A DNA stretch of 64,000 nucleotides from Paenibacillus sp. HGH0039. GTDB lineage: Bacteria; Bacillota; Bacilli; Paenibacillales; NBRC-103111. Of this stretch, positions 1 to 64,000 are shown piece after piece; positions within the stretch are counted from its first letter, which is position 1; every line of letters starts with the position of its first letter. The position numbers were made by a program, and so were the translations under genes. The notes under the pieces were generated by a model. The model ran no database searches, was not told the DNA's origin, and saw only the letters and a program-made list of their open reading frames with translations. The DNA is taken from assembly GCF_000411255.1 (NCBI RefSeq), contig NZ_KE150413.1, forward strand, positions 970,999-1,034,998. The letters are read 5' to 3'.

Positions 1-598
1 TGGAAATGAGCTGGAGCGAATGTTTCACTCCTGATGTGACCAGGATGCTTTCGGGAGAAGCGGAGATGCCGGACCGGGTTTTCATAAAATCGGACACGAC
101 GGCGCGCAAGGACGGTTCCCCCCGCTTATCCGAAAAATAGCTGTAGGCCTGCGTGTAGTCGATTTGGGCGGCGAGTTCGCCGAGCAGACCGAGCGGCATC
201 AGATCCGGGGACAACTCCCCTTTGATCATATTTACGATACCGGGTATGGATGCGGCTTCGCCGATTTTGTCGGTTATGGCCGCGTTGGGATTGAAGAAAC
301 GCCGTCCCAGATAATGATCCCAATTCGGCGCGGTCTGGACGGTAGTTTCCCAGAGGCTTTCGCTGACCCGGGTTCCGCTGCCCTGTACCGAATAAACAAG
401 TCCGGTGGCCCGGAGTTCTTCGTATGCGGCCGATACGGTGCTCCGGTTGACGGACAATTGGAGCGCAAGTTCTCTTTCTGTCGGAAGTCGGGTGCCTGGC
501 GAGAGCTCTCCTTTTAAGATCTGTTCCTTGAAATACGTACAAATTTGACGAAATATAGGGGTATGATCATAGGGCCGCGGTTTCCAGCGCATATTCAT
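1..598 (-). CDS. MocR-type GntR/aminotransferase-fold regulator, partial
   Basis: The minus-strand frame is open from an ATG at 598 to the left edge, so about 199 N-terminal residues are visible and the C-terminus is missing. Residues about 8-75 form a GntR winged helix (motifs GELSPGTRLPTERELA and VNRSTVSAAYEEL). From about residue 120 the sequence becomes the start of a class I aminotransferase fold (FSDKRGEPSLR, then LVTSGVKHSLQL). This architecture is the MocR/PdxR family, in which a PLP-binding domain senses an amino acid or PLP and the helix-turn-helix controls a neighbouring, often divergent, gene. The divergent MFS transporter at 741 is the obvious candidate target, 142 bases away. 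The family call is firm; effector and target are inference. Confidence 0.9.
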   Translation of the reverse strand, partial: MNMRWKPRPYDHTPIFRQICTYFKEQILKGELSPGTRLPTERELALQLSVNRSTVSAAYEELRATGLVYSVQGSGTRVSESLWETTVQTAPNWDHYLGRRFFNPNAAITDKIGEAASIPGIVNMIKGELSPDLMPLGLLGELAAQIDYTQAYSYFSDKRGEPSLRAVVSDFMKTRSGISASPESILVTSGVKHSLQLIS

Positions 599-740
599 GG
601 CTAACCCTCCTTGTTTCGTTTATTATACCGCATGAGGGGATTGGATGGGGAAAAAAACTGGGATTGGCTGGTGTGTCTACATAATTTAGGCGATATACTG
701 AACTTACTCGCTACTACATGACGAGGGTGAAAGGAGTTAG

Positions 741-2066
741 ATGCGTTTGCTGTTCAAAGAGAAAAAATATGCCTGGTTTCTGCTGGCATTCTTATGGGTA
801 TTCGGTTTTGTCGGATCTTTGGGCAGGTTCGTCATGGCCTATTACCAGAAGGACATTTCGGAAACGCTGGGCGTAGGACGAAGCTTTCTGGGCGCCACCT
901 GGTCAACGGCCATTTTTATCGGGGCAATCAGCGCTCCGCTCGGCGGCTGGCTGATCGACAAAATCGGCTACAAGAAAGTCATGATTTATACGGCGATCGC
1001 CAACCTTCTTTCGCTGGCTATCGTCCTGCTTTTCCGGAATCCCATCGGTTACTTCCTCGGATTCGGATTGATTACAGGCATAGCGGGCATAGGAGCCTCG
1101 GCCAGCTATGTGTTGGTCGCGAACTGGTTCAAACATCACCGCGCCAAAGCGTTAATGATCATTGGCAGCGCGGGCTCGCTCGGATTGGCGGTGCTTACTC
1201 CCGTCCTTGTCAGCAACAAGAGCTGGCTGACCTGGACAACGGTGTACACCGTGTTGTTTATTATCTCGCTCGCGTTTATTCCCTTGATTTTATTGATTGT
1301 CCGTTCCAACAAAGAGGCGCCCGAAGAAGAGGCGCCGGCAGCACCCGTACAGGACTCATCGTCACCTACAAATAAGGAACCCGGTGAAGAACAGCCGCCG
1401 GCTCCCGCAGAACCTGTCTTTTCCCTGAAGAAAATGTCGGAAGGCTTCAAGTCTTTCATGGTTTACCTGACCCGCCCGGTTATGCTGGTCATTATGTTCG
1501 CGCTCCTTACCTGCGGAATCAGCATGGGCACCGTCGAAATGAACCTGATGGCCATTCACCAGTTGGCTCACGTGTCGGATGGGATGATGTCCTCGTCCCT
1601 TAGTCTGCTCGGACTTCTGGAGCTGGTGGGAGGAGTCACGTTCTCCTTTCTTCTGGATTACATGCCGCGTGTCAAAGCACTTGCTTACTTATATTTCTTC
1701 CGCATCGCGGGTTTCGCGGTCCTGTTCTTCCACTTCGATTATTCCCCTATTCTCTTCTCGCTGATTTTCGGAGCGACATACCTGGGCGCCGTGCCTGGCG
1801 GTATTCTCGTTGCCGGAGAAGCACTGAATGAAGGGAAGAAACAAATCGGCCTGCAGACGGGTATTCTCCTGCTCATTCATCAGTTGGGCGGAGTCGTTGC
1901 AGCCATTGCCGGCGGCCTCAACTATGACCTTGCGAATGACTATCAGTTCCTGATCGCGGTCAATGTCGTTTTCAGCTTAGTCGCTTCCGCGGGATATTTT
2001 GTTCTTTACCGCAAAGGAATCGGGACCAAGAAAGCTCCTGTTCTTACCGGTGAAGTCGGCGCCTGA
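741..2066 (+). CDS. MFS transporter, oxalate/monocarboxylate (OFA/MCT)-like
   Basis: The 441-residue protein has about twelve hydrophobic helices and a charged, Glu/Pro-rich central loop at about residues 190-225, as in major facilitator permeases. The N-terminal half carries the family loop motif around GGWLIDKIGYKKVM. The start ATG follows GAAAGGAG closely. It stands divergent from the MocR regulator and just upstream of the biosynthetic gene set, from which it is separated by about 260 bases, so it could be an exporter for that product or an independent MocR-regulated permease. Substrate cannot be read from sequence; the resemblance to oxalate/formate or monocarboxylate carriers is by eye. 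Confidence 0.85.
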   Translation: MRLLFKEKKYAWFLLAFLWVFGFVGSLGRFVMAYYQKDISETLGVGRSFLGATWSTAIFIGAISAPLGGWLIDKIGYKKVMIYTAIANLLSLAIVLLFRNPIGYFLGFGLITGIAGIGASASYVLVANWFKHHRAKALMIIGSAGSLGLAVLTPVLVSNKSWLTWTTVYTVLFIISLAFIPLILLIVRSNKEAPEEEAPAAPVQDSSSPTNKEPGEEQPPAPAEPVFSLKKMSEGFKSFMVYLTRPVMLVIMFALLTCGISMGTVEMNLMAIHQLAHVSDGMMSSSLSLLGLLELVGGVTFSFLLDYMPRVKALAYLYFFRIAGFAVLFFHFDYSPILFSLIFGATYLGAVPGGILVAGEALNEGKKQIGLQTGILLLIHQLGGVVAAIAGGLNYDLANDYQFLIAVNVVFSLVASAGYFVLYRKGIGTKKAPVLTGEVGA

Positions 2067-2085
2067 TAGGAAACTTTCAAGAGAG

Positions 2086-2110
2086 GCGGGAAACTGCTCC
2101 CGCTTCTGCT
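2086..2110 (+). terminator. weak hairpin terminator after the MFS gene
   Basis: GCGGGA (2086-2091) pairs with TCCCGC (2098-2103), followed by a short pyrimidine stretch. The T tract is poor, so efficiency is doubtful. It separates the MFS gene from the cluster beginning at 2328. Confidence 0.4.
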
Positions 2111-2327
2111 TGACCGGCAGTCTAAGTCCGGCTTGACGTTTTCCTTACTTTTTGAGTTCGTGATTCGATATTTCTGTGCCGTCGGTATTTTTCGCGGTGT
2201 GCACTGGAGATATATAGTCTATGAGACAACATGAGAAGGTGAAGAAAGCGAGGTGTCGGCATAGGCAGTCCTTTTTTTTAAGCACAAATTGGATATTAAT
2301 AGAAAACTAAGGAGTTGATTTTAAAAT

Positions 2328-3287
2328 ATGAAAATAATACCAAGATACGATGAAGATTTTTTTAACTGTGTGGAAAGTCATTACGTCAGCTATTGGAAAG
2401 CAGAAGGCATCCCGGTTGAATATATGTTTTACGGCGCCTTGGAGGATACCGGTAACGTCTATGAGCATTTTGTCGCAAAAAGGGACAACCGCTGGCTTTT
2501 CCACGATAAAAAACACGTTTTGGACGATATTCATCATTTCGGCCTGACATTACGCCAGGAGAGAATCGAAACGTTCCAAGAAGCGGAACCGAAAATTATC
2601 GAAGCGCTGGATGAGGGGAAAATCGTGTTTTTCTTCATCGACGGGTACTATTTCAAACACCGCACCTTTACTTATCTCCAAAAGCATGAACCCCACTGCA
2701 TGATGATTTCCCAGCTCAGCCACGAGGGCGGAAAGAAATGGTTTATTCAAGATCACTCCCAGCCGGATTTCTTCGACTACTACCCCCATGAAACGGTTGA
2801 AAAAGCCTATGACGATAACCCCACAGAACAATTTGTGAAAGAAATCATGATTTTCGACATCGACCGCGAACGGGCGGCCAATCCTGAACTGGATCAAATC
2901 AAAGCGAAATTCGAGCTCTGGGTCCACGAATGCCGCGACGATTTTAAAATTTACCAGCAGACTATCGACTTTCTGGAAGTCAACCGTGAAGACATCTCCA
3001 AGGTAGAAGAAGAACTGGAGGCATACCAGAATGCGTTTTTCTTCCTTTACAGCTCCCGGCTGCTGTTCAGCCGATTCCTCGATGTCATGAACATTGAAAC
3101 CTCCATCCGCGAATCTTTAAATGAAAGCATCCAATTGACCGACCGAATCCGCAAGCTGATTACCAACTACAAAATCTTGGGGAAAATCAGTGTTCCCAAA
3201 ATTACGGAAGCATGCGGCAAACTCTACGAAATCGAGCCTAAAATGATCCAGACTCTTAAAGAAGAGCTGCTGGCACAGAAAATATAG
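2328..3287 (+). CDS. BtrH-like cysteine acyltransferase, copy 1
   Basis: 319 residues. The N-terminal ~150 residues match the butirosin biosynthesis protein H fold, a papain-like domain: Cys14 in DFFNCVESHY, a His pair H120/H123 in KHEPHC, and Asp142 in FIQDHSQ, which together would form a Cys-His-Asp triad. BtrH moves an acyl group from an acyl carrier protein onto the amine of an aminoglycoside, so this copy may transfer an ACP-bound acyl or aminoacyl group. The C-terminal half is charged and helical. An ACP gene begins 15 bases downstream, which strongly supports an ACP-linked role. The start ATG lies about 13 bases after AAGGAG. Two further relatives are at 11905 and 12952. The reaction and acceptor are inferred. 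Confidence 0.75.
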   Translation: MKIIPRYDEDFFNCVESHYVSYWKAEGIPVEYMFYGALEDTGNVYEHFVAKRDNRWLFHDKKHVLDDIHHFGLTLRQERIETFQEAEPKIIEALDEGKIVFFFIDGYYFKHRTFTYLQKHEPHCMMISQLSHEGGKKWFIQDHSQPDFFDYYPHETVEKAYDDNPTEQFVKEIMIFDIDRERAANPELDQIKAKFELWVHECRDDFKIYQQTIDFLEVNREDISKVEEELEAYQNAFFFLYSSRLLFSRFLDVMNIETSIRESLNESIQLTDRIRKLITNYKILGKISVPKITEACGKLYEIEPKMIQTLKEELLAQKI

Positions 3288-3302
3288 GAGGAGTCAACTT
3301 TT

Positions 3303-3554
3303 ATGAATCCAATCGAGCACAAAATCAGAGAAATTCTTACACAGGCGGACATTGCCGTCGACCAGATCGGAAGCAATGACGATATGACCACAATGGGGCT
3401 TAACTCGTTAACCCTGATTAAATCCATGCTGGAAATCATTAAATTTTACGATCTCGAAATCGATGAGGAAAGCGTGGAATTTTACAACATCAAAACGATT
3501 CAGAACATGGTGGACTTCGTGTCCGCGAATGTGGCCGAGAAAGCTAACGCTTAA
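3303..3554 (+). CDS. acyl carrier protein 1
   Basis: 83 residues with the four-helix carrier-protein pattern. The attachment Ser is in MGLNSLTLIKSMLEI, where the usual DSL is NSL, so the phosphopantetheine site is probably functional. The acidic second half (DLEIDEESVEF) is typical of ACPs. It lies between a BtrH-like transferase and a flavin oxidoreductase with short gaps, so it probably carries the substrate handled by both. It needs a phosphopantetheinyl transferase, which is not in this window. Confidence 0.88.
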   Translation: MNPIEHKIREILTQADIAVDQIGSNDDMTTMGLNSLTLIKSMLEIIKFYDLEIDEESVEFYNIKTIQNMVDFVSANVAEKANA

Positions 3555-3595
3555 CAAAAAACGGGATTTTAAATAGGGAAGGGGCATTTATTTTA

Positions 3596-5290
3596 ATGGA
3601 AAAAACAGCAGGAACAGCAGCACACTATGATGTGATCGTAATCGGGGCGGGAATCGCGGGAACGATCCTGTCCGCCATATTGGCCAGACAGCAGCTCAAC
3701 GTGCTCGTCATCGATGCGGCCACTCATCCGCGTTTTGTGATCGGGGAATCCATGATTCCCGCCACATCTTTTATGATGCGGATTATGGCCGAGCGCTACG
3801 ATGTGCCGGAAATCATGCACTGCAGCACACTGCCGTTTGTTCAAAATCATATCACATCGAATTCCGGAACAAAACGCAATTTCTCGTTCTTCTATCACCG
3901 TGAGGGAGAGGACCAGAATCCGAAGGAAAGCACGCAGTTGCCGGTGCCTAATATCCCTTACGGACCCGAGGCTCATTTGTTCAGACAGGACACCGATGCC
4001 TACATGATGGCGGTGGCCATTAAATACGGCGCCAAAGTGAAGCAGAAGACGATGATCTCCGATATCGACATTCACGAGGATGGCGTAAACATCAAAACGA
4101 CGGCGAACGAAGAGTTCAGCGCCAAGTATATCGTAGACGCGAGCGGCTTCAACTCCGTATTGGCGAAACGTCTCGGTCTGCGCGAAGAGCCGTCGCGGAT
4201 GAAAACGAAATCCCGTTCCATTTTCACCCATATGGTAGGCGTAAAACCGTTCGACGAAATTACAAATAAGGACGAGCACAAGCTCCCGAATCGGATTCAT
4301 AACGGTACGCTGCATCATATTTTTGACGGCGGCTGGCTGTGGGTCATCCCGTTCGACAACAACGCGAAATCGACGAGTATTCTTTGCAGCGTAGGTCTTC
4401 AATACGACCTGAATCGCAATCCGGACAACGTTTCGAACAAAAAGCCGGAGGAAGAATTTGCCGACTTCCTCGAAGCTTATCCCGATGTCAAAAAACAGTT
4501 CGAAAATGCTAAACCGGTAAGAGAATGGATTTCCAGCGGAGGCCGGCTTCAATATTCCGCAAGCAAGGTTATCGGCAAGCGCTTCTGTCTGCTGGCACAC
4601 GCTTCCGCATTTATCGACCCGCTGTTTTCCAGGGGCCTTGCCATTACGACGGAGACGATCAACTCGCTTGCCCAGCGCTTAATCGACGCCGTGAGAGAAG
4701 ACGACTTCAATGAAGAGCGCTTCGAACCGGTTTCCCGTATCATCCAGCAATCTTATGACACGAACGACCGCCTCGTTTCCTGCTCGTACACCGCTTTCCG
4801 TGATTTTAACCTCTGGAATGCCTGGTACCGCGTATGGGCGCTCGGACAAGCTTTTACTTCCCTTCGTCTGACTCAAGTCCTCTCCAAATTTTACAAAGAA
4901 AGAGACTTGCAAATCCTGCTTGATATCGAGAAAGCTCCTTTCATCGGCTCCTTGTGCGTGGATTTTGCGGAGTTCCAGCCTCTGTTTGAAAAGGTAGCTT
5001 CGACGGTGGAAGCGGTCCGCGATCATGGGCTTTCTACGGAAGAAGCGACCAAACGGATTTACGGTTATTACGAAGAAGTGCAGAGCTTCATTCCGGAGCA
5101 GTACGAATTTTTGAACCCGGAAAGACGCTTTATTTCCAAAATGGATATGCTTTCCCTCTATGAAGTCGTCATGTGGGGTGCGCAGCAGGCGCCGGATACG
5201 ATCCGTAAGCTGTATTTCGATATCGACGAATCTTTCCTGAAGGGAACGAAGGAGCCGGCTTCCAATGAGGTTCCCGTTGCGACGGTATAA
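3596..5290 (+). CDS. FAD-dependent halogenase-like oxidoreductase
   Basis: 564 residues. The Rossmann FAD motif GAGIAG is at residues 17-22 and a GES motif at 50-52. Two signatures of flavin-dependent halogenases are present: WxWxIP as WLWVIP (247-252) and F-x-x-P-x-x-S-x-G as FIDPLFSRG (339-347). The catalytic Lys that binds hypohalous acid, normally in a K-x-G segment, seems absent: by-eye alignment gives N89-S90-G91 there, with K93 nearby. It may therefore be a halogenase relative that hydroxylates, oxidises or decarboxylates instead. The adjacent ACP suggests a carrier-tethered substrate. The reduced flavin would come from a separate reductase not seen here. Confidence 0.8.
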   Translation: MEKTAGTAAHYDVIVIGAGIAGTILSAILARQQLNVLVIDAATHPRFVIGESMIPATSFMMRIMAERYDVPEIMHCSTLPFVQNHITSNSGTKRNFSFFYHREGEDQNPKESTQLPVPNIPYGPEAHLFRQDTDAYMMAVAIKYGAKVKQKTMISDIDIHEDGVNIKTTANEEFSAKYIVDASGFNSVLAKRLGLREEPSRMKTKSRSIFTHMVGVKPFDEITNKDEHKLPNRIHNGTLHHIFDGGWLWVIPFDNNAKSTSILCSVGLQYDLNRNPDNVSNKKPEEEFADFLEAYPDVKKQFENAKPVREWISSGGRLQYSASKVIGKRFCLLAHASAFIDPLFSRGLAITTETINSLAQRLIDAVREDDFNEERFEPVSRIIQQSYDTNDRLVSCSYTAFRDFNLWNAWYRVWALGQAFTSLRLTQVLSKFYKERDLQILLDIEKAPFIGSLCVDFAEFQPLFEKVASTVEAVRDHGLSTEEATKRIYGYYEEVQSFIPEQYEFLNPERRFISKMDMLSLYEVVMWGAQQAPDTIRKLYFDIDESFLKGTKEPASNEVPVATV

Positions 5291-5311
5291 CATGTCGGGA
5301 GGACGTAAATC

Positions 5312-6586
5312 ATGCATCTTCTTCTCAATGTAATAGTCGCTCTGATTCTCATTCTTACGTCTGCGCGGATTATGGCGAGAGTGGCGGTCATGCTGAGATT
5401 TCCTTCCGTAATCGGGGAGATGGTAGCGGGGATTCTTCTGGGACCCACCTGCTTCATGTATTTCTTTCCCGAGATCAGCAAATCGGTATTTAATGCGGAT
5501 GTCGGCAATGCGATCTACATTTTAAGCAATTTCGGCTTGTGCCTGTACATGCTGCTCGTCGGTATGGAGATGAAAGGCATCGACCGGAAATCGTTCCGGC
5601 AGGCCGGCTTGCTCGCTTCATCGGGAATTATTCCTCCCTTTCTGCTTGGGGGAGGAATCTCCCTCTTCCTGTATGCGTCCCTTGCGCAGCAGCAGATTAC
5701 CCAGCTCGAATTTTTCCTGTACATGGGTGTCGCTTTATCCATTACCTCGATTCCTATGCTGGCGAGAATCCTCGAAGAGGAGAAGCTGCTTCAGTCCCGT
5801 TTCGCCTCGCTTACTCTGCTGGCGGGAAGTATAGACGATGTGATCTCTTGGTGTATTCTGGCTGTTGTCATCGTCATGGTACAAGCCAAAAATATGTTCT
5901 CGGGAATATCTACTCTGTTGTACACCGTTCTATTCGTTCTGATTGTGCTGTTTGTCGTCAAACCGCTCATGGAACGCTTTGGCGCAAAGGTTCAGAAAGC
6001 CGGTTTTTTGTCGCACGGAGGATTGGCTTTAGTGCTGTTATTGACTTTGGGCGCGAGTTTCGTCACGGAATACATCGGCATTTATGCTGTCTTCGGCTGT
6101 TTTATTCTGGGACTGGCCATGCCGCGAAGCGAAGTGTTTCTCAACGAAATGAACTTCAAAATCAGGGACATTACCGTCGTCTTTTTTCTCCCGCTTTATT
6201 TCGCCTATTCGGGTATGAAGACGAATCTGCTGGACCTGTTCAGCGCCGATATGCTGTTTCCGTTCCTTATCCTGCTGCTTTTCTCCATTCTGGGCAAATA
6301 CGGCGGATGCACGCTTTATATGAGAAAGATCGGATTCAGCTGGAGGGAAGCATCCGCAGTCGGCGGCTTGATGAATGCCAGAGGTCTGATGGAGCTGGTC
6401 GTCATCAACATAGGGATGACTTACGGAATTATTACGCCTAAGCTGTACGCCATGCTCGTACTGATGGCGCTTGTTACTACCGCTCTCGCTATGCCGATCT
6501 ATTATTTCTCCATGGGGACCAAGTCTCGTGCGGCTTCGGCGGTATTCCCTCCTAAAGTCCAGTACCGTACAGAGGACGGGGGATAG
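5312..6586 (+). CDS. CPA2-type Na+(K+)/H+ antiporter
   Basis: 424 residues, with about twelve to thirteen membrane helices. It resembles the cation:proton antiporter-2 (Kef/NapA) family: an N-terminal segment with VIGEMVAGILLGP, SIDDVISWCILA with the paired acidic residues expected in the ion-binding helix, and GGLMNARGLMELV near the end. No C-terminal NAD-binding domain is present. It starts 21 bases after the flavoenzyme and lies between the two ACP genes, so it is co-transcribed with the cluster. Antiporters of this kind occur in some biosynthetic clusters, perhaps for self-protection or energised export; that role is inference. Confidence 0.85.
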   Translation: MHLLLNVIVALILILTSARIMARVAVMLRFPSVIGEMVAGILLGPTCFMYFFPEISKSVFNADVGNAIYILSNFGLCLYMLLVGMEMKGIDRKSFRQAGLLASSGIIPPFLLGGGISLFLYASLAQQQITQLEFFLYMGVALSITSIPMLARILEEEKLLQSRFASLTLLAGSIDDVISWCILAVVIVMVQAKNMFSGISTLLYTVLFVLIVLFVVKPLMERFGAKVQKAGFLSHGGLALVLLLTLGASFVTEYIGIYAVFGCFILGLAMPRSEVFLNEMNFKIRDITVVFFLPLYFAYSGMKTNLLDLFSADMLFPFLILLLFSILGKYGGCTLYMRKIGFSWREASAVGGLMNARGLMELVVINIGMTYGIITPKLYAMLVLMALVTTALAMPIYYFSMGTKSRAASAVFPPKVQYRTEDGG

Positions 6587-6616
6587 GAACATCAATCTGA
6601 AGAAGGTGGGAAAACG

Positions 6617-6874
6617 ATGAATATTCAAGACAAAATCAAACAATTTATTATGGAAGCCTCGGACGGAAATGTGACGCCGGAGGATCTGGAAAGAGTGGGC
6701 GACGACATCGGAAGATTGGGACTCGACTCCCTGGCGAAGATCAAAATCGTCGTTCTGCTGGAAGAAGCTTACGATATTGAAACTGAAGTGGAGGAAATCA
6801 GTCCGGAAGTGCTCAATTCCATTTCCCGTCTGGCGGAATTCATCGAGCAGGAAGTCCAGAAAATTTCTGTATAA
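6617..6874 (+). CDS. acyl carrier protein 2
   Basis: 85 residues. The canonical carrier motif LGLDSLAKIKI contains the Ser for phosphopantetheine, followed by acidic helices (LLEEAYDIETEVEEISPEV). It differs clearly from ACP1 in sequence, so the two probably serve different steps or partners. It is preceded by AAGGTGGG and lies between the antiporter and the class II aldolase. Confidence 0.9.
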   Translation: MNIQDKIKQFIMEASDGNVTPEDLERVGDDIGRLGLDSLAKIKIVVLLEEAYDIETEVEEISPEVLNSISRLAEFIEQEVQKISV

Positions 6875-6915
6875 CGCTCTTTAATCATTCTTCAACCGGA
6901 AGGGGACTAAAATCA

Positions 6916-7635
6916 GTGAGCCAGTTTATTGAAGAGATGGTCTATGCCTCTCAAATTTTGTACCTGGAGGGACATAACGACATTAACAACGGGCAAATTT
7001 CCTACCGTGATCCTGAATCGGGAAATATCTGGATCCGGAAAGGGTTCCTGGGCTGGGAAGAAACGACGCCTGACGATTTTATCCTTATCGATTCCGAAGG
7101 CAACCGTTTGAAGGGAGAGGGGCATATTCCCTCGGAATGGCCGCTTCACACAGAAACCTACAAAGCGAGGGCGGACGTGAACTGCATTATCCATTCGCAT
7201 CCCCCGTATTCCATGATTTTCAGTGCCACGGATTTGGACCTTCGTCCGGTCACGCACGATGCTACGCCGATTATGAATACACAGCGGTTTACGCTGACTA
7301 CAAATACGGTAACGAATCCGAATATTGCGGCACAGGTAGCCGAGTCGCTCGGTAAAAGCAACACGCTGCTGCTCAAAAACCACGGGCTGGTCGCAGCCGG
7401 CAAAACGATTCCGGAAACCGTCTGCTGGGCGGCCGTTCTGGAGAATGCTTGCAAACTTCAGCTGATCGCCGAATCGACAGGTGTTCCCTACACATGGACA
7501 GAAGGCCATGAGATCAAAATGAAAAGCAAAATCATTTTTGGCGCGACAGCGATCCGGGAATACTGGGCCTACTGGTGCAGGAAGGCAGACCGGCATTTTA
7601 ATCCCCATTCCAAAAATCATTTGGTAGGAGTGTAA
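6916..7635 (+). CDS. class II aldolase/adducin family protein
   Basis: 239 residues from a GTG start about 10 bases after GGAAGGGG. The zinc ligands of the L-fuculose-phosphate aldolase family are visible: HSHPPYS gives two His and KNHGLVAAG the third. The catalytic Glu lies in PSEWPLH. Members split or join carbon chains next to a hydroxyl or act as related decarboxylases. In this cluster it could make or cleave a hydroxylated intermediate. The stop is one base before the next gene's ATG, implying translational coupling. Substrate unknown. Confidence 0.85.
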   Translation: MSQFIEEMVYASQILYLEGHNDINNGQISYRDPESGNIWIRKGFLGWEETTPDDFILIDSEGNRLKGEGHIPSEWPLHTETYKARADVNCIIHSHPPYSMIFSATDLDLRPVTHDATPIMNTQRFTLTTNTVTNPNIAAQVAESLGKSNTLLLKNHGLVAAGKTIPETVCWAAVLENACKLQLIAESTGVPYTWTEGHEIKMKSKIIFGATAIREYWAYWCRKADRHFNPHSKNHLVGV

Positions 7636-7636
7636 C

Positions 7637-10525
7637 ATGACCAATCAACTGTTAACTCAAGAGGATGTTCTGTCCATTTTCTACAATTTAAAAGGCCGGG
7701 AATACGTGGGAAGCAAATTTTCCAAATCTCCGCGTCCCGAAAGACATAAAAACTTCGAGGGACCCTATACCCGCCTGAAAACATCCGTTTTTAACAAAAC
7801 CAATGAGGATATGCTGCCCAAGACAGGGTTAAGCATTCTGGAGCAGGTGCTGCTCAGCTCCTTCAGTGTCACGTCGGTTAAATTTTACGGCTACCAGTCC
7901 GAAATGCTGTGGTCGTTCCCGTCTGCCGGAGGCTGCTATCCGGTCGATGTGTATGTTATTGTCCGTTCGCTGGACGGTGTGGAGCCGGGCATTTATTATT
8001 ACTCGCCTCTCAATACTTCTCTTCATAAAATCGCCTGCGCGGATTCCCTTTTTCTGCTGGATGAGGCGATCCTTCCACAGGACCAGGACGCGGATTATTA
8101 CATCATGGTTTCGGCCGTTCCATGGCGCAGCTGCTGGAAATACTCCCATCGCGGCTACCGTTTCAGCTTCATCGACGCGGGCCATGTCCTGGCAAATTTC
8201 CAGACGATCTTCCATTCGCTCGGCGTAAATTTTACCACGTATACCGCATGCAAAGATCAGCATATCAAAACGCTGCTTCATCTGGACAGCCACGAGGAAC
8301 CGGTCGGCATTATTGCCGTCAAGCAGCACGAAACCAAACCTCGGGCCGTACAGCAGGCCTATCGCGGGAATTATCAAAGCCGCTGCATCACTACGTTCGA
8401 CAGCGGTTTGTCCGCTTTCGACTGGGAACCGATCCGGTTGTACCAGGAGAAGGTGCGCCAGTCTCTCCAGCATCAGCAGCCGTCTGAGGACTGGACGGTA
8501 CGCCATCATATCCCGGCGGAATGGAACGATTACAATGAGATGCTGCGACTGATCATCGAACGCCGCTCCAGCTCCTCCTATCTGCCGGTTGAAATTCCGC
8601 GTCACGATTTCATCCGTCTGCTGGAATTTGTAAACAGCCTCGGTATGCCGATCCGCATATTCTGCGTCGTCCATGCCGTGGAGGGCATGATTCCCGGCAC
8701 GTACGAATTCAACGGCAGCGAGCTGAAAATGATCAAGGCCGGCGATTTCAGAGCCCGCTCCACGCAGCTTTGCTTCGATCAGGAATTCGTACACGATTCG
8801 TCGGTCCTGTTCTTCTTTGCGATTGATAAGTCCCAGGTGAATGACAAAAACTTTTACACCTATCAGCAAAGACTGGTAGATATGGGAATTCTGGCTCAAA
8901 TGATCTACCTGAAGTCGGGAGAACTGAAGCTGGGTTACTCCGCTATCGGCGGTTATTACGACGAAGAAGCGAAGGAATTGTTTAACCTCGGGGAAAACAT
9001 GGACCTGCTCTACTCCGGTACGCTGGGCAAAGATGACGTCAACTCCGCCTTCAAGGTTAAAATGGACCGCTACTATCTGAACAAACCGAAAGACAGCGAA
9101 GAGGTAAAGGGTGATTCGCCGGCTCAAAACGAGCGCATCATCGACAAGCTGTATGAGGCGGTGCTGAAATACGGACCGAAAGAAGCGATCCGCTACGCGG
9201 ATGAAAGCTATACGTACCACCAGTTCTGGAATCAGGTGGAGAAGACGGGCGCGTGGATCAAACAGCAGATTCCGAAGCAGTATCCCGTGGGGATTTCCAT
9301 GAAGAACTGCCCGAACTATTTGTTCGCGTACTACGGCCTTCTTCTGGAAGGATATATCCCGATGCTGATCGATCACACCTTTACCCAGGATGAGGTGGAC
9401 AACCTCTGCTCTTACTACAACATCGGATCGCTTCTTACACTTGACGGAGAGGGCCGGATTCAGGTCCAGCTTCGGGAAGAAAGCTTCGATTCGTTCGACG
9501 AAGACGAATTTGCGAATGTGGCGACCTGCCGCTTCTCCTCGGGTACGACAGGGCGGCCTAAATGCCTGATGTTCACTCATGATGCGGTGATTAATGCCGG
9601 AGTCAACTGGGCCAAGGCTTCGGGGATCACTTCCGCCGATAACGTGCAGGTAACCGCGCTGTTTCATAACGGACTCGCATTCAATACGTCCCTGCTTGCC
9701 GTATTCGTGTCGGGCGCCTGCCTGTTTATCGCGAAGCAGATTACACCGAAGTCGATCTGGGAAACGGTCATGAAGGAAAACATCTCGATTCTGGTCGCTT
9801 TCCCTGTCGTCTACGATTTGCTCAACAACTCCAAATATTGCAAACCGGAACACAGCCTCCGCTTGTGCTTGTCCTCTGCGGCTCCGCTGCATCATGCCGT
9901 GAAGCAGGCGTTTCTGGACAAGACCGGTATGGAAATTTGCGATTATTACGGTATCGTCGAGGCGGGTCCTTGTACGTTCAACAACGGCAGCAAAGAAGCT
10001 TCGCTCGGTACGCCGGTTCCCGGAGTCGATATCCGGATCGTGAACGAAGAGGGCTTTGCCGTTGCGGATGGTGAATCGGGCATTATTCAAGTCCGTTCCT
10101 CCTCCATGGCCAAAGGCTACTATAAAGCCTCCTTCCCGTTTGTCATATCGCCGGACGGCTATTATCAGACCACGGACAGAGGTTTTATCGAACACAACCA
10201 CTTGTACATTAACGGCCGTTCTTCCGACATGATCAACGTCGCCGGCAAGAAGATGGACCCGCTTGAAGTGGAAAATGTCCTGCTGAAGCTGACCGGCGTC
10301 CAGGATGTCGCCGTTGTCGGTGTCATGAATGAGCGGAAGACGACCGAGTATCCGGTAGCCTTCGTCGTACTTGATCCGGGTGTGACGATTGACGATCTTA
10401 TCGCACACTGCCAGCAGTATCTGGCTCCTTTCAAGCTGCCGCAAAAATTCGTTACGGTAGATAGCATTCCGCGCAGCGGGGTCGGCAAAATCAAGCGCAA
10501 GGAATTAGCGGATTCACTGTCATAA
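7637..10525 (+). CDS. tandem SagB-type oxidase plus AMP-dependent ligase fusion
   Basis: 962 residues in three parts. Residues about 45-235 are a SagB/ThcOx-type nitroreductase domain (SFPSAGGCYPVDVYV, then GIYYYSP). Residues about 285-475 are a second nitroreductase-like domain (ERRSSSSYLP, LGYSAIGGYYDEE). Residues about 500-962 are an ANL adenylation domain with SSGTTGRPK (A3), YYGIVEAGP (A5), TTDRGF (A7), NGRSSDMINVAGKKMDP (A8) and the terminal GVGKIKRK containing the catalytic Lys. SagB-like enzymes use FMN to oxidise azoline rings or aminoacyl thioesters. The fusion suggests activation of an acid or amino acid, loading on an ACP, and flavin oxidation of it. The domain calls are firm; the reaction is inferred. 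Confidence 0.85.
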   Translation: MTNQLLTQEDVLSIFYNLKGREYVGSKFSKSPRPERHKNFEGPYTRLKTSVFNKTNEDMLPKTGLSILEQVLLSSFSVTSVKFYGYQSEMLWSFPSAGGCYPVDVYVIVRSLDGVEPGIYYYSPLNTSLHKIACADSLFLLDEAILPQDQDADYYIMVSAVPWRSCWKYSHRGYRFSFIDAGHVLANFQTIFHSLGVNFTTYTACKDQHIKTLLHLDSHEEPVGIIAVKQHETKPRAVQQAYRGNYQSRCITTFDSGLSAFDWEPIRLYQEKVRQSLQHQQPSEDWTVRHHIPAEWNDYNEMLRLIIERRSSSSYLPVEIPRHDFIRLLEFVNSLGMPIRIFCVVHAVEGMIPGTYEFNGSELKMIKAGDFRARSTQLCFDQEFVHDSSVLFFFAIDKSQVNDKNFYTYQQRLVDMGILAQMIYLKSGELKLGYSAIGGYYDEEAKELFNLGENMDLLYSGTLGKDDVNSAFKVKMDRYYLNKPKDSEEVKGDSPAQNERIIDKLYEAVLKYGPKEAIRYADESYTYHQFWNQVEKTGAWIKQQIPKQYPVGISMKNCPNYLFAYYGLLLEGYIPMLIDHTFTQDEVDNLCSYYNIGSLLTLDGEGRIQVQLREESFDSFDEDEFANVATCRFSSGTTGRPKCLMFTHDAVINAGVNWAKASGITSADNVQVTALFHNGLAFNTSLLAVFVSGACLFIAKQITPKSIWETVMKENISILVAFPVVYDLLNNSKYCKPEHSLRLCLSSAAPLHHAVKQAFLDKTGMEICDYYGIVEAGPCTFNNGSKEASLGTPVPGVDIRIVNEEGFAVADGESGIIQVRSSSMAKGYYKASFPFVISPDGYYQTTDRGFIEHNHLYINGRSSDMINVAGKKMDPLEVENVLLKLTGVQDVAVVGVMNERKTTEYPVAFVVLDPGVTIDDLIAHCQQYLAPFKLPQKFVTVDSIPRSGVGKIKRKELADSLS

Positions 10526-10536
10526 GCAAAACTCCC

Positions 10537-10563
10537 GCACCGGCGGGGAAACACCGCCGGTGC
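10537..10563 (+). other. strong intercistronic stem-loop without T tract
   Basis: GCACCGGCGG (10537-10546) pairs perfectly with CCGCCGGTGC (10554-10563). No U-run follows, so it is more likely an mRNA stability or processing hairpin, or a partial attenuator, between the ligase gene and the aminotransferase gene than a complete terminator. Confidence 0.6.
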
Positions 10564-10592
10564 TCCATAAAACGCATAAATGAGGGATAAAC

Positions 10593-11837
10593 ATGCTCGT
10601 TTTACAAGATTACATTCAAAAGTCCTTTGCGAACCGCATCGGCGGAGACAAGTTCGGCAAAGGAAACGAGGTTTACAAATTCGAGAAAATTAAGCGCGCG
10701 AAGGCTCAAGCATTAAAGGAAAAACCGGGTATCCCCATTATCGACATGGGATTAGGGGAGCCGGACTGGATGGCAGACAAGGAGGTCGTTAACGTTCTCT
10801 CCACGGAAGCGGCCAAACGGGAGAACCGGTTCTATTCGGATAACGGGTCGTTCGAATTCAAGGAGGCGGCTGCCGCTTATATGGAGCGGATTTACGGTGT
10901 AAAGGGGCTTGATCCGACGACCGAAATCAATCACTGCATCGGCTCTAAGCCTGCCCTGGCCCAGATTCCGGCCGTTTTCATCAATCCGGGAGATATTACG
11001 CTGATGACCGTGCCGGGCTATCCGGTTATAGGCACCCACACCCAGTGGCTTGGCGGTGAAGTGGTCAAGATGCCGCTGCTGGAGGAGAACGGCTATCTGC
11101 CCGATCTCAATGCCTTGTCCGACGAGGTGAAGAAAAGAGCGAAGCTGCTCTATTTGAATTACCCGAACAATCCGACCGGCGCCGTGGCTACCCGGGCGTT
11201 TTATGAAGAAGTCGTCCGCTTCGCCAAAGAAAACGAGATTATCGTCGTCTCCGATGAAGCTTACGCGGCCTTGACGTTCGACGGCGAACCTCCACTGTCG
11301 TTCCTGTCCGTCCCAGGGGCCAAAGACGTGGGCGTTGCCATCCAGTCCTTGTCGAAGGCGTTTAACATGACAGGCTGGAGGCTAGGTTTCGTAGCCGGCA
11401 ACGAGCTTGTTCTTAAGGCATTTTCTTATGCGAAAGACAATCACGATTCCGGGCAGTTTCTCGCGATTCAGAAGGCAGGGATCTACTGTCTGAATCATCC
11501 GGAAATTACGGAGGCTACCGCCGCCAAATATTCCAGACGGCACGGTCTTCTGGCCGAAGCTTTAGGCTCGGTCGGTTTTAAAGTGCGGAAGCCCAAAGCG
11601 ACCTTCTATTTGTACGCGCAGGCTCCCAAGGGGATAGAAGACGGCCCCCGTTTCGACAGTGCGGAGGACTTTTCCCAGTATCTCATTACCGAAAAGCTCA
11701 TCTCCACCGTGCCATGGGACGACGCGGGCGCTTACGTGCGTTTCTCCGTCACGTTCGAGGCGGAAGGCGAAGAAGAAGAAAGAGCATTGATCGACGAGCT
11801 GAAATCGAGGCTGCACGGACTCCGGTACATCTGGTAA
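10593..11837 (+). CDS. PLP-dependent class I/II aminotransferase, LL-DAP aminotransferase-like
   Basis: 414 residues. Fold-type I features are visible: YPNNPTGA, VVSDEAYAAL with the Asp that contacts the PLP ring nitrogen, and the Schiff-base Lys in SLSKAFNMTGWRLGF, with RFSVTF near the end supplying the carboxylate-binding Arg. The N-terminal region, with GLGEPDWMAD, resembles the LL-diaminopimelate aminotransferase subgroup, whose members in gene clusters often make an amino precursor or remove an amino group. It starts 67 bases after the ligase fusion, with a strong hairpin in the gap. The substrate is likely an amino acid or amino aldehyde of this pathway; that is inference. Confidence 0.88.
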   Translation: MLVLQDYIQKSFANRIGGDKFGKGNEVYKFEKIKRAKAQALKEKPGIPIIDMGLGEPDWMADKEVVNVLSTEAAKRENRFYSDNGSFEFKEAAAAYMERIYGVKGLDPTTEINHCIGSKPALAQIPAVFINPGDITLMTVPGYPVIGTHTQWLGGEVVKMPLLEENGYLPDLNALSDEVKKRAKLLYLNYPNNPTGAVATRAFYEEVVRFAKENEIIVVSDEAYAALTFDGEPPLSFLSVPGAKDVGVAIQSLSKAFNMTGWRLGFVAGNELVLKAFSYAKDNHDSGQFLAIQKAGIYCLNHPEITEATAAKYSRRHGLLAEALGSVGFKVRKPKATFYLYAQAPKGIEDGPRFDSAEDFSQYLITEKLISTVPWDDAGAYVRFSVTFEAEGEEEERALIDELKSRLHGLRYIW

Positions 11838-11904
11838 TCCCGGCGCAGAGGCAGCATGGACAGGACAGAAGGCTGCCCTCAATTTGAAGAAGGAGTGAAG
11901 GCGC

Positions 11905-12918
11905 GTGAAAACGGGAACTAAAGTGCTGCCTGTGGAGATACCTCCCATCCATGGACGCATGTATTACGCGTTTCCTTTGAGCATACTCGGTCCGGCCGGT
12001 TCTTATATGCCCTGGATGCTCAATAATTTTATACAGCTGCAGGCTTATTCGCTGACCAGGACCCGGGAAGAGCAAGTCGCGGAAATCCGTTTCTATAACG
12101 CGGACGAGCCCGGCTGTTTCAGTGAAGTGCTGACAATAGTGCCGGAGGCGGCGGGAAAAGAGCAGGACATTCACCGGCAGGCGGTGGAAGCCATTGACCG
12201 GGGCCAATACGTGTATGCCTATGTAGATAAATATTATGTGGCGGACAACCCTTTCCACGGAAAAAAACACGTTGTCCAGGAAGCGCTGATTTATGGATAC
12301 GATCTGGAGGAGCAAACATTTCAGATTCTCGGCTTTAACAAAAGCAGACTGTTCGCTTCTTCAACCGTCCCTTTCGCCGACATTGCCAAAGGGATCGTTC
12401 ACTCTCCCGTTACGGATGTTTTCCTGTTGAGGGCGAGAGAAGATTTCAATCCGGAGTTCCAACTGGACAAGGTGATCCCGCTTCTGACCCAGTACGTAGA
12501 CTCGGCGGATAAGCATACCGGTCTTGCACTCCCCGAGCGCTCTCAACTGGTGTTCGGACTCGACGTATACAAAAGTGCTGCGGAGTCTTTGAGGTGCATT
12601 CTGGACAGAGAAGGTGCTGTCGTTACGAATATCGCGTACCTCCATATCCTCTGGGAGCACAAGAAAGTCATGGGAGTCCGGCTTCAATACATGCAGGAGC
12701 ATGGGATAGCCGTACATTCCGGTCTGGACATCGTACAGGAAGCATACAAGCAAATGGAACAGGAATTGTTCAACTTGAGAAACAAATTGCTCAAATACGA
12801 GCTCACCCAAAGCGCGCGTCTGATCGAACAGATCATACAAAGTCTCGATACGATGGCGCTGAAAGAAAAGCAGGTTCTGGAACTTTGGCTGGAAAGACTG
12901 GCTATGATACCGGGCTGA
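11905..12918 (+). CDS. BtrH-like protein, copy 2, probably catalytically dead
   Basis: 337 residues from a GTG start 10 bases after AAGGAG. Overall pattern and length match the BtrH-like proteins at 2328 and 12952, including a His-containing segment FHGKKHVVQEALIYGYD (H118, H122). No Cys is present where the others have their catalytic Cys: the N-terminal helix is LSILGPAGSYMPWM. Asn145 stands where the others have Asp. It is therefore probably a non-catalytic relative that acts as a partner or scaffold, or uses another mechanism. Its place next to copy 3 suggests a hetero-oligomer. Homology is inferred from the shared pattern, since sequence identity is low. Confidence 0.6.
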   Translation: MKTGTKVLPVEIPPIHGRMYYAFPLSILGPAGSYMPWMLNNFIQLQAYSLTRTREEQVAEIRFYNADEPGCFSEVLTIVPEAAGKEQDIHRQAVEAIDRGQYVYAYVDKYYVADNPFHGKKHVVQEALIYGYDLEEQTFQILGFNKSRLFASSTVPFADIAKGIVHSPVTDVFLLRAREDFNPEFQLDKVIPLLTQYVDSADKHTGLALPERSQLVFGLDVYKSAAESLRCILDREGAVVTNIAYLHILWEHKKVMGVRLQYMQEHGIAVHSGLDIVQEAYKQMEQELFNLRNKLLKYELTQSARLIEQIIQSLDTMALKEKQVLELWLERLAMIPG

Positions 12919-12951
12919 TTTTCATCTCGATTAAGAAGGGAGCGCGCTGCG

Positions 12952-13950
12952 TTGACGTATAACCAATCTCTCCGCCCGTTTAACGACTTCTGGATGAACT
13001 GCGTGTCGAACACGGTCTATTCCATTGCCGTCTCAAATGATTCCAGCTACCGGACGGCTGCTTATCTGAACCACTACACGTATCAGGTCGCAACGGATTC
13101 TTCATTCACTTATTTAACGATGGACCACCCGCTTAAGTATCAGAATGAGGTTTTTGATACGTTTATCCGAGAGTGGGAGCCTTACTTTTTCCGGAATCCG
13201 CAGGCAATCGGGAAAGAAATCGGCGAACTGCTGGATAGCGGTCAGCTCCCGGTCGTTCACGTGGATTTATTCCACTGGATTCCGAACTCGCTCGCCTGGA
13301 AACAGTACCACTGGTACCATTACTCCCTGATCACCGGTTACGATGCGGAGCGTTCGGTATACCGGGTTCTGGATGACGATATCAACGGCTTCCGGGATTT
13401 TGAAGTTCCTCCCGAACGTCTCCAGGAGGCTTTTCTCAGCTCGCAGACGGAGAATAATCCGGCATATCAGGAACCTCCATGTTCTCTGATCCGGCTGAAG
13501 GACCGGATTCCGCCTTACGAATTCAAGCTTTCCGATTTGAGCCGTCATGCGGAAAGGCTGATCGGAGAGCTGGACAACCTGCAGACGGAGCATTTGTGGG
13601 AGGGAACGCCGGAACCGGACAAGTTTGAAGAGAGCATGACCAACGGACTGGTCGGCGTCAATATTATCGAAAGCAGACAGGCGGGAAATCGGCTTATGCT
13701 GCGGTATTTACTGGATGCAGGGTTCATCCGGGAAGCTGATTTTCAGACGCTTGACCAGGAGCTGGAGGAATTGGCCCTGGGCTGGTTCAAAGCGAAAAAT
13801 GTGTTTATCAAAGCGAAATTTTCGCTGAAAAGAAGGTTTAACCGAGATCAGCTCCTGACCCTGGCCGTGCCGCTTCTTTACCGGGAGAGAAATTTCTGGT
13901 CGGCGCTTCTCGAAAGCACCGGCGCCGCAGCACTCTCCAAGGAATCTTAG
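12952..13950 (+). CDS. BtrH-like cysteine acyltransferase, copy 3
   Basis: 332 residues from a TTG start after AAGAAGGGA. The N-terminal half has Cys17 in DFWMNCVSN, H120/H123 in QYHWYHYSLITGYD, and an Asp run at 141-143 in VLDDDINGF. Spacing is nearly identical to copy 1, so a papain-like Cys-His-Asp triad is plausible. The C-terminal half is helical, with charged segments. It follows copy 2 by 33 bases. Presumed role is acyl transfer from one of the two ACPs or amide-bond formation; acceptor unknown. Confidence 0.7.
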   Translation: MTYNQSLRPFNDFWMNCVSNTVYSIAVSNDSSYRTAAYLNHYTYQVATDSSFTYLTMDHPLKYQNEVFDTFIREWEPYFFRNPQAIGKEIGELLDSGQLPVVHVDLFHWIPNSLAWKQYHWYHYSLITGYDAERSVYRVLDDDINGFRDFEVPPERLQEAFLSSQTENNPAYQEPPCSLIRLKDRIPPYEFKLSDLSRHAERLIGELDNLQTEHLWEGTPEPDKFEESMTNGLVGVNIIESRQAGNRLMLRYLLDAGFIREADFQTLDQELEELALGWFKAKNVFIKAKFSLKRRFNRDQLLTLAVPLLYRERNFWSALLESTGAAALSKES

Positions 13951-13977
13951 GAAGGCGGCCAAGGAGGGCACTAAGCT

Positions 13978-15939
13978 ATGAAATATATCGGTACGGAACA
14001 AGCGGAGGCGTCCCAGCACCATGGAGGGCTCCAGCCTGTTCCCGGAGTCCGGCATTACCAGGCGATCCGGGCTTGCAGGCTTAAGCCAGATCTGGAAGGG
14101 GGACCTGGCTGGACCTTTCATAATGCGCCTATGCTGGCTTTCTGGAGACAGCGGTTTTATTTGCAGTATATTACATGTCCTGTGGAAGAGAATCATCCAC
14201 CCACCCGGACGATGATTACAAGTTCGACGGACGGCAAGGAATGGACCGAACCGGTGATTGCGTTTCCTTCCTACGTGATACCGACGGGGGTATATAGCGG
14301 GCCGGACGGGGCTGACCTGCCGAGCGGCAGCCTTGCCGTCATGCATCAGCGTATGGGGTTTTACACGGCAGCCGACGGAAGACTGCTGACTCTGGGCTTC
14401 TACGGCATCAGTCCGGTTCTTTCCGTGATGCCCAATGACGGCCGCGGAATCGGCCGGGTCGTACGTGAGATATACCCGGACGGGTCCATGGGCCCCATTT
14501 ATTTCATCCGGCTGAACGCTCATGCGGGATGGAATGCCGGTAACACAGGCTATCCTTCGTATACGGAATCGCGGGATGAGGGGTTTGTCGAGGCATGCCG
14601 GCTACTACTGCAAGATAGGCTGGCGACGATTCAGTGGTGGGAAGAGGATCAGAGCGAGGATGGTTTTTATCCGCTTACGGGCTACAAAGCGCTGAGCTGC
14701 TATCCCCTTCCCGGAAACAAGGTAGCCGGTATCGGCAAGAACGGCAAATATGCCCTAAGCGAAGACGATGGGGAAAGCTGGACAGAGACGGGGGAGATTG
14801 ACGGTCTGGTCACAGCGGGCAGCAAGCTGTGGGGCCAGCAAACGCCGGACGGCAAATATGCGCTGCTGTACAATCCCAACCCGAACAACGCGTACCGCTG
14901 GCCGCTGGCCGCAGCCGTAAGCGAGGACGGGCTTCACTTCGACAACCTCCGGTTAATCGGAGGAGAAGTTCCCCCGCGCCGCTATACGGGCTTTTACAAA
15001 TTTTACGGGATGAATTATGTCCGCGGAATATCGGCCGGAAACGGCACGCCGGAAGAGGACGCAATCTGGGTCGCTTACAGCATGAACAAGGAGGATATTT
15101 GGGTGGCCCGCATTCCGGTGCCCTTAGAGCCGGATTTTCATGAAGATGGAGATGCGGCAACTCCTCCGGCAGACACGGATACGGGTGGCTCGATCCTTGA
15201 GGGAAGAGTGTACGGCCTGCCCGGCTCTTCCATTGAAACGGCACAAGCAGCAGCCCCGATGCCGGACACCGGCGGCTCCGGTCTCGTATCCGCAGCCGAG
15301 CAGACTTGCGAAATGCCCGCTCTTTCAAGCTCCGGCCTGGAAGATTTCGACCGCTGGAGTATCTACCGGCCCAAGTGGTCGGAGATCCGATTAAGAGTAG
15401 ATTCCGGCCTGATCTTGAGCAGCCGCGACCCCTATGACTACGTCAAGGTGGAGAAAACTTTCACTTTTCCCGCCGGCATTCAAACGGATGTGACAATCGG
15501 TATCCGGCCTCTTGCCATCGGTCCGGCACCTTTTACGATCGAGCTGACCGATGGCCGGGGCGAAACGGCTGGCGGACTCCATTGGAGTACGGACGGACGT
15601 ATTTCGGTCCTGCAAGAAGAAAGTGACGTATTCTTACAAACCTACGAAGAGGGCACCGAGTATGAATGCGTGCTGTCCATTGATCCGGAAAATGGCCGCT
15701 TACGCATTTCTATAAACGGAATACCTGCTGGAAATCCTTTTGAGTACCGTGCAGCGAAGGTGGGAACCGTCGCGTTCAAAGTAGGCGAGAGGCCGTTCCG
15801 TGTCTCTCTGGATACACCCTTGGACGGCGGGGACCTCAGCATCCCGGACGAGCCGCTTCTTCCCTCCGCTTACTGCATCCGCTATGTGAAGCTTCAAAGT
15901 TCGCGTTATTCAAATCGTGTGCAAGCCGAAAGGAGATGA
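13978..15939 (+). CDS. sialidase-like beta-propeller protein with C-terminal beta-sandwich
   Basis: 653 residues, no signal peptide, hence probably cytoplasmic. Residues about 40-390 show repeated Asp-box-like turns (SSTDGKEW, SEDDGESW, SEDGLHF), typical of BNR/sialidase six-bladed propellers. Residues about 455-640 look like a jelly-roll or LamG-like sandwich (WSEIRLRVDSGLILS, RLRISINGIPAG). A linker of low complexity joins them. Such proteins are often glycoside hydrolases or sugar-binding proteins, but I cannot identify catalytic residues. Its presence inside the cluster hints at a sugar-containing substrate or acceptor, in line with the NodB deacetylase downstream. Function uncertain. Confidence 0.55.
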   Translation: MKYIGTEQAEASQHHGGLQPVPGVRHYQAIRACRLKPDLEGGPGWTFHNAPMLAFWRQRFYLQYITCPVEENHPPTRTMITSSTDGKEWTEPVIAFPSYVIPTGVYSGPDGADLPSGSLAVMHQRMGFYTAADGRLLTLGFYGISPVLSVMPNDGRGIGRVVREIYPDGSMGPIYFIRLNAHAGWNAGNTGYPSYTESRDEGFVEACRLLLQDRLATIQWWEEDQSEDGFYPLTGYKALSCYPLPGNKVAGIGKNGKYALSEDDGESWTETGEIDGLVTAGSKLWGQQTPDGKYALLYNPNPNNAYRWPLAAAVSEDGLHFDNLRLIGGEVPPRRYTGFYKFYGMNYVRGISAGNGTPEEDAIWVAYSMNKEDIWVARIPVPLEPDFHEDGDAATPPADTDTGGSILEGRVYGLPGSSIETAQAAAPMPDTGGSGLVSAAEQTCEMPALSSSGLEDFDRWSIYRPKWSEIRLRVDSGLILSSRDPYDYVKVEKTFTFPAGIQTDVTIGIRPLAIGPAPFTIELTDGRGETAGGLHWSTDGRISVLQEESDVFLQTYEEGTEYECVLSIDPENGRLRISINGIPAGNPFEYRAAKVGTVAFKVGERPFRVSLDTPLDGGDLSIPDEPLLPSAYCIRYVKLQSSRYSNRVQAERR

Positions 15940-15948
15940 CGTGCTTCT

Positions 15949-17394
15949 GTGACCATTTTATTAAAAAACTATATATCCGGCAGTTGGCAGGAATCTTCTT
16001 CGTCCGTGACCGAAACGGTCTATAATCCGGCGAACGACGGGGTTATCGCTCAGGTCCCGCTGTCAACCCGCAAGGATCTGGATCAGGCGGTCCAAGCGGC
16101 GAAAGCCGCCTTTCTGCCCTGGAAAAACACACCCGTCCAGAAAAGGGCGAGGATTCTTTTCAAATACCAGCAGCTTCTCGTTGAGGCCTGGGACGAGCTT
16201 GCCGCTCTGATTACGAGGGAGAACGGGAAATCCCAGCAAGATGCGTATATGGAAGTCCAGCGCGGTGTCGAATGCGTGGAATTTGCGGCGGGTATTCCGT
16301 CCCTCATGATGGGACAGATTACCCCGGACGTGGGCACCGGTGTGGAGACGACTATGCTGCGCTACCCGATTGGGGTTGTGGGGGGCATCACACCGTTTAA
16401 CTTCCCCATGATGGTCCCGTGCTGGATGTTTCCTATGGCGATTGCCTGCGGCAATACGTTCATTTTGAAGCCGTCCGAACGCACGCCTCTGCTTGCGAAC
16501 CGGCTTGCCGAGTTGTTCACGGAAGCGGGCCTTCCCGATGGCGTGTTCAATATCGTACACGGAGCGCGCGAAGTGGTGAACGGCATTCTGGAGCATCCCG
16601 AGATCAAAGCCGTATCCTTCGTCGGCTCGCAGCCGGTTGCGGAATATGTGTACAAAACGGCGGCACAGCACGGAAAAAGAGTACAGGCGCTGGCCGGAGC
16701 CAAAAACCATTCCATTGTTATGCCGGATGCGGATGAGGAGCTTGCGGTCAAAAGCATTATCGAGTCGGCTTTCGGATCTGCAGGCGAACGTTGCATGGCT
16801 TGTTCCGTTGTCGTTCTGGTCGGTGGAGATCGCGACGGCTTAAAACAGAAACTGCTTGCCGCGGCGGATCGGTTGCAAATCGGTAACGGCGAAGATAAGG
16901 AGACGGAGCTGGGCCCCCTTATCCGCCAAAGCCACAAAGACAGGACCCTGGATTATCTGAGCTCCGGCGAACAGGAAGGCGCCGTTCTGCTGCGGGACGG
17001 CAGAAAAGACGGGGCCGCATCCGGAGCGGGATATTTCCTCGGCCCGACCGTATTCGGCGAAGTGACGCCGGCGATGAAGATTTGGCAGGATGAGATTTTT
17101 GCGCCGGTATTGTCCATCATGCAGGCGGACAGCTTAGAAGAGGCGATTGCGATAGCCAACCGCTCTTCTTTTGCCAACGGCGCCTGCATATACACCGGAC
17201 AGCTCGGAGCCGTCCGCCAGTTCCGCGAGGAAATAGACGCCGGAATGCTGGGAGTGAATATCGGCGTACCGGCTCCGACGGCGCTTTTCCCTTTCTCCGG
17301 GTACAAAAATTCTTTTTACGGCGATCTGCATGTAAACGGTAAAGACGGACTTGAATTTTATACGCGCAAAAAGGTTATGACCGTGAAAGCCTGA
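15949..17394 (+). CDS. CoA-acylating aldehyde dehydrogenase, methylmalonate-semialdehyde dehydrogenase-like
   Basis: 481 residues from a GTG start after AAAGGAG. ALDH superfamily features: [34 protein letters not shown], and the catalytic Cys in [14 protein letters not shown], the pattern of the MmsA/IolA branch. In the usual active-site Glu segment [18 protein letters not shown], this branch has Asn, consistent with the CoA-acylating type. It would oxidise a semialdehyde to an acyl-CoA with NAD+. It starts 9 bases after the propeller gene stop, so it is likely part of the same operon. It may provide or remove a three- or four-carbon unit of the product. Confidence 0.88.
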
Positions 17395-17434
17395 GGCTAA
17401 ACCGATGCGGGACACATGGAAAGGAGCGTGACGA

Positions 17435-18436
17435 ATGGAGCTGCTCAAACAGGAAACCGAGGACATTGTCAGTGTGAAACTGCCTGTCGGCAGTGTCCTG
17501 CAGTGGCTGAACGCCTACCTGATCCGTGGGGAAGACGGATACACGCTGCTCGATGCTGGAATGCCCGATGAAGAAACGTTCGGCTTGTGGCAGCAGGCCT
17601 GGAGACATCTGGGGATTTCTCCGCGGGATATCCGCTCCATTATTATCACTCATCATCATGTGGATCATTACGGGCTGGCCGCCAGGCTCCAGGATGTGAC
17701 GGGGGCTTCGGTGCGGATGACGGAAGCCTGCTTCCTTCAGGCCTCGCGGATTTGGTCGGCGGATTCCGTCTACGATGAAGAGGTACTGGAGCTTTTTACC
17801 CGGCACGGAGCCCCCGGGCATCTGCTTGAAGTTACGGCGCCTGAACTGAAGCATTACGTGAAGTCTATGACTGCCCACCCGGATACGGAGTTTATAAGGG
17901 CAGGCGATAAACTTGCGCTCGGTAAGTCGATCTTCGAAGCCGAGCTGGTGTCCGGTCACGCGGAAGGACATCTCTGTCTCTACGACAAACAAGAGCAGCT
18001 CGTTTTTTGCGGGGATCATGTGATTCCGAAAATGCTGCCGAACCTTAATTTCACGCTCGGATTTGACGAGAATCCGCTCAGCTCCTATTTCAGTTCGCTG
18101 AAGGAACATGCCGAACTGCCTGTCCGGAAGGCTTATCCGGGGCATATGATTCCTTTCCGTAAGTACAACGCCCGAGCGGCCGACATTGCGGCCCAGTACC
18201 GGCAGCGCATCGACGACATACTGGCCCGGATGGACAAGCCGATGACCGCCTTTGAATTGTGCTGTCTCGTGTTCTTTGTGCCGGTAAATGCGGAACAGCT
18301 CCGTTTTAAGCTGTTTGAAATGCTGGCCAGCCTGAATTATTTGCAGAGCCTGAACTTGATTGAAACAGCGGAAGCGGGAGCGGACGGGCGGCTTTATTAC
18401 AGACGTGCACCCGCACATGCAAATCGGAACCCATGA
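17435..18436 (+). CDS. metallo-beta-lactamase-fold hydrolase
   Basis: 333 residues. The metal site motif THHHVDHYG is at about residues 72-80. The further ligands are in SGHAEGHLCLY, FCGDHV and YPGHMIPF. Overall it resembles glyoxalase II-like or RNase Z-like hydrolases, with an extra C-terminal helical domain with winged-helix character (about 265-325). Thioesterase, lactonase or phosphodiesterase activity are all possible. In an ACP-based pathway, a thioesterase or lactonase role is attractive but unproven. It follows the aldehyde dehydrogenase by 40 bases. Confidence 0.82.
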   Translation: MELLKQETEDIVSVKLPVGSVLQWLNAYLIRGEDGYTLLDAGMPDEETFGLWQQAWRHLGISPRDIRSIIITHHHVDHYGLAARLQDVTGASVRMTEACFLQASRIWSADSVYDEEVLELFTRHGAPGHLLEVTAPELKHYVKSMTAHPDTEFIRAGDKLALGKSIFEAELVSGHAEGHLCLYDKQEQLVFCGDHVIPKMLPNLNFTLGFDENPLSSYFSSLKEHAELPVRKAYPGHMIPFRKYNARAADIAAQYRQRIDDILARMDKPMTAFELCCLVFFVPVNAEQLRFKLFEMLASLNYLQSLNLIETAEAGADGRLYYRRAPAHANRNP

Positions 18437-18450
18437 AAGGATGAGAACCT

Positions 18451-19248
18451 TTGGAAGCAAACAAAATAGTGGACTGGGCGCATCTGATCGGCGTAATAGC
18501 CGAAGCGGGCCTTACTTATGCCTCGGACAGCAACGATCTGAAAAGATACGGGGTTATTAAGGAAGCGGCGCAAGATATGCTTTCTCATTACAGAGAGCCG
18601 CATGAGGATCTCCCTCGCAGAGTTCCGAACGGAGAAAACAAAATTTATTTAACGTTTGACGACGGCCCCGATCCGGTTTATACTCCGCAGATCCTGGATC
18701 TTTTAAAGAAATACGGCATCACCTGTACGTTCTTTTTAATGGGGGAAAGGGTGCGGGAGCACCCGCACATCGTCAAGCGGATACTGGATGAAGGGCATGC
18801 GATCGGCAATCATACCTACACCCATCCTTACATGGTCCTTCTTAATGAGAAAGAGTTGAACGAGGAGCTGTCCCGGACGGATGAAGCCATGCGGGATGCC
18901 GTCGGTTTTGCGCCCGTTCTTTTCCGCCCTCCGTACGGCCTGTTGAATCAAGGGGACATCGATCTGGTCCGGGCCCGGGGGTATGAAATTATGATGTGGT
19001 CGGAGGAATTCGAAATGTTCGACTGGTCTTTCCCCGGCGTTGACAACATGGTGCGCCTCATTGAGGAAAAGACAGAGGCCGGTAGTATTATTCTGCTCCA
19101 TGACGGAGGAGGAAACCGGGAAGAAACCGTCCGCACGGTGGAGAAAGTCGTTCCTCTACTGCTCGAGCGAGGCTTTCACTTTGCCTCAGACTACCTGGAG
19201 CAGAGCCGGAATGAACATGGGCACGAAGCGGCAGGAACGGCCCGGTAA
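18451..19248 (+). CDS. NodB-type polysaccharide deacetylase
   Basis: 265 residues from a TTG start, 15 bases after the MBL gene. Carbohydrate esterase 4 motifs are in order: LTFDDGPD (motif 1), GNHTYTHPYM (motif 2 metal His pair), FRPPYG (motif 3), and LLHDGGG (motif 5). No signal peptide is seen; most family members act outside on chitin or peptidoglycan, so an intracellular enzyme fits de-N-acetylation of a soluble amino sugar intermediate, as in some aminoglycoside-like pathways. It is the last gene of the co-directional set, convergent with bluB. Confidence 0.87.
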   Translation: MEANKIVDWAHLIGVIAEAGLTYASDSNDLKRYGVIKEAAQDMLSHYREPHEDLPRRVPNGENKIYLTFDDGPDPVYTPQILDLLKKYGITCTFFLMGERVREHPHIVKRILDEGHAIGNHTYTHPYMVLLNEKELNEELSRTDEAMRDAVGFAPVLFRPPYGLLNQGDIDLVRARGYEIMMWSEEFEMFDWSFPGVDNMVRLIEEKTEAGSIILLHDGGGNREETVRTVEKVVPLLLERGFHFASDYLEQSRNEHGHEAAGTAR

Positions 19249-19356
19249 ATCGGACGTAGAGGATCGGGAAGAAGCTTTTGCAGGTGAAGGTGAATCACAT
19301 GTGCAGCCGTGCCTGCCCGACGAACTCGCACCGCTGCAACCGCGGGCCGCGACGCC

Positions 19357-19398
19357 GCAAAAAACAAGGGAGCATTCCAATCGGAATACTCCCTTGTT
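19357..19398 (-). terminator. intrinsic terminator of bluB
   Basis: On the minus strand a long stem formed by 19363-19372 and 19389-19398 (AACAAGGGAG with CTCCCTTGTT), extended by an inner stem, is followed by six Ts. It begins directly at the bluB stop codon. On the plus strand the T tract is missing, so it may stop the cluster transcript less well. Confidence 0.85.
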
Positions 19399-20045
19399 CA
19401 GTTTCCGCGCTGCCCCCACGTTTCGCGGTAAATCAGGCCATCCAGCGCCCGGCGTTTCTCCCAGTTTGCCGTTTCGAGAATCGGCTGGGCGGGATAGTGG
19501 TCCGTGTAGCCGATGGAGATTAGAGCGAGCGGATCGATATGCGGCGGAATCGCCAGAATATCGCGGATATCGTTCTTCTTGTAGAAGCTGACCCAGCCGG
19601 CTGCCAGACCTTCCGCGCAGGCTGCGAGCCACAGGTTCTGGATAGCACACGCGACGGACATCATATCCGTTTCCGGGATAGAGTTGCGTCCCAGAACGTG
19701 GGAACCTCCGCGCGTCGGGTCGCAGGTGATGCACACCGTCAGCGGCGCCTGCTTCAGACCTTCGATTTTCAGATTCAGAAATTGATCCTGGCGCTCCCCT
19801 TCGTAATGAATAGCCAGCGCCCTTCTTTCTTTGTCGGCCGCCCAGGCGAGCCGTTCCTTGATTTCATCCGACGTCACCAGGATAAAGTTCCAGGGCTGCA
19901 TAAACCCTACGGAAGGGGCATGATGGGCGGCTTCCAACAGCTTGATAACGGTTTCATCGGAAATAGGATCGCTGCGAAAAGTACGGACGTCCCGCCGGGT
20001 ATACATAATTTTATAAAGCGCTTCTCTTTCTTCACTGCTGAACAT
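19398..20045 (-). CDS. bluB: 5,6-dimethylbenzimidazole synthase
   Basis: 215 residues, in the BluB branch of the nitroreductase fold. The N-terminal motif RRDVRTFRSDPIS, followed by LLEAAHHAPSVGFMQPWNFI, is characteristic of BluB and includes the Asp of RRDVR used in flavin cleavage. The C-terminal IGYTDHYPAQP also fits. The enzyme destroys reduced FMN with O2 to make the lower ligand base of vitamin B12. The start ATG follows GGAGGTG. It is convergent with the biosynthetic cluster and divergent from the glp-type operon. No cobalamin riboswitch is obvious upstream. Family is well supported. Confidence 0.88.
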   Translation of the reverse strand: MFSSEEREALYKIMYTRRDVRTFRSDPISDETVIKLLEAAHHAPSVGFMQPWNFILVTSDEIKERLAWAADKERRALAIHYEGERQDQFLNLKIEGLKQAPLTVCITCDPTRGGSHVLGRNSIPETDMMSVACAIQNLWLAACAEGLAAGWVSFYKKNDIRDILAIPPHIDPLALISIGYTDHYPAQPILETANWEKRRALDGLIYRETWGQRGN

Positions 20046-20158
20046 GTCTGTTCACCTCCATCTCCATTATATGCTTTTTTATATCGGATTGGTTTGGTTA
20101 AAAAAGAGAAGAGAAGTAAATCTCCTTCCTATTATGAATTTTTTTTGACAAAAATCTC

Positions 20159-20187
20159 TTGCCAATGGAACCGCTTCCGTGTAAGAT
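20159..20187 (+). promoter_or_regulatory. sigma-A type promoter of the glp-type operon
   Basis: TTGCCA (20159-20164), a 17-base spacer, then TAAGAT (20182-20187). It lies about 30 bases upstream of the first putative antiterminator element. An alternative -35 TTGACA at 20145 has no well-spaced -10. Confidence 0.5.
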
Positions 20188-20216
20188 GGAGACAACTATC
20201 ATACCTGATCCAACGA

Positions 20217-20290
20217 CGGCTAGAGATAATGAGAAGCCTTCATGCATACTCCTTTTCGGAGGTGTTTTTATGCTGGAGGCTTCTTTTTCT
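20217..20290 (+). promoter_or_regulatory. leader antiterminator/terminator element, copy 1
   Basis: The conserved core (20217-20238) reads CGGCTAGAGA, two variable bases, then ATGAGAAGCC. Its ends GGCT and AGCC can pair to form a small hairpin. The same AGAAGCC is also the first arm of a long terminator hairpin ending in AGGCTTCT (20277-20284), followed by T-rich sequence. The two structures are mutually exclusive, which is the layout of protein-dependent antitermination. Because the operon ends with GlpP, a glycerol-3-phosphate-responsive antiterminator, GlpP is the likely ligand-sensing protein. The element is repeated at 21764. Confidence 0.7.
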
Positions 20291-20423
20291 TATGCCTATT
20301 TATAGAAAGGAGAGATCGCGTCCGGGATACCGCAAAGAAATGAATGCGTTTTCAAAAAAGGTGAAAGTTCACTCAAACCGGCACAGACTTACACATTTTA
20401 ACGAATTTCAGGGGGGAACGTTC

Positions 20424-21740
20424 TTGAAAAAACTAATGGTCCTTATGATCGCGCTAGCCATGCTTCTTTCAGCTTGCGGAGGAGGAGGCGGAAGTACGGC
20501 GTCTACAGACAATAAAGGTTCCGTCGGAGACAGCGGCAAACCCGTCGAGCTTCAATTTTACTTCCCGGTTGCGGTAGGCGGACCGATTACGAAAATCATC
20601 GATGGGCTTGCCCAAGATTTTGAGAAGGAAAACAAGGACATCAAGATCAAGCCGGTTTACGGCGGCAGTTACCAGGATACGATGACGAAGGTCGCTACGG
20701 CGGTTCAGGGCAACAACTCCCCGGATATGGCGGTTCTGCTGTCCACGGATCTGTACACGCTGCTTTCGATGAAAGCCATTGAGGATCTCACTCCGCGGTT
20801 CTCGAAAGACTATTTCGGCAACTTCTATGAAGCGTTCCTTGGCAACACGAAGTCCGGCGACACCGTTTGGAGCGTTCCGTTCCAGCGCAGTACGATCGTG
20901 CTTTACTACAACAAGGATATGTTCAAAGAAGCGGGGCTGGACCCGGAAAAAGCGCCGAAAAACTGGACGGAGCTCCGGGAGGCAGCGGCTAAGCTGACGA
21001 AAAAGGACGCATCCGGCAAAGTGTCGCAGTGGGGGATCGAAATCCCGAGCACCGGCTATCAATACTGGATGCTGCAAGCGCTCTCATTGCAGTCCGGCGA
21101 CAACATTATGTCGAACGACGGCAAACAGGTATTTTTCAACAAGCCGCACGTGGAAGAAGCCCTTCAATTCTATATGGACCTGGGGCAGAAGGATAACGTG
21201 ATGCCTAACGGAGCGATCGAGTGGGCGACCGTGCCTTCCGATTTTATCAGCGGCAAAACGGCCATGATGTTCCATACGACGGGCAACCTGACGAAAGTCA
21301 AAACCGATGCGAAATTCAACTTCGGCGTCGCTTTCCTGCCGGCCAACAAACAGTTCGGTTCTCCAACCGGAGGCGGCAACCTGTACGTGTTCAAAAACAT
21401 CCCGGAGGAGCGCAAAAAAGCGGCCGTCAAATTCATCGAATTCCTGACGAAGCCGGAGCGCGTGGCTCAGTGGTCGATCGACACCGGATATGTCGGCACG
21501 ACGAAAGCCGCTTACGAAACCGATCAGCTGAAAAAGTACATCGAATCGTTCCCGCAGGCCAAAGTGGCCAGAGATCAGCTGGAGTACGCGAACAGTGAGC
21601 TTTCCACGTACCAGAACGGCCAGATAACCAAGCTGTTTAACGACAATATTCAGGCGGCGCTGCTCGGCAAGATGACGGCGAAAGAAGCTTTGCAGAAATC
21701 GCAAGAAGCGGCCGACGGCATTCTTAAGAATTTTAAATAA
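20424..21740 (+). CDS. ABC transporter substrate-binding lipoprotein, UgpB-like
   Basis: 438 residues from a TTG start 7 bases after AGGGGGG. The signal peptide ends in the lipobox LLSAC with Cys18, followed by a Gly/Ser-rich linker. The mature part is a family 1 (carbohydrate/glycerol-3-phosphate) binding protein (DFEKENKDIKIKPVYGGSYQDTMTKV, VPFQRSTIVLYYNKDMFKEAGLDPEKAP). It begins the six-gene operon. UgpB-type proteins bind sn-glycerol-3-phosphate or glycerophosphodiesters, and the downstream GlpP supports that substrate class. A longer open frame upstream is not the real start because it lacks a signal peptide and ribosome site. Confidence 0.88.
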   Translation: MKKLMVLMIALAMLLSACGGGGGSTASTDNKGSVGDSGKPVELQFYFPVAVGGPITKIIDGLAQDFEKENKDIKIKPVYGGSYQDTMTKVATAVQGNNSPDMAVLLSTDLYTLLSMKAIEDLTPRFSKDYFGNFYEAFLGNTKSGDTVWSVPFQRSTIVLYYNKDMFKEAGLDPEKAPKNWTELREAAAKLTKKDASGKVSQWGIEIPSTGYQYWMLQALSLQSGDNIMSNDGKQVFFNKPHVEEALQFYMDLGQKDNVMPNGAIEWATVPSDFISGKTAMMFHTTGNLTKVKTDAKFNFGVAFLPANKQFGSPTGGGNLYVFKNIPEERKKAAVKFIEFLTKPERVAQWSIDTGYVGTTKAAYETDQLKKYIESFPQAKVARDQLEYANSELSTYQNGQITKLFNDNIQAALLGKMTAKEALQKSQEAADGILKNFK

Positions 21741-21763
21741 CTTTAACTAACTTAAAACATGTT

Positions 21764-21850
21764 CGGCTAGAGACGATGAGAAGCCGCAGTTGCGTTACGG
21801 GATCCTTCTTTCTCTGCGGGATCGCCTAATGCGACCTGCGGCTTCCTGTC
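21764..21850 (+). promoter_or_regulatory. leader antiterminator/terminator element, copy 2
   Basis: The core at 21764-21785 is identical to copy 1 (20217-20238) except for two bases in the loop. GAAGCCGCAG (21780-21789) pairs with CTGCGGCTTC (21836-21845) to give a terminator-like hairpin, with a modest T-rich tail. The alternative small hairpin CGGCT/AGCCG (21764-21768, 21781-21785) uses the same first arm. It lies between the binding-protein and permease genes, so permease expression could be tuned separately. Confidence 0.65.
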
Positions 21851-21892
21851 GTTTTCGACCAACCTCTCCATGTGAAGAAACGGGTGATTTGA

Positions 21893-22789
21893 TTGGCTCA
21901 ACGAACCGCAACCATCAAGAGCAAATTCAACTGGAAAGAGAATGCGTTCGCTTACGCGCTCCTTCTGCCTTCTCTGATTTTCCTGGCCTTGTTCACGTTT
22001 TACCCGACGCTCAAGTCGATCTATCTCAGCTTCTACAGCTCCAACTTCGAAAGCAGCACGTTTGTCGGGCTCGATCAATATAAATCCGTCCTGCAGGATG
22101 AAGTGTTCCGCAAAGTCATTAAGAACAACATTCTTCTGGCGGTCGGCACGGTTCCGACGAGTATTTTTCTCGCCATCTACATGGCCATCTGGGTGAATAA
22201 CAAGCTGAAGGGCAACGGGCTGCTCCGTGCCGCCTTTTTCTATCCGACCATCATTCCGATGATTGCCATCGCCAACGTCTGGCTGTTCATTTATACGCCG
22301 GATTACGGGCTTTTGGACAAATTTCTCGGTGTATTCGGCATCGAGAGCCCCAACTGGCTCGGCAGTCCTGAGTGGGTCATGTACGCCATGATGTTTATGG
22401 TCATCTGGAAGGAAGCCGGGTATTTCATGATTTTTTACCTGGCGGGGCTGCAAAGTCTGCCTAAGGAAGTGTACGAAGCCGCCAAGATGGAAGGCGCGAG
22501 CCCTTTTCAGGTGTTCCGCAAAATTACGTTTCCGCTGCTGATGCCTACCACGACGTTCGTTTTTATCATCGCGGTGACGAATTCCTTCAAACTGGTGGAC
22601 CATCTGTACATTATGACCAAGGGCGGTCCGGACAACGGGAGCAACCTGCTGCTTTATCACATTTACGAAACGGCGTTCAGCTTCTGGGACATGGGCAAAG
22701 CTTCCGTGCTGACGGTCATCCTGCTCGTCATTCTGCTTGCCGTATCCATTTTCAACTACGCTTACCTCGATAAAAAAATCCATTACTAG
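21893..22789 (+). CDS. ABC sugar/glycerol-3-phosphate permease, UgpA-like
   Basis: 298 residues from a TTG start near GGTGA. Six membrane helices are visible, with the ATPase-contact EAA loop EVYEAAKMEGASPFQVFRKITFPLL at about residues 195-220. It belongs to the MalF/UgpA branch. The second leader element lies immediately upstream. Partner permease is 21 bases downstream. Confidence 0.9.
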   Translation: MAQRTATIKSKFNWKENAFAYALLLPSLIFLALFTFYPTLKSIYLSFYSSNFESSTFVGLDQYKSVLQDEVFRKVIKNNILLAVGTVPTSIFLAIYMAIWVNNKLKGNGLLRAAFFYPTIIPMIAIANVWLFIYTPDYGLLDKFLGVFGIESPNWLGSPEWVMYAMMFMVIWKEAGYFMIFYLAGLQSLPKEVYEAAKMEGASPFQVFRKITFPLLMPTTTFVFIIAVTNSFKLVDHLYIMTKGGPDNGSNLLLYHIYETAFSFWDMGKASVLTVILLVILLAVSIFNYAYLDKKIHY

Positions 22790-22810
22790 GAGAAAGGAGA
22801 GGCACCCTTT

Positions 22811-23623
22811 ATGCATCAAGTCATCAACCGGACGATTGTTATTCTGCTTGCCATCGCCTTCCTGATCCCTCTGGTATGGACGGTGTTCACTTCCTTCACG
22901 CCTTCGGAAGAAATCATTACAAGGGCCAATCCGTTTGCGATTGAAAATCCGACCTTTATAAACTACATCAACGCGTGGAAAACGATTCCGTTCCTCCAGT
23001 ATTACTGGAATACGATCGTCATTGTCGTCGGCATCCTGGCCGTTCAGCTCTTTACGGTCACGCTGGCCGCCTATGCGTTTGCCCGGTTGAATTTTGTCGG
23101 CTCGGGTATTCTGTTCATCATCTTCCTGACGCAGATCATGATTCCGCCGGACATTCTGATCTACCCGAACTACACGATCATGAAAGAGCTGAACCTTGTC
23201 GACACGAAGCTGGCGATCATGCTGCCGTATTGGGCCTCCTCGTTCGGGGTGTTCCAGCTGCGCCAGACGTTCAAGCAGATTCCGCTCGATCTGGACGAAG
23301 CGGCACGCATGGACGGCTGCAAATGGTGGCAGACGCTCTGGTATGTGTACCTGCCCGCCGCCAAACCGACTTACATTGCGTTCGGCCTCATTTCCGTGAG
23401 CACCCACTGGAGCAATTTCATGTGGCCGCTCGTCGTTACGAACTCCGTCGAATCCCGTCCGCTTACCGTAGGGATCGCGATTTTCGCCCAGTCGTTTGAA
23501 ACCGGCGCCCAATGGGGGACGGTAACGGCGGCGACGTTGATGGTTATCCTGCCTCTGCTCATCGGGTTCTTCGTGTTCCAGAGACAATTCGTCGACAGCT
23601 TTATGCACTCCGGTATCAAGTAG
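22811..23623 (+). CDS. ABC sugar/glycerol-3-phosphate permease, UgpE-like
   Basis: 270 residues, six helices, EAA loop LDEAARMDGCKWWQTLWYVYLP. MalG/UgpE branch; start ATG after AGGAGAAAGGAGAGG. It pairs with the preceding permease. No ATP-binding subunit follows, so the system must borrow a shared ATPase (MsmX or UgpC type) encoded elsewhere. Confidence 0.9.
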   Translation: MHQVINRTIVILLAIAFLIPLVWTVFTSFTPSEEIITRANPFAIENPTFINYINAWKTIPFLQYYWNTIVIVVGILAVQLFTVTLAAYAFARLNFVGSGILFIIFLTQIMIPPDILIYPNYTIMKELNLVDTKLAIMLPYWASSFGVFQLRQTFKQIPLDLDEAARMDGCKWWQTLWYVYLPAAKPTYIAFGLISVSTHWSNFMWPLVVTNSVESRPLTVGIAIFAQSFETGAQWGTVTAATLMVILPLLIGFFVFQRQFVDSFMHSGIK

Positions 23624-23636
23624 GGGGCGCGCAGAC

Positions 23637-24386
23637 ATGGAATTGATTTTAATGGGAACGGCGTGTGCCTCTTCGGGCAGGGACAGAGACAATACGTATC
23701 TGCTTGTGCGCGATACGTCCGGAAGCACGCTTATAGACATCGGAGGCAACCCGCTCGGGAAGCTGAAAACACTCGGACTTTCGACGCACGAAGTCAAGCG
23801 GGTGGTGTTTACACATGTTCATATCGACCATATTTACGGTCTGCCCTCCCTGCTGTGGGGGATGTGGATCGACGGCCGGGAAGACCCGCTGGAAATTTAC
23901 TGTGACGAGTCGGAGAAAGAATGGCTGCAAAACTGGCTGGAACTGATGAAATTGACGAAATGGCCCATCGCTTTCGAGATTTCGGTCCAATCGTTCCAGT
24001 GGGAGAAGCCTGCGCTTCTATGGAAAGAAGGCGAAACGGCTCTGTCGGTTTTTCCGAGCAGGCACGGCGTTGCGGCCGTCGGCATCCAGGTGGAATGCGG
24101 CGGGACGGTATTCGTTTATTCGACGGATACGATGCCGAACCCGCTCATTCGGGACATGGACCGGATCGACCTGCTTGTCCATGAATCGACGACGGCGGAG
24201 AGAAGTCTGGCGATGCACAGCACTTTGCGGGACATTGCCGGCTACTACGACTGGAGCAAAATCGGCCGGGGCATACTCGTGCACCTGACGGACGACGAGC
24301 CTTACGAAGATTTGCTGAAGGAAATACCGGAGCCGGTTTCTTCCAAAATTTCTTTGGGCCGGGAACTGGAAAGAATCCCTCTGTAA
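23637..24386 (+). CDS. RNase Z-like metallo-beta-lactamase-fold hydrolase
   Basis: 249 residues, 13 bases after the permease. The metal motif THVHIDHIYG has the HxHxDH pattern of phosphodiesterase-like members. Further ligands are probably in FPSRHGV, YSTDTM and LVHESTT. This subgroup includes tRNase Z and cyclic-nucleotide or phosphonate-ester phosphodiesterases. Within an import operon for glycerophospho-compounds it may hydrolyse a phosphodiester taken up by the transporter. Substrate is inferred. Confidence 0.82.
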   Translation: MELILMGTACASSGRDRDNTYLLVRDTSGSTLIDIGGNPLGKLKTLGLSTHEVKRVVFTHVHIDHIYGLPSLLWGMWIDGREDPLEIYCDESEKEWLQNWLELMKLTKWPIAFEISVQSFQWEKPALLWKEGETALSVFPSRHGVAAVGIQVECGGTVFVYSTDTMPNPLIRDMDRIDLLVHESTTAERSLAMHSTLRDIAGYYDWSKIGRGILVHLTDDEPYEDLLKEIPEPVSSKISLGRELERIPL

Positions 24387-24420
24387 GAAAAAGCAAAACC
24401 GAGAGAAAGGGAGTGAAGAG

Positions 24421-25212
24421 ATGGATCATTATGCGGGGTACATATTTGATTTGGACGGAACGATTTACTTGGGCGATCATGCGATCGAAGGAGCGGTGGA
24501 AACGATCCATCATCTGCAGTCCAAAGGAAAGAAACTTTTGTTCTTGACGAACAAGACGATCGAATCCCGTGAAAATTACGTTAAAAAGCTCGACAAATTC
24601 GGCGTGAAGATCGGCATGGAACAGATGCTGAATCCCGCGCTCGTCACGATCCGTTATTTGCAGAATCACTATCCGGGCGAAAAGGTATACGTCATCGGAG
24701 AGCCGATTCTAAAGGAAGAATTTCTGGAAAACGGCATCCGGTTCGCGGACACGCCGGAGGAAACCGGTGTCGTCGTCATTTCCTGGGACCGCGATTTCCA
24801 TTACAACCATCTGGATTTCGCCTACCAGGCGATCAAGCATGGAGCCGAGGCAATCGCGACCCATCCCGACAGAACGTGCCCGATGCCGGGCGGAGACGTT
24901 CCCGACTGCGGAGGAATGATCGGCGCTATCGAAGGTACAACCGGCAAAAAGGTCACCCGGATTATGGGCAAGCCTTCCGTAATGACGGCGCTGGCCGCAC
25001 TCGATATTTTGCAAGTGGAAGCCAAAGACTGCCTGATGACCGGGGACCGTCTGGAGACGGACATCCGGATGGGAGCCGAGGCGGGAATGAGCACCGCGCT
25101 TGTCCTCACGGGCATTACGAGCGAAGCGGATATCGCGTCGGCCGAGTTTAAACCGACCTATGTGGTGCCTTCCGTTCATGCCATTGTGAAACAGGGCTGT
25201 TCTTCCCAGTAA
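24421..25212 (+). CDS. HAD-superfamily phosphatase, NagD/AraL type
   Basis: 263 residues. HAD motif I FDLDGTIYLG with both Asp, motif II LFLTNKT, a C2 cap, Lys in motif III (GKPSV) and motif IV GDRLETDIRMG. The group contains broad sugar-phosphate and glycerol-phosphate phosphatases. It follows the MBL-fold gene by 34 bases with its own GAAAGGGAG. Together, the MBL phosphodiesterase and this phosphatase could release phosphate from imported esters. Confidence 0.87.
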   Translation: MDHYAGYIFDLDGTIYLGDHAIEGAVETIHHLQSKGKKLLFLTNKTIESRENYVKKLDKFGVKIGMEQMLNPALVTIRYLQNHYPGEKVYVIGEPILKEEFLENGIRFADTPEETGVVVISWDRDFHYNHLDFAYQAIKHGAEAIATHPDRTCPMPGGDVPDCGGMIGAIEGTTGKKVTRIMGKPSVMTALAALDILQVEAKDCLMTGDRLETDIRMGAEAGMSTALVLTGITSEADIASAEFKPTYVVPSVHAIVKQGCSSQ

Positions 25213-25355
25213 CCTGCCGCTACGAGGCGCAAGATACAGCTTAGAGGCAGCCAGCGAAATGCAGCATGGTTACCTGCATAAAGGGACTGAAGGTGCTGAA
25301 CGTTTGATTGGACCGGAGACCTGGAGAATGTTTAATCAACGATGAGGTGATGAGG

Positions 25356-25958
25356 ATGAAAGAGACGACAGAACGTGCACAGCGAGTGGCTTATTGTCTG
25401 AAAAAGAAACCCGTGATTACAAGCTTGATGAATGCGGAGGAGCTGCCGGGCATTTTGCAGACCTCCTCCAATATCGTCTTTATATTGAAATCGGATATTT
25501 TTATGATCGAAGGCATCGTGGAAAAAATCCGCGAAGCCGGGAAGCTGTCCTTTGTCCATTTCGATCTGATTGAAGGAATCGGCAAAGACAAAGCGGGAGT
25601 CGCCTATATGGCGGAGAAAATCGGCATCGACGGGATCGTCACGACGAAGAACAACATTATTGCCGAAGGTAAAAAATATGGCCTGATTACCGTACAGCGG
25701 TTGTTCGTTTTTGACTCGGTATCGCTGGATAACGGCATCAAAATGACAAAAAGCTCCCAGCCTGACGCGATCGAAGTCCTTCCGGGAATGGTCTGCTCGC
25801 GGATTATGAAGCGGATCCGGGCCGAAGTGGATGTGCCGGTCATTGCAGGCGGCCTGATGACCGATCTGGAAGACTTTAACGCCGCTCTCGGCAGCGGGGT
25901 CATCGGAATCTCGACGTCCAGCAAGGAATTGTGGCGCTGGCAGGATGAAAACCGCTAG
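25356..25958 (+). CDS. glpP: glycerol-3-phosphate-responsive antiterminator
   Basis: 200 residues with the start at ATG 25356 chosen because GAGGTG lies 6 bases upstream; the frame is open further upstream without a better site. The sequence matches the GlpP family TIM-barrel-like protein: FVHFDLIEGIGKDKAGV, IDGIVTTKNNII, RLFVFDSVS, EVLPGMV and PVIAGGLMTD. GlpP binds glycerol-3-phosphate and then leader RNA to prevent termination of glp genes. It is the last gene of the operon whose leaders contain two candidate target elements, suggesting autoregulation. Confidence 0.9.
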   Translation: MKETTERAQRVAYCLKKKPVITSLMNAEELPGILQTSSNIVFILKSDIFMIEGIVEKIREAGKLSFVHFDLIEGIGKDKAGVAYMAEKIGIDGIVTTKNNIIAEGKKYGLITVQRLFVFDSVSLDNGIKMTKSSQPDAIEVLPGMVCSRIMKRIRAEVDVPVIAGGLMTDLEDFNAALGSGVIGISTSSKELWRWQDENR

Positions 25959-26088
25959 AGCCGCCTTAACAATTTCTTCATTAGATGTGCGGCGCCGGAT
26001 GCGTTAGGATAGTCAAGGGATTTTATAGATGCTTTTGTATCGTTTCCGCGTAAAGGTTACGGCGCGCGGCTCCTTTGGGAAATAACGG

Positions 26089-26116
26089 TTGAATACTTGT
26101 GGATGGCTTTGATAAC
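26089..26116 (+). promoter_or_regulatory. possible promoter of the secreted LTD protein gene
   Basis: TTGAAT (26089-26094), spacer 16, then GATAAC (26111-26116). Weak match, placed about 60 bases before the start codon. Low support. Confidence 0.3.
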
Positions 26117-26176
26117 AAGATCCGCTTTTATTCGGCCGTTTTTCATATAAAATTGATTCACCCGGGAGGATGTAGA

Positions 26177-28078
26177 ATGCGCAAAAGTTTACGGAAAAAG
26201 ATGGCCGGCGCCTTAACTCTGGCACTGGCAGCGGCTCCGCTACTGCTGGTCTCGCCGCCTAAAGCCGTTCAGGCTGCGGCGGTGCCGAAGCTGCTCATTA
26301 CGGAATTGGTGCCGGACACGACCAATTTCGCGAGCTACGACGCTTTCGAGTACATCGAGGTGTACAACAACAGCGCCGTACAGGTCGACCTGCAGGGCTA
26401 CCGGTTCAAAGCGGGCAGCTGGAACGCTCAAATCGCCCAGTCCTACAAACTGGGACCTTGGGAAACCGGCGTGGTCTGGACCCGGAGAGCCGAAATCGCT
26501 CCGCTTGGCAAAGAGGCGTTCAACAGCTATTATTCCCTTTCCTACGCAAGCAAGTACGTACCGGACAGCAAGCTTCACATCATTGAAAATGTCGGCGGCC
26601 TGACGAACAGCGGAACGCAGACCGTTACGATTCTGGACCCGGCGGGCGCGGAAGCGGTCAAGGCTACGTATACGGCCGATGATGTGGCCGAAGGCAAGAC
26701 GATCACCTACCGCTATCCGGCAGCGGGCGGTACGGCGATGCAGAAAATCGCCGGACTGCAGGCGCCAACGCCCGGCAGACTCCTTGCCGGACAAGCGCCG
26801 GCTCGTCCGAAGCAGGACAATCAGGCGCCCCAGGCTCCGGCAGGGGTTACCGCTATTGCGGGCGGAGGCAGCGCGAAGCTGGCGTGGTCGGCGAACCCGG
26901 AAGCAGATGTGTTCCAGTACAACATCTACCAGAACGGGACACTGCTCTATACGGTTCCCGCTTCCCAGCACGAGTTCACGGCTTACTCCCTGATCGGAAA
27001 CAAACCGTATACGTTCCAGATCAGCGCTGTGGATCTGTCCGAGAACGAGTCGGCCAAAACGTCCGTTACCGTTACACCTTCCCATCAACTGATCACGCAG
27101 GAAGAAAGAGCCGTCAATCCGAAGGACAGCAAATACCAGAGCCTGTGGAACATCAGCTCCGACGGCCCGGTCGTTCCGGGACTGAAACAGGATCTCGTTC
27201 CCCAGGGAATGGCGTATTACCAGGCGAACAACTGGCTGCTCACCGTGGCGTACCTGGAAGACGGCCGTCCCGCGACTCTCACCGTCACGGACGCCTCGAC
27301 GAACCAGTACGTCAAATCCATCGTGCTGTATAACAGCGACGGCACCCCGTATACCGGGCATGCCGGAGGCGTGGCGGTCAGCCGAGATCATGTGTGGATC
27401 GCCTCCGAAGGAGCGCTGCATCAGCTTCGGCTGAGCGATGTGACCGGCGCCCAGAACAATGGCGAAGTCTCCTTCATCGGCTCCGTGCCGGTGCCGGTGG
27501 ACGCGGCGTTCAATACGTTCGCCGACGGCGTTCTTTGGGTAGGCGAGTTCTACGAAGCGAAGAGCTACCCGACCGACCCGAGCCACAAGCTCGTCAACCG
27601 CGACGGCGTGCAGCATTACGCCTGGACCGCGGGATATCGGCTCGATCCGGTCACGGATACGATCCGTTCGGACAAGTGGAACGGCAGCGCCGACACCCCG
27701 GCCGTGCCGGACTATCTCTTGTCCATCACGGAGAAAATCCAGGGCATCGCGTTTATGCAGAATTCCATCGTGCTTAGCCAGTCCTACGGACGCGGCAACG
27801 ACAGCACGCTGTACCGCTACAACAACCCGCTGCAGGGACCGGCCCACGCCACGGGAACCGTGGGCGGGACAAGCGTGCCCGTCTGGTTCCTCGACGGGCA
27901 GTCCGCCAAGGCCACGAACAGCAAGCTGACCGCTGTTCCGATGACCGAAGGCATCGTGCCGGTAGGCGGCGACCTGTTCGTCCTGTTCGAGTCCGGCGCG
28001 AACAAATACCGGTACACGACGACGTACATCATGGACCGCGTTCTCAAAATCAACTGGAACCAGTGGGACCAGATGTAA
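26177..28078 (+). CDS. secreted lamin-tail domain plus fibronectin type III protein
   Basis: 633 residues from ATG 26177, which has GGGAGGA 6 bases upstream. Residues 1-35 form a Sec signal peptide (basic RKSLRKK, hydrophobic core, cleavage near VQAAA). Residues about 38-150 are a lamin-tail domain (LLITELVPDT, FEYIEVYNNS, VDLQGYRFKAG). Residues about 215-305 are a fibronectin type III domain (AGVTAIAGGGSAKLAWS, FQISAVDLSENES). The remaining 320 residues look like a propeller-like beta repeat region (VSRDHVWIASEGALHQLRLSD, GVLWVGEFYEA). It probably acts outside the cell, as an adhesin, cell-wall or DNA/phosphate-associated protein. Exact function unknown. Confidence 0.8.
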   Translation: MRKSLRKKMAGALTLALAAAPLLLVSPPKAVQAAAVPKLLITELVPDTTNFASYDAFEYIEVYNNSAVQVDLQGYRFKAGSWNAQIAQSYKLGPWETGVVWTRRAEIAPLGKEAFNSYYSLSYASKYVPDSKLHIIENVGGLTNSGTQTVTILDPAGAEAVKATYTADDVAEGKTITYRYPAAGGTAMQKIAGLQAPTPGRLLAGQAPARPKQDNQAPQAPAGVTAIAGGGSAKLAWSANPEADVFQYNIYQNGTLLYTVPASQHEFTAYSLIGNKPYTFQISAVDLSENESAKTSVTVTPSHQLITQEERAVNPKDSKYQSLWNISSDGPVVPGLKQDLVPQGMAYYQANNWLLTVAYLEDGRPATLTVTDASTNQYVKSIVLYNSDGTPYTGHAGGVAVSRDHVWIASEGALHQLRLSDVTGAQNNGEVSFIGSVPVPVDAAFNTFADGVLWVGEFYEAKSYPTDPSHKLVNRDGVQHYAWTAGYRLDPVTDTIRSDKWNGSADTPAVPDYLLSITEKIQGIAFMQNSIVLSQSYGRGNDSTLYRYNNPLQGPAHATGTVGGTSVPVWFLDGQSAKATNSKLTAVPMTEGIVPVGGDLFVLFESGANKYRYTTTYIMDRVLKINWNQWDQM

Positions 28079-28087
28079 ATCGCCGGG

Positions 28088-28119
28088 CCGTCCGCTTCTC
28101 GGGAAGCGGGCGGTTTTTT
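28088..28119 (+). terminator. intrinsic terminator
   Basis: CCG-T-CCGCTTC (28088-28098) pairs with GAAGCGG-G-CGG (28103-28113), followed by six Ts. It ends transcription of the secreted protein gene. Confidence 0.85.
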
Positions 28120-28186
28120 ATTTTGCGGGAAAAGGCGGAAGGATGTAAGATATAGGAAGGAAGCAAGGGGAGAGGGTGAGAAGGCT

Positions 28187-28381
28187 ATTTTCATCTATAT
28201 CGTGCTGATTGCGGTCGGTCTCTTGATGCTGCTCGCGCCGGGGGCCGTATGGACCGTTAAGGAAAGCTGGAAATCCAACGACGGAACGGAACCGTCGGAT
28301 CTCTACATTTTATCGACGAGGATGGGCGGAGGTATTTTCCTGCTTATCGGAATAGCCGGAATCGTGGTAAGTTGGTTGTGA
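28187..28381 (+). CDS. small two-helix membrane protein, DUF6199-like
   Basis: The frame reads IYIVLIAVGLLMLLAPG, then WTVKESWKSNDG, SDLYILSTRMGG and a second helix. This WxxKESWKS...EPSDLYILSTR pattern is that of the small DUF6199 proteins of Bacillales. The start is uncertain: GTG 28202 gives 59 residues, while an in-frame ATT at 28187 after GGTGAGAAGG gives 64. Function unknown; likely a membrane protein. Confidence 0.6.
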   Translation: MFIYIVLIAVGLLMLLAPGAVWTVKESWKSNDGTEPSDLYILSTRMGGGIFLLIGIAGIVVSWL

Positions 28382-28413
28382 GCGATGAATACGTTTGAAC
28401 GAGGGAAGAGACC

Positions 28414-28833
28414 ATGATAAAAAAGTGGAATAGCACGTTTTTCGGCACGCTCGGGTTGACTCTGCTTTTGAGCTTTCTTCACGGAGCGGGTGGAGAGCTG
28501 CTTTTTCTAAGCGCTTATAAATACCCTGCGATAGTGGAAAATTCAGGTCTCGCCCTAGCCGCCCTGAGCATTTTGTACGCGCTCCCGGTTTACGCGTGTT
28601 TTAGGACGAAATATTGGGCCGCGTTGGCTTTTCTCCTTGTGCTGAGCCCGCTCGGCTCTTTGTTGTTTATTTTCATCGGTGGCCTGTTTTTTCCGGTCGC
28701 GGAAGGTGACTTAGGAGCCGGAATACTTGGGTTCATTACGACAGGGATCAATCTTGTGAGCGTTGTGCTCGGCACACTCCTCGGAGGCTTGACCAACCTG
28801 ATGCTGCACAGCAGGCGTATGCTGAATTCTTAA
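28414..28833 (+). CDS. unknown four-helix membrane protein
   Basis: 139 residues with about four hydrophobic helices and a short basic C-terminus. No family recognised. It follows the DUF6199-like gene by 32 bases and precedes a HAD phosphatase by 33, so the three may be co-transcribed. Confidence 0.6.
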   Translation: MIKKWNSTFFGTLGLTLLLSFLHGAGGELLFLSAYKYPAIVENSGLALAALSILYALPVYACFRTKYWAALAFLLVLSPLGSLLFIFIGGLFFPVAEGDLGAGILGFITTGINLVSVVLGTLLGGLTNLMLHSRRMLNS

Positions 28834-28866
28834 TTTTTTTCTGTATAAAAAAAGGAGGACCCACCC

Positions 28867-29520
28867 ATGCCGATCCAGGCGGTTCTTTTCGATTTCGACG
28901 GTACGTTGGCGGATACGCTGCCGCTTTCATTCGACGCTTTTCGCCGTGTTTTTGAAACGTACGAAAACGTGACGCTGTCCGACGAGCAGATTACGGCCAA
29001 ATTCGGGCCGACCGAGGATGACATCATCCGGCTGAATGTGAGCGACGCTTCCAAGGCGCCGGCAGCCATAGAGGATTACTATTCTTTCTATGAAAATCAT
29101 TTTCATGCAAGGGTGAGTATGCCCCGGGATATTGCGCATATGCTGGAGGATTTAAGCGGGCAAGGAGTCCGGATGGTCATCATAACGGGCAAAAGCAGGA
29201 GAGCCCTCGATGTTAGCTTGAACAAGCTGGGCATTGAGAAGTTTTTCTTCTCCACCGTATCCGGTGACGAGGTGGACCGGCCGAAACCCGATCCCGAGGG
29301 GATTTTTAAAGCGCTGAAGCTGCTTGGGTTGTCCAAGGAAGAAGCGATCTTCGTCGGAGACAGCAGCGCGGATATTAAGGCCGGGAAGTCGGCCGGATTG
29401 TGGACAATTGGAGCTCACTGGTTTGAGACCGTTCAAACGGCGCTGTTTTCTCCGGAGCCCGACGACGTGTTGACAAATGTCCGGGATCTTGTGGAGCTTG
29501 TGAGGCAAACCAGAACATAA
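28867..29520 (+). CDS. HAD hydrolase, phosphoglycolate phosphatase-like
   Basis: 217 residues. Motif I FDFDGTLADT, motif II VIITGKSRR, motif III and IV in RPKPDPEG and FVGDSSADIKAGKSAG, with a helical C1 cap at about residues 17-80. This matches the Gph/PGMB branch. ATG follows AAAGGAGG. Substrate not predictable beyond small phosphate esters. Confidence 0.87.
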   Translation: MPIQAVLFDFDGTLADTLPLSFDAFRRVFETYENVTLSDEQITAKFGPTEDDIIRLNVSDASKAPAAIEDYYSFYENHFHARVSMPRDIAHMLEDLSGQGVRMVIITGKSRRALDVSLNKLGIEKFFFSTVSGDEVDRPKPDPEGIFKALKLLGLSKEEAIFVGDSSADIKAGKSAGLWTIGAHWFETVQTALFSPEPDDVLTNVRDLVELVRQTRT

Positions 29521-29545
29521 GAACAAAAGAAGGGATAGATTCAGC

Positions 29546-29917
29546 ATGACCTATCAAAAAGCATTGGAAGCTTACATAGCCGCTACGAATACACACGACT
29601 TCAGTGAAGTAAGAAAACTTCTTCACCCGCAGGCTGTCTACTGGTTTACGGACAAGAGCTGTACGACTCCGGAGCAAATCCGGGGGTACTTTGAGAACGC
29701 ATGGAATCTCATCCGAGAAGAGGTGTATTCAGTCCGTGATGTGCAGTGGGTTGCGGAGGGGCCGCAGTCGGCCGCCTGCATTTACACGTATCTTTGGGAA
29801 GGCTATCACAAAGGGGAATTCGTTTCGGGCAGCGGACGCGGGACGAATGTGTTCGTCAAAGATGCTGAGGGCGAGTGGAAGCTCGTGCACGAGCATCTGA
29901 GCGGTGCCGTTCAGTGA
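29546..29917 (+). CDS. SnoaL/NTF2-like protein
   Basis: 123 residues, in the NTF2-like fold: an N-terminal helix (TYQKALEAYIAATNTHDFSEVRKLLHP), then strands ending in GRGTNVFVKDAEGEWKLVHEHLS, the standard DUF4440/SnoaL finish. Such proteins are small enzymes or binding proteins of diverse function. It follows the HAD gene by 25 bases. Confidence 0.78.
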   Translation: MTYQKALEAYIAATNTHDFSEVRKLLHPQAVYWFTDKSCTTPEQIRGYFENAWNLIREEVYSVRDVQWVAEGPQSAACIYTYLWEGYHKGEFVSGSGRGTNVFVKDAEGEWKLVHEHLSGAVQ

Positions 29918-29953
29918 CGTGAGGTACAGAGGATAAGCTTATTCGAGGTGAGT

Positions 29954-29979
29954 CGTATCATAAGTGACGGCAAGTTTTT
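29954..29979 (+). repeat. left boundary repeat of the TetR-ABC block
   Basis: Bases 29954-29973 (CGTATCATAAGTGACGGCAA) recur as a direct repeat at 35397-35416 with one mismatch. The 16-mer GTGACGGCAAGTTTTT (29964-29979) also recurs as a perfect inverted repeat at 35365-35380. The repeats enclose the TetR, MFS and ABC genes, suggesting a mobile-element footprint. No transposase was found. Confidence 0.7.
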
Positions 29980-30002
29980 AGGTCGTACGCCCAATTATAC
30001 GA

Positions 30003-30179
30003 CTATTTCGATTGTGCGATCCCACGGATAATGATATTCCATACGGCATTGAAATTGTCATCCATCGAACTTCTGCACCACATATAAGGAGCCCTTCCGG
30101 ACAAGGATTTCCGTGGCATCGAGTTGGGCAAAGATTGCTCCATCCACAATGATCGGGAGGGCCCGAATAAAGAAATCAT
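30003..30179 (-). CDS. possible short ORF in the boundary region
   Basis: A 58-codon frame on the minus strand ends in VWNIIIRGIAQSK. It lies in the otherwise gene-free stretch 29918-30289. No good ribosome site precedes it and no family is recognised. It could be a gene remnant belonging to the repeat-bounded block, or chance. Confidence 0.2.
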   Translation of the reverse strand: MISLFGPSRSLWMEQSLPNSMPRKSLSGRAPYMWCRSSMDDNFNAVWNIIIRGIAQSK

Positions 30180-30217
30180 GATTTATGCCATACTTACTTT
30201 CACTCCTTCAAACAATA

Positions 30218-30253
30218 TGCTATCATTTACATCATAACCGACAGACAGTCGGT
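30218..30253 (+). promoter_or_regulatory. extended -10 promoter with TetR operator
   Basis: An extended -10, TGCTATCAT (30218-30226), is followed by a perfect inverted repeat ACCGAC-AGACA-GTCGGT (30237-30253) covering the expected transcript start. This is the form of TetR-family operators in Gram-positive bacteria, so the downstream TetR gene probably represses its own operon. Confidence 0.7.
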
Positions 30254-30289
30254 CTGTTGATGCCTGGCATCAAGCAAGGAGATGTAACG

Positions 30290-30940
30290 ATGAGAGTTGT
30301 AAAAGAAGCAGAAGAACGCAGAAACGAAATACTTGACGCGGCGGATGAGCTTTTTGGGCAGAAGGGCTTTGACGGTACAAGTACGAACGATATTTTGGTC
30401 AAGGTGGGAATCGCACGGGGAACGCTATATCATCACTTCAAGTCGAAGGAGGATATTATGGACGCTCTGATTGAGCGGTACAGCGTCAATCTTATAGGTG
30501 CAGCGCAGGAAGTTGCCCTAGATAAGAGCGTCCCCGTCATCGAGCGTATTCTCCGCGTGGTCATGGCACTGAACGTAAACAGCGATAACGGAAGCGGCAA
30601 GGAAGTTATGGAGCATATTCACAGGCCCCAGAACGCGCTAATGCATCAGAAGATACAAAAGGTCATTATAAGCGGCGTTCCGCCGATCCTGACACCAATT
30701 ATCCTCGAGGGTATTGAGCAGGGCCTGTTCAACACGCCGTATCCGTATGAATGCATGGAGATGGTTATCGTATATGCGAATACCATCTTTGATGAGGATA
30801 GGGCTGACATGACGAACGAGGAGCGAACTTCACGTGTGCTGTCGTTTATTTTTAACATAGAAAGGCTGCTTGGTGCCGAAAGCGGAAGTCTGATGAGCGT
30901 TATGCAGATATTTGGTAAGGGTAGAGACGGCAATGAATAA
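30290..30940 (+). CDS. TetR-family repressor
   Basis: 216 residues, start ATG 30290 after AAGGAG; a longer upstream frame lacks such a site. The N-terminal helix-turn-helix is clear (ILDAADELFGQKGFDGTSTNDI, then GTLYHHFKSKEDIMDALI). The C-terminal ligand domain is divergent. It heads a four-gene set with an MFS and an ABC exporter, so it likely senses a drug or peptide and derepresses export through the operator at 30237. Confidence 0.9.
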   Translation: MRVVKEAEERRNEILDAADELFGQKGFDGTSTNDILVKVGIARGTLYHHFKSKEDIMDALIERYSVNLIGAAQEVALDKSVPVIERILRVVMALNVNSDNGSGKEVMEHIHRPQNALMHQKIQKVIISGVPPILTPIILEGIEQGLFNTPYPYECMEMVIVYANTIFDEDRADMTNEERTSRVLSFIFNIERLLGAESGSLMSVMQIFGKGRDGNE

Positions 30941-32231
30941 TCCGGGAGGAGCTTTCGGCAAATTTATTCTGCTGTGGTCGGGACAGCTTGTCTCAGCGAT
31001 TGGAAGCGGGCTTACATCATTTGGGCTTGGGGTTTATATTTATCAGCAGACAGGGCAGGCATCGGCCATGGCACTGGTCACTCTGCTTGCATTTATGCCA
31101 TCACTGCTGTTAAGTCCCGTGACGGGAGTGCTTGCGGACCGCTATGACCGGAGAATTCTAATGGTACTGGGCGACAGCCTTTCTGCAATAGGACTTGTAT
31201 TTATTCTGATTTGTCTGCTTAACGGAGAAGCACAGCTGTGGCAGATTTGCGTGGGAGTGACCCTAAGCTCGGTATTCTCATCGCTGCTTGATCCTTCGTA
31301 TAAAGCTACGGTTACGGATCTGCTTACCGAGGAGCAGTATACGAAGGCAAGCGGTTTTGTTCAGATGGCAGGCTCAGCCAAATATCTGATTTCCCCGGCA
31401 CTTGCGGGATTTCTGCTGATTGTCTCTGATGTGAAGCTGCTGCTTATTATCGACATCTGCACCTTTTTTGTAACCGTTGCTTCGACGCTTGCGGTACGCA
31501 GGGGCCTTGCTTCCAAGAAATCTGAACAGACCGGGTCGTTCATGCGTGAATTTAAGGAAGGGTGGAGAGCCGTTTCTAGTAACAGAGGTGTGCTTGTACT
31601 TGTAATTATGACCTCCGTAATGACCTTTTTTCTTGGTTTCATCGAAACGCTTACTATGCCCATGATCCTTGCTTTTTCGGACAGCTCTGTATTAGGAACG
31701 CTTGAGACGATTATCGCTCTGGGGATGCTTGTATCGAGTGTGCTGATTGGAATGGTTCGGATCAAAAGGAATTTTGTCAAAATCCTTTCACTTTCGCTAT
31801 TTTGGGAAGGCATATTCATGGCGGTTTTTGGACTTCGGGAAAATATTATACTTCTTGGTATTTCGGGGTTTCTCTTTTTTGCCATGCTGCCATTTGTCAA
31901 CACAAGCTTGGATTTTCTGGTCCGCACCAACATTGACAAATCTGTTCAGGGCAGGGCTTGGTCACTGATCGGGTTAGTATCACAGCTTGGATTCATTGTT
32001 GCCTATATGCTGTCGGGTGTGCTTGCGGATTATGTGTTCACGCCTTTGCTGATTGACGGCGGAGAACTTGCGGGCAGTGTGGGCAGGATCATCGGTACAG
32101 GCAGCGGCCGGGGAACGGGACTTCTGATTATCATCGCCGGAATACTGTTAAGTGTTGCTTCTGTAATTTTGTATAACTTGAAATCTATGAAAAGGCTTGA
32201 AGACAGAGGTGACGTATGTACTACCGGATAA
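30933..32231 (+). CDS. MFS drug/siderophore-type exporter (MFS_3)
   Basis: 432 residues from ATG 30933, overlapping the TetR stop by 8 bases. Twelve helices and the conserved loop GVLADRYDRRILMVLGD fit the EntS/tetracycline-like MFS_3 family. It ends overlapping the next gene by 16 bases, so the block is translationally coupled. Substrate unknown; drug export inferred from the regulator. Confidence 0.85.
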   Translation: MNNPGGAFGKFILLWSGQLVSAIGSGLTSFGLGVYIYQQTGQASAMALVTLLAFMPSLLLSPVTGVLADRYDRRILMVLGDSLSAIGLVFILICLLNGEAQLWQICVGVTLSSVFSSLLDPSYKATVTDLLTEEQYTKASGFVQMAGSAKYLISPALAGFLLIVSDVKLLLIIDICTFFVTVASTLAVRRGLASKKSEQTGSFMREFKEGWRAVSSNRGVLVLVIMTSVMTFFLGFIETLTMPMILAFSDSSVLGTLETIIALGMLVSSVLIGMVRIKRNFVKILSLSLFWEGIFMAVFGLRENIILLGISGFLFFAMLPFVNTSLDFLVRTNIDKSVQGRAWSLIGLVSQLGFIVAYMLSGVLADYVFTPLLIDGGELAGSVGRIIGTGSGRGTGLLIIIAGILLSVASVILYNLKSMKRLEDRGDVCTTG

Positions 32232-34534
32232 TCCGCAATGATATGTTAAAAAGCAAACTAATTACGTTGACCACCATGATCTTCGTCGCTGCCGCGGCTA
32301 TGCTTGTCTCTCTGTCGTCCATGCTTGTCGTCAATCTTACGGGTGCAATTGATACACTCATGACGCAGGCAAAAACCCCGCATTTTCTGCAGATGCATTC
32401 AGGGGAACTGGATAGGGCACGGTTTACGGCTTTTGCGGACCAGAACAACAAGGTTGACGAGTTTCAAGTGCTTGAGTTTCTCAATGTTGATGGTTCGCGG
32501 ATTGTCATAAACGGCAACTCACTTGTGGACAATGTTCAGGATAACGGCTTCAGCACGCAGAGCGGGAAATTTGATTACCTGCTTGACCTTGATGGGAATA
32601 GGATCACGGTATCCGACGGGGAGCTGTATGTTCCAATCGGCTATATGAAGGACGGCACCGCGAAGACCGGGGATACGGCTGTAATCGGCGGAAAGAAACT
32701 TACCGTTACCGGATTTCTCCGTGATTCTCAGATGAATTCGCTGCTCGCCTCGTCCAAAAGATTTCTTGTAAGCGAACATGACTACGCCGAAATACAGAGC
32801 TCCGGAAGCACAGAATATCTGATTGAGTTCAGACTCAAAGACTTGTCCATGCTCGGGGCATTCAAAGATGATTACACCTCTGCTGGGCTTGAAGCCAATG
32901 GCCCCACGATTACCTATCCCCTGTTCAAAATGCTGAATGCAATATCCGACGGACTTATGATTGCAGTCATCCTTATAGTAAGCGTGCTTGTCGTTGCCAT
33001 CGCATTTATGTGTATACGCTTTACTCTCCTTGCCACAATCGAGAGTGATTACCGCGAAATCGGTGTTATGAAAGCAATAGGATTACGTGTATCTGATATT
33101 AAAAAGATATATCTTGCGAAGTACGCGGGAATTGCGGCCTTTGGCTGTATGGTTGGATTTGCCCTTTCATTTGTGTTCAGAGGCTTGCTGCTTGAAAATA
33201 TAAGGTTATACATGGGAGGGAGCGAGAACTCTTCCTTAGCCTTGTTGTTTGGAGTAATCAGCGTAGTGCTAGTGTTCCTAGCCATCATTGGCTATGTGAG
33301 CAGCGTACTGAGACGCTTCCGGAAAATCTCCGCTGCAGAAGCGGTTCGGTTCGGTATTTCACAGGACAAATCCGCGGGAGCAAGGCGTTTTACGCTGAGC
33401 GCAAACAGGCTGCTGAACGCGAATATTTTTCTCGGCGTCAAGGATGTGCTCGCAAGGACAAGTCTATACGCGACAATGCTTGCTGTGCTTGTGATCGCTG
33501 CATTTATTATGATTGTTCCCCAGAACCTGCACAACACGATTTCCTCCAAAAGCTTCATCACCTATATGGGGATAGGCAATAGCGATATGCGCCTGGACAT
33601 TCAACAGAAGGACCATATCGCTGCAAAAGAAGCGGAAGTTGCAAAGGTCATGGAGAGCGACACGTCCATATCCCGATATGCCGTGCTTACAACGGAAACC
33701 TTCACAGCAAGGAGGCAGGATGGATCGGAGGAGAGGCTCAAAATCGAGCTCGGCGACCATTCTATTTTCCCGGTGAAGTATTCCCAAGGCAGAGGACCAG
33801 CCGCAGATAACGAAATTGCTCTGTCCGTGATGAACGCCGATGAACTGGGCAAGAAGGTTGGCGATGTCATTACGCTGGTGATTGACGGGAAGGCCAGAGA
33901 TCTCACGGTGTGCGGAATGTATTCGGACATTACCAATGGCGGGAAGACCGCAAAGGCTGCTATTACAGAGCGTTCGGAGGATAGAGTGTGGTCCGTTATT
34001 TATGCGGAGCTTTCAGATGAGGCTGTTGTTGACGGAAAAGTTAGGGAATATGCGGAAAGATTTCGTTTTGCCAAAGTATCAGGCATTGATGAATATGTTA
34101 CGCAGACCTTCGGCTCGACCATTAGCTCTGTCGGTAAGGTCTCACAGATCGCAATTGTGATGATGCTGGTTATAAGTGTTCTGGTTACGGTGTTGTTCAT
34201 GCGAATGCTTGTTGCAAAGGACCGATATTCGATTGCCGTCATGAAGTCATTAGGTTTTACCAACTCTGATTTGAGAATACAGTATTTTGCGCGTTCGGTA
34301 GTTGTGCTCATTATCGGAATTGTTCTCGGGACGCTTCTGGCTAACACGCTCGGAGAGATATTGTCAGGCGCAATTATTTCTTCGTTTGGAGCATCGTCGT
34401 TTACGTTTGTGGTCAATCCGCTATCGGCGTATCTGCTGTGCCCGCTGATGTTGATCGGTTCAGTACTTATCGCAACGATGATTGGCACATCGGGAGCGGG
34501 ACAAATCACAATATCCGGCAATATTAAGGAGTAG
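32216..34534 (+). CDS. ABC transporter permease with two FtsX domains
   Basis: 772 residues. An N-terminal helix, an extracytoplasmic domain of about 200 residues, then an FtsX helix bundle at about 245-375 (ESDYREIGVMKAIGLRVSDIKKIYLAKYAG), a second extracytoplasmic domain, and a final FtsX bundle at about 645-765 (KDRYSIAVMKSLGFTNSDLRIQYFARS). This is a duplicated MacB/LolC-like mechanotransmission permease. Its ATPase follows by 3 bases. Such pairs export lipids, peptides or antibiotics. Confidence 0.88.
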   Translation: MYYRIIRNDMLKSKLITLTTMIFVAAAAMLVSLSSMLVVNLTGAIDTLMTQAKTPHFLQMHSGELDRARFTAFADQNNKVDEFQVLEFLNVDGSRIVINGNSLVDNVQDNGFSTQSGKFDYLLDLDGNRITVSDGELYVPIGYMKDGTAKTGDTAVIGGKKLTVTGFLRDSQMNSLLASSKRFLVSEHDYAEIQSSGSTEYLIEFRLKDLSMLGAFKDDYTSAGLEANGPTITYPLFKMLNAISDGLMIAVILIVSVLVVAIAFMCIRFTLLATIESDYREIGVMKAIGLRVSDIKKIYLAKYAGIAAFGCMVGFALSFVFRGLLLENIRLYMGGSENSSLALLFGVISVVLVFLAIIGYVSSVLRRFRKISAAEAVRFGISQDKSAGARRFTLSANRLLNANIFLGVKDVLARTSLYATMLAVLVIAAFIMIVPQNLHNTISSKSFITYMGIGNSDMRLDIQQKDHIAAKEAEVAKVMESDTSISRYAVLTTETFTARRQDGSEERLKIELGDHSIFPVKYSQGRGPAADNEIALSVMNADELGKKVGDVITLVIDGKARDLTVCGMYSDITNGGKTAKAAITERSEDRVWSVIYAELSDEAVVDGKVREYAERFRFAKVSGIDEYVTQTFGSTISSVGKVSQIAIVMMLVISVLVTVLFMRMLVAKDRYSIAVMKSLGFTNSDLRIQYFARSVVVLIIGIVLGTLLANTLGEILSGAIISSFGASSFTFVVNPLSAYLLCPLMLIGSVLIATMIGTSGAGQITISGNIKE

Positions 34535-34537
34535 GTC

Positions 34538-35302
34538 ATGAATAGGAAGAAGCTTATAACCGGTGAGAATATAGAAAAGGTTTACGGCCAGGGTGGTGAC
34601 AGGCGCAAGGTTCTTGACGGAGTGTCCGCCCACATTAACGAGGGGGAGTTCGTGTCGGTGATGGGACCTTCGGGCTCGGGAAAGTCGACCCTGATGTTCG
34701 CGATGAGCGGGATGGACCGCATTGACGGCGGGGAGGTTACTTTTGACGGCAGGGATTTATCAGCACTCCGCGAAGATGAGTTGGCTGACCTGCGCAGAAC
34801 CCAAATGGGCTTTGTGTTTCAGCAGCCTACGTTGATGAAGAATATGAACATTCTGGATAACATCATTCTTCCGTCCATGCGCGACAACAGAAGGAATGTC
34901 AAGACAATCACGGAACAGGCGAGAACGCTTATGAAGAAGGTGGGCATAGCAGAGCTGGAAAAGCGGGACATTACCCAGGTGTCGGGAGGACAGCTTCAGC
35001 GTGCGGGCATCTGCCGCGCCCTTATGAGCAATCCGCAGATTATTTTTGGTGACGAGCCGACCGGTGCGCTTAACCAGGAAGCTGCGCAGGCCATTATGAA
35101 TCTACTTTCCGAAATCAACGCGGCGGGTACTGCGATTATGCTTGTAACCCATGACGCCAAGATTGCGGCGAAGACGGAGCGTATAATGTTTATGTGCGAC
35201 GGAAAAATCGTGAGCGAAATGCGGCTTCCGAAGTATAGTGTTGTAGATATTGAGGATAGGATGGAGAAGGTCATGGCGAAAATGCGGGAGATCGGGATAT
35301 AA
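34538..35302 (+). CDS. ABC transporter ATP-binding protein, MacB/LolD type
   Basis: 254 residues. Walker A GPSGSGKST, Q-loop FVFQQPTLMKNM, signature VSGGQLQRAGICRAL, Walker B IIFGDEPTGAL and the His switch LVTHD. It is the ATPase for the preceding FtsX permease. A C-terminal extension of about 30 residues follows. Last gene of the repeat-bounded block. Confidence 0.92.
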   Translation: MNRKKLITGENIEKVYGQGGDRRKVLDGVSAHINEGEFVSVMGPSGSGKSTLMFAMSGMDRIDGGEVTFDGRDLSALREDELADLRRTQMGFVFQQPTLMKNMNILDNIILPSMRDNRRNVKTITEQARTLMKKVGIAELEKRDITQVSGGQLQRAGICRALMSNPQIIFGDEPTGALNQEAAQAIMNLLSEINAAGTAIMLVTHDAKIAAKTERIMFMCDGKIVSEMRLPKYSVVDIEDRMEKVMAKMREIGI

Positions 35303-35364
35303 ATAGTTGTGTACAATATTGCCTTGAGAGTCTCTACATTCTGAATTGAGGGTCCAGAGAACAA

Positions 35365-35416
35365 AAAAACTTGCCGTCACAGACAGCGCGGTGAACCGTA
35401 TCATAAGTGACAGCAA
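35365..35416 (+). repeat. right boundary repeats of the TetR-ABC block
   Basis: Bases 35365-35380 are the exact reverse complement of 29964-29979. Bases 35397-35416 repeat 29954-29973 directly with one mismatch. The two motifs here can themselves pair through GCCGTCAC and GTGACAGC. The arrangement of several GTGAC-GC motifs resembles complex transposon ends, perhaps IS21-like; that assignment is a guess. Confidence 0.65.
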
Positions 35417-35436
35417 AAAGGAAGGAATCGCTATCC

Positions 35437-35946
35437 ATGATCATCGCTGTCGATGTGTATTATGAGGAAAATCAAGCGAAATCAGTGGGGGTTATTTTTC
35501 AGAGTTGGGAAGATTCTAAACCACTCGAAGTCATCATCTCATATACGGAAAACCCCCACGAATACGAAACGGGTTTTTTCTATAAACGAGAGCTCCCTTG
35601 TATACAGGAACTGTTGAACCTTACTGATATAAATCAAATACATACCATTGTTGTAGATGGCTATGTGTACTTAAACAATGAGAAAAAGCCCGGGCTCGGA
35701 CATTATGTTTACACGGATTTTTCAGGAAAAATTCCAGTGATCGGTGTGGCAAAAAGTGCCTTTCACGACAACGAAGCCTTTGTCCAAAAGATTTACCGAG
35801 GCAGCAGCTCCAAGCCTTTGTATATCACCTCTATCGGCATGGAGCTAGCAGTCGCTGCCGAGCACATACAGAGTATGTACGGAGAATACCGATTTCCGCA
35901 TCTGCTGAAATTGCTGGATAAGCAAACGAAGGAAGCCCGGCTATAA
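35437..35946 (+). CDS. endonuclease V
   Basis: 169 residues from ATG 35437, after AAGGAAGG; the frame extends upstream into the boundary repeat but without need. Conserved features: MIIAVDVYY with the catalytic Asp, ELPCIQEL with the Glu, VVDGYVYL...GLGHYVY and PVIGVAKSAFH. Endonuclease V cuts next to deaminated adenine (inosine) in DNA or RNA. Length is short relative to E. coli Nfi, as in a subgroup of Firmicutes proteins. It may share a transcript with the SMI1 gene 19 bases downstream. Confidence 0.82.
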   Translation: MIIAVDVYYEENQAKSVGVIFQSWEDSKPLEVIISYTENPHEYETGFFYKRELPCIQELLNLTDINQIHTIVVDGYVYLNNEKKPGLGHYVYTDFSGKIPVIGVAKSAFHDNEAFVQKIYRGSSSKPLYITSIGMELAVAAEHIQSMYGEYRFPHLLKLLDKQTKEARL

Positions 35947-35965
35947 TCAACAGGGGGAATTCAAT

Positions 35966-37291
35966 ATGTTGTTTTGGAAGAAAGAAACGCAACTTGATCG
36001 AATAAAAAACAAACTCGGAAAGGCCATGCGCAAAGATACGGCTTTTTCGGTGTTTGGAGCATCCTCACACAAATACAGGGTTTATGAAAAGCTTACAGCA
36101 AAAGAGCTTGCAGACTGGCAAGCAAAGAATCAGGTCACACTCCCGGAGTCTTATACGCAGTTTTTAACGAGAGTCGGAAATGGAGGTGCCGGGCCGTATT
36201 ACGGGATTTATTCGATTGAAAAGGCAACTTCTTATACCGATAGTGCACTCACTACAAAATGCGTTCTACACCCCGGAATGACAAAAGAGGAATGGAACCA
36301 TCTGACCGAGCCCCTGATCAATGATGAGGACATCTCCGACCTGGAATACGACGCCGCCCGTGATAGGGTGTTGGGCGGCATGTTGTGTATTGGCACACAA
36401 GGCTGCGAATACGATATGTATCTTGTAATTGAAGGGAAACACAGGGGGAAAATCGTTTACACTTCAGATTTTTATCCGGATCGTCCCTTTTTCTTTGTCT
36501 ATGAAGACAACTTTCTGGACTGGTATGAGCGCTGGCTGGACGAAATTATTCTGGATTATGATATCGCGTGGTTTGGCAGCAGAATGCCGGGCGATGAAAA
36601 TGCATTGATACAGGTTTATCAAAACGCCCCAAACGAAGAAATCAAATCAAAAGCGCTTGATGGAATGTTCAAGTTTAAGAAAATCTCGCAGCCAACCATT
36701 GATTTTTTAGAAAGCGTTGCTGAGCAAAGACAAAATGATCGCACCACAGCCATTCAACTAATCTGCAAAACCTCTGTTGACGCGGGAAGAGGCTATCTTC
36801 TGGAGCTGTTGCATTCGGATAGAAATGAGGATTTATTACACGCTTTACAGATTCTGAACTGGTACGGTAAATCTTTTGATTTAGCGGAATTTATAAAAGT
36901 GATAGTGCAAAGTCTTGACAGGGTTCACGACCCGGAGACGTTGCGTCATGTGGGGTATGTTTTGGAATCTTCCGGCGCGATTACACTCCAAAACTTTGCG
37001 CCCTTTCTGTGCCACACCGACTCGAATATACAAACTGCCGCAATCTATGCGACACGCGATTGCAATGACAAATCGGAAAGTTGGGAGATCATTCAACGGA
37101 TGTTCATGGGTGGCGGCAAGGAGGCTGTGAAAAACTCTATTCAATATTGGGGCCTTATCCCACATGAGAAGTTATTGCCTTATTATAAGGCTGCATGGCC
37201 GGAATATAAAAGCAATCCTAATTTCAGGGAAAAATTTATGGCTTGTTTGAAAGAATTAAATTTGCCAGATGATTATTTTGAAAAAGAATAA
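35966..37291 (+). CDS. SMI1/KNR4-family protein with HEAT-like C-terminus
   Basis: 441 residues. Residues about 40-200 match SMI1/KNR4 (LPESYTQFLTRVGNGGAGPYYGIYSI, LCIGTQGCEYDMYLVIEG). Residues about 215-430 contain helical repeats of HEAT type. SMI1 proteins are often immunity proteins for contact-dependent or polymorphic toxins, but no toxin gene lies nearby. It could be an orphan immunity gene or a cytoplasmic scaffold. Confidence 0.8.
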   Translation: MLFWKKETQLDRIKNKLGKAMRKDTAFSVFGASSHKYRVYEKLTAKELADWQAKNQVTLPESYTQFLTRVGNGGAGPYYGIYSIEKATSYTDSALTTKCVLHPGMTKEEWNHLTEPLINDEDISDLEYDAARDRVLGGMLCIGTQGCEYDMYLVIEGKHRGKIVYTSDFYPDRPFFFVYEDNFLDWYERWLDEIILDYDIAWFGSRMPGDENALIQVYQNAPNEEIKSKALDGMFKFKKISQPTIDFLESVAEQRQNDRTTAIQLICKTSVDAGRGYLLELLHSDRNEDLLHALQILNWYGKSFDLAEFIKVIVQSLDRVHDPETLRHVGYVLESSGAITLQNFAPFLCHTDSNIQTAAIYATRDCNDKSESWEIIQRMFMGGGKEAVKNSIQYWGLIPHEKLLPYYKAAWPEYKSNPNFREKFMACLKELNLPDDYFEKE

Positions 37292-37436
37292 TTTAATTAC
37301 TCAATATCCATACCATTGAAAACTCGGGCGGCTTTACGTAGGACACCCAATTAGATGGTTCAACTTTGCATATCGCCGTCGGTCATGAATTTCTCGCAGT
37401 CCTGACGCCCGCCAAAACTGAGTCATGATCAAAAAA

Positions 37437-37465
37437 CTTCGGCATTATCGTGCCGGAGCTTTTTT
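37437..37465 (+). terminator. intrinsic terminator
   Basis: CTTCGGCA (37437-37444) pairs with TGCCGGAG (37451-37458, one G-T pair), followed by a T run. The rest of 37292-37548 holds no recognisable gene. Confidence 0.75.
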
Positions 37466-37548
37466 GCATGCAATCAAAGAGCCAAATGGCATGGAATGTT
37501 GACATACATAGCCGACTGGCAGTTTTCATGTAGAGTGAAAAGATGTGA

Positions 37549-37601
37549 TTGACACGACACCTTTTGGTATCCTATAATCGAAAGCGACACCAAAAGGCGT
37601 C
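37549..37601 (+). promoter_or_regulatory. strong promoter with paired operators
   Basis: TTGACA (37549-37554), spacer 18, TATAAT (37573-37578). One operator-like sequence, GACACCTTTTGGTATC (37556-37571), sits in the spacer. A second, GACACCAAAAGGCGTC (37586-37601), covers the start region; it is the inverted copy of the first with two mismatches. This suggests repression by a dimeric regulator (HxlR, PadR or ArsR type) not encoded nearby. Confidence 0.75.
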
Positions 37602-37674
37602 CAATTTAAGGCCAGTTATTAACAAGGTTTGGAACCTGAGTAAGTTTCACTTAAACCAATGAGGAGGAAACAAA

Positions 37675-38141
37675 ATGAGTACAATCATCGGTGCGAAAAC
37701 AACCGCGAAAGTAGTAACCCAGCACCGCGGAAAAATGATTGCTTATTGGACCGTCACGTTACTGCTCGCAATATCCATTACGTTAAGCGGTATCGGGCAG
37801 CTAATGCGATATGGGGGAAATGTTGACTTAGTGACCGATATCGGTTTCCCGTTATACATCACGAACATTCTCGGAAGTTGGAAATTGCTTGGAGTCGTTG
37901 CTATCATCGTGCCGGGTTTTCCTCGGCTAAAGAATGGGCTTACGCCGGTATTTTCTTCTTAATGACGGGGGCGGCTTTATCTCATGCGTTTGCTAACGAT
38001 TATGGGGATTACGGGTTTCATCTTATCCTTCCGCTTTTCTATGCCGCACTAAATATCGCCTCGTGGGCGCTGCGTCCGAAGAGCCGCAAAATGTGCAAGG
38101 AGGTGGTGAAATTATCGGCCGCCCCTTCATACAACCAATAG
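37675..38141 (+). pseudogene. DoxX-like membrane protein, frameshifted
   Basis: The first frame (37675-37962) encodes a DoxX-like start (LLLAISITLSGIGQLM, KLLGVVAIIVPGFPRLK) and then runs into unrelated residues. The continuation of the family pattern, KEWAYAGIFFLMTGAALSHAF, is in another frame to 38141. A single G lost near 37933 restores one 130-140-residue protein. It is either a true recent mutation or a sequencing error. DoxX-like proteins are small four-helix membrane proteins of uncertain role in redox stress. Confidence 0.82.
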
Positions 38142-38230
38142 ATGACTACTGTAAAACTAATAATTTGGAGAGACTGTATTCGGTACCCTCCTGTTTTAAG
38201 GAAATCAAAAAGATAAGAGGAGAGATGGAA

Positions 38231-38695
38231 ATGTCGTATATCGTTGATTTTAAAAATGTGTCTACGGTTGGTTTAGAGTCTTCACCTGTAGCAGAAGCGC
38301 TTGCTGGATTACGTGCTAATGAAGCCCGTTACTTTATGAACAAATACAAGCATGAATTTACGGTAGTACCCGCCGGCGAAAGTCAGGAGAACCTTGATTA
38401 TGTGAACCGCATTTTGAAAGAAGAACGTGATATTGCGTTTGCGGCCAAACCTTTAGAAACGTCGCGTTTTCAAGTGGAAAATATCCGATTTACCTACGTC
38501 TTTTATGAGGACGGGCTTGCGCTCAATGTCATGTATACGGTTGATGACCCTAAGAAGCGGGCCGTTGGTTTTAAGCTTTCCGAGGGGATGGAGGTACCGC
38601 AGGAGTTAGAAGGGAAGTTTAAGTTTGCCAGGCAGAAGTCTAAACTAGCCGGAACCATTCGGGGCTCGTTTTTTGTAATCAAAGGAGAATATTAA
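38231..38695 (+). CDS. unknown protein
   Basis: 154 residues from ATG 38231, 8 bases after AAGAGGAGA. No signal peptide or membrane helix; mixed alpha/beta composition (FRFTYV-like strands, many Lys/Glu). No family recognised with confidence. It follows the broken DoxX gene in the same direction and may share its promoter. Confidence 0.65.
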   Translation: MSYIVDFKNVSTVGLESSPVAEALAGLRANEARYFMNKYKHEFTVVPAGESQENLDYVNRILKEERDIAFAAKPLETSRFQVENIRFTYVFYEDGLALNVMYTVDDPKKRAVGFKLSEGMEVPQELEGKFKFARQKSKLAGTIRGSFFVIKGEY

Positions 38696-38723
38696 GGGCA
38701 GCAAAAATGTAAGGGAGAAATCG

Positions 38724-38933
38724 TTGTCCGAACACGACAAGACTTACAGGCTGCTGATCGAAAAATTTTGGAACGCTTTCCCCGGATTGGAGACTGAGCC
38801 TGTCTCACCAGTCCGCTCACAGGAAAAGCGGCCGCCTTCATTTTCGGAAGGCGGCCGCTTTTTTTATTTGAAGAGGAGGGGCAGGGCCGGTTGGGTTCGT
38901 TGTGCGGGTTGGGGACTCTTTCCTCCTTTCTGA
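38724..38933 (+). CDS. doubtful short ORF running through a terminator
   Basis: A TTG start at 38724 follows AAGGGAGA at good spacing, so translation may begin, and the first ~30 residues (HDKTYRLLIEKFWNAFPGLE) look protein-like. The frame then passes through the terminator at 38826, so it is probably a truncated gene end or fortuitous. Confidence 0.3.
   Translation: MSEHDKTYRLLIEKFWNAFPGLETEPVSPVRSQEKRPPSFSEGGRFFYLKRRGRAGWVRCAGWGLFPPF
38826..38865 (+). terminator. strong intrinsic terminator
   Basis: GCGGCCGCCTTC and GAAGGCGGCCGC form a long GC-rich stem followed by seven Ts. It insulates the kdu operon from upstream transcription. Confidence 0.9.
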
Positions 38934-39023
38934 GATTATCCTATGCGAGATTGATAGAAAGATGGCGGCGGCCGCCCGAATCTATGAAAAAAGGGTTTAT
39001 CGGACCGATATGAAAAAAGTACT

Positions 39024-39076
39024 TTTATGTTCAATATGGTTGTGATACACTTAAAACGAACCTAAATGAACATAAA
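39024..39076 (+). promoter_or_regulatory. kdu operon promoter and operator
   Basis: An extended -10, TGATACACT (39043-39051), lies between two arms of a perfect inverted repeat: TTTATGTTCA (39024-39033) and TGAACATAAA (39067-39076). One arm overlaps the -35 region and the other the early transcript. It is a good candidate operator for the DeoR-type regulator encoded as the second gene. Confidence 0.6.
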
Positions 39077-39101
39077 CGTACCTTATAGGAGGTTACCCCA
39101 T

Positions 39102-39932
39102 ATGGAAATCCGTCACACGACAAACCCGACTGACTTTAAAACTTTTACAACCGAACGCATGAGAAATGACTTTTTGATCGAAAATTTGTTTCAGGAAGAG
39201 CGCATTTCGATGGTCTACACCCATTATGACCGCATGGTCATCGGAGGCGCGGTTCCCGTCAAGGAAACGCTTGAACTTGAAGCGGCCGACACGCTCAAAA
39301 CGGAGTACTTCCTGGAGCGCCGCGAGGTTGGTTTTCTGAACATCGGCGGAGACGCCGTCATTACGGCGGACGGAGAGAGCTTCGAGCTGGGCCGTCTGGA
39401 TGCGCTGTACGTGGGCAAAGGAAACAAGAAAGTAACGATCGCCAGCAAGGATTCTTCGAATCCGGCCCGCGTTTATTTCTGTTCGGCGCTCGCTCATGCG
39501 GAAATCCCGTCGAGAAAAATTTCGATCAAGGAAGCGAATCCGAACCACCTCGGCTCTCTGGAAACGTCCAACGAACGGATTCTGAACCAGTACATTCATG
39601 CCGACGGCATTCAAAGCTGCCAACTGATGATGGGCGTAACCCAGCTCAAAACGGGAAGTGTATGGAATACGATGCCGGCTCATATCCACGACCGCAGAAT
39701 GGAAGCTTACCTGTACTTCGATCTGAAGGAAGACGCGCGCGTGTTCCATATGATGGGCGAGCCTTCGGAAACGCGTCACCTCGTGGTTTCCAATGAACAG
39801 GGCGTCATTTCGCCGAGCTGGTCCATCCATTCCGGAGCGGGAACCAGCAACTATTCGTTCATCTGGGCTATGGCCGGCGAAAATTATACCTTTAAAGATA
39901 TGGATATGGTGCCTATGAACGAGTTAAAGTAG
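39102..39932 (+). CDS. kduI: 5-dehydro-4-deoxy-D-glucuronate isomerase
   Basis: 276 residues from ATG 39102, with AGGAGGT 8 bases upstream. KduI hallmarks: METRHTTNP-like start (MEIRHTTNP), MVYTHYDRMVIGG, and the metal ligands in PAHIHDRRMEAYLYFDL and SWSIHSGAGT. It converts 5-keto-4-deoxyuronate from unsaturated uronates (pectin, hyaluronan, heparin lyase products) to 3-deoxy-D-glycero-2,5-hexodiulosonate. Part of a kduI-deoR-kduD operon. Confidence 0.95.
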   Translation: MEIRHTTNPTDFKTFTTERMRNDFLIENLFQEERISMVYTHYDRMVIGGAVPVKETLELEAADTLKTEYFLERREVGFLNIGGDAVITADGESFELGRLDALYVGKGNKKVTIASKDSSNPARVYFCSALAHAEIPSRKISIKEANPNHLGSLETSNERILNQYIHADGIQSCQLMMGVTQLKTGSVWNTMPAHIHDRRMEAYLYFDLKEDARVFHMMGEPSETRHLVVSNEQGVISPSWSIHSGAGTSNYSFIWAMAGENYTFKDMDMVPMNELK

Positions 39933-39970
39933 AAGCATGAACCTGTTTGACAGGCAAGGAGGAATTATTC

Positions 39971-40720
39971 ATGCTGGCTGCTGAACGCCATCGTACCATT
40001 CTGGAAGAACTGGAAAGCCGGAAAAGCGTCAAAGTTTCCGAGCTTAGCGATAAATTTCAGGTCACGGAAAAGACGATCCGCGAGGATCTCGAGAAGCTGG
40101 AGGAGAAAGGGCTTCTGAAGCGGACACATGGGGGAGCTGTCCCTTTGCCCGACGAAGAGAGCCTGCTGCCGCAGATTCCGAATATCAAGCATGTCCGCGA
40201 AAAATCCGCCATCGCCGAATACGCGCTGACTTTCATCGAACCGCACGACATCATTGCGCTCGACGCCGGGAGTACGACGCTGGAAATCGCCCGCAAGGTA
40301 AAGAACATGCCGCTCACCGTCCTGACCAACGATCTGCTCATTATCCGTGAGCTCACGGCCAAGGACCAGATCCGGCTTGTCGTGCCGGGCGGGTACCGGC
40401 ATCATAACCTGCTCGTCGGCACCGATCCGGATTGGGTGAAGAAACTCAACGTGCATAAGCTGTTTCTATCCGCCACCGGCATTCATCCGGATTACGGGCT
40501 GACCATTTTCACGGAGGAGCTGACAAGGCTCAAGCGCGTCTACATGGAATGCGCCAAAACGATTTACTGCGTCGCCGACCACAAAAAGTTCGGCAAAGGG
40601 GCCTTGATCACGTTTGCCGGCCTTGACGAGATCGACTACTTGATCACCGACAGCGGCATCGGTTCCGAGACGCTAAGCAAATACGGGGAGGCCGTCAACA
40701 TTTTGCAGGCCCCCCTCTAA
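39971..40720 (+). CDS. DeoR-family transcriptional regulator of uronate genes
   Basis: 249 residues from ATG 39971 after AAGGAGG. N-terminal DeoR winged helix (RHRTILEELESRKSVKVSELSDKFQVTEKTIREDLEKLEEKGLLKRTHGGAV), followed by the sugar-phosphate sensing fold (DAGSTTLEIARKVK, LTNDLLI, FLSATGI). Placed between kduI and kduD, it probably represses them until a pathway intermediate binds. The inverted repeat upstream of kduI is its likely site. Confidence 0.92.
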   Translation: MLAAERHRTILEELESRKSVKVSELSDKFQVTEKTIREDLEKLEEKGLLKRTHGGAVPLPDEESLLPQIPNIKHVREKSAIAEYALTFIEPHDIIALDAGSTTLEIARKVKNMPLTVLTNDLLIIRELTAKDQIRLVVPGGYRHHNLLVGTDPDWVKKLNVHKLFLSATGIHPDYGLTIFTEELTRLKRVYMECAKTIYCVADHKKFGKGALITFAGLDEIDYLITDSGIGSETLSKYGEAVNILQAPL

Positions 40721-40749
40721 TAACCGTTAGGCTAAGGAAGGTGTACGGA

Positions 40750-41505
40750 ATGAATTTATTTGATTTGTCCGGCAAAAAAGCCGTCGTAACCGGGGCGGGC
40801 CGCGGCCTAGGCGCCACTATCGCGATCGGTCTGGCCGAGGCGGGAGCGGACGTGGCGCTGGTGACGAACCGGACTCCCGCGGATGACGTCAAGGCACGGG
40901 TCGAGAGCTTCGGCCGCCGCGCGGTCACCATCCAGGCGGATGTCTCCGACCGCAGCCTGCTGCCCGGCGTGATCGGCCAGGCCCTCGAAGGCCTGGGCGG
41001 ACTCGACATCCTGGTCAACAACGCGGGCATCATCCGGCGCAAGCCGGCCGCCGAGCATGACTACCAGGACTGGCAGGATGTGCTGGACGTGAACCTGAAC
41101 TCCGTGTTCACGCTCTGCCAGCTTGCCGGCCGCCATATGATTGCACAAGGTTCCGGCAAGATCATCAACGTGGCCTCCATGCTGTCGTTCCAGGGAGGCA
41201 TCAACGTGCCCGGCTACACGTCCAGCAAGCATGCCGTAGCCGGCTTGACCAAGGCTTTGGCGAATGAGTGGGCCTCCAAAGGCATTCAAGTCAACGGTAT
41301 CGCACCGGGCTACATGAGCACGGACAATACCGAGGCGCTGCGCGAAGATCCGGTCCGCAGCAAGCAGATTCTCGAGCGCATTCCGGCGGCACGCTGGGGC
41401 ACATCCGAGGATCTGATCGGACCGGCCGTGCTGCTCGCATCCCGGGCCTCGGATTACATGAACGGACACATCCTGTGCGTCGACGGGGGCTGGATGGTGC
41501 GCTAA
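40750..41505 (+). CDS. kduD: 2-dehydro-3-deoxy-D-gluconate 5-dehydrogenase
   Basis: 251 residues from ATG 40750 after AAGGAAGG. Short-chain dehydrogenase: NAD-binding TGAGRGLG, NNAG motif, catalytic Ser in VASMLSFQGG and YTSSKHAVAGLTK (Tyr-x3-Lys). The start MNLFDLSGKKAVVTG and context identify KduD, which reduces the KduI product to 2-keto-3-deoxygluconate. Last gene of the operon. Confidence 0.92.
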   Translation: MNLFDLSGKKAVVTGAGRGLGATIAIGLAEAGADVALVTNRTPADDVKARVESFGRRAVTIQADVSDRSLLPGVIGQALEGLGGLDILVNNAGIIRRKPAAEHDYQDWQDVLDVNLNSVFTLCQLAGRHMIAQGSGKIINVASMLSFQGGINVPGYTSSKHAVAGLTKALANEWASKGIQVNGIAPGYMSTDNTEALREDPVRSKQILERIPAARWGTSEDLIGPAVLLASRASDYMNGHILCVDGGWMVR

Positions 41506-41605
41506 CCCGTCCCGTCTTGCCCTGCTTTCGCCCAATCGCGACAGGGAGCTATCCCAGCATAAAGCCAAGCCCTTCCGGGTTACAATGAGAACATCCTTCT
41601 CGTTT

Positions 41606-41626
41606 AACCCGGCAAGGGTTTTTTTG
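41606..41626 (+). terminator. terminator of the kdu operon
   Basis: AACCC (41606-41610) pairs with GGGTT (41616-41620), followed by further Ts. Short stem but good T tract. Confidence 0.7.
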
Positions 41627-41703
41627 CGTTGGACAAACAAGTTTAATCAATCGGGGTGGAAAAAGGGACTCATAAAAGACTTATTAGGTTTATAGGAATA
41701 TGA

Positions 41704-41751
41704 TTGACTAGAAACTTTTTAAACCCTATAATATTTCGTATGCAAAATATT
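41704..41751 (+). promoter_or_regulatory. promoter and MarR operator
   Basis: TTGACT (41704-41709), spacer 17, consensus TATAAT (41727-41732). An imperfect palindrome with outer arms AATATTT and AAATATT spans 41730-41751, just downstream of the -10. It fits autoregulation by the MarR protein that follows. Confidence 0.8.
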
Positions 41752-41786
41752 TGGAGGCGAATAGTAAAGAAAGGAAGGAATCAGTC

Positions 41787-42257
41787 TTGGAGGAACAGGA
41801 TCGCATTCACCGGATTTTTCAATCCTACCGTGAGGTCAATCAGGCTTTTTTCCAAGTCCTGATGAAGGCGGCCCAACTGTACGGCCTCACGCCGGTCCAA
41901 CTGCTTACCCTTAAAAATCTGAAGGAACATCCTCTTATCGGATTGGGGGAACTTAGCGAGTATATTCTGCTGGGGACCAGCACGACGAGCGGGATTGTGG
42001 ACCGTCTGGTCAAAGCGGGCCTCGTTTCCCGGGAGCGTTCGGAGACAGACCGCCGGTCCGTTACGCTCAAGCTGACGGAGAAAGGGCTGGAACAGTGGAA
42101 CCTGGTCGAACGGGACCACATGGACCGATTGTATATTCTCGCTTCGGTATCCGAAGAGGATCAGCGGCAACTGGAGCGTATCAATACACAAATCCTAGAG
42201 ATTTTACAGAAAGTGAGAGATGAAGAAACCCATGAGTACAGAAGCACCCCAATTTAA
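41787..42257 (+). CDS. MarR-family transcriptional regulator
   Basis: 156 residues from TTG 41787, chosen because AAGGAAGG lies 8-9 bases upstream; an earlier TTG at 41751 falls inside the operator. Winged-helix region: LTPVQLLTLKNLKEHPLIGLGELSEYILLGTSTTSGIVDRLVKAGLVSRERSETDRRSVTLKLTEKG. Overlaps the exporter gene by 38 bases, so the pair is coupled: a repressor of a multidrug exporter responding to small aromatic or drug ligands. Confidence 0.92.
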   Translation: MEEQDRIHRIFQSYREVNQAFFQVLMKAAQLYGLTPVQLLTLKNLKEHPLIGLGELSEYILLGTSTTSGIVDRLVKAGLVSRERSETDRRSVTLKLTEKGLEQWNLVERDHMDRLYILASVSEEDQRQLERINTQILEILQKVRDEETHEYRSTPI

Positions 42258-43743
42258 GCGGGGGCCTATTGTGGCCTCCCTGCTGATCGGAGCGTTCGTC
42301 GCCCTGCTCAGCCAAACCTTCCTCAACGTCGCCCTGCCGGGCATGATGAAGGATCTCCAAGTAAGCGAGAATACCATCCAGTGGCTGTCCAACGGCTATA
42401 TGCTGGTCAGCGGCGTTCTCGTCCCGATCAGCGCCTTTCTGATCGAACGTTTTACGACGCGGAAGCTGTTTATCGCCGCGGTCGGCTTGTTTACGCTGGG
42501 CACGATCATAAGCGGATTCGCCCCCGGGTTCGAGCTGCTGCTGACCGGCCGTCTTGTCCAGGCGGCAGGCGCAGGCGTGCTTATGCCGCTGATGTCGATC
42601 GTCTTCCTGACGATCTTCCCTGTGGAGGAGCGCGGCAAAGCGATGGGCATGATGGGCGTCGCCATGATTTTCGCCCCGGCCATCGGTCCTACGCTGTCCG
42701 GCTGGATTATGGAGCATTACAGCTGGCGCGCCCTGTTCTATATCATTATCCCGCTTTCCGCTTTTGCCCTGATCTTCGGAGCCGTATCGCTTAAAAACGT
42801 GACGCGCACATCCAAGCCGCGCCTTGATATTCTCGGCGTTATTCTCTCCACCCTTGGTTTCGGGGGGCTGCTCTACGGCTTCAGTGACGCGGGTAAAGAC
42901 GGATGGGACAGCACGATTGTCGTGACTTGCCTGACGGTCGGCGCCGTTTCGCTCATCCTGTTCATCTGGCGTGAGCTGGTGACCGAGAAGCCGATTCTGG
43001 AATTCCGTGTGTTCAAATTCAACATGTATTCCCTTACGACCGTCATTAACGTCATTGTGACGATGGCCATGTTCTCCGGGATGATTCTTCTCCCGCTCTA
43101 TCTGCAAAACATCCGCGGATTTACGCCGTTCGAATCCGGACTTCTGCTTCTTCCGGGCGCGATTCTGATGGGGATCATGTCCCCGATTACCGGTATTATT
43201 TTCGATAAAGTCGGTGCCCGCTGGCTTTCCGTTATAGGCTTGCTGATCATGACCGTGACGACTTACGAATTCAGCAAGCTTACCATTGATACGACGTATA
43301 CCACGCTCATTCTGCTCTACACGATCCGCAGCTTCGGCATGTCGATGCTGATGATGCCGATCCAGACCGCAGGGATGAATCAGCTTCCCCAGCGTCTGAA
43401 CGCGCACGGTTCGGCCATGTCGCAGACGCTCCGTAACGTGGCCGGCGCCATCGGCACCGCTCTGCTCGTGTCCCTTATGACCAATGCGGCCAAGTCCCAT
43501 GGAGCGGAGCTCGTCGCCGCGGGCGGCATCAATCCCGCCGATAAGGTCAAAATGGCGGAAATTGCCCAGCAGTCCGCGGTCTACGGCATCAACCATTCCT
43601 TCGTCGTGGCGACATGGATGACGGTGGCCGCTCTTGTTATGGCCTTCTTTATCCGTAAAGTGAAGCCGCACGTCGAGATCAAGCACGAGAGTGTCGTGAT
43701 CGAAAACAAAGACGTCGAAACCGTCACGGTTTCGTCGAAATAA
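42220..43743 (+). CDS. DHA2-family (EmrB/QacA) multidrug exporter
   Basis: 507 residues with fourteen predicted helices. Motifs: LNVALPGMMKDL, WLSNGYMLVSGVLVPISAFL, GRLVQAAGAGVLMPL and GPTLSGWI are the 14-helix DHA2 pattern. Start ATG 42220 or ATG 42232; no clear ribosome site, consistent with coupling to the overlapping MarR gene. Confidence 0.92.
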   Translation: MKKPMSTEAPQFKRGPIVASLLIGAFVALLSQTFLNVALPGMMKDLQVSENTIQWLSNGYMLVSGVLVPISAFLIERFTTRKLFIAAVGLFTLGTIISGFAPGFELLLTGRLVQAAGAGVLMPLMSIVFLTIFPVEERGKAMGMMGVAMIFAPAIGPTLSGWIMEHYSWRALFYIIIPLSAFALIFGAVSLKNVTRTSKPRLDILGVILSTLGFGGLLYGFSDAGKDGWDSTIVVTCLTVGAVSLILFIWRELVTEKPILEFRVFKFNMYSLTTVINVIVTMAMFSGMILLPLYLQNIRGFTPFESGLLLLPGAILMGIMSPITGIIFDKVGARWLSVIGLLIMTVTTYEFSKLTIDTTYTTLILLYTIRSFGMSMLMMPIQTAGMNQLPQRLNAHGSAMSQTLRNVAGAIGTALLVSLMTNAAKSHGAELVAAGGINPADKVKMAEIAQQSAVYGINHSFVVATWMTVAALVMAFFIRKVKPHVEIKHESVVIENKDVETVTVSSK

Positions 43744-43755
43744 GGTAAAACGAAC

Positions 43756-43802
43756 ATCGTCCCGAACGCAGTCCCCGCGGCTGCTTCGGGACGATTTTTT
43801 TT
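43756..43802 (+). terminator. intrinsic terminator
   Basis: ATCGTCCCGAA (43756-43766) pairs with TTCGGGACGAT (43785-43795), followed by eight Ts. Confidence 0.92.
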
Positions 43803-43894
43803 GCTTTGGAACAGCATGCTCCAGGAAGGAATCTATCGAAGAGTTGTCGAATTTTGGAACCATGCAGGCTTTGCAGAGAGAGGGGACTTATAAA

Positions 43895-44200
43895 ATGAAA
43901 TGCAGCATTTGCCAATGGGTGAAAATCGTTGATATGAACAACGAAGCGCTGACACAGCAGCTCTTTGTACACGGGGAGATCGAAGGGGCGGCACTGACGG
44001 TAGGCGCTTCGGTCGTTACACATTCGCTCGGTCTCAAGAAATTCGAAGTCGTTTACGACAAGAGGGAAGGCATCGAATCGGCCCGCTTTAAAGTGGTCGA
44101 CATCGAAGTCGACATGCTCCAGCACCCGTTTACGACCCGTGCCTACCTGGAGCCGCAGGTGCTCATTATCGGCCAGCACGACGTGGGTGAAACGGAGTAA
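43895..44200 (+). CDS. unknown small protein
   Basis: 101 residues from ATG 43895 after AGAGAGGGG. One CSIC motif near the N-terminus, then alternating strands (GAALTVGASVVTH, KFEVVYDKREG, FKVVDIEVDML). No membrane helix. It stands alone between a terminator and the DUF423 gene. No family recognised. Confidence 0.65.
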   Translation: MKCSICQWVKIVDMNNEALTQQLFVHGEIEGAALTVGASVVTHSLGLKKFEVVYDKREGIESARFKVVDIEVDMLQHPFTTRAYLEPQVLIIGQHDVGETE

Positions 44201-44318
44201 TCCGCAAGGCTCTTGGCAGGGCTGAAAAGGCGGCGGAAACCGTATCCGGATTGGATTCTTCGCGGATAATCGGCTATCATGGGGAGAGACGACTTTGCTT
44301 ACAAAGGAGAATGGAGAC

Positions 44319-44690
44319 ATGATGCGTTTATTCATGATGCTGGGAAGCATCAATATGTTTTTGGCGGTGGCGCTGGGCGCTTTCGGCGCTCATATGCTGA
44401 AAACAAAAATCAGTGCGGACATGCTTGCCGTCTACCAGACCGGCGTGCAGTATCATATGATTCATGCGGTCGGCCTTATCGCAATCGGTCTCGCCGCGGA
44501 TCGTCTGACGCAGAACCAGTCCCTGGTTAATGCTTCGGGCTGGGCGATCCTGATCGGAATTATTTTATTTTCCGGGAGTCTCTATGTCCTGAGCTTGTCC
44601 GGTATTAAAGTGTTAGGAGCCATTACGCCGTTCGGCGGGGTTGCTTTCCTGGCAGGCTGGGTTATGCTGGCGATTGCCGCAATGAAATAA
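44319..44690 (+). CDS. DUF423 (YwdK/YgdD) membrane protein
   Basis: 123 residues from ATG 44319, 9 bases after AAAGGAG. Four helices with the family pattern ALGAFGAHMLK, YQTGVQYHMIHAVGLI, LFSGSLYVLSL and ITPFGGVAFLAGW. Function of the family is unknown; inner-membrane protein. Confidence 0.9.
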   Translation: MMRLFMMLGSINMFLAVALGAFGAHMLKTKISADMLAVYQTGVQYHMIHAVGLIAIGLAADRLTQNQSLVNASGWAILIGIILFSGSLYVLSLSGIKVLGAITPFGGVAFLAGWVMLAIAAMK

Positions 44691-44722
44691 GAGCCGGATT
44701 TATTCCGGCTCTTTTCTTTTTT
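44690..44722 (+). terminator. intrinsic terminator
   Basis: AGAGCCGGA pairs with TCCGGCTCT, followed by a T-rich run. Starts at the DUF423 stop codon. Confidence 0.9.
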
Positions 44723-44909
44723 GTAAGGGGCTTAAATAATAGCAGGAAAATTTACCTAGTGCGTAGAAGTTGTTACCATTTGCACGTTTGCCTGTCGATT
44801 CAGGTGTTTGACGGAAGACGAAAAATGTCGATTGAGGGCGGATTTGCAGGATAATCTCCCCGTCCCGGTCAGCAACCCCCAAAATCCTTTTGGTTGAAAG
44901 GAATACCGG

Positions 44910-46400
44910 ATGTATAAGTCATTCAGTCCAGATGAGGATAACGAATCGGGCTTTATCGCACCCGCTATGATTCCCGTGTTTGCCTACGCGTTCAAAGAGG
45001 CCTTGATCGGGATGGCGGTGGTGAATCAGCAGGGAGATATTCTTGAAGTGAATGAAGTGCTCTGCCGGATGCTGGGATATACGCGCCGGGAGCTTCTCGG
45101 GATGAACAAGGACGATATCGCTTACGCAGCGGTCGGCACGGAGGACTGGGTGAGCCGGTGGAAGGAACTGGCCGCCACCAAAAGGCTGCAGATGGAGAAA
45201 AGGTTCCGGCATAAAGACGGACACTGGGTCTGGACGATGTTGAACGTGTCTCTTCTCCCCGGTACGGACGGTTCCTTTGTCTATTATGTGCAGCTGCAAG
45301 ACCTGACGGGCCGGAAAGCCATGGAAGAAAAGCTGGAGCGGAGCCGTCAGGAACTTGGGCCCCTTTTCGAGTATAATCCGGACATCGTCTGCATAGTGGA
45401 TATGCAGGGGCACATTGTCAGCATTAATTCCACCATGAGGCAGGTCACGGGGTACGAGACGGACGAATTGGCGGGGCATCCCTGCAAGAGGTTCATTTTC
45501 CCGGGAGACCTGGAGACGGCGGCGGAACTCTTCGAGGCTGCGAAAAACGGAAGAACCCGGACGGGCGAATTCAATGTCTCGCGCAAGGACGGAAGCTGGA
45601 TCACCGTGGAAGTCAACACGCTTCCGATTCAGGTAGGCAGCCGCGTGGAAGGGATTTATGCGATAGCCAAAGACGTAACGAGGCGCAGGGAAACGGAAGA
45701 ACGGCTGAGAACGTCCGAGAAGCTGTCGGCCGTGGGGCAGCTTGCGGCGGGTGTCGCCCATGAAATCCGGAATCCGCTGACAGCTCTGAAAGGCTTTACC
45801 CAGTTTCTGCAGTCCGGGGCAGAGGGGAAGCAGGAATACTACGAAATCATGATGTCCGAGCTTAACCGGATCGATCTCATCCTTTCGGAACTGCTTATGC
45901 TAGCCAAACCCAAAGCGTCCGAATTCGCCTGGTTAAACCCGGAGCTTGTGATCCGGCATGTACTTGCGCTCCTTGAAGCGCAGGCCATTCTCAAGAACGT
46001 CGAATTCTTGACGAATGTGGACGGCAGTCTCTCCGGCATGATGGGGGCCGAGAATCAGCTGAAGCAGTTGTTCGTGAATTTATTGAAAAATGCGATCGAG
46101 GCCATGCCGGACGGAGGACTTATCACGATCCGGCTGCAGGAGCAGGCGGATAAGCGGATTTGTTTCGCCATTGCGGATCAGGGAAGCGGGATCCCGCAGG
46201 ATTTGATCGACAAGATCGGCGTTCCCTTCTATACGACCAAAGATCAGGGCAGCGGGCTGGGCATGATGGTCAGCCGCAAAATTGTGGAGGAGCACAAAGG
46301 CATCCTTCAGATTGAAAGCGTCATGGGGGAAGGGACGACCGTTTACGTTCGGCTGCCCATAAACAGAGAAAGCGGCGAAATGGAGGAAAAACGGAAATGA
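44910..46400 (+). CDS. PAS-containing sensor histidine kinase
   Basis: 496 residues without membrane helices, hence cytoplasmic. Two PAS domains at about 20-140 and 150-265 (each ending in a PAC-like segment such as YYVQLQDLTGRK and YAIAKDVTRRRETEE), then HisKA with the phospho-acceptor His in AAGVAHEIRNPLTALKGF. The HATPase domain has the N box NLLKNAIEAM, G1 DQGSGIP and G2 GSGLGM. The layout resembles Bacillus sporulation or stress kinases (KinA/KinE class). The stop overlaps the next ATG by four bases, so it is coupled to the cyclic-di-GMP protein. Confidence 0.9.
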   Translation: MYKSFSPDEDNESGFIAPAMIPVFAYAFKEALIGMAVVNQQGDILEVNEVLCRMLGYTRRELLGMNKDDIAYAAVGTEDWVSRWKELAATKRLQMEKRFRHKDGHWVWTMLNVSLLPGTDGSFVYYVQLQDLTGRKAMEEKLERSRQELGPLFEYNPDIVCIVDMQGHIVSINSTMRQVTGYETDELAGHPCKRFIFPGDLETAAELFEAAKNGRTRTGEFNVSRKDGSWITVEVNTLPIQVGSRVEGIYAIAKDVTRRRETEERLRTSEKLSAVGQLAAGVAHEIRNPLTALKGFTQFLQSGAEGKQEYYEIMMSELNRIDLILSELLMLAKPKASEFAWLNPELVIRHVLALLEAQAILKNVEFLTNVDGSLSGMMGAENQLKQLFVNLLKNAIEAMPDGGLITIRLQEQADKRICFAIADQGSGIPQDLIDKIGVPFYTTKDQGSGLGMMVSRKIVEEHKGILQIESVMGEGTTVYVRLPINRESGEMEEKRK

Positions 46401-48292
46401 TACCGGTTCTCTTAGGCGGGTATGCAGCAGTTATCGTGATCGGAAGTGTGCTGCTGAGAGCCTATGCAGTCTGGATCTGCCTGGGAGCCTCGGCCGTACT
46501 GGCGGGGGCGCTGTATACCTTTAACAAGCGCGGCAACCCCGCTGCTTCCGGGCAGGAAGGACTTACGGCATTAGACAACAGGCCGGTGGACCCGCCAATA
46601 GCGGATGAATCCTCCCGATTGCTGGACACTTTATTCGATTACAGCCCGAACGCGATCAGCGTAACGGATGAGCACGGCAAATTAACCCGGGTAAGCCGGA
46701 CCATGGAACGGCTCCTCGGAGCGACGAACGAGCAGCTGGTCGGCAATTCTTTCGGAGCTTACGTATCCGACGAGCATCAGGATAAGCTCAAGCAGCGCTA
46801 CGGAGAACTGCGCACAGGAACGCCGCAGCTGTTCGATATCCCGGTGCTCCACCGGAGCGGGTACCGGATCGACTTGTCGGCTACGGGTGTGCCGCTCGAG
46901 ACGCAGGGGGCAAGCCGGCGGTTCCTGTTCATGTTCCAGGATATCACGGAACGGCGGAGAGCCGACGAGCAGTTCCGGCACATGGCCTACTACGACGATA
47001 TGACGGGCCTTCCGAACCGTCGGCTGTTCAAGGAACAGCTTACGGAGGCGCTGCTTCTGGCGGAAAGCCATCATCAGCGGGTAGCGGTCATGTACGTGGA
47101 CATCGACGGCTTCAAGCTGTTTAACGACTGCTTCGGTTACGACTACGGGGACATGCTGCTCCTTCAGGTGGCGGAGCGGTTCACCCGCTGCATCTCAGAT
47201 AACGACTTCATCGCCAGAACGGAAGGCGACGAATTCGCCTTCTTCTACACGGGCATTCAGGGGAGGGAACAGGCCTTGCAGCTCGCCTCCCGGCTGCTGT
47301 CCGTGCTTGAGGAGCCTTTCATGCTGGAGCAGTATGAGCTGCACGTTACCGCAAGTATAGGCATCTCGCTGCTCTCGCGCGAACGCGAGGATGCGGATAC
47401 GCTGATGAAGCATGCGAATATGGCCGTCACCCGGGCCAAGGAGAACGGAAAAAGCGACATCCAGATTTTTAACTCCGAAATGAGATCCGTCTCTCTTCAG
47501 AAACTTCAATTGGAAAACGACCTGAGACGGGCCATTACAAACAACGAATTCGTGCTGCATTATCAGCCGCAGGTCGAGATCGAAAGCGGTCAAATCGTAG
47601 GGATGGAGGCGCTCATCCGCTGGAACCACCCCCAGAAGGGCTTTATTCCGCCGGGAGATTTCATCCCGTTTGCGGAGCAGTCGGGACTGATCGTGCCGAT
47701 CTCGGAGTGGGTGCTGCACGAGGCGTGCCAGCAGAACCAAACCTGGCAGGATGCCGGCCTTCCGAAAGTTCCGGTATCCGTGAACTTGTCCTCCCGGCAG
47801 TTTCTCCAGCACAATCTGAAGGCGAAAGTCGATCAGGTGCTGCAGCATACGGGGCTGGCTCCACAGTTTCTGGAGCTCGAGATTACCGAGAGCATGACCA
47901 TGGATGTGGAGCATGCCATCGCTTCGCTTCTGGAACTGAAGCAGCTCGGCGTCCAGGTGAGCATCGACGATTTCGGCACGGGATACAGCTCTCTGTCATA
48001 TTTGAAAAGATTTCCGGTCGACCGGCTGAAAATCGACCGTTCCTTCGTCCGGGACATCATGGAGGACCCGAGCGACGCCGCTATCGTCGCCACGATTATT
48101 TCCATGACGCGGCACTTGAACTTGAAAGTGATCGCCGAGGGCGTGGAGACGGAGGAGCAGCTTTCCTTCCTGCACCGCAATCAGTGCCATGAGGTTCAGG
48201 GCTACTGGTTCAGCCCGCCTCTGACGGCGGATAAGATGGGCTCCATGCTGCGCCGGATCACCTGCAGCGCAGGGAGGCTCAAGGAAGCCTAG
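46397..48292 (+). CDS. PAS-GGDEF-EAL cyclic-di-GMP enzyme
   Basis: 631 residues: two short N-terminal hydrophobic helices (about 2-40), PAS at about 70-185, GGDEF domain at about 195-355, EAL domain at about 370-625. The GGDEF motif reads EGDEF, so diguanylate cyclase activity may be weak or absent. EAL residues appear intact: EALIRW, NLSSRQF, ELEITES, DDFGTGYSSLSYL, KIDRSFV and AEGVET. It is therefore likely a membrane-tethered phosphodiesterase, possibly regulated by its GGDEF domain. Coupling to the kinase suggests a shared signal. Confidence 0.92.
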   Translation: MIPVLLGGYAAVIVIGSVLLRAYAVWICLGASAVLAGALYTFNKRGNPAASGQEGLTALDNRPVDPPIADESSRLLDTLFDYSPNAISVTDEHGKLTRVSRTMERLLGATNEQLVGNSFGAYVSDEHQDKLKQRYGELRTGTPQLFDIPVLHRSGYRIDLSATGVPLETQGASRRFLFMFQDITERRRADEQFRHMAYYDDMTGLPNRRLFKEQLTEALLLAESHHQRVAVMYVDIDGFKLFNDCFGYDYGDMLLLQVAERFTRCISDNDFIARTEGDEFAFFYTGIQGREQALQLASRLLSVLEEPFMLEQYELHVTASIGISLLSREREDADTLMKHANMAVTRAKENGKSDIQIFNSEMRSVSLQKLQLENDLRRAITNNEFVLHYQPQVEIESGQIVGMEALIRWNHPQKGFIPPGDFIPFAEQSGLIVPISEWVLHEACQQNQTWQDAGLPKVPVSVNLSSRQFLQHNLKAKVDQVLQHTGLAPQFLELEITESMTMDVEHAIASLLELKQLGVQVSIDDFGTGYSSLSYLKRFPVDRLKIDRSFVRDIMEDPSDAAIVATIISMTRHLNLKVIAEGVETEEQLSFLHRNQCHEVQGYWFSPPLTADKMGSMLRRITCSAGRLKEA

Positions 48293-48438
48293 ACCGGCCG
48301 GAAAAACAAATAGAGCCAGCAGTTTCCGGGAAACCGTTCTGCCAGACTCGCGATTGAGAGAAAGCGGCGCCGGGATGCAGTTCAGGTGCCCGATGCGGCG
48401 CCGTTTGACGCCAGTCAACCTCGCCGCCCTATAGAAGA

Positions 48439-48472
48439 AAGGCCCGAGCGCGTAAGCGCCGGGCCTTTTTTT
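48439..48472 (+). terminator. terminator between convergent genes
   Basis: AAGGCCCG-GCGC and GCGC-CGGGCCTT form a stem with a T run ending at 48472. An A-rich flank on the left may let it act on the minus-strand gene too. Confidence 0.85.
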
Positions 48473-48977
48473 AATGTAAAGACATATTGTCAATCTCGTT
48501 GAGCTTAAACAGATAAACTTTCTTTTCGTCCACATGGTAGACGGTAACGTTGCCCGATTCTTCATCGAAATTCAGAACCCGGCAGGGAAGACTGAGACGG
48601 ATGCCAGCCCCTTTTACGACGGAAAGGCGGATCAGGGTGTTGTCCTTGATCATCTTCCGGAGCTGGTCTTCCACCTGGGGCCTATGCTGATTGGAAGCGG
48701 ATGCAGCGGGAGGCGCAGACGATCCGGTTTTGGATGCCGGAGCGGATGCCGGCTGTTTCTCGGATGATGACGGTGATCCGTCCGATACGGCAGCATGTGA
48801 AGAAGCTGCGGTCGAAGATGTGCCAGAGGAAGGCGTATTTAATGCGATCAGCTTGCCGAGCTCAATCCCCTGTTCGATCGTAAAATCTGTGAAATTAGCA
48901 TTATTCAAGACCTGCAGCAGCTTTTGAAGCGCAAGTCCATTCGTCTCTTCTTCCATCAAAATTTTAACGGTAAACAA
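48471..48977 (-). CDS. unknown protein with low-complexity Ser/Ala linker
   Basis: 168 residues from a TTG start at 48977. An N-terminal helical domain of about 50 residues (LALQKLLQVLNNANFTDFTIEQGIELGKLIAL), a Ser/Ala/Pro-rich linker (about 50-95), then a small beta domain (LIRLSVVKGAGIRLSLPCRVLNFDEE, VTVYHVDEKKVYLFKLNEID), which could be SH3-like or RNA-binding. In-frame sequence continues upstream to an ATT at 49019 with GGAGG about 5 bases before it, so the true start may be ATT, adding 14 residues. Family not recognised. Confidence 0.65.
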   Translation of the reverse strand: MFTVKILMEEETNGLALQKLLQVLNNANFTDFTIEQGIELGKLIALNTPSSGTSSTAASSHAAVSDGSPSSSEKQPASAPASKTGSSAPPAASASNQHRPQVEDQLRKMIKDNTLIRLSVVKGAGIRLSLPCRVLNFDEESGNVTVYHVDEKKVYLFKLNEIDNMSLH

Positions 48978-49155
48978 ATGGCCTTGTTTGGATGTTTGGT
49001 TCGTGTTAGTAGTCGTAATAAGACCTCCGTCTCACTGAATCTGGTCCTTTTACTATAGCATGAAATGGGTCTTTAGATACACCCTGTTTTTCCGGCACCA
49101 AAACTTCTCTCCGGCATATACTGCCTATGATTTTGAAGCGAGGAGATGTGTCATT

Positions 49156-49302
49156 ATGATGAAAGTGGAACCCATCGAACTGGATGGAAATACGGCCATT
49201 GCGATAGAAGTAAAGCTGCCAAAAACGACGCTGCTAGTCGTGACGACGGATAAAGGCTATATCATGTGCGGAGCCCAATTTATACCCTATTTTACAGGGT
49301 GA
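49156..49302 (+). pseudogene. yunC-like DUF1805 gene, truncated
   Basis: 48 residues from ATG 49156 after AGGAG. The sequence follows the YunC/DUF1805 family (PIELDGNTAIAIEVKLPKTTLLVV, TDKGYIMCGA), then diverges after MCGA and stops at QFIPYFTG. The family is normally about 100 residues, so the C-terminal half is lost. The break coincides with the change to AT-rich DNA, so this marks the left edge of the island. Function of the intact protein is unknown. Confidence 0.75.
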
Positions 49303-49533
49303 ACAATAATGGCTTTGAAAAGCTGTAATTCCTTATGGGACAAGGCCTCACGGGATTTTTGAATGTTTTTTGAGACATGGACAAAATGTCTTTTTTGAAG
49401 TCTTTGTGATCACACTTGTGACCAAAATTTAAGGACAAACGGTTCAAAACGTGACTATTTTAAATTACACTTTTGTCCAAAATTTGCACCAATTAAATAG
49501 ACCAACTAACAGTTAAGATAGTGGGTTGTTTGA

Positions 49534-50337
49534 CTATTCCTTTGGTTTAAGTGGTCCTATTTTTTTCTTTTCAAATGTAGGTAAGTCTGGGGTATCTTTA
49601 GATTGTTTGAGCAGTTTGTATTGTGGGGTAAAAGTCTTATTCTTAATGTCCACGGGTGCAAGTATAAAGTAATCCTTGTATGAGTCTATGACGATCATTG
49701 GTTCTGTTGTGTTAGTAACTAAATATTCCGTTTCTTCTCTTGCGTCATTTTTCCCTTTCTCTTGAACAAGGAACATATTGCTAGTAACAATTGCAACAAA
49801 AAAGATTATTACAGTTACCTTACTACCATACTTTAACGTAATACCTTTAAGTATGTTGTCTCCAATTACCTTCTCATTATGAATAATGCGAGCACTAATT
49901 TTTTTTAGTTCCTTGTACTTAAATATCGGGATAATAACATATACTAAAATAGAGAAGGCAAAAAGAACAACAACAGCGAAAATTACAATCATGCTTCCAA
50001 GATTATAAAAAATGCTAAACAGTACGATATAACAGAATAAGCTGTTTTGATTTGTAGAGATTTCAAATCTATTTGAATCAAGGAAAGATAAAAAATTGAC
50101 TAAAAGAAGTGTAATCATGATAGACCTAAAAAGGCTCCATGTTGATTTAATGATTGTCGGTAACCCTACCTCTACAAACATGTCTGGCAGCTCATAATAA
50201 TCTTTATATCCAACTTCATAAAGATAGCCAGCAAGATAACCGAAGGCCGTTATTAAGATAACAATAAGTGCTTCACCAATTAGTCCATTTGAAGATTTTT
50301 CATGCTTCCCCTTGTTTATTTCTTCTGTCAAATCCAT
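49534..50337 (-). CDS. unknown membrane protein of the island
   Basis: 267 residues, AT-rich. Helices at about 20-40, 70-90, 103-140 and 170-190, with a C-terminal soluble part. ATG 50337 has AGGGGG only two bases upstream; TTG 50331 would have better spacing. No family recognised. First complete gene inside the island. Confidence 0.65.
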   Translation of the reverse strand: MDLTEEINKGKHEKSSNGLIGEALIVILITAFGYLAGYLYEVGYKDYYELPDMFVEVGLPTIIKSTWSLFRSIMITLLLVNFLSFLDSNRFEISTNQNSLFCYIVLFSIFYNLGSMIVIFAVVVLFAFSILVYVIIPIFKYKELKKISARIIHNEKVIGDNILKGITLKYGSKVTVIIFFVAIVTSNMFLVQEKGKNDAREETEYLVTNTTEPMIVIDSYKDYFILAPVDIKNKTFTPQYKLLKQSKDTPDLPTFEKKKIGPLKPKE

Positions 50338-50425
50338 TCCCCCTGAATTGTAATATGCTGGATAATTATATCACATTAGTGAGGTCATAGAATTGTTTAA
50401 AAGTATTCACTAATAAATTGCAAAT

Positions 50426-50451
50426 GGCTCCCGATTATTATATCTGGAGCC
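50426..50451 (-). terminator. hairpin after the small ORF
   Basis: GGCTCC (50426-50431) pairs with GGAGCC (50446-50451), twelve bases downstream of the small minus-strand ORF stop. T tract is weak in both directions. Confidence 0.5.
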
Positions 50452-50462
50452 TTTCTCTATAC

Positions 50463-50576
50463 CTAAGTTTCCTTTTTGCTATTGCTATCCATTTCGACTT
50501 TAAATGTGATTGATTGTATCTTTAATGACCAATGAGGAATATGTGAGTAGGTAATCTTAATAGGTTCAATTTTCAA
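50463..50576 (-). CDS. 37-residue small protein
   Basis: A TTG start at 50576 follows AAGGAGACAATAC, an excellent ribosome site, and encodes MKIEPIKITYSHIPHW..., soluble and basic. An ATG six codons upstream overlaps the ribosome site. Followed by a hairpin. Plausible as an island small protein; function unknown. Confidence 0.45.
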   Translation of the reverse strand: MKIEPIKITYSHIPHWSLKIQSITFKVEMDSNSKKET

Positions 50577-50618
50577 AGTATTGTCTCCTTTCATTTTACT
50601 CTTATGTCTCATGATGAC

Positions 50619-51047
50619 TTAAACAGCTATGTATGTCGCATTTTCCTTTTCAATCTTGTAATATTCGAGTTGCCATAACATTTGAAATTTAGATGGATAA
50701 GCTTTTCCGTACACTTGTTTCCCTTTGCTATGAATTGCGACAGCTTGCCTTACGGCTTCTTTTTCGCCATAATGAATGTAAACCCCATTATAATTATATA
50801 TTTGATATATCCAATGAGGTATTATAATACTAGATTTACTCATCAAGGGTGTATATTTAATTTTTTTATACTCCTTTGTCTCTGAAATGATCTTTAATTT
50901 TGCGATTAGCTGTTCCTCGTTTTGGAAATAATTGAAATCGGCATGAATGTTAGAGAGTCTGTTTTGGATTTCTTCTGATTCACCATAATAAAGTTCTTTC
51001 TTACCTTTAGGATTAATAAAGATTGCAATAGCAAATAGATAGTTCAT
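50619..51047 (-). CDS. unknown protein next to the IscB element
   Basis: 142 residues if started at ATG 51047. Reads FAIAIFINPKGKKELYYGE, with later WIYQIYNYNGVYIHYGEKEAVRQAVAIHSKGKQVYGKAYP. No membrane helix. No ribosome site is visible before the ATG, because the IscB element ends about six bases upstream: the element may have cut the gene from its leader. No family recognised. Confidence 0.55.
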   Translation of the reverse strand: MNYLFAIAIFINPKGKKELYYGESEEIQNRLSNIHADFNYFQNEEQLIAKLKIISETKEYKKIKYTPLMSKSSIIIPHWIYQIYNYNGVYIHYGEKEAVRQAVAIHSKGKQVYGKAYPSKFQMLWQLEYYKIEKENATYIAV

Positions 51048-51065
51048 CAAATGTAAGCGAAGATA

Positions 51066-51097
51066 CCCCAACTTTTAAGCGGATGAGTAAGTCGGGG
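51066..51097. repeat. right-end hairpin overlapping the iscB stop
   Basis: CCCC and GGGG arms close a stem extended by AACTT/AAGTC. The iscB stop codon (51075-51077) lies within it, so the last codons of the gene and the element end overlap. Confidence 0.6.
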
Positions 51098-52334
51098 AGG
51101 AATCGCTTATTCTCCTCTCTATTAACAATGTGCTTGCGTATTCGACTTTTCTTAGTTTCTTGAAACTAGTGGAGGTGTGAATCTTAGTGCCGTCTAACTG
51201 TCTGATATCAAAATAACCTCTTATTCTTCTGCCGAAGATGAAGCACTCTTGCCCTTCATAGATTACCTTATCGAACAACTGAAAACCCAACACAAAACGC
51301 TCTGCTTTATTAGTCTTACGTCTTCCACCTTTGCCAATGGTTGCTGTGTGCAGTTGACGATTGTTCTTGCGAACAAATTTCATGGTATAAACCGCATCGT
51401 TTGATTTCGCTAATGGATGACCACTAATACAGCGCGCATCGGCCATATGGGATTTTTCTAATCCGTGCCTTATACGAGTGTTCTTTATGATATATCCGTA
51501 AGTTAACTTTGCATGGGGATAGATTTCTTTCAATCCGTTATAGATAAACCACCGCATTACAGTCATTTGTGAAGCATCACGTAAGGAAGGTGATTTACGT
51601 GAAATTGTATGTTCCAATCCTTTTTGATGTATCTCGTTATGGCATGTTTCACAAAGGGTAATCAAATTATCTGGTCTATCTCCGCCTGTCTTACGACTTT
51701 CAATATGATGTACATTTAAGATTTTATCTTTTTTCTTTCCTTTACAACGTTGACAGATATGTTTATCACGAAATAATACATATTCATGCACATTCCAAAA
51801 ACCCATTTGTTCTCCTTGCTGATACTCCACGCCTTGGATTGAAGGATTTTTTAATAATTGCGTATCAAACTGTGCAACTTCAATAATGATATGAGTGACA
51901 GGAAGAATATTGTGAACAAATTTTACTATTTTAACATGTGAATCCACTTTATGTTGAATTGATGGGGCGAGCCAACCCTTCGGTTTTTTACGGTTGAGAA
52001 ACCTTGCTTTGCGATAACGAGTAGTTCGACTTCGCCTAGCTCTTCTAAATTGTGAGCGTGTCGCCAGAAGTTCTTGAATATCGGTACGCAGTTTGATATC
52101 TGCTTCCAATAAAACCTTCTTTTCTGTAGTAGCGGATATACCAATATGCTTTGTACCGGCATCAACACCTAATGAAATCGGTTGTATGTAACCAGCACTT
52201 CCATGAACTAGCTGGATAGTAAATGGAGTACGTTTTGCAACCTTTGCTTTTTTAGACTTTAATAGATTCCTTGCCTTTCTTGGTGAACAAGGCATTAAAG
52301 GTTTCCCATGTTGATTGATAACGTATACGAACAT
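51075..52334 (-). CDS. iscB: IscB RNA-guided nuclease
   Basis: 419 residues from the ATG at 52334, chosen because GGAGGT is 7 bases upstream; a longer frame starts at 52349. Domains in order: PLMP domain (1-50, KPLMPCSPRKARNLL); RuvC I with Asp58 in LGVDAGTKHIGIS; Arg-rich bridge helix (93-112); RuvC II with Glu152 in IIIEVAQFD; HNH at 190-237 with Cys194/Cys197, His209/His210, Asn223 and Cys228/Cys231; RuvC III with His296 and Asp299 in HMADARCIS; then a beta-rich C-terminal domain that probably reads the target-adjacent motif. All catalytic residues seem intact. IscB is the OMEGA-class ancestor of Cas9, using an omega RNA. Confidence 0.93.
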   Translation of the reverse strand: MFVYVINQHGKPLMPCSPRKARNLLKSKKAKVAKRTPFTIQLVHGSAGYIQPISLGVDAGTKHIGISATTEKKVLLEADIKLRTDIQELLATRSQFRRARRSRTTRYRKARFLNRKKPKGWLAPSIQHKVDSHVKIVKFVHNILPVTHIIIEVAQFDTQLLKNPSIQGVEYQQGEQMGFWNVHEYVLFRDKHICQRCKGKKKDKILNVHHIESRKTGGDRPDNLITLCETCHNEIHQKGLEHTISRKSPSLRDASQMTVMRWFIYNGLKEIYPHAKLTYGYIIKNTRIRHGLEKSHMADARCISGHPLAKSNDAVYTMKFVRKNNRQLHTATIGKGGRRKTNKAERFVLGFQLFDKVIYEGQECFIFGRRIRGYFDIRQLDGTKIHTSTSFKKLRKVEYASTLLIERRISDSSPTYSSA

Positions 52335-52576
52335 TGCGTATACCTCCATTCGGAGTATTATGCCTCATACCCAATGTTGGAAAGGCTTGTTAGGTCTACA
52401 GCACAGTTCCTACCCATCAGAACATTTAACCATAGACGACAGAGCAGCGAACTTGAAGAGCATTCGAAGGTGTCATGACCAATCCAACGTAGTCTGCGAA
52501 AGACTTAGGGTAGTCAATAAGGGCTTTTCAAGCCCCCACTTCAACCATTAGGTAAGTGGTGGATTATTGATCCTTA
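52335..52576 (-). ncRNA. probable omega RNA with flank-derived guide
   Basis: IscB omega RNAs are encoded directly upstream of the gene on the same strand, with the guide taken from DNA outside the element's left end. Here about 225 bases between the iscB start and the left end contain no gene but clear structure: a perfect GGGCTT-GAA-AAGCCC hairpin (52521-52535), next to the left-end hairpin (52536-52559). The guide would be about 16 bases at 52561-52576, minus-strand sequence TAAGGATCAATAATCC. Boundaries are inferred by analogy. Confidence 0.7.
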
Positions 52577-52844
52577 TGAAGACCTATTACAAAGAGCCGG
52601 TTATCTCGATGAGCAATCAATGAGTGATCATGAAGGTGAGATATATACGGATCGGTCAAAGGGCGTTATTTATGTTCACGAAGAAATTGGGCGCTACATG
52701 TTCATTGAACTTAAGCAACTATTACGTAGTAAGAATAAAATTTCACATAACGGTAAGCTCTTATCTGATTTCGATAAAAAACGATTATTGGATATTGCAG
52801 ATATTATTACCGTAAAGGACTCAGAGATTAGTAAAGAACCTTAA
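52561..52844 (+). pseudogene. 3' fragment of an unknown gene cut by the IscB element
   Basis: The plus-strand frame is open from the element boundary: IIDPYEDLLQRAGYLDEQS, then an ATG at 52620, ending in IADIITVKDSEISKEP. No ribosome site precedes the ATG. The coding look begins before it, suggesting the 5' part was lost. Joining the flanks directly does not restore a longer frame, since a TAG lies just left. Function unknown. Confidence 0.5.
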
Positions 52845-52859
52845 ACAGGTTCTTTTTTT
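52833..52859 (+). terminator. intrinsic terminator
   Basis: AAGAACC pairs with GGTTCTT, followed by a run of Ts. It overlaps the stop codon of the fragment. Confidence 0.85.
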
Positions 52860-52937
52860 GTTCGCAAAATAAGAATGTGTGTTCGTATTAAAATGTATCA
52901 TTAGTTCCAGAAGATGTCAATGAGTAGTTCCAAATAC

Positions 52938-53078
52938 CTAAATTTGAGTAATTGCATCCCTTAACTCAACATAGTTGCAGTGTTCGTTGAAGCATTCATA
53001 TTGTTCTTTTATTTCTTCGTCTGTAACATGGTAACCAGCGAAATCAACTTCAGAATTACACTTTGGGCAAGTAAACAA
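52938..53078 (-). CDS. 46-residue zinc-ribbon protein
   Basis: A TTG start at 53078, 4-5 bases after GGCGGTGA, encodes FTCPKCNSEVDFAGYHV...QYECFNEHCNYVEL. The two Cys pairs (CPKC, and C-x4-C in ECFNEHC) look like a zinc ribbon. It follows the 31-residue ORF by 24 bases on the minus strand. A 91-codon plus-strand frame here is its shadow. Probably an early phage-type protein, DNA- or RNA-binding. Confidence 0.6.
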   Translation of the reverse strand: MFTCPKCNSEVDFAGYHVTDEEIKEQYECFNEHCNYVELRDAITQI

Positions 53079-53102
53079 AGGTATCACCGCCTTATCAATT
53101 TT

Positions 53103-53198
53103 TTATGCCATCTTAGCCTTAAACGAGCCTCGCAAATCATTTTCATTTACAGGTCTAATAGGATTGGTGAAGAGTGCAATTGCGAATTTGTTTTTCAT
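53103..53198 (-). CDS. 31-residue basic protein
   Basis: ATG 53198 follows AAGGAG at 6-7 bases. Reads NKFAIALFTNPIRPVNENDL, then GSFKAKMA. First gene of a small minus-strand operon, divergent from the Xre repressor, the position of cro or an excision/antirepressor gene in phages. No family recognised. Confidence 0.5.
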   Translation of the reverse strand: MKNKFAIALFTNPIRPVNENDLRGSFKAKMA

Positions 53199-53371
53199 AA
53201 CGAAACTCCTTTTATTTTCGTTTTCACGAATTTAATTTTCGATTTATTAAATTAAATATACACATTCGCAAAAATTCTGTCAATTACTTTTCGAATATTT
53301 ATTTCGCAAACGCGAAAATAATTTGTGCTTGCAATCGCTATACTGTATATTTGTTTATGGAGGGATATACA
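53199..53371. promoter_or_regulatory. divergent switch region with TTTCG operators
   Basis: The gap contains a perfect palindrome TTTCGC-AAAC-GCGAAA (53302-53317) and several half-sites with TTTCG or CGAAA. TATACT (53339-53344) may be the -10 for the repressor gene. It probably binds the Xre protein at 53372 to set a lysogeny-like switch. Confidence 0.6.
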
Positions 53372-53632
53372 ATGTTTAGTTACAAACCTTTAAAAAGACT
53401 ACTGGTTGAAAAGGAAATGTCCAAAACGGAATTTATGAATTATATGGGCTTCTCTTCATCAACGACCGCTAAAATATGGAAAAATGAAAATGTTGCATTG
53501 TCTATATTGGATGACATTTGTAATAAACTAGAATGCAAAATTTCCGATGTCATTGAACATATTCCGAGTGATGACTATATAGATGAAGATGGAAGATATG
53601 TTTTAAAAATTAAAGATAATGTTCAAAAGTAA
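53372..53632 (+). CDS. Cro/CI (Xre) family repressor
   Basis: 86 residues from ATG 53372 with GGAGGG 8 bases upstream. Compact helix-turn-helix: YKPLKRLLVEKEMSKTEFMNYMGFSSSTTAKIWKNENVALSILDDICNKLECKISDVIE, as in small YozG-like Xre proteins, plus an acidic tail. It faces the small minus-strand operon across the operator region. Confidence 0.88.
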   Translation: MFSYKPLKRLLVEKEMSKTEFMNYMGFSSSTTAKIWKNENVALSILDDICNKLECKISDVIEHIPSDDYIDEDGRYVLKIKDNVQK

Positions 53633-53644
53633 GGAAAGCGAAGA

Positions 53645-53675
53645 AGCCCGAATTCATTTTCGAATTCGGGTTTTT
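53645..53675 (+). terminator. intrinsic terminator
   Basis: CCCGAATTC (53647-53655) pairs with GAATTCGGG (53662-53670), followed by five Ts. Confidence 0.92.
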
Positions 53676-53723
53676 GTATAGTCTTTTATCCTATCTGTAT
53701 GGTATATTTAGGGAACAAATTGT

Positions 53724-54278
53724 ATGGGGGAATTAAATTGGATAAATTGTTTATTTTTTTATTTTGTCTTATTTTATTTCCTTTACTTGTCCTTTAAAGG
53801 GTACAAAGAAAATAATAAAAAGCCTAGTTCATCATTTGATGGCAAGCACGTCTTAGGTATTCCTGGTATAGGCACAGGCATCTCTGCAAAGGTAGTTACA
53901 AACAAGGACAACATCACAATTAACAACACTCAAATTATTCCTATGGATCGTTTCCAATTTGCAAGAGGGGTATCTGCTCAAGAAATCGTCTTAGACGATC
54001 AGCAGAAGTCAGTTATTCTTAGGGGGATTGCTGGCGGCTTACTATTGGGGCCTATTGGGGCTGTAGTAGGGGGGATGAGCGGCTTAGGTACGAAACAGCA
54101 GAAGAAAGAGGTTACACAACATTACATTCAATTAACGTATACAAATAAGGATAATGAGCAGATTGATGCTTTATTCTTGGTTGATCGTGATAAGAAATAC
54201 TGTGACGGTGTAGCTGATCACATTAATAAAGAAACAGGTAAAATAGCACTAGTACAAAAACTACAATACGAAATCTAA
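53724..54278 (+). CDS. membrane-anchored unknown protein
   Basis: 184 residues. One N-terminal helix (CLFFYFVLFYFLYLSF), a soluble beta-rich part (DGKHVLGIPGIGTGISAKVV, VLDDQQKSVILRG), and a Gly-rich hydrophobic segment (GIAGGLLLGPIGAVVGGMSGLG) that may insert in the membrane. Similar proteins occur in phages and islands, with no clear role. ATG follows AGGGA at 9 bases. Confidence 0.65.
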   Translation: MGELNWINCLFFYFVLFYFLYLSFKGYKENNKKPSSSFDGKHVLGIPGIGTGISAKVVTNKDNITINNTQIIPMDRFQFARGVSAQEIVLDDQQKSVILRGIAGGLLLGPIGAVVGGMSGLGTKQQKKEVTQHYIQLTYTNKDNEQIDALFLVDRDKKYCDGVADHINKETGKIALVQKLQYEI

Positions 54279-54292
54279 CACTATGTATAGAC

Positions 54293-54311
54293 GACGCTGA
54301 GCGTCTTTTTT
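54293..54311 (+). terminator. intrinsic terminator
   Basis: GACGC-TGA-style loop closed by GACGC (54293-54297) and GCGTC (54301-54305), followed by six Ts. Confidence 0.85.
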
Positions 54312-54314
54312 CTT

Positions 54315-54684
54315 TTATATATCACCTGAGCAACTAATCGCATGAGCTTCAACAACTTTACTCATTGTTATTGGTCCAACTTTAGCAAGCTTATGTAGCA
54401 GCCTAGACTTATCAACTGTTCTTACCTGCTCAAGCATAACAACTGAATCCTTAATAATTCCGTTTGGAGATGCTTTTAATACAACATGAGTAGGCAATTT
54501 TGCTTTGTGTATTTGAGCAGTAATAGCACAAACAATAACTGTTGATCCATATCTAATTCCTCGATTAAACTAATGCAGGCCTTAAACCATGTTGCTCAGA
54601 TCCAATCCCATCGAACTTTACCATCCATATGTCTCCACGTGTAACCATCTTATCATCTTCACAATTTAGAAGTTGTTTACTCAT
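54315..54684 (-). pseudogene. MazF/PemK-type toxin gene, frameshifted
   Basis: From ATG 54684 (after AAGAGGTG) the minus strand reads KMVTRGDIWMVKFDG, EQHGLRPALV, then hits stops. In another frame it resumes as RYGSTVIVCAITAQ, LPTHVVL, IIKDSVVMLEQVRTVDKSRL. Together these give the MazF/PemK mRNA interferase pattern. A small deletion near 54560-54570 breaks it. No antitoxin gene is adjacent. The product is presumably inactive. Confidence 0.82.
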
Positions 54685-54866
54685 AAATAAACACCTCTTA
54701 TTATATTGATTTAATAATATTGTAATCATTTAGTTTTATGTATACAAGGGAATATATATTCTATTTAGAATTAAATAATAAATGATTGCAATAAATATAA
54801 AATGTGATATGATGACAGTGTCAAGTGATCAATCTGGTTAAAAAGGAGAAAAGGATGATGTATTGA

Positions 54867-55493
54867 GTGAGTTTAGAAAGTCTAGAGTTAATTGAGGATG
54901 AGTTTGTACCAGTTTATCGTAACGAAAAAGGTGAGAGTGTTGTTGATGGTCGTGATTTGAAAGAGTATTTAGGGGTACGCCGAGACTATAGCACTTGGTT
55001 AAAAGGAAGGGTAGAAGAATATTCCTTTGAACTGGGGAAGGACTTTACCCCGAATCGGGGGAAAAGTACTGGAGGACGTCCAAGAGTAGATCATATTTTA
55101 AGTTTGGACATGGCGAAAGAGCTGGCAATGGTTGAAAACAATCAAAAGGAAAAAGAAGTTAGACGCTATTTTATAGAACTTGAATCTAAATACAAAGCCG
55201 CGCTACAAGAAATCGAACGCCTTTACTCACAACTATTTGACGCTTCCAATCTCATAACAATGAATTCAGCCGCTAAAAGTATTGGGATTGGTCGGAATAA
55301 AATGTTTGTGGATCTCCGTAAGCGTGGAATAATTCTAAAAGGAAGCAACGTTGTTAAACAACAGTACATAGACCGTGGTCTATTCGTAGTTAAAAACGTT
55401 AATAAAATAAATAAATACAAAAATAAAATTATACCTACCACCTTTGTGACTCCAAAAGGATTAGACTATCTGGCCAAGTTGTACATTGCCTAA
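54867..55493 (+). CDS. phage antirepressor, AntA plus KilAC
   Basis: 208 residues from GTG 54867. Residues 10-115 match the AntA/AntB domain (VVDGRDLKEYLGVRRDYSTWLKGRVEEY, HILSLDMAKELAMVENN, VRRYFIELE). A coiled segment follows, then a KilA-C domain (NSAAKSIGIGRNKMFVDLRKRGI to VTPKGLDYLAKLY). Such proteins interfere with phage repressors to trigger lytic genes. Marks the island as prophage-derived. Confidence 0.92.
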   Translation: MSLESLELIEDEFVPVYRNEKGESVVDGRDLKEYLGVRRDYSTWLKGRVEEYSFELGKDFTPNRGKSTGGRPRVDHILSLDMAKELAMVENNQKEKEVRRYFIELESKYKAALQEIERLYSQLFDASNLITMNSAAKSIGIGRNKMFVDLRKRGIILKGSNVVKQQYIDRGLFVVKNVNKINKYKNKIIPTTFVTPKGLDYLAKLYIA

Positions 55494-55561
55494 AACTCCG
55501 TGTCCTAGGCGCGTTTAGTATAGATGATTTTATAAAATACGCAGTAAAGGAGCAGGTTAAT

Positions 55562-55735
55562 ATGATGGATCAAGAAATAAAAGGTTTACTTGAGAAGATC
55601 CTTACAAGGCTAGACAGTATCGAAAAGAGTGGCAAACTGGAACAAGCTGCAACAAAAGAAGATGTGGCCTATCTGGCTGCCAAAATTGGTCAACACGATC
55701 TAGAATTAGACAGATTGAATAAACGGATTAGATAA
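55562..55735 (+). CDS. 57-residue coiled-coil protein
   Basis: ATG 55562 after AAAGGAGCAGG. Reads EIKGLLEKILTRLDSIEK, then EDVAYLAAKIGQHDLELDRLNKRI, a heptad-like pattern ending the chain. Related in style to the protein at 55805. Phage small proteins of this kind occur beside antirepressors. Function unknown. Confidence 0.7.
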   Translation: MMDQEIKGLLEKILTRLDSIEKSGKLEQAATKEDVAYLAAKIGQHDLELDRLNKRIR

Positions 55736-55746
55736 ATCATGGGGAG

Positions 55747-55770
55747 CCTAGACGCCTGTCTAGGTTCTTT
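55747..55770 (+). terminator. terminator-like hairpin
   Basis: CCTAGAC (55747-55753) pairs with GTCTAGG (55758-55764), followed by TTCTTT. Confidence 0.75.
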
Positions 55771-55804
55771 GTCTTGCTCATTTTAAGATCGGGAGGGGGA
55801 TACT

Positions 55805-56056
55805 ATGTCCATGCAATCATACGAGGTTGTAGACCTATTTGAGAACGTTTGCGAATTGATTGAGTCGATTAGAGGAAGCCAGGAACGGAGCGAGAAGAGG
55901 TTTGAACAGTTTCAGAAGGAATTAATCGCCCAACTGAACAGAATAGAGGAAAATGACAAGATAACAGCGGCTGAAGCTAAATCTGATATAAACTTTTTGG
56001 CTAAAGAGTACGGACAACTTAAATTAGAGATGAGCCGGTTAAATCAAGCTTGGTGA
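55805..56056 (+). CDS. 83-residue coiled-coil protein
   Basis: Acidic and basic heptads (FENVCELIESI, EKRFEQFQKELIAQLNRIEENDKI, AKEYGQLKLEMSRLN), resembling the 57-residue protein at 55562, particularly the last segment with LAKEYGQLKLE versus LAAKIGQHDLE. Likely a diverged duplicate. Starts with GGGAGGGG upstream. Confidence 0.7.
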   Translation: MSMQSYEVVDLFENVCELIESIRGSQERSEKRFEQFQKELIAQLNRIEENDKITAAEAKSDINFLAKEYGQLKLEMSRLNQAW

Positions 56057-56064
56057 AAACGTTT

Positions 56065-56097
56065 AAGAACCCGGATGTAATTGTCCAGGTTCTTTTT
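56065..56097 (+). terminator. intrinsic terminator
   Basis: AAGAACC (56065-56071) pairs with GGTTCTT (56088-56094), followed by Ts; convergent with the next minus-strand gene. Confidence 0.85.
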
Positions 56098-56100
56098 CTG

Positions 56101-56553
56101 TTATCTTTTTCTGCGACTTGTTCTTGTATCTTTGCTTTCATTGAACAATACAAGGAGAATAACAATGCCAATGATTAATAACAAGAACAACAGTTGCAAA
56201 AAGGTACTGAGGAAATAATAAATTAAATATGCGGACATTATACCAATAGGGATAAAGAAAATTACAGGCCACTTATAATATTTTTCATTTTCATAAGCTA
56301 TGTAAGTATTCCAAAACGAACCTATTGAAAGAGCTAGAAAACAAATAGCAGATAAAAAGCTTAGACCAATTACTTTAAAGGTTGGTCCCGGATTACGAAA
56401 AATATTCAGGCACTTATCTAAGAAGCTTTCCGGAAGCGGAAATAACATAAGCTGTTCATAAGCCAAGTAACCAAAGCCGCATGAACACGCTAATAAAAGT
56501 AGATAAACTCTCCAATCTTCAAAATACTGAAGTTGGTCAAAAAAACGTTTCAT
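56101..56553 (-). CDS. four-helix membrane protein
   Basis: 150 residues with helices at about 17-35, 58-80, 90-110 and 113-138, ending in a basic tail (DTRTSRRKR). ATG follows AGGGGG. No family recognised. It diverges from the SieB-like gene, possibly part of a membrane-based exclusion set. Confidence 0.65.
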   Translation of the reverse strand: MKRFFDQLQYFEDWRVYLLLLACSCGFGYLAYEQLMLFPLPESFLDKCLNIFRNPGPTFKVIGLSFLSAICFLALSIGSFWNTYIAYENEKYYKWPVIFFIPIGIMSAYLIYYFLSTFLQLLFLLLIIGIVILLVLFNESKDTRTSRRKR

Positions 56554-56682
56554 TCAATTCCCCCTCGAATGTATGTTTGGTGGTATAATTGGAATGTAAC
56601 ATTTTGGATATATTCTTGTCAACTTTTGGCACTTGTCATAATATTATGTAGGAGTATATACCTATAGAAAGAAGGGGAGCGC

Positions 56683-57189
56683 TTGAAATTAGATATGGGT
56701 AAAATACTGGATATTCTAAAGTTAACGCCTTTATACTTGTTTCCTATTGTTTTAGCCTCTGCAGCAATGCTGTTTTTGCCAGTAGATATATTAAAACAGC
56801 TTGGAATAGATCCTTTTACAGTGAAATATAAGACATGGATAGGTTTAACCTTTATCATATCTTTTTGTTTTTTGATTACTCATTTGATCTACAAGTTGTT
56901 TCAGTTTATCACAGGCAAAAATGGAGATAGAAAGTGGAAAGAATATCGGAAAGAATATCTACACAACTTAACAGAAGAAGAAAAAAATATTTTAAGGCAT
57001 TACCTTTACTACAATACTAGGTCTCAAAATCTTAACGTATTTGATGGAGTAGTTAAAGGTTTAATACACTCAGAAGTGATATATCAAGCTTCGTCAATTG
57101 GCACAATGCGTGGAGGATTCGCATGTAATATACAGCCATGGGCTTGGGAGTATTTACAAAAGAACACCCAATTGTTAAGTCATCAATAA
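56683..57189 (+). CDS. SieB-like superinfection exclusion protein
   Basis: 168 residues from a TTG start after AAGGGGAGC. Two helices at about 15-35 and 50-75, then a cytoplasmic domain with LTEEEKNILRHYLYYNTRSQNL, DGVVKGLIHSEVIYQASS and FACNIQPWAWEYLQKN. This is the pattern of the superinfection exclusion B family, in which a resident prophage blocks related phages. Family call by memory of the C-terminal motif; specificity unknown. Confidence 0.75.
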   Translation: MKLDMGKILDILKLTPLYLFPIVLASAAMLFLPVDILKQLGIDPFTVKYKTWIGLTFIISFCFLITHLIYKLFQFITGKNGDRKWKEYRKEYLHNLTEEEKNILRHYLYYNTRSQNLNVFDGVVKGLIHSEVIYQASSIGTMRGGFACNIQPWAWEYLQKNTQLLSHQ

Positions 57190-57299
57190 TTCTAAGAGGG
57201 ATAAAAAATCCCCAAGTATCCGCTAAGTATCCTGATATCCTGTAAGATACCCTTGATTCTATAAGGTACTAAAGTATCCTGATGATTTACATGTGCAGA

Positions 57300-57461
57300 T
57301 TAGGCGTCCGCTTTGATGAATCCAACTATCCCAGCAATAACGCAAGCAGCTCCAATAACAAGCATAATAATATCGCCTAAATCTGGACTGTCTGAATAGT
57401 TAAGCCCAATCAATCCTACCCCAAAAATTACGCTACCAACACTAAGCAATTTATTTAACAT
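57300..57461 (-). CDS. 53-residue two-helix membrane protein A
   Basis: ATG 57461 follows AAAGGAGG. Reads LLSVGSVIFGVGLIGLNYSDSPDLGDIIMLVIGAACVIAGIVGFI. Two helices joined by an acidic loop; same plan as the proteins at 58264 and 58445. Not found in longer frames. Function unknown. Confidence 0.65.
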   Translation of the reverse strand: MLNKLLSVGSVIFGVGLIGLNYSDSPDLGDIIMLVIGAACVIAGIVGFIKADA

Positions 57462-57518
57462 TAAATCCTCCTTTAAATATAGCTCAATGATATACTGACT
57501 TATGGGGAAGGTGATAGC

Positions 57519-58229
57519 ATGGATATTTTAACAATGGCGAATACAGAAAATGAGATAACGCTAAAGAACGCTCAAAAATATCGCAACTTTTATGAACATA
57601 CAAATGAAGCGATTGCATATACCCTAAAGTTTATAGATGACTTTGATCCAAGTTTAGAGGCATTTCACCTGTTCCTTAGAGAGTTCCAAAATGGGCTAAG
57701 TCTAGCATTTTTATCAACATTAAGACTTCATGATACACAATCTCAACTAATGTTACGTATAGTATTAGAATCAATTGTTCTTTGTGCTTATTCTATGAAA
57801 GAGAAGAGTTTTGATACATATTCAACAAGGAATGATGATGGTACTATTAGTGAAGAGATAGTAAAGACGCCTGCGCATACATGGCTTAAGGAAAATTATA
57901 ACGAATTTAATGATAAAATACATTTCATGAAAAAAGCTATCAATCACCATAAAGCACACACAAATCTTATTATGGCTATATCAAATTATGATTTAGATCA
58001 TACCAATGTTTTTTTTGATGATGAAGATGATCTGACTGTAAAAGAAAGATTATTGTGGATAGCCAATGTAGCATTGGGAAGTATGCACTTACTATATGTA
58101 GTTGCAAAAAAATATCCAGTAATTAAATTTACTGATGGTTTTGAGAACGAGTTGAATAGACTTGGAAGCATAAATGCGCAATTAGCTATAGAGTTAAAGC
58201 AGCATGAACGAATCAAACAACATTTGTAA
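57519..58229 (+). CDS. unknown helical protein
   Basis: 236 residues after GGGGAAGGTG. Predominantly helical, with LMLRIVLESIVLCAYSMKEK and a hydrophobic stretch LLWIANVALGSMHLLYVV. It recalls HEPN-like or DUF5677-like helical bundles (RIVLES motif), but the catalytic Arg-x4-His is not clear. It is enclosed by the minus-strand two-helix genes. Confidence 0.6.
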   Translation: MDILTMANTENEITLKNAQKYRNFYEHTNEAIAYTLKFIDDFDPSLEAFHLFLREFQNGLSLAFLSTLRLHDTQSQLMLRIVLESIVLCAYSMKEKSFDTYSTRNDDGTISEEIVKTPAHTWLKENYNEFNDKIHFMKKAINHHKAHTNLIMAISNYDLDHTNVFFDDEDDLTVKERLLWIANVALGSMHLLYVVAKKYPVIKFTDGFENELNRLGSINAQLAIELKQHERIKQHL

Positions 58230-58263
58230 TGCTCTGCAATAAATACCCTGCGCTGTTATAGTG

Positions 58264-58422
58264 CTATTCTCCTCTAAGAAGTCCATAAGCGCCTGTTATA
58301 ATGCACAAAGCCCCTACTATGTACATTGGAATGTCTCCACTAGCAGTATCAAAATAAGCATAGATAAGCATACCTATACCAAACAGAACGACAGCAAGAC
58401 AAATCCCTGTAAATTTGCTCAT
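58264..58422 (-). CDS. 52-residue two-helix membrane protein B
   Basis: ATG 58422, about 11 bases after AAAGGA. Reads FTGICLAVVLFGIGMLIYAYFDTASGDIPMYIVGALCIITGAYGLLRGE. Ends in GAYG-like motif shared with the next protein (GAYGIF). Probably co-transcribed with it. Confidence 0.65.
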   Translation of the reverse strand: MSKFTGICLAVVLFGIGMLIYAYFDTASGDIPMYIVGALCIITGAYGLLRGE

Positions 58423-58444
58423 AATCTGTTATAGTCCTTTCAGT

Positions 58445-58627
58445 TTATTTTACACTTGTCAGACTTTTAAATATGCCATAGGCTCCAACAATAGTTGCAA
58501 ATACCCCAATAACTAGCATGGACATACGCAAATAATTTGGATCTGATTCATTTCTAATAAACAGTAAAGTAATTCCCAAAACTAAAGAAATTAGATTTAT
58601 CGTAAAAGCTTTTTTGTTAATTGTCAT
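58445..58627 (-). CDS. 60-residue two-helix membrane protein C
   Basis: ATG 58627 after AGGAGGT. Reads FTINLISLVLGITLLFIRNESDPNYLRMSMLVIGVFATIVGAYGIFKS. Third member of the two-helix set; first gene of the pair with 58264. Confidence 0.7.
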   Translation of the reverse strand: MTINKKAFTINLISLVLGITLLFIRNESDPNYLRMSMLVIGVFATIVGAYGIFKSLTSVK

Positions 58628-58743
58628 ATATGTACCTCCTAGTAGTAAAGAAATCTTTACTTGTAATTGTAAGGCATTACGTTTAAATTAGAAGAGACAA
58701 AGGAGACTTTTCAGTCTCCGATGCCTACAGGAATCGTGCTATC

Positions 58744-58962
58744 CTATCCAATTCGTCGCGGAAGAGGGGGAAGTTCGATTCCTTTTTCTTGTAACTCCTT
58801 CCTTTTCTCAATGATTTGAAGAAGCTTGTAATGCTCATCGTAGGTGAGGATTCTTTTCTTCATCTGCCTAGTTTCCAAATAGTCTCTCAAGGTTATGCCT
58901 AACCCTGTGACTCCGACTAGTGTAGTAATGGCAGTTAGTAGAATCTTTAGCCATTCCTGCAT
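58744..58962 (-). CDS. small membrane protein with cytoplasmic helix
   Basis: 72 residues from the second ATG at 58962 (9 bases after AGGAAGG); the first ATG at 58968 is too close. One helix (WLKILLTAITTLVGVTGLGITL), then a charged helix (YDEHYKLLQIIEKRKELQ) and a Pro-rich end. Resembles phage small membrane proteins of unknown role. Confidence 0.65.
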   Translation of the reverse strand: MQEWLKILLTAITTLVGVTGLGITLRDYLETRQMKKRILTYDEHYKLLQIIEKRKELQEKGIELPPLPRRIG

Positions 58963-59151
58963 CAGCATCAGCCTTCCTATGTATGAGTTCCTTACATAAA
59001 TAAGTATATCATATAAATCATTTATTTAATAGTTATATTTAATAAAGGTTACATTAATTCTTCGGTACTTTCTTTAGCATCTATACTCGTTATGTACAAT
59101 CATGTATAATTGATAGCAAGGAAGGGTTTCCCCTTCCAAGCTGTTTTAGGA

Positions 59152-59343
59152 TTAAGAGCGCTTTTCATTTCTTGGTCGAAGTGGGAGGGCGCTCTTTTCC
59201 TTTTCCGCAACTTCAAGTTCAAGTTTACGGATTTCAAGTTTGAGTTTTTTTAGCTCAAGCTTGTTTTTTTTGTTCGCTATTCGGAATAGGCCATAACTAA
59301 TGATTAATCCCAATAGCGTTAGGAGAATCTTGAAAATTTCCAT
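59152..59343 (-). CDS. 63-residue membrane protein with coiled coil
   Basis: ATG after AGGAG at 8 bases. One helix (FKILLTLLGLIISYGLF), then a Lys/Leu/Glu coiled coil (NKLELKKLKLEIRKLELEVAEKEK). Function unknown; holin- or spanin-like shape, but no lysis genes nearby. Confidence 0.65.
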   Translation of the reverse strand: MEIFKILLTLLGLIISYGLFRIANKKNKLELKKLKLEIRKLELEVAEKEKSALPLRPRNEKRS

Positions 59344-60347
59344 GTTTCCAACTCCTATGTATAATTTACCTTACAAGATAATTATAACATATTTATATCA
59401 TTATGTATAGTTTTATTTTATAAACAATGATAGATTATTCATTGACTATATGCAACTGATTTAACGGATATTGGACTATGTAAAGGGTGAATACAATGGG
59501 ATTATTACTATGTAATAAGGAGAGATAATAGGTGGATCAAGTGTAATAATGGTGTATAAATATACGTAATAAGGAATAAATATTAGAAAGGTGAATAATG
59601 TGAATAAGAGAATGTAAGAGGGAATGTAAAGTGTTAGGCCGAGCCGGTTCTGTTACTATAACGATAACTTACAAAAAGTAAGTGAATTACAGGAAGAACT
59701 CTTTTTCTTCTAGGAAAAGGATAAGTACAATAGTATAAAATCAAGGTTTTGTACATATGTATGTATATAGTTATAGTATTATGGATCATGCACAACATAT
59801 AGTGATATATGAATAAAAACTCATTAAAATGCATATATATTTAAAGTATGACTGTATAATTCAACCAGATTTCTTGCATAGGGGGGTATTTTACATCCCA
59901 AAGTCGGTTAATTTTAGAGAATGAGGCAGCAGCACTTCTATTCCTACACTCAACTTATTTTAATTTTTCTCCTAGATTTTCATCGTACTTGTTGTCGTAA
60001 CGCTATCGTTAAAATGTCTTATCCATGCTTTTATACTCTACAAACACCAGTGTATAAATAATGTATATCTTTCTGGTATATATCTAAGTGAGTTGAATTA
60101 TCCTATTATATCCCCATTTATACGATATCCATTAGATATGGCAAAGTACAACACATCATTAAAACCTCTAAAAGAACATTGGCAAGCAGTTGTCTCGATA
60201 TTTAATAGCAGCTTGCACTTTTAGTGATTCTCCAAATTGCAGAACGTTATTTATGTAATCATATGGAAATTATATATAAAAAAATGGTATGATTTAAACA
60301 ATACATACCGGGTGTAGATAAAATCATTAGGTGGAGGGAGTCTACTT
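59344..60347. other. gene-free AT-rich stretch
   Basis: About 1 kb with many stops in all frames and no convincing ribosome sites. A 66-codon minus-strand frame at 59634-59834 looks accidental. The last 60 bases hold the leader of the next gene (GGTGGAGGG before ATG 60348). No structured element recognised. Confidence 0.6.
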
Positions 60348-60824
60348 ATGAAACTTAATGTTTCTGCTCATTTAAAAGTATTCCTGTCTCTATTATTCCT
60401 GACTTTATTGATACCGACCATTTCCACCCCTGCTTCGGCAAGTTCTGTGAAGGGTACATGTGGGTCATCTGCACTCTATGATGCTAACGGACTTTATTGG
60501 TCAATACATCCTAATCGACCAGTAGCCTATACAGCTTTTCTTGAAATATCAGTTTATAAAGGAGCCAGCAGAAGCGGTTCCTATGTTACAAGCGAATATA
60601 TTACCACTTATGGTAGTGGTGGTGCTTCAGGCTCTAGTGGTATATTTAACCCAAGTAGTTTCTTCCCAGAATTAGATCCAGGCGCTTATTATGCTGAATT
60701 GACTGGTTCTGTTGCTTTCCTTGACCATGAGACATGTACCCTTGGTGACGGCGGCTCTTTGTATGCTGGAACAAAATTCTATCACTATGGCGGAGTTGAT
60801 TTTAAGAAACCAGAAGAGCAATAA
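60348..60824 (+). CDS. secreted unknown protein
   Basis: 158 residues. A signal peptide (VFLSLLFLTLLIPTISTPASAS) is followed by a mature part with three Cys (GTCGSS, HETCTLG), Gly/Ser-rich turns and beta character, about 125 residues. Strong GGTGGAGGG ribosome site. Possibly a prophage lysogenic-conversion protein. No family recognised. Confidence 0.7.
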   Translation: MKLNVSAHLKVFLSLLFLTLLIPTISTPASASSVKGTCGSSALYDANGLYWSIHPNRPVAYTAFLEISVYKGASRSGSYVTSEYITTYGSGGASGSSGIFNPSSFFPELDPGAYYAELTGSVAFLDHETCTLGDGGSLYAGTKFYHYGGVDFKKPEEQ

Positions 60825-60832
60825 AATACATG

Positions 60833-60869
60833 CCAAGAACAGCACTTAGCGTTTAGGTGCTGTTCTTGG
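60833..60869 (+). terminator. stem-loop after the secreted protein gene
   Basis: CCAAGAACAGCAC pairs with GTGCTGTTCTTGG, a 13-base perfect stem with a poor T tract. Could be a terminator or an intercistronic mRNA-stabilising hairpin. Confidence 0.7.
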
Positions 60870-60887
60870 TTCTAGGAGGGAAGAGTA

Positions 60888-61502
60888 ATGAGCGAATTAA
60901 TTATTGCCAACAAAAGTTCAGAATCACTGAATTATATAATATATATTCAGAATGCCATATCGAACACTGATATTCAGTTAAACGAAACAATCCGTAGGAA
61001 ATTTCCTTGGGTATCAATAGATTTAGATGAACCAGTCTTAGTAGAGCTTCAACATGTTCTTATCAATATTTGGGTAGACTTAGTGAGGAATGGTAGAGCA
61101 GATAATACTAGTACACAATTAATCAATTTAGAGATATTAAGTCGTGTTACAGATGATAAGGTAAAGGCTGCACTTGAAAAACTAAAAGCTTCTTTCTTAG
61201 CATGGTGGAACGATCCTTACATTGGAGGTTACAATAAACTTAATTACATCGACAGAAACTTGCTTAACAAAATTTATGATAGAGTCAAAGAGAAACTAGA
61301 CCAGTCAGAAGCGACCATTTCATTAGTTATTGATGTAGTTTATGATATGCCCATATTTGACAGCATTATGAACAGCAGAAATTATGTAGTTATTGCTATT
61401 GCAGAACTTCCTGACATGCGTCTTTTCCACGACAGTGGTTACATAGACGAGCGATTGATATCGAAGTTAGTAGAAAAAATATACAATTTTCTTAAAATTT
61501 AA
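60888..61502 (+). CDS. unknown helical protein
   Basis: 204 residues with TAGGAGGG upstream. Helical, acidic; segments LVELQHVLINIWVDLVRNG and EKLKASFLAWWNDPYIGGYN. No transmembrane helix. No family recognised. Confidence 0.65.
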   Translation: MSELIIANKSSESLNYIIYIQNAISNTDIQLNETIRRKFPWVSIDLDEPVLVELQHVLINIWVDLVRNGRADNTSTQLINLEILSRVTDDKVKAALEKLKASFLAWWNDPYIGGYNKLNYIDRNLLNKIYDRVKEKLDQSEATISLVIDVVYDMPIFDSIMNSRNYVVIAIAELPDMRLFHDSGYIDERLISKLVEKIYNFLKI

Positions 61503-61614
61503 GATTGGAAGACTAATTTCTAGGGATTATAAAATAAAAATGTACAATAATATACACATATGATAGACTCTAATTATACCTTCACAAAGGTAATTCAAGC
61601 GAAAGGATGGTGTA

Positions 61615-62391
61615 ATGGAAAAGCACAAACTAATATCCTTGTTACAGTCTAAAGATTATGAAAGAGTGTATATACATAACGAGATCTTTTCTGAGCTACA
61701 GAACACCAACCAGTTCAAATCAGCCACAAACATTGCCTTTGCTTATTGCTATTACTGTTTAATTTGCTATTTGTATCGTTACTGCAAATATGGAAACGAA
61801 TATTGGTTTACCAAAGAGACATTAATCGAAGTACTTGGATTTGCCAGTAACAATAAGACATTTGATTACCTTATAAAGAAGAACGGCTTACTTGATCAAT
61901 TAGGACTAACAGAAACATTATCCGACTTTCCTATACAAAGTAAGGTCGAGGATCAATTTGTTTCTTTTCAAATGTACAAAGACTTAAACGATAACGAAAT
62001 CTTCGCTTTACCTCACAAATATACAATCAAAAAACCAATTAAGGGATTTAGTCGATATGAGGATGACGTATTTGATGGAACATTCTACGACATAAGTAAT
62101 ACACACTTATTCTCAATACATCGGTTTATTGATATCATAAGCAAACCGGATCTAGGAACAATTGGGTTCTATTTGTTTCAGTATTTGTTGTACAGTTGTG
62201 CTAAATTTCCTAATGGTTATTTTGTAACTCTAATTACGCTATCAGAGACATTATCGCTAAGTACAAGCACTATTCAAAAGTATATAAACAATTTAGAAAA
62301 GACAGGGAACATAAGAATAGAGCGGCCAAAACATTATCTAAAAGAAGGGGAATGGAAGAGATATGCCAATACTTACTTTATCAATTATTAA
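61615..62391 (+). CDS. winged-helix protein, possible replication or regulatory
   Basis: 258 residues after GAAAGGATGG. The C-terminal part has a clear helix-turn-helix (FVTLITLSETLSLSTSTIQKYINNLEKTGNIRIERPKHY). A second possible one is at about 65-100 (WFTKETLIEVLGFASNNKTFDYLIKKNG). Two such domains recall plasmid or phage replication initiators (RepA_N-like) or regulators. The structured DNA that follows would fit an origin region, but this is speculation. Confidence 0.55.
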   Translation: MEKHKLISLLQSKDYERVYIHNEIFSELQNTNQFKSATNIAFAYCYYCLICYLYRYCKYGNEYWFTKETLIEVLGFASNNKTFDYLIKKNGLLDQLGLTETLSDFPIQSKVEDQFVSFQMYKDLNDNEIFALPHKYTIKKPIKGFSRYEDDVFDGTFYDISNTHLFSIHRFIDIISKPDLGTIGFYLFQYLLYSCAKFPNGYFVTLITLSETLSLSTSTIQKYINNLEKTGNIRIERPKHYLKEGEWKRYANTYFINY

Positions 62392-62394
62392 AAT

Positions 62395-62492
62395 AAAAAG
62401 GTTAAATATTTGGTGTGTATATAATAGATCTTTAAGAGAGAGTCTTATTAATAATTAAAAGATTATAAGGAATACAAATATTTAACCTTTTT
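62395..62492. repeat. perfect 18-base inverted repeat
   Basis: AAAAAGGTTAAATATTTG (62395-62412) is exactly repeated in inverse at 62475-62492, enclosing 62 AT-rich bases with a TATAAT-like sequence. It begins four bases after the upstream stop codon. It may be a terminator, operator pair or origin structure. Confidence 0.65.
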
Positions 62493-62517
62493 GATTTTAA
62501 ACTTTATGAGGTGGAGA

Positions 62518-62688
62518 ATGAGCAAATTAGATACGTTAGTTTTATTCGTGATAACACACTTGGTGTTAGCCAGTATTGTCTTGATTTTGTGGGCATGTTT
62601 TAATGATCCGACAGTAGAGGATTTCTTATTTTACTTATTAGGACTAGTATGGATATTCGGAGGATGTATTGCGATTGCTAAGATTTAA
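62518..62688 (+). CDS. 56-residue two-helix membrane protein
   Basis: ATG 62518 follows GAGGTGG. Reads TLVLFVITHLVLASIVLILWACFNDPTVEDFLFYLLGLVWIFGGCIAIAKI. Two helices. The frame is open nine codons upstream, but the ribosome site supports this start. Function unknown. Confidence 0.65.
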   Translation: MSKLDTLVLFVITHLVLASIVLILWACFNDPTVEDFLFYLLGLVWIFGGCIAIAKI

Positions 62689-62875
62689 CCAGGGTACTCC
62701 ACAACAAACGATAGGGTTCAATTTTAATTGTAAATTCAACACATTTATCAATAGAATTACCATGTCTCATAATCAATTAATGGTTTCATTCGTTTGACAA
62801 TGTTATATCTTAAATTTATTGATAACTCTGTTGTATTTTCTTTCTTATACTTTAGTCAGTTAAAAGCATAGAAAA

Positions 62876-62961
62876 TGGCACACTCCTATAATAGAATGAT
62901 TAATATATTTAATACTTATATTTATATTATATATATATTACTCTATTATAGGTGTATGCCA
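62876..62961. repeat. long imperfect hairpin
   Basis: Arms at 62876-62895 and 62942-62961 match at 18 of 20 positions as inverted repeats (TGGCACACTCCTATAATAGA against TCTATTATAGGTGTATGCCA), around a 46-base loop made almost wholly of A and T. Confidence 0.65.
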
Positions 62962-63048
62962 AAATCTATGTTGTTGAGCATTTATCTTTTACTCCCAGAA
63001 ATCGAATAAGTCATGGTGAATTAAGAGAATAGAAAAGCCTGCTAGAAT

Positions 63049-63237
63049 TTTAGAAAATCGCTGTAACCCTTGATGCGCTTGGGTTTCAAGCACAATAGGA
63101 CAGAATTATTGATATAGAAAAGTCTTCATATCCTTTATTTAATAAGGATTTTACCTATTTCTCTTAATCGTATTAAAGGGAAACAAAAATCACTACCGCT
63201 TTAGAAAATCGCTGTAACCCGCAACAGCACTGGGTTT
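63049..63237 (+). repeat. duplicated stem-loop element
   Basis: A 21-base sequence containing AAAATCGCTGTAACCC occurs exactly at 63049-63069 and 63200-63220. In each copy AACCC is followed after 11-12 bases by GGGTTT, giving a short stem-loop. The second is followed by a T run, so it may also terminate. Confidence 0.7.
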
Positions 63238-63675
63238 GTGGTTTTTTCATAAAAATAAAAGAATGATAAATCATTAATCATCCTGTTGCAAAGCGATTTT
63301 ATTGTAAAACCCTTAATGGTATTAAAGGGAGCATCAACAACCAGCGCTTAAAACTTGAGTGATGTCTCTCTTCACAGCGCAGGGAGGCAGGGATTCGGTG
63401 ACAATTGTTCACATCAAATAATAGACCCATCATCCTTGCGCTTAATATAGACAGTGAAATGAGAAGGTGAGATGCTTCTCCGGCTTGTGAAGAGGCAAGC
63501 AACTAACAACTAAATATCGTATCGCTTAATGCGAGGCTTTGACAGCCTTATCATCATCCTACTCATTATGTAGTGAGTAACCATAATTACGGAACCAGTG
63601 ATATCAGGGCGCCTTTCTTTGAAAGAGGGCGCTTTGACACTGGACCACTATAAATGGAAAAGGATGATTAACTGA

Positions 63676-64000
63676 TTGAGTAAAGATGAAATCAGGATTT
63701 TTGAGTATTTTGGGAAGACTGTTAGAACTATTATTATTGAAAATGAGACATGGTGGGTAGCTAAAGATATTTGTAATATCTTAGAGCATTCAGATACAAA
63801 TATGGCGGTTAAGAGATTAGACAAGCACGAGAAGGGTACAAACAGTATTTGGACCCCTGGTGGCAAGCAGGAATTACTAACAATTAATGAGTCAGGATTG
63901 TACTCATTAATTTTTAACAGCCGAAAAACCGAAGCAAAGCGTTTTAAAAAGTGGGTGACCGGTGAAGTACTTCCGTCTATCCGTAAAACGGGACAATACT
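63676..64000 (+). CDS. BRO-N family antirepressor, partial
   Basis: 108 residues to the right edge from TTG 63676. The BRO-N domain is clear: IRIFEYFGKTVRTIIIENETWWVAKDICNILEHSDTNMAVKRLDKHEKGT, LLTINESGLYSLIFNSRKTEAKRFKKWVTGEVLPSIRKTG. Phage antirepressors of this class often carry a second C-terminal domain, here out of the window. Second antirepressor in the island. Confidence 0.92.
   Translation, partial: MSKDEIRIFEYFGKTVRTIIIENETWWVAKDICNILEHSDTNMAVKRLDKHEKGTNSIWTPGGKQELLTINESGLYSLIFNSRKTEAKRFKKWVTGEVLPSIRKTGQY

Follow-up and report, generated by a model that had tools for sequence, protein, structure and literature searches.

Between positions 2328 and 19248 of the window (the whole stretch of DNA that was analysed, 64,000 nt), the ORF list gives 14 ORFs (Table 1), all in one direction and separated by intergenic gaps of 1-67 bases, the two gaps of 67 bases lying on either side of the aminotransferase gene. 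This compact organization had been recognized in the initial annotation, and its labels for the two ACPs, the ligase/oxidase fusion, the halogenase, the aldolase, the aminotransferase, the acylating aldehyde dehydrogenase (ALDH), the MBL hydrolase and the NodB protein are all backed by profile matches. Its gene list had the correct total of 14 but omitted the CPA2 antiporter and the propeller protein. The MFS transporter gene found beyond this range also belongs with the 14-gene set. In the ORF list, which leaves out ORFs running past the window ends, the maximum length is 962 aa, so that neither an NRPS nor a PKS module is seen in the window; family-profile searches likewise found neither an NRPS condensation domain nor a multidomain module among the 14 genes. 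The earlier description of an ACP-based pathway without such modules therefore holds. A promoter and terminator scan was uninformative, with 16 and 28 sites versus 15.6 and 23.5 in shuffles.

Table 1. Genes of the 14-gene set and the associated MFS gene (positions in the window)
Feature	Position	Strand	Evidence
MFS transporter	741..2066	+	PF07690 105 bits
BtrH-like acyltransferase 'a' (putative)	2328..3287	+	PF14399 20.0 bits; Cys14, His123, Asp142
ACP1	3303..3554	+	PF00550 26.5 bits; GLNSL site
FAD halogenase, CtcP/PltM phenol lineage	3596..5290	+	7xgb and PltM 6bza matches; motifs
CPA2-type cation:proton antiporter	5312..6586	+	PF00999 152 bits; TIGR00932 124.7 bits, under cut-off
ACP2	6617..6874	+	PF00550 27.3 bits
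Class II aldolase-fold lyase or decarboxylase	6916..7635	+	PF00596 136 bits
Tandem SagB oxidase + AMP ligase fusion	7637..10525	+	TIGR03605, PF00501, PF13193
Aminotransferase, DapL model match	10593..11837	+	NF004937 688 bits vs 585
BtrH-like 'b', conserved, without N-terminal Cys	11905..12918	+	PF14399 13.5 bits; hhalign to 'a' 96.6%
BtrH-like 'c'	12952..13950	+	PF14399 21.5 bits; Cys17, His123, Asp141-143
BT_1020-like beta-propeller + sialidase-like CBM	13978..15939	+	PF24067 327 bits, PF22585 65.6 bits
CoA-acylating methylmalonate-semialdehyde dehydrogenase-like (MMSDH-type) ALDH	15949..17394	+	TIGR01722 608 bits vs 448.5
Metallo-beta-lactamase-fold (MBL) hydrolase	17435..18436	+	PF00753 83 bits
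NodB-type polysaccharide deacetylase + N-terminal Nudix_N domain	18451..19248	+	PF01522 131 bits, PF12535 39 bits

The initial annotation had proposed that genes failing to travel together would speak against a cluster. The neighbourhood analysis found that they do travel together: all 14 are present in the same order in two of the four congeners and in one species of another family, there with the MFS gene inside the set, and the conservation of this order in another family argues that the association is more than chance. A reduced core was detected at five further loci. Across seven loci, four parts are always found: the class II aldolase-fold enzyme, the SagB/AMP-ligase fusion, a BtrH-like protein and ACP2, the last lying some 7 kb away from the aldolase in G861. 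The DapL-type aminotransferase accompanies them in six. An MFS relative occurs with the cassette in six of the seven, the window counted (G861 has a partial copy, at the edge of its locus); the cassette is accompanied by the propeller gene in six loci as well, and by the halogenase and the MBL gene in five each. The ALDH and the antiporter (3/7 loci each) and NodB (2/7) may, given these counts, be accessory. Sister loci supplement the cassette with genes for loading: G873 has a DltA-type ligase (TIGR01734, 564.7 bits versus a cut-off of 559.85), and G861 carries another two ligases and additional ACP-like ORFs besides a synthase and a lyase of the PABA type. A DapB-like gene is found in G660. 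Non-fused SagB-didomain relatives adjoin NRPS-type genes at six loci. A plasmid origin was considered and rejected, the fusion having no tblastn match at E 1e-40 in the plasmid collection.

The fusion protein combines a tandem SagB region (about residues 1-490) with an AMP ligase (about residues 500-962). It matches TIGR03605 in two stretches (160.6 bits, cut-off 78.4), and the two SagB halves are homologous to one another (hhalign 89.8%, E 1.8e-6). Their motifs are complementary in all seven fusions aligned, the first half having WKY and PSAG and the second RRS, as expected of a pseudodimeric Ox domain, and the tandem thus looks like a single pseudodimeric oxidase. The excerpted text of PMC8795117 describes an FMN phosphate bound via Arg-Arg-Ser in the bacillamide enzyme BmdC and a pseudodimeric Ox in the indigoidine synthetase IndC; in both systems, a SagB/McbC-type oxidase stands beside an adenylation domain and works on carrier-bound substrates. 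The window's pseudodimer differs in being N-terminal to a free-standing ligase, with no heterocyclisation or other NRPS domains. The physical joining of an oxidase to the ligase, read as a fusion in the initial annotation, is upheld.

In the ligase part, Asn678 is aligned with the NRPS Asp235 position and is conserved as Asn in the six fusions aligned, whereas the NRPS and DltA-type rows of the same alignment keep Asp; the motif FHNGLAFN is invariant in 7/7 fusions. Asn in place of Asp235 is taken here as a sign of aryl-acid adenylating enzymes, amino-acid-activating domains having Asp there. This residue suggests an aryl-type ligase domain, Asn by itself being no proof of an aryl substrate, and leaves the "aminoacyl" activation originally proposed unsupported. 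Both ACPs carry the serine of a GL[ND]SL motif, and family-profile searches of the neighbouring genes revealed no second ligase near ACP1.

The halogenase scores 432.6 bits against 7xgb (tetracycline 7-halogenase) and 373.1 bits against PltM (6bza), its similarity to CtcP and PltM spanning residues 9-529 of 564. The GxGxxG, WLWVIP and FIDPLFSRG motifs are present and Lys93 aligns with the catalytic Lys87 of PltM; the CtcP/PltM halogenase motifs are kept in all five cassette halogenases. On this evidence, the enzyme is assigned to the CtcP/PltM lineage, with a predicted catalytic lysine. A tryptophan halogenase proper was considered and rejected, CtcP and PltM being the closest solved relatives. 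Unlike these, the window's halogenase sits among carrier-protein genes.

The three proteins initially called BtrH-like deserve this name at the superfamily level at most, since all score under the PF14399 gathering cut-off of 29.7 bits, and the middle one does not have the N-terminal Cys. PF14399 is matched at E 0.1 or better by seven of nine 'a'-type and four of nine 'b'-type proteins. The Cys-His-acid pattern of the BtrH/CcbD type is present in 'a' (C14, H123 and D142 invariant in 9/9 aligned) and in 'c' (at the positions in Table 1, from two sequences), and absent from 'b', where no invariant Cys is found among nine aligned sequences in spite of its strong hhalign relationship to 'a'. Comparison by hhalign with one canonical BtrH_N protein was weak (13.5%, 11.7% and 0.7%), and the profiles of the three groups yielded no credible PDB relative. 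DUF6005 is weakly matched by one member each of the 'a'-type and 'b'-type groups. In Foldseek searches with low-confidence structure models of 'c' (pLDDT 49.3) and 'b' (pLDDT 43.4), the best match of both was AziU3 (AziU2-U3, which we take to belong to the azinomycin pathway), and CcbD was second, with TM-scores of 0.26-0.43 and rmsd of 7.7-11.3 A; AziU3 and CcbD have a papain-like fold. VIA-align, applied to 'c' and covering mainly residues 188-331, gave helical chains, and the 50 matches listed include neither AziU3 nor CcbD. The Foldseek matches, low-confidence as the models are, fit the transfer to an amine or amino sugar suggested earlier. As the available excerpt of PMC12945683 has it, CcbD joins carrier-bound proline to an amino sugar and handles carrier-bound acyl groups by a Cys-His-Glu ping-pong mechanism.

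The best solved relatives of the aldolase-fold enzyme include 8ix6 (100.6 bits), NovR (9ryg, 80.7 bits, fourth-best) and Mlr6791 (2z7b, 79.0 bits). Residues E74, H93, H95 and H156 are invariant in 7/7 cassette enzymes; at position 74, NovR and the closest relative 8ix6 both have Ala, and the NovR/CloR-type Ala is thus absent here, the aldolase Glu being kept. NovR and CloR presumably catalyse an oxidative decarboxylation, and 2z7b is, we assume, a pyridine-dicarboxylate decarboxylase. The aminotransferase exceeds the cut-off of the DapL model (Table 1), with 6l1l as its closest solved chain (225 bits; presumably BacF of the bacilysin pathway), and LL-DAP aminotransferases solved from plants and algae score 79-83 bits. 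In the tree, the six cluster aminotransferases group apart in one clade (support 0.999), set off by eight fixed differences. Outside the clusters, inspection by eye placed one of nine relatives (L083) beside a dapF-like gene, most others adjoining rluD- and pyrR-like genes. Among the remaining proteins, the propeller protein resembles the beta-L-arabinobiosidase 5mqr (418 bits), to which we attribute a role with pectin, and shows no signal peptide by eye; the ALDH matches 1t90 with 640 bits. The MBL hydrolase is a possible thioesterase, and the antiporter could possibly serve export or self-protection.

No characterised match or described pathway for this gene set was found in family libraries and open-licence literature. 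Butirosin side-chain assembly (BtrH/BtrI) is comparable in its ACP and BtrH-superfamily candidate. A butirosin cluster is, however, recognized by an ATP-grasp ligase and DOI pathway genes, and family-profile searches detected neither among the 14 genes. The pyrrolyl-carrier analogy drawn at first was abandoned, because no acyl-CoA dehydrogenase is present among them. AsbE, which we take to make an aryl amide, offers another comparison through the weak DUF6005 matches. The consulted portions of PMC11317620 and PMC10318531 describe for petrobactin (AsbC/AsbD/AsbE) and the methylolanthanin mll system an adenylation enzyme and an aryl carrier protein together with AsbE, a papain-like DUF6005 protein. 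The window's 14 genes differ in having neither NIS synthetase nor 3,4-DHB synthase, and in the added halogenase and oxidase. The lincosamide synthetase (LmbC, a carrier domain, and LmbD or CcbD) consists, in the passages seen of PMC12945683 and PMC4351081, of a stand-alone adenylation enzyme, a carrier protein and a Cys-His-Glu enzyme joining the acyl group to an amino sugar. CcbD as second fold match, from low-confidence models, recalls this system; its substrate is of the proline type, however, its carrier forms part of a fusion with a sugar enzyme, and it has neither the halogenase nor the Ox-ligase fusion of the window cluster.

The gene content, its conservation, the family placements and the key residues are directly observed; from these we infer every reaction, substrate, acceptor and product of the pathway proposed here. 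The cluster probably, though by no means surely, encodes an NRPS-free pathway of dissociated parts, in which transfer from carrier to amine would yield a halogenated aryl or heteroaryl amide or ester. An aryl-type carboxylic acid would be provided or shaped by the aldolase-fold enzyme and the DapL-type aminotransferase, then adenylated and loaded on ACP2 by the ligase domain. The fused tandem SagB, as one pseudodimeric FMN oxidase, would dehydrogenate or aromatise the carrier-bound acyl group, and the halogenase would chlorinate an electron-rich ring, free or on the carrier. In the Cys-His-Asp proteins 'a' and 'c', the Cys could then receive the acyl group from the carrier and, in the manner of CcbD, hand it on to an acceptor amine or hydroxyl, with the Cys-less 'b' as a partner or scaffold. 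The propeller, the MBL hydrolase and, more variably, the ALDH and NodB may act in trimming or preparing the acceptor or in product release, and the MFS protein and antiporter in product export. Such a cluster would amount to a mobile natural-product module whose free-standing parts perform NRPS-like chemistry. These parts, namely a carrier, papain-fold transferases and an oxidase joined to an aryl-type ligase, would be accompanied in different species by genes for halogenation or by those of PABA, D-Ala or polyene type. Module-based genome mining may overlook loci of this kind, and their parts would be small enough for reconstitution and swapping.

A bolder and speculative version, which we hold to be unlikely, starts from tetrahydrodipicolinate or diaminopimelate diverted from lysine biosynthesis to a pyridine-type carboxylic acid by a portable cassette. 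The DapL-type aminotransferase (or, at one locus, a DapB-like reductase) would set up a cyclic imine, to be decarboxylated by the aldolase-fold enzyme in the manner of its relative 2z7b; the aryl-type ligase would load ACP2, where the pseudodimeric SagB would aromatise the ring, and the halogenase would decorate it. Papain-fold transferases would join the heteroaryl unit to swappable partners (PABA-type, D-Ala-type, polyene) in a dissociated assembly line, each block having its own ligase and carrier. This version is made less likely by the finding of a lysine gene beside one of nine outside aminotransferase relatives only, and by a closest solved chain that is not an LL-DAP aminotransferase.

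The acid might instead be a tyrosine-derived 4-hydroxybenzoate, made through an arylpyruvate from the aminotransferase and a NovR/CloR-like oxidative decarboxylation by the aldolase-fold enzyme, then loaded by the ligase and chlorinated by the phenol halogenase. The place of NovR among the solved relatives, an aminotransferase for which 6l1l scores far above the solved LL-DAP enzymes, and the phenol type of the halogenase would fit; we nevertheless judge this route quite improbable, as Glu74 occupies the place of the NovR Ala in 7/7 enzymes (though 8ix6 has Ala too) and the SagB oxidase, the NF004937 match and the G660 DapB-like gene are left unaccounted for. Equally improbable is a butirosin- or indigoidine-like pathway in which the ligase would load an alpha-amino acid, SagB would oxidise it and a BtrH-like enzyme would transfer it to an amino sugar: the NRPS-type neighbours of the non-fused SagB relatives, the DltA-type ligase of G873 and a NodB that could expose an amino sugar are consistent with it, but the fused ligase is without the Asp kept by DltA-type and NRPS domains.

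It is very unlikely, finally, that two units merely adjoin here, an ACP-halogenase-ligase operon (2328-13950) and a sugar-acid operon (13978-19248) tied to the downstream sugar ABC transporter. The higher GC of 13978-18436 (0.550-0.568, versus 0.429-0.507 across 2328-6874), the resemblance of the propeller to 5mqr and the patchy occurrence of NodB and the ALDH agree with such a division. The supposed join is, however, a gap of 27 bases, the propeller and MBL genes are linked to the cassette in most loci, and a conserved bluB-like gene on the opposite strand stands between the 14-gene set and the transporter. Elsewhere in the window genome, a butirosin cluster was not seen with one marker, BtrH_N, whose best match (E 1.9e-11) lies on another contig; within the genus, BtrH_N matches most strongly in G058 (E 4.0e-43), where the match stands, by eye, beside a PadR-like gene.

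The initial annotation claimed 14 co-directional ORFs at 2328-19248, and these were borne out, with intergenic gaps of 1 to 67 bases, in a genome of 6.36 Mb. They constitute a conserved, NRPS-free carrier-protein set containing an unusual oxidase-ligase fusion, a real entity beyond a mere list of families. The gene-neighbourhood check proposed with this fusion as query showed that the set is conserved: all 14 genes were retained in order in the congeners G058 and G061 and in G679, from another family, where the MFS gene is relocated inside the set. The fusion query matched 4 of 104 genomes of the family at E 1e-60, full length in the window genome (G000), G058 and G061, and through its SagB part only in G019; among 398 genomes sampled from the phylum, the window's own was the single match at E 1e-80. 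When the SagB part alone was used, 12 of 392 genomes of the order matched at E 1e-20. Six possess the fusion (G000, G058, G061, G679, G582 and G660), five a non-fused didomain only, adjoined by NRPS-type genes (G019, G503, G510, G709 and G765), and G027 gives a partial SagB match; G582 carries both the fusion and a non-fused didomain beside NRPS-type genes. The aldolase query matched 6 of 394 genomes of the other family at E 1e-55, with the fusion adjoining the aldolase in 6/6. A non-fused SagB didomain, a glycosyltransferase-like protein and a long beta-lactamase/ABC-like protein are also shared by six NRPS/PKS-type loci (L007, L054, L056, L058, L060 and L061), four of which encode a 521-542 aa protein judged BtrH-related by eye.

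Genes were counted in seven non-redundant loci (window type, G679, G582, G859, G861, G873 and G660) over the fetched stretches, genes farther out escaping the count. The aldolase, the fusion, the ACP2 type and BtrH-like 'b' are present in 7/7; the aminotransferase, the propeller, the BtrH-like 'a' type and MFS in 6/7; the halogenase and MBL in 5/7; the antiporter and ALDH in 3/7; NodB, ACP1 and BtrH-like 'c' in 2/7, the 'a' and 'b' types being best BLAST matches, in some cases at 22-28% identity. The genes added in G861, G873 and G660 differ (table below), so the core acts like a portable cassette whose partners vary from locus to locus. A halogenase match is absent within the stretch examined of G861, and in G660 a DapB-like protein (PF05173, 103.9 bits; PF01113, 57.8 bits) takes the aminotransferase's place. 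L070/L071, where PABA-type genes accompany the cassette and there are five ACP-like ORFs and three ligases in all, is possibly the richest dissociated assembly line among the loci. In L052 (5292-20400), a polyene-like set is joined to the cassette (FabG-, ACP-, ABC- and FabZ-like genes, two ketosynthase-like proteins, a glycosyltransferase-like protein and a DHBP synthase), which in our view resembles the streptococcal cyl operon.

Positions of window features and genes found in three other loci
Locus	Feature	Position	Strand	Basis
Window	MocR-like regulator, reaching in from left of window, divergent from MFS gene	L085 19034-19901 to window 598	-	by eye
Window	MFS gene, upstream of the 14-ORF set	741-2066		
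Window	BtrH-like 'a'	2328-3287		
Window	ACP2	6617-6874		
Window	Class II aldolase-fold enzyme	6916-7635		
Window	SagB-ligase fusion	7637-10525		
Window	BtrH-like 'b'	11905-12918		
Window	BtrH-like 'c'	12952-13950		
Window	BT_1020-like propeller	13978-15939		
Window	NodB deacetylase	18451-19248		
Window	bluB-like gene, right flank of cluster	19398-20045	-	by eye
G861	Aminodeoxychorismate-synthase-like protein			TIGR00553, 353.6 bits (cut-off 328.4)
G861	Class IV aminotransferase			PF01063
G861	Two AMP ligases besides fusion			PF00501
G861	Four further ACP-like ORFs, FkbH-like protein, PPTase-like protein			by eye
G873	DltA-type ligase			TIGR01734, 564.7 bits (cut-off 559.85)
G873	PPTase			PF01648
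G660	Aldolase, fusion, ACP2, BtrH-like 'b', two ketosynthase-like proteins			
G660	DHBP synthase			PF00926
G660	FabZ-, FabG- and ABC-transporter-like genes			by eye

The SagB part of the fusion matches TIGR03605 in two stretches (160.6 bits, cut-off 78.4), and its two halves are homologous to each other (89.8%, E 1.8e-6). All seven aligned fusions retain WKY and PSAG segments in the first half (half 1) and an RRS segment in the second (half 2). Passages of the BmdC report describe an FMN phosphate bound by Arg-Arg-Ser, a conserved Tyr facing the flavin, and a pseudodimeric Ox contained in indigoidine synthetase (PMC8795117). We infer that the tandem halves together make up a single composite site. 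Malonyl-CoA, fatty-acyl, oxalyl and benzoate-type ligases are the nearest relatives of the ligase part; FHNGLAFN is invariant (7/7). The Asp235 column holds Asn678 in the six fusions aligned with NRPS and DltA-type domains (G859 omitted), Asn at this position being typical of aryl-acid domains. The adjoining aldolase-fold enzyme is strongly conserved, its copies standing at 66-78% to the window copy across the full alignment, with Glu74 and three His invariant (7/7). Its nearest solved chains are three named Aldolase, followed by NovR and Mlr6791. A NovR-type reaction is argued against by the Ala that NovR has in place of this Glu; since the closest chain, 8ix6, has Ala there as well, a role as lyase or decarboxylase is suggested only tentatively.

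At E 1e-100 the aminotransferase model NF004937 was detected in 14 of 40 relatives, with 13 scoring over its threshold; of five genomes in the genus, only those three that bear the cluster had it. The model score makes a DapL-like origin likely. The window protein is 61-64% identical to nine copies from outside clusters; judged by eye, a dapF-like gene neighbours one of them (L083), and rluD- and pyrR-like genes neighbour most of the remaining eight. In the tree the six copies from clusters group together (support 0.999), set apart by eight fixed differences. The nearest solved chain is 6l1l (BacF; 225 bits), LL-DAP aminotransferase chains scoring 77-83 bits. The halogenase resembles tetracycline 7-halogenase (432.6 bits) and PltM (373.1 bits) over most of its length. 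Its Lys93 aligns with PltM Lys87, whose change to Ala abolished activity according to passages of PMC6424973; 5/5 cassette halogenases have this Lys, GxGxxG, WxWxIP and FxDPxxSxG.

The three BtrH-like proteins score under the Pfam cut-off and are mutually related by hhalign (96.6, 95.3 and 95.2%); one canonical BtrH_N protein matches them weakly. Cys14, His123 and Asp142 are invariant in 9/9 'a'-type proteins, 'c' has Cys17 and His123, and an invariant Cys was not found among nine aligned 'b'-type proteins. With the poor AlphaFold models of 'c' and 'b' (pLDDT 49.3 and 43.4), the Foldseek matches at E <=0.001 were, for 'c', AziU2-U3 only (2/855; CcbD third, E 0.011) and, for 'b', exclusively AziU3 or CcbD (5/917). 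TM-scores of these matches were low (0.26-0.43), and the VIA-align comparison covered mainly C-terminal helices. Profile searches of the PDB with the BtrH-like groups found no credible relative. One 'a'-type and one 'b'-type protein weakly match DUF6005, the papain-like family in which excerpts of PMC11317620 and PMC10318531 place AsbE. In CcbD, carrier-bound proline is moved to the enzyme's own Cys, from which an amino sugar receives it (PMC12945683). Excerpts elsewhere report BtrH-like proteins in a dialkylresorcinol cluster (PMC3949708) and predicted operons pairing them with ACPs and acyl ligases (PMC2922099). By analogy, the cluster probably acts in the manner of lincosamide and petrobactin acyl transfer, through candidate transferases.

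The cluster occupies a variable region between fixed flanks, since the yhbH-like (left) and bluB-like (right) genes, named by eye, are kept in the cluster-less congeners G059 and G060. There, the family-wide search with the fusion protein did not find it, DNA of 6700-26000 gave nothing but short matches across the cluster body, and 0/16 query proteins matched within 19.9 kb around the flank. The GC content climbs from 0.43-0.51 at 2328-6874 to 0.55-0.57 at 13978-18436, which suggests a mosaic origin. The MocR-like regulator is a single 487-aa ORF in G061 and G058 and shows as two overlapping ORFs in the window genome. The NodB deacetylase bears an N-terminal Nudix_N domain, the matching piece in G679 sitting just downstream of the deacetylase. 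Farther along, window 49000-64000 is a prophage-like or other mobile region; its GC is 0.33-0.37 from ~50 kb onward, and among its predicted products are a phage antirepressor (AntA, KilAC) and an RRXRR-HNH protein.
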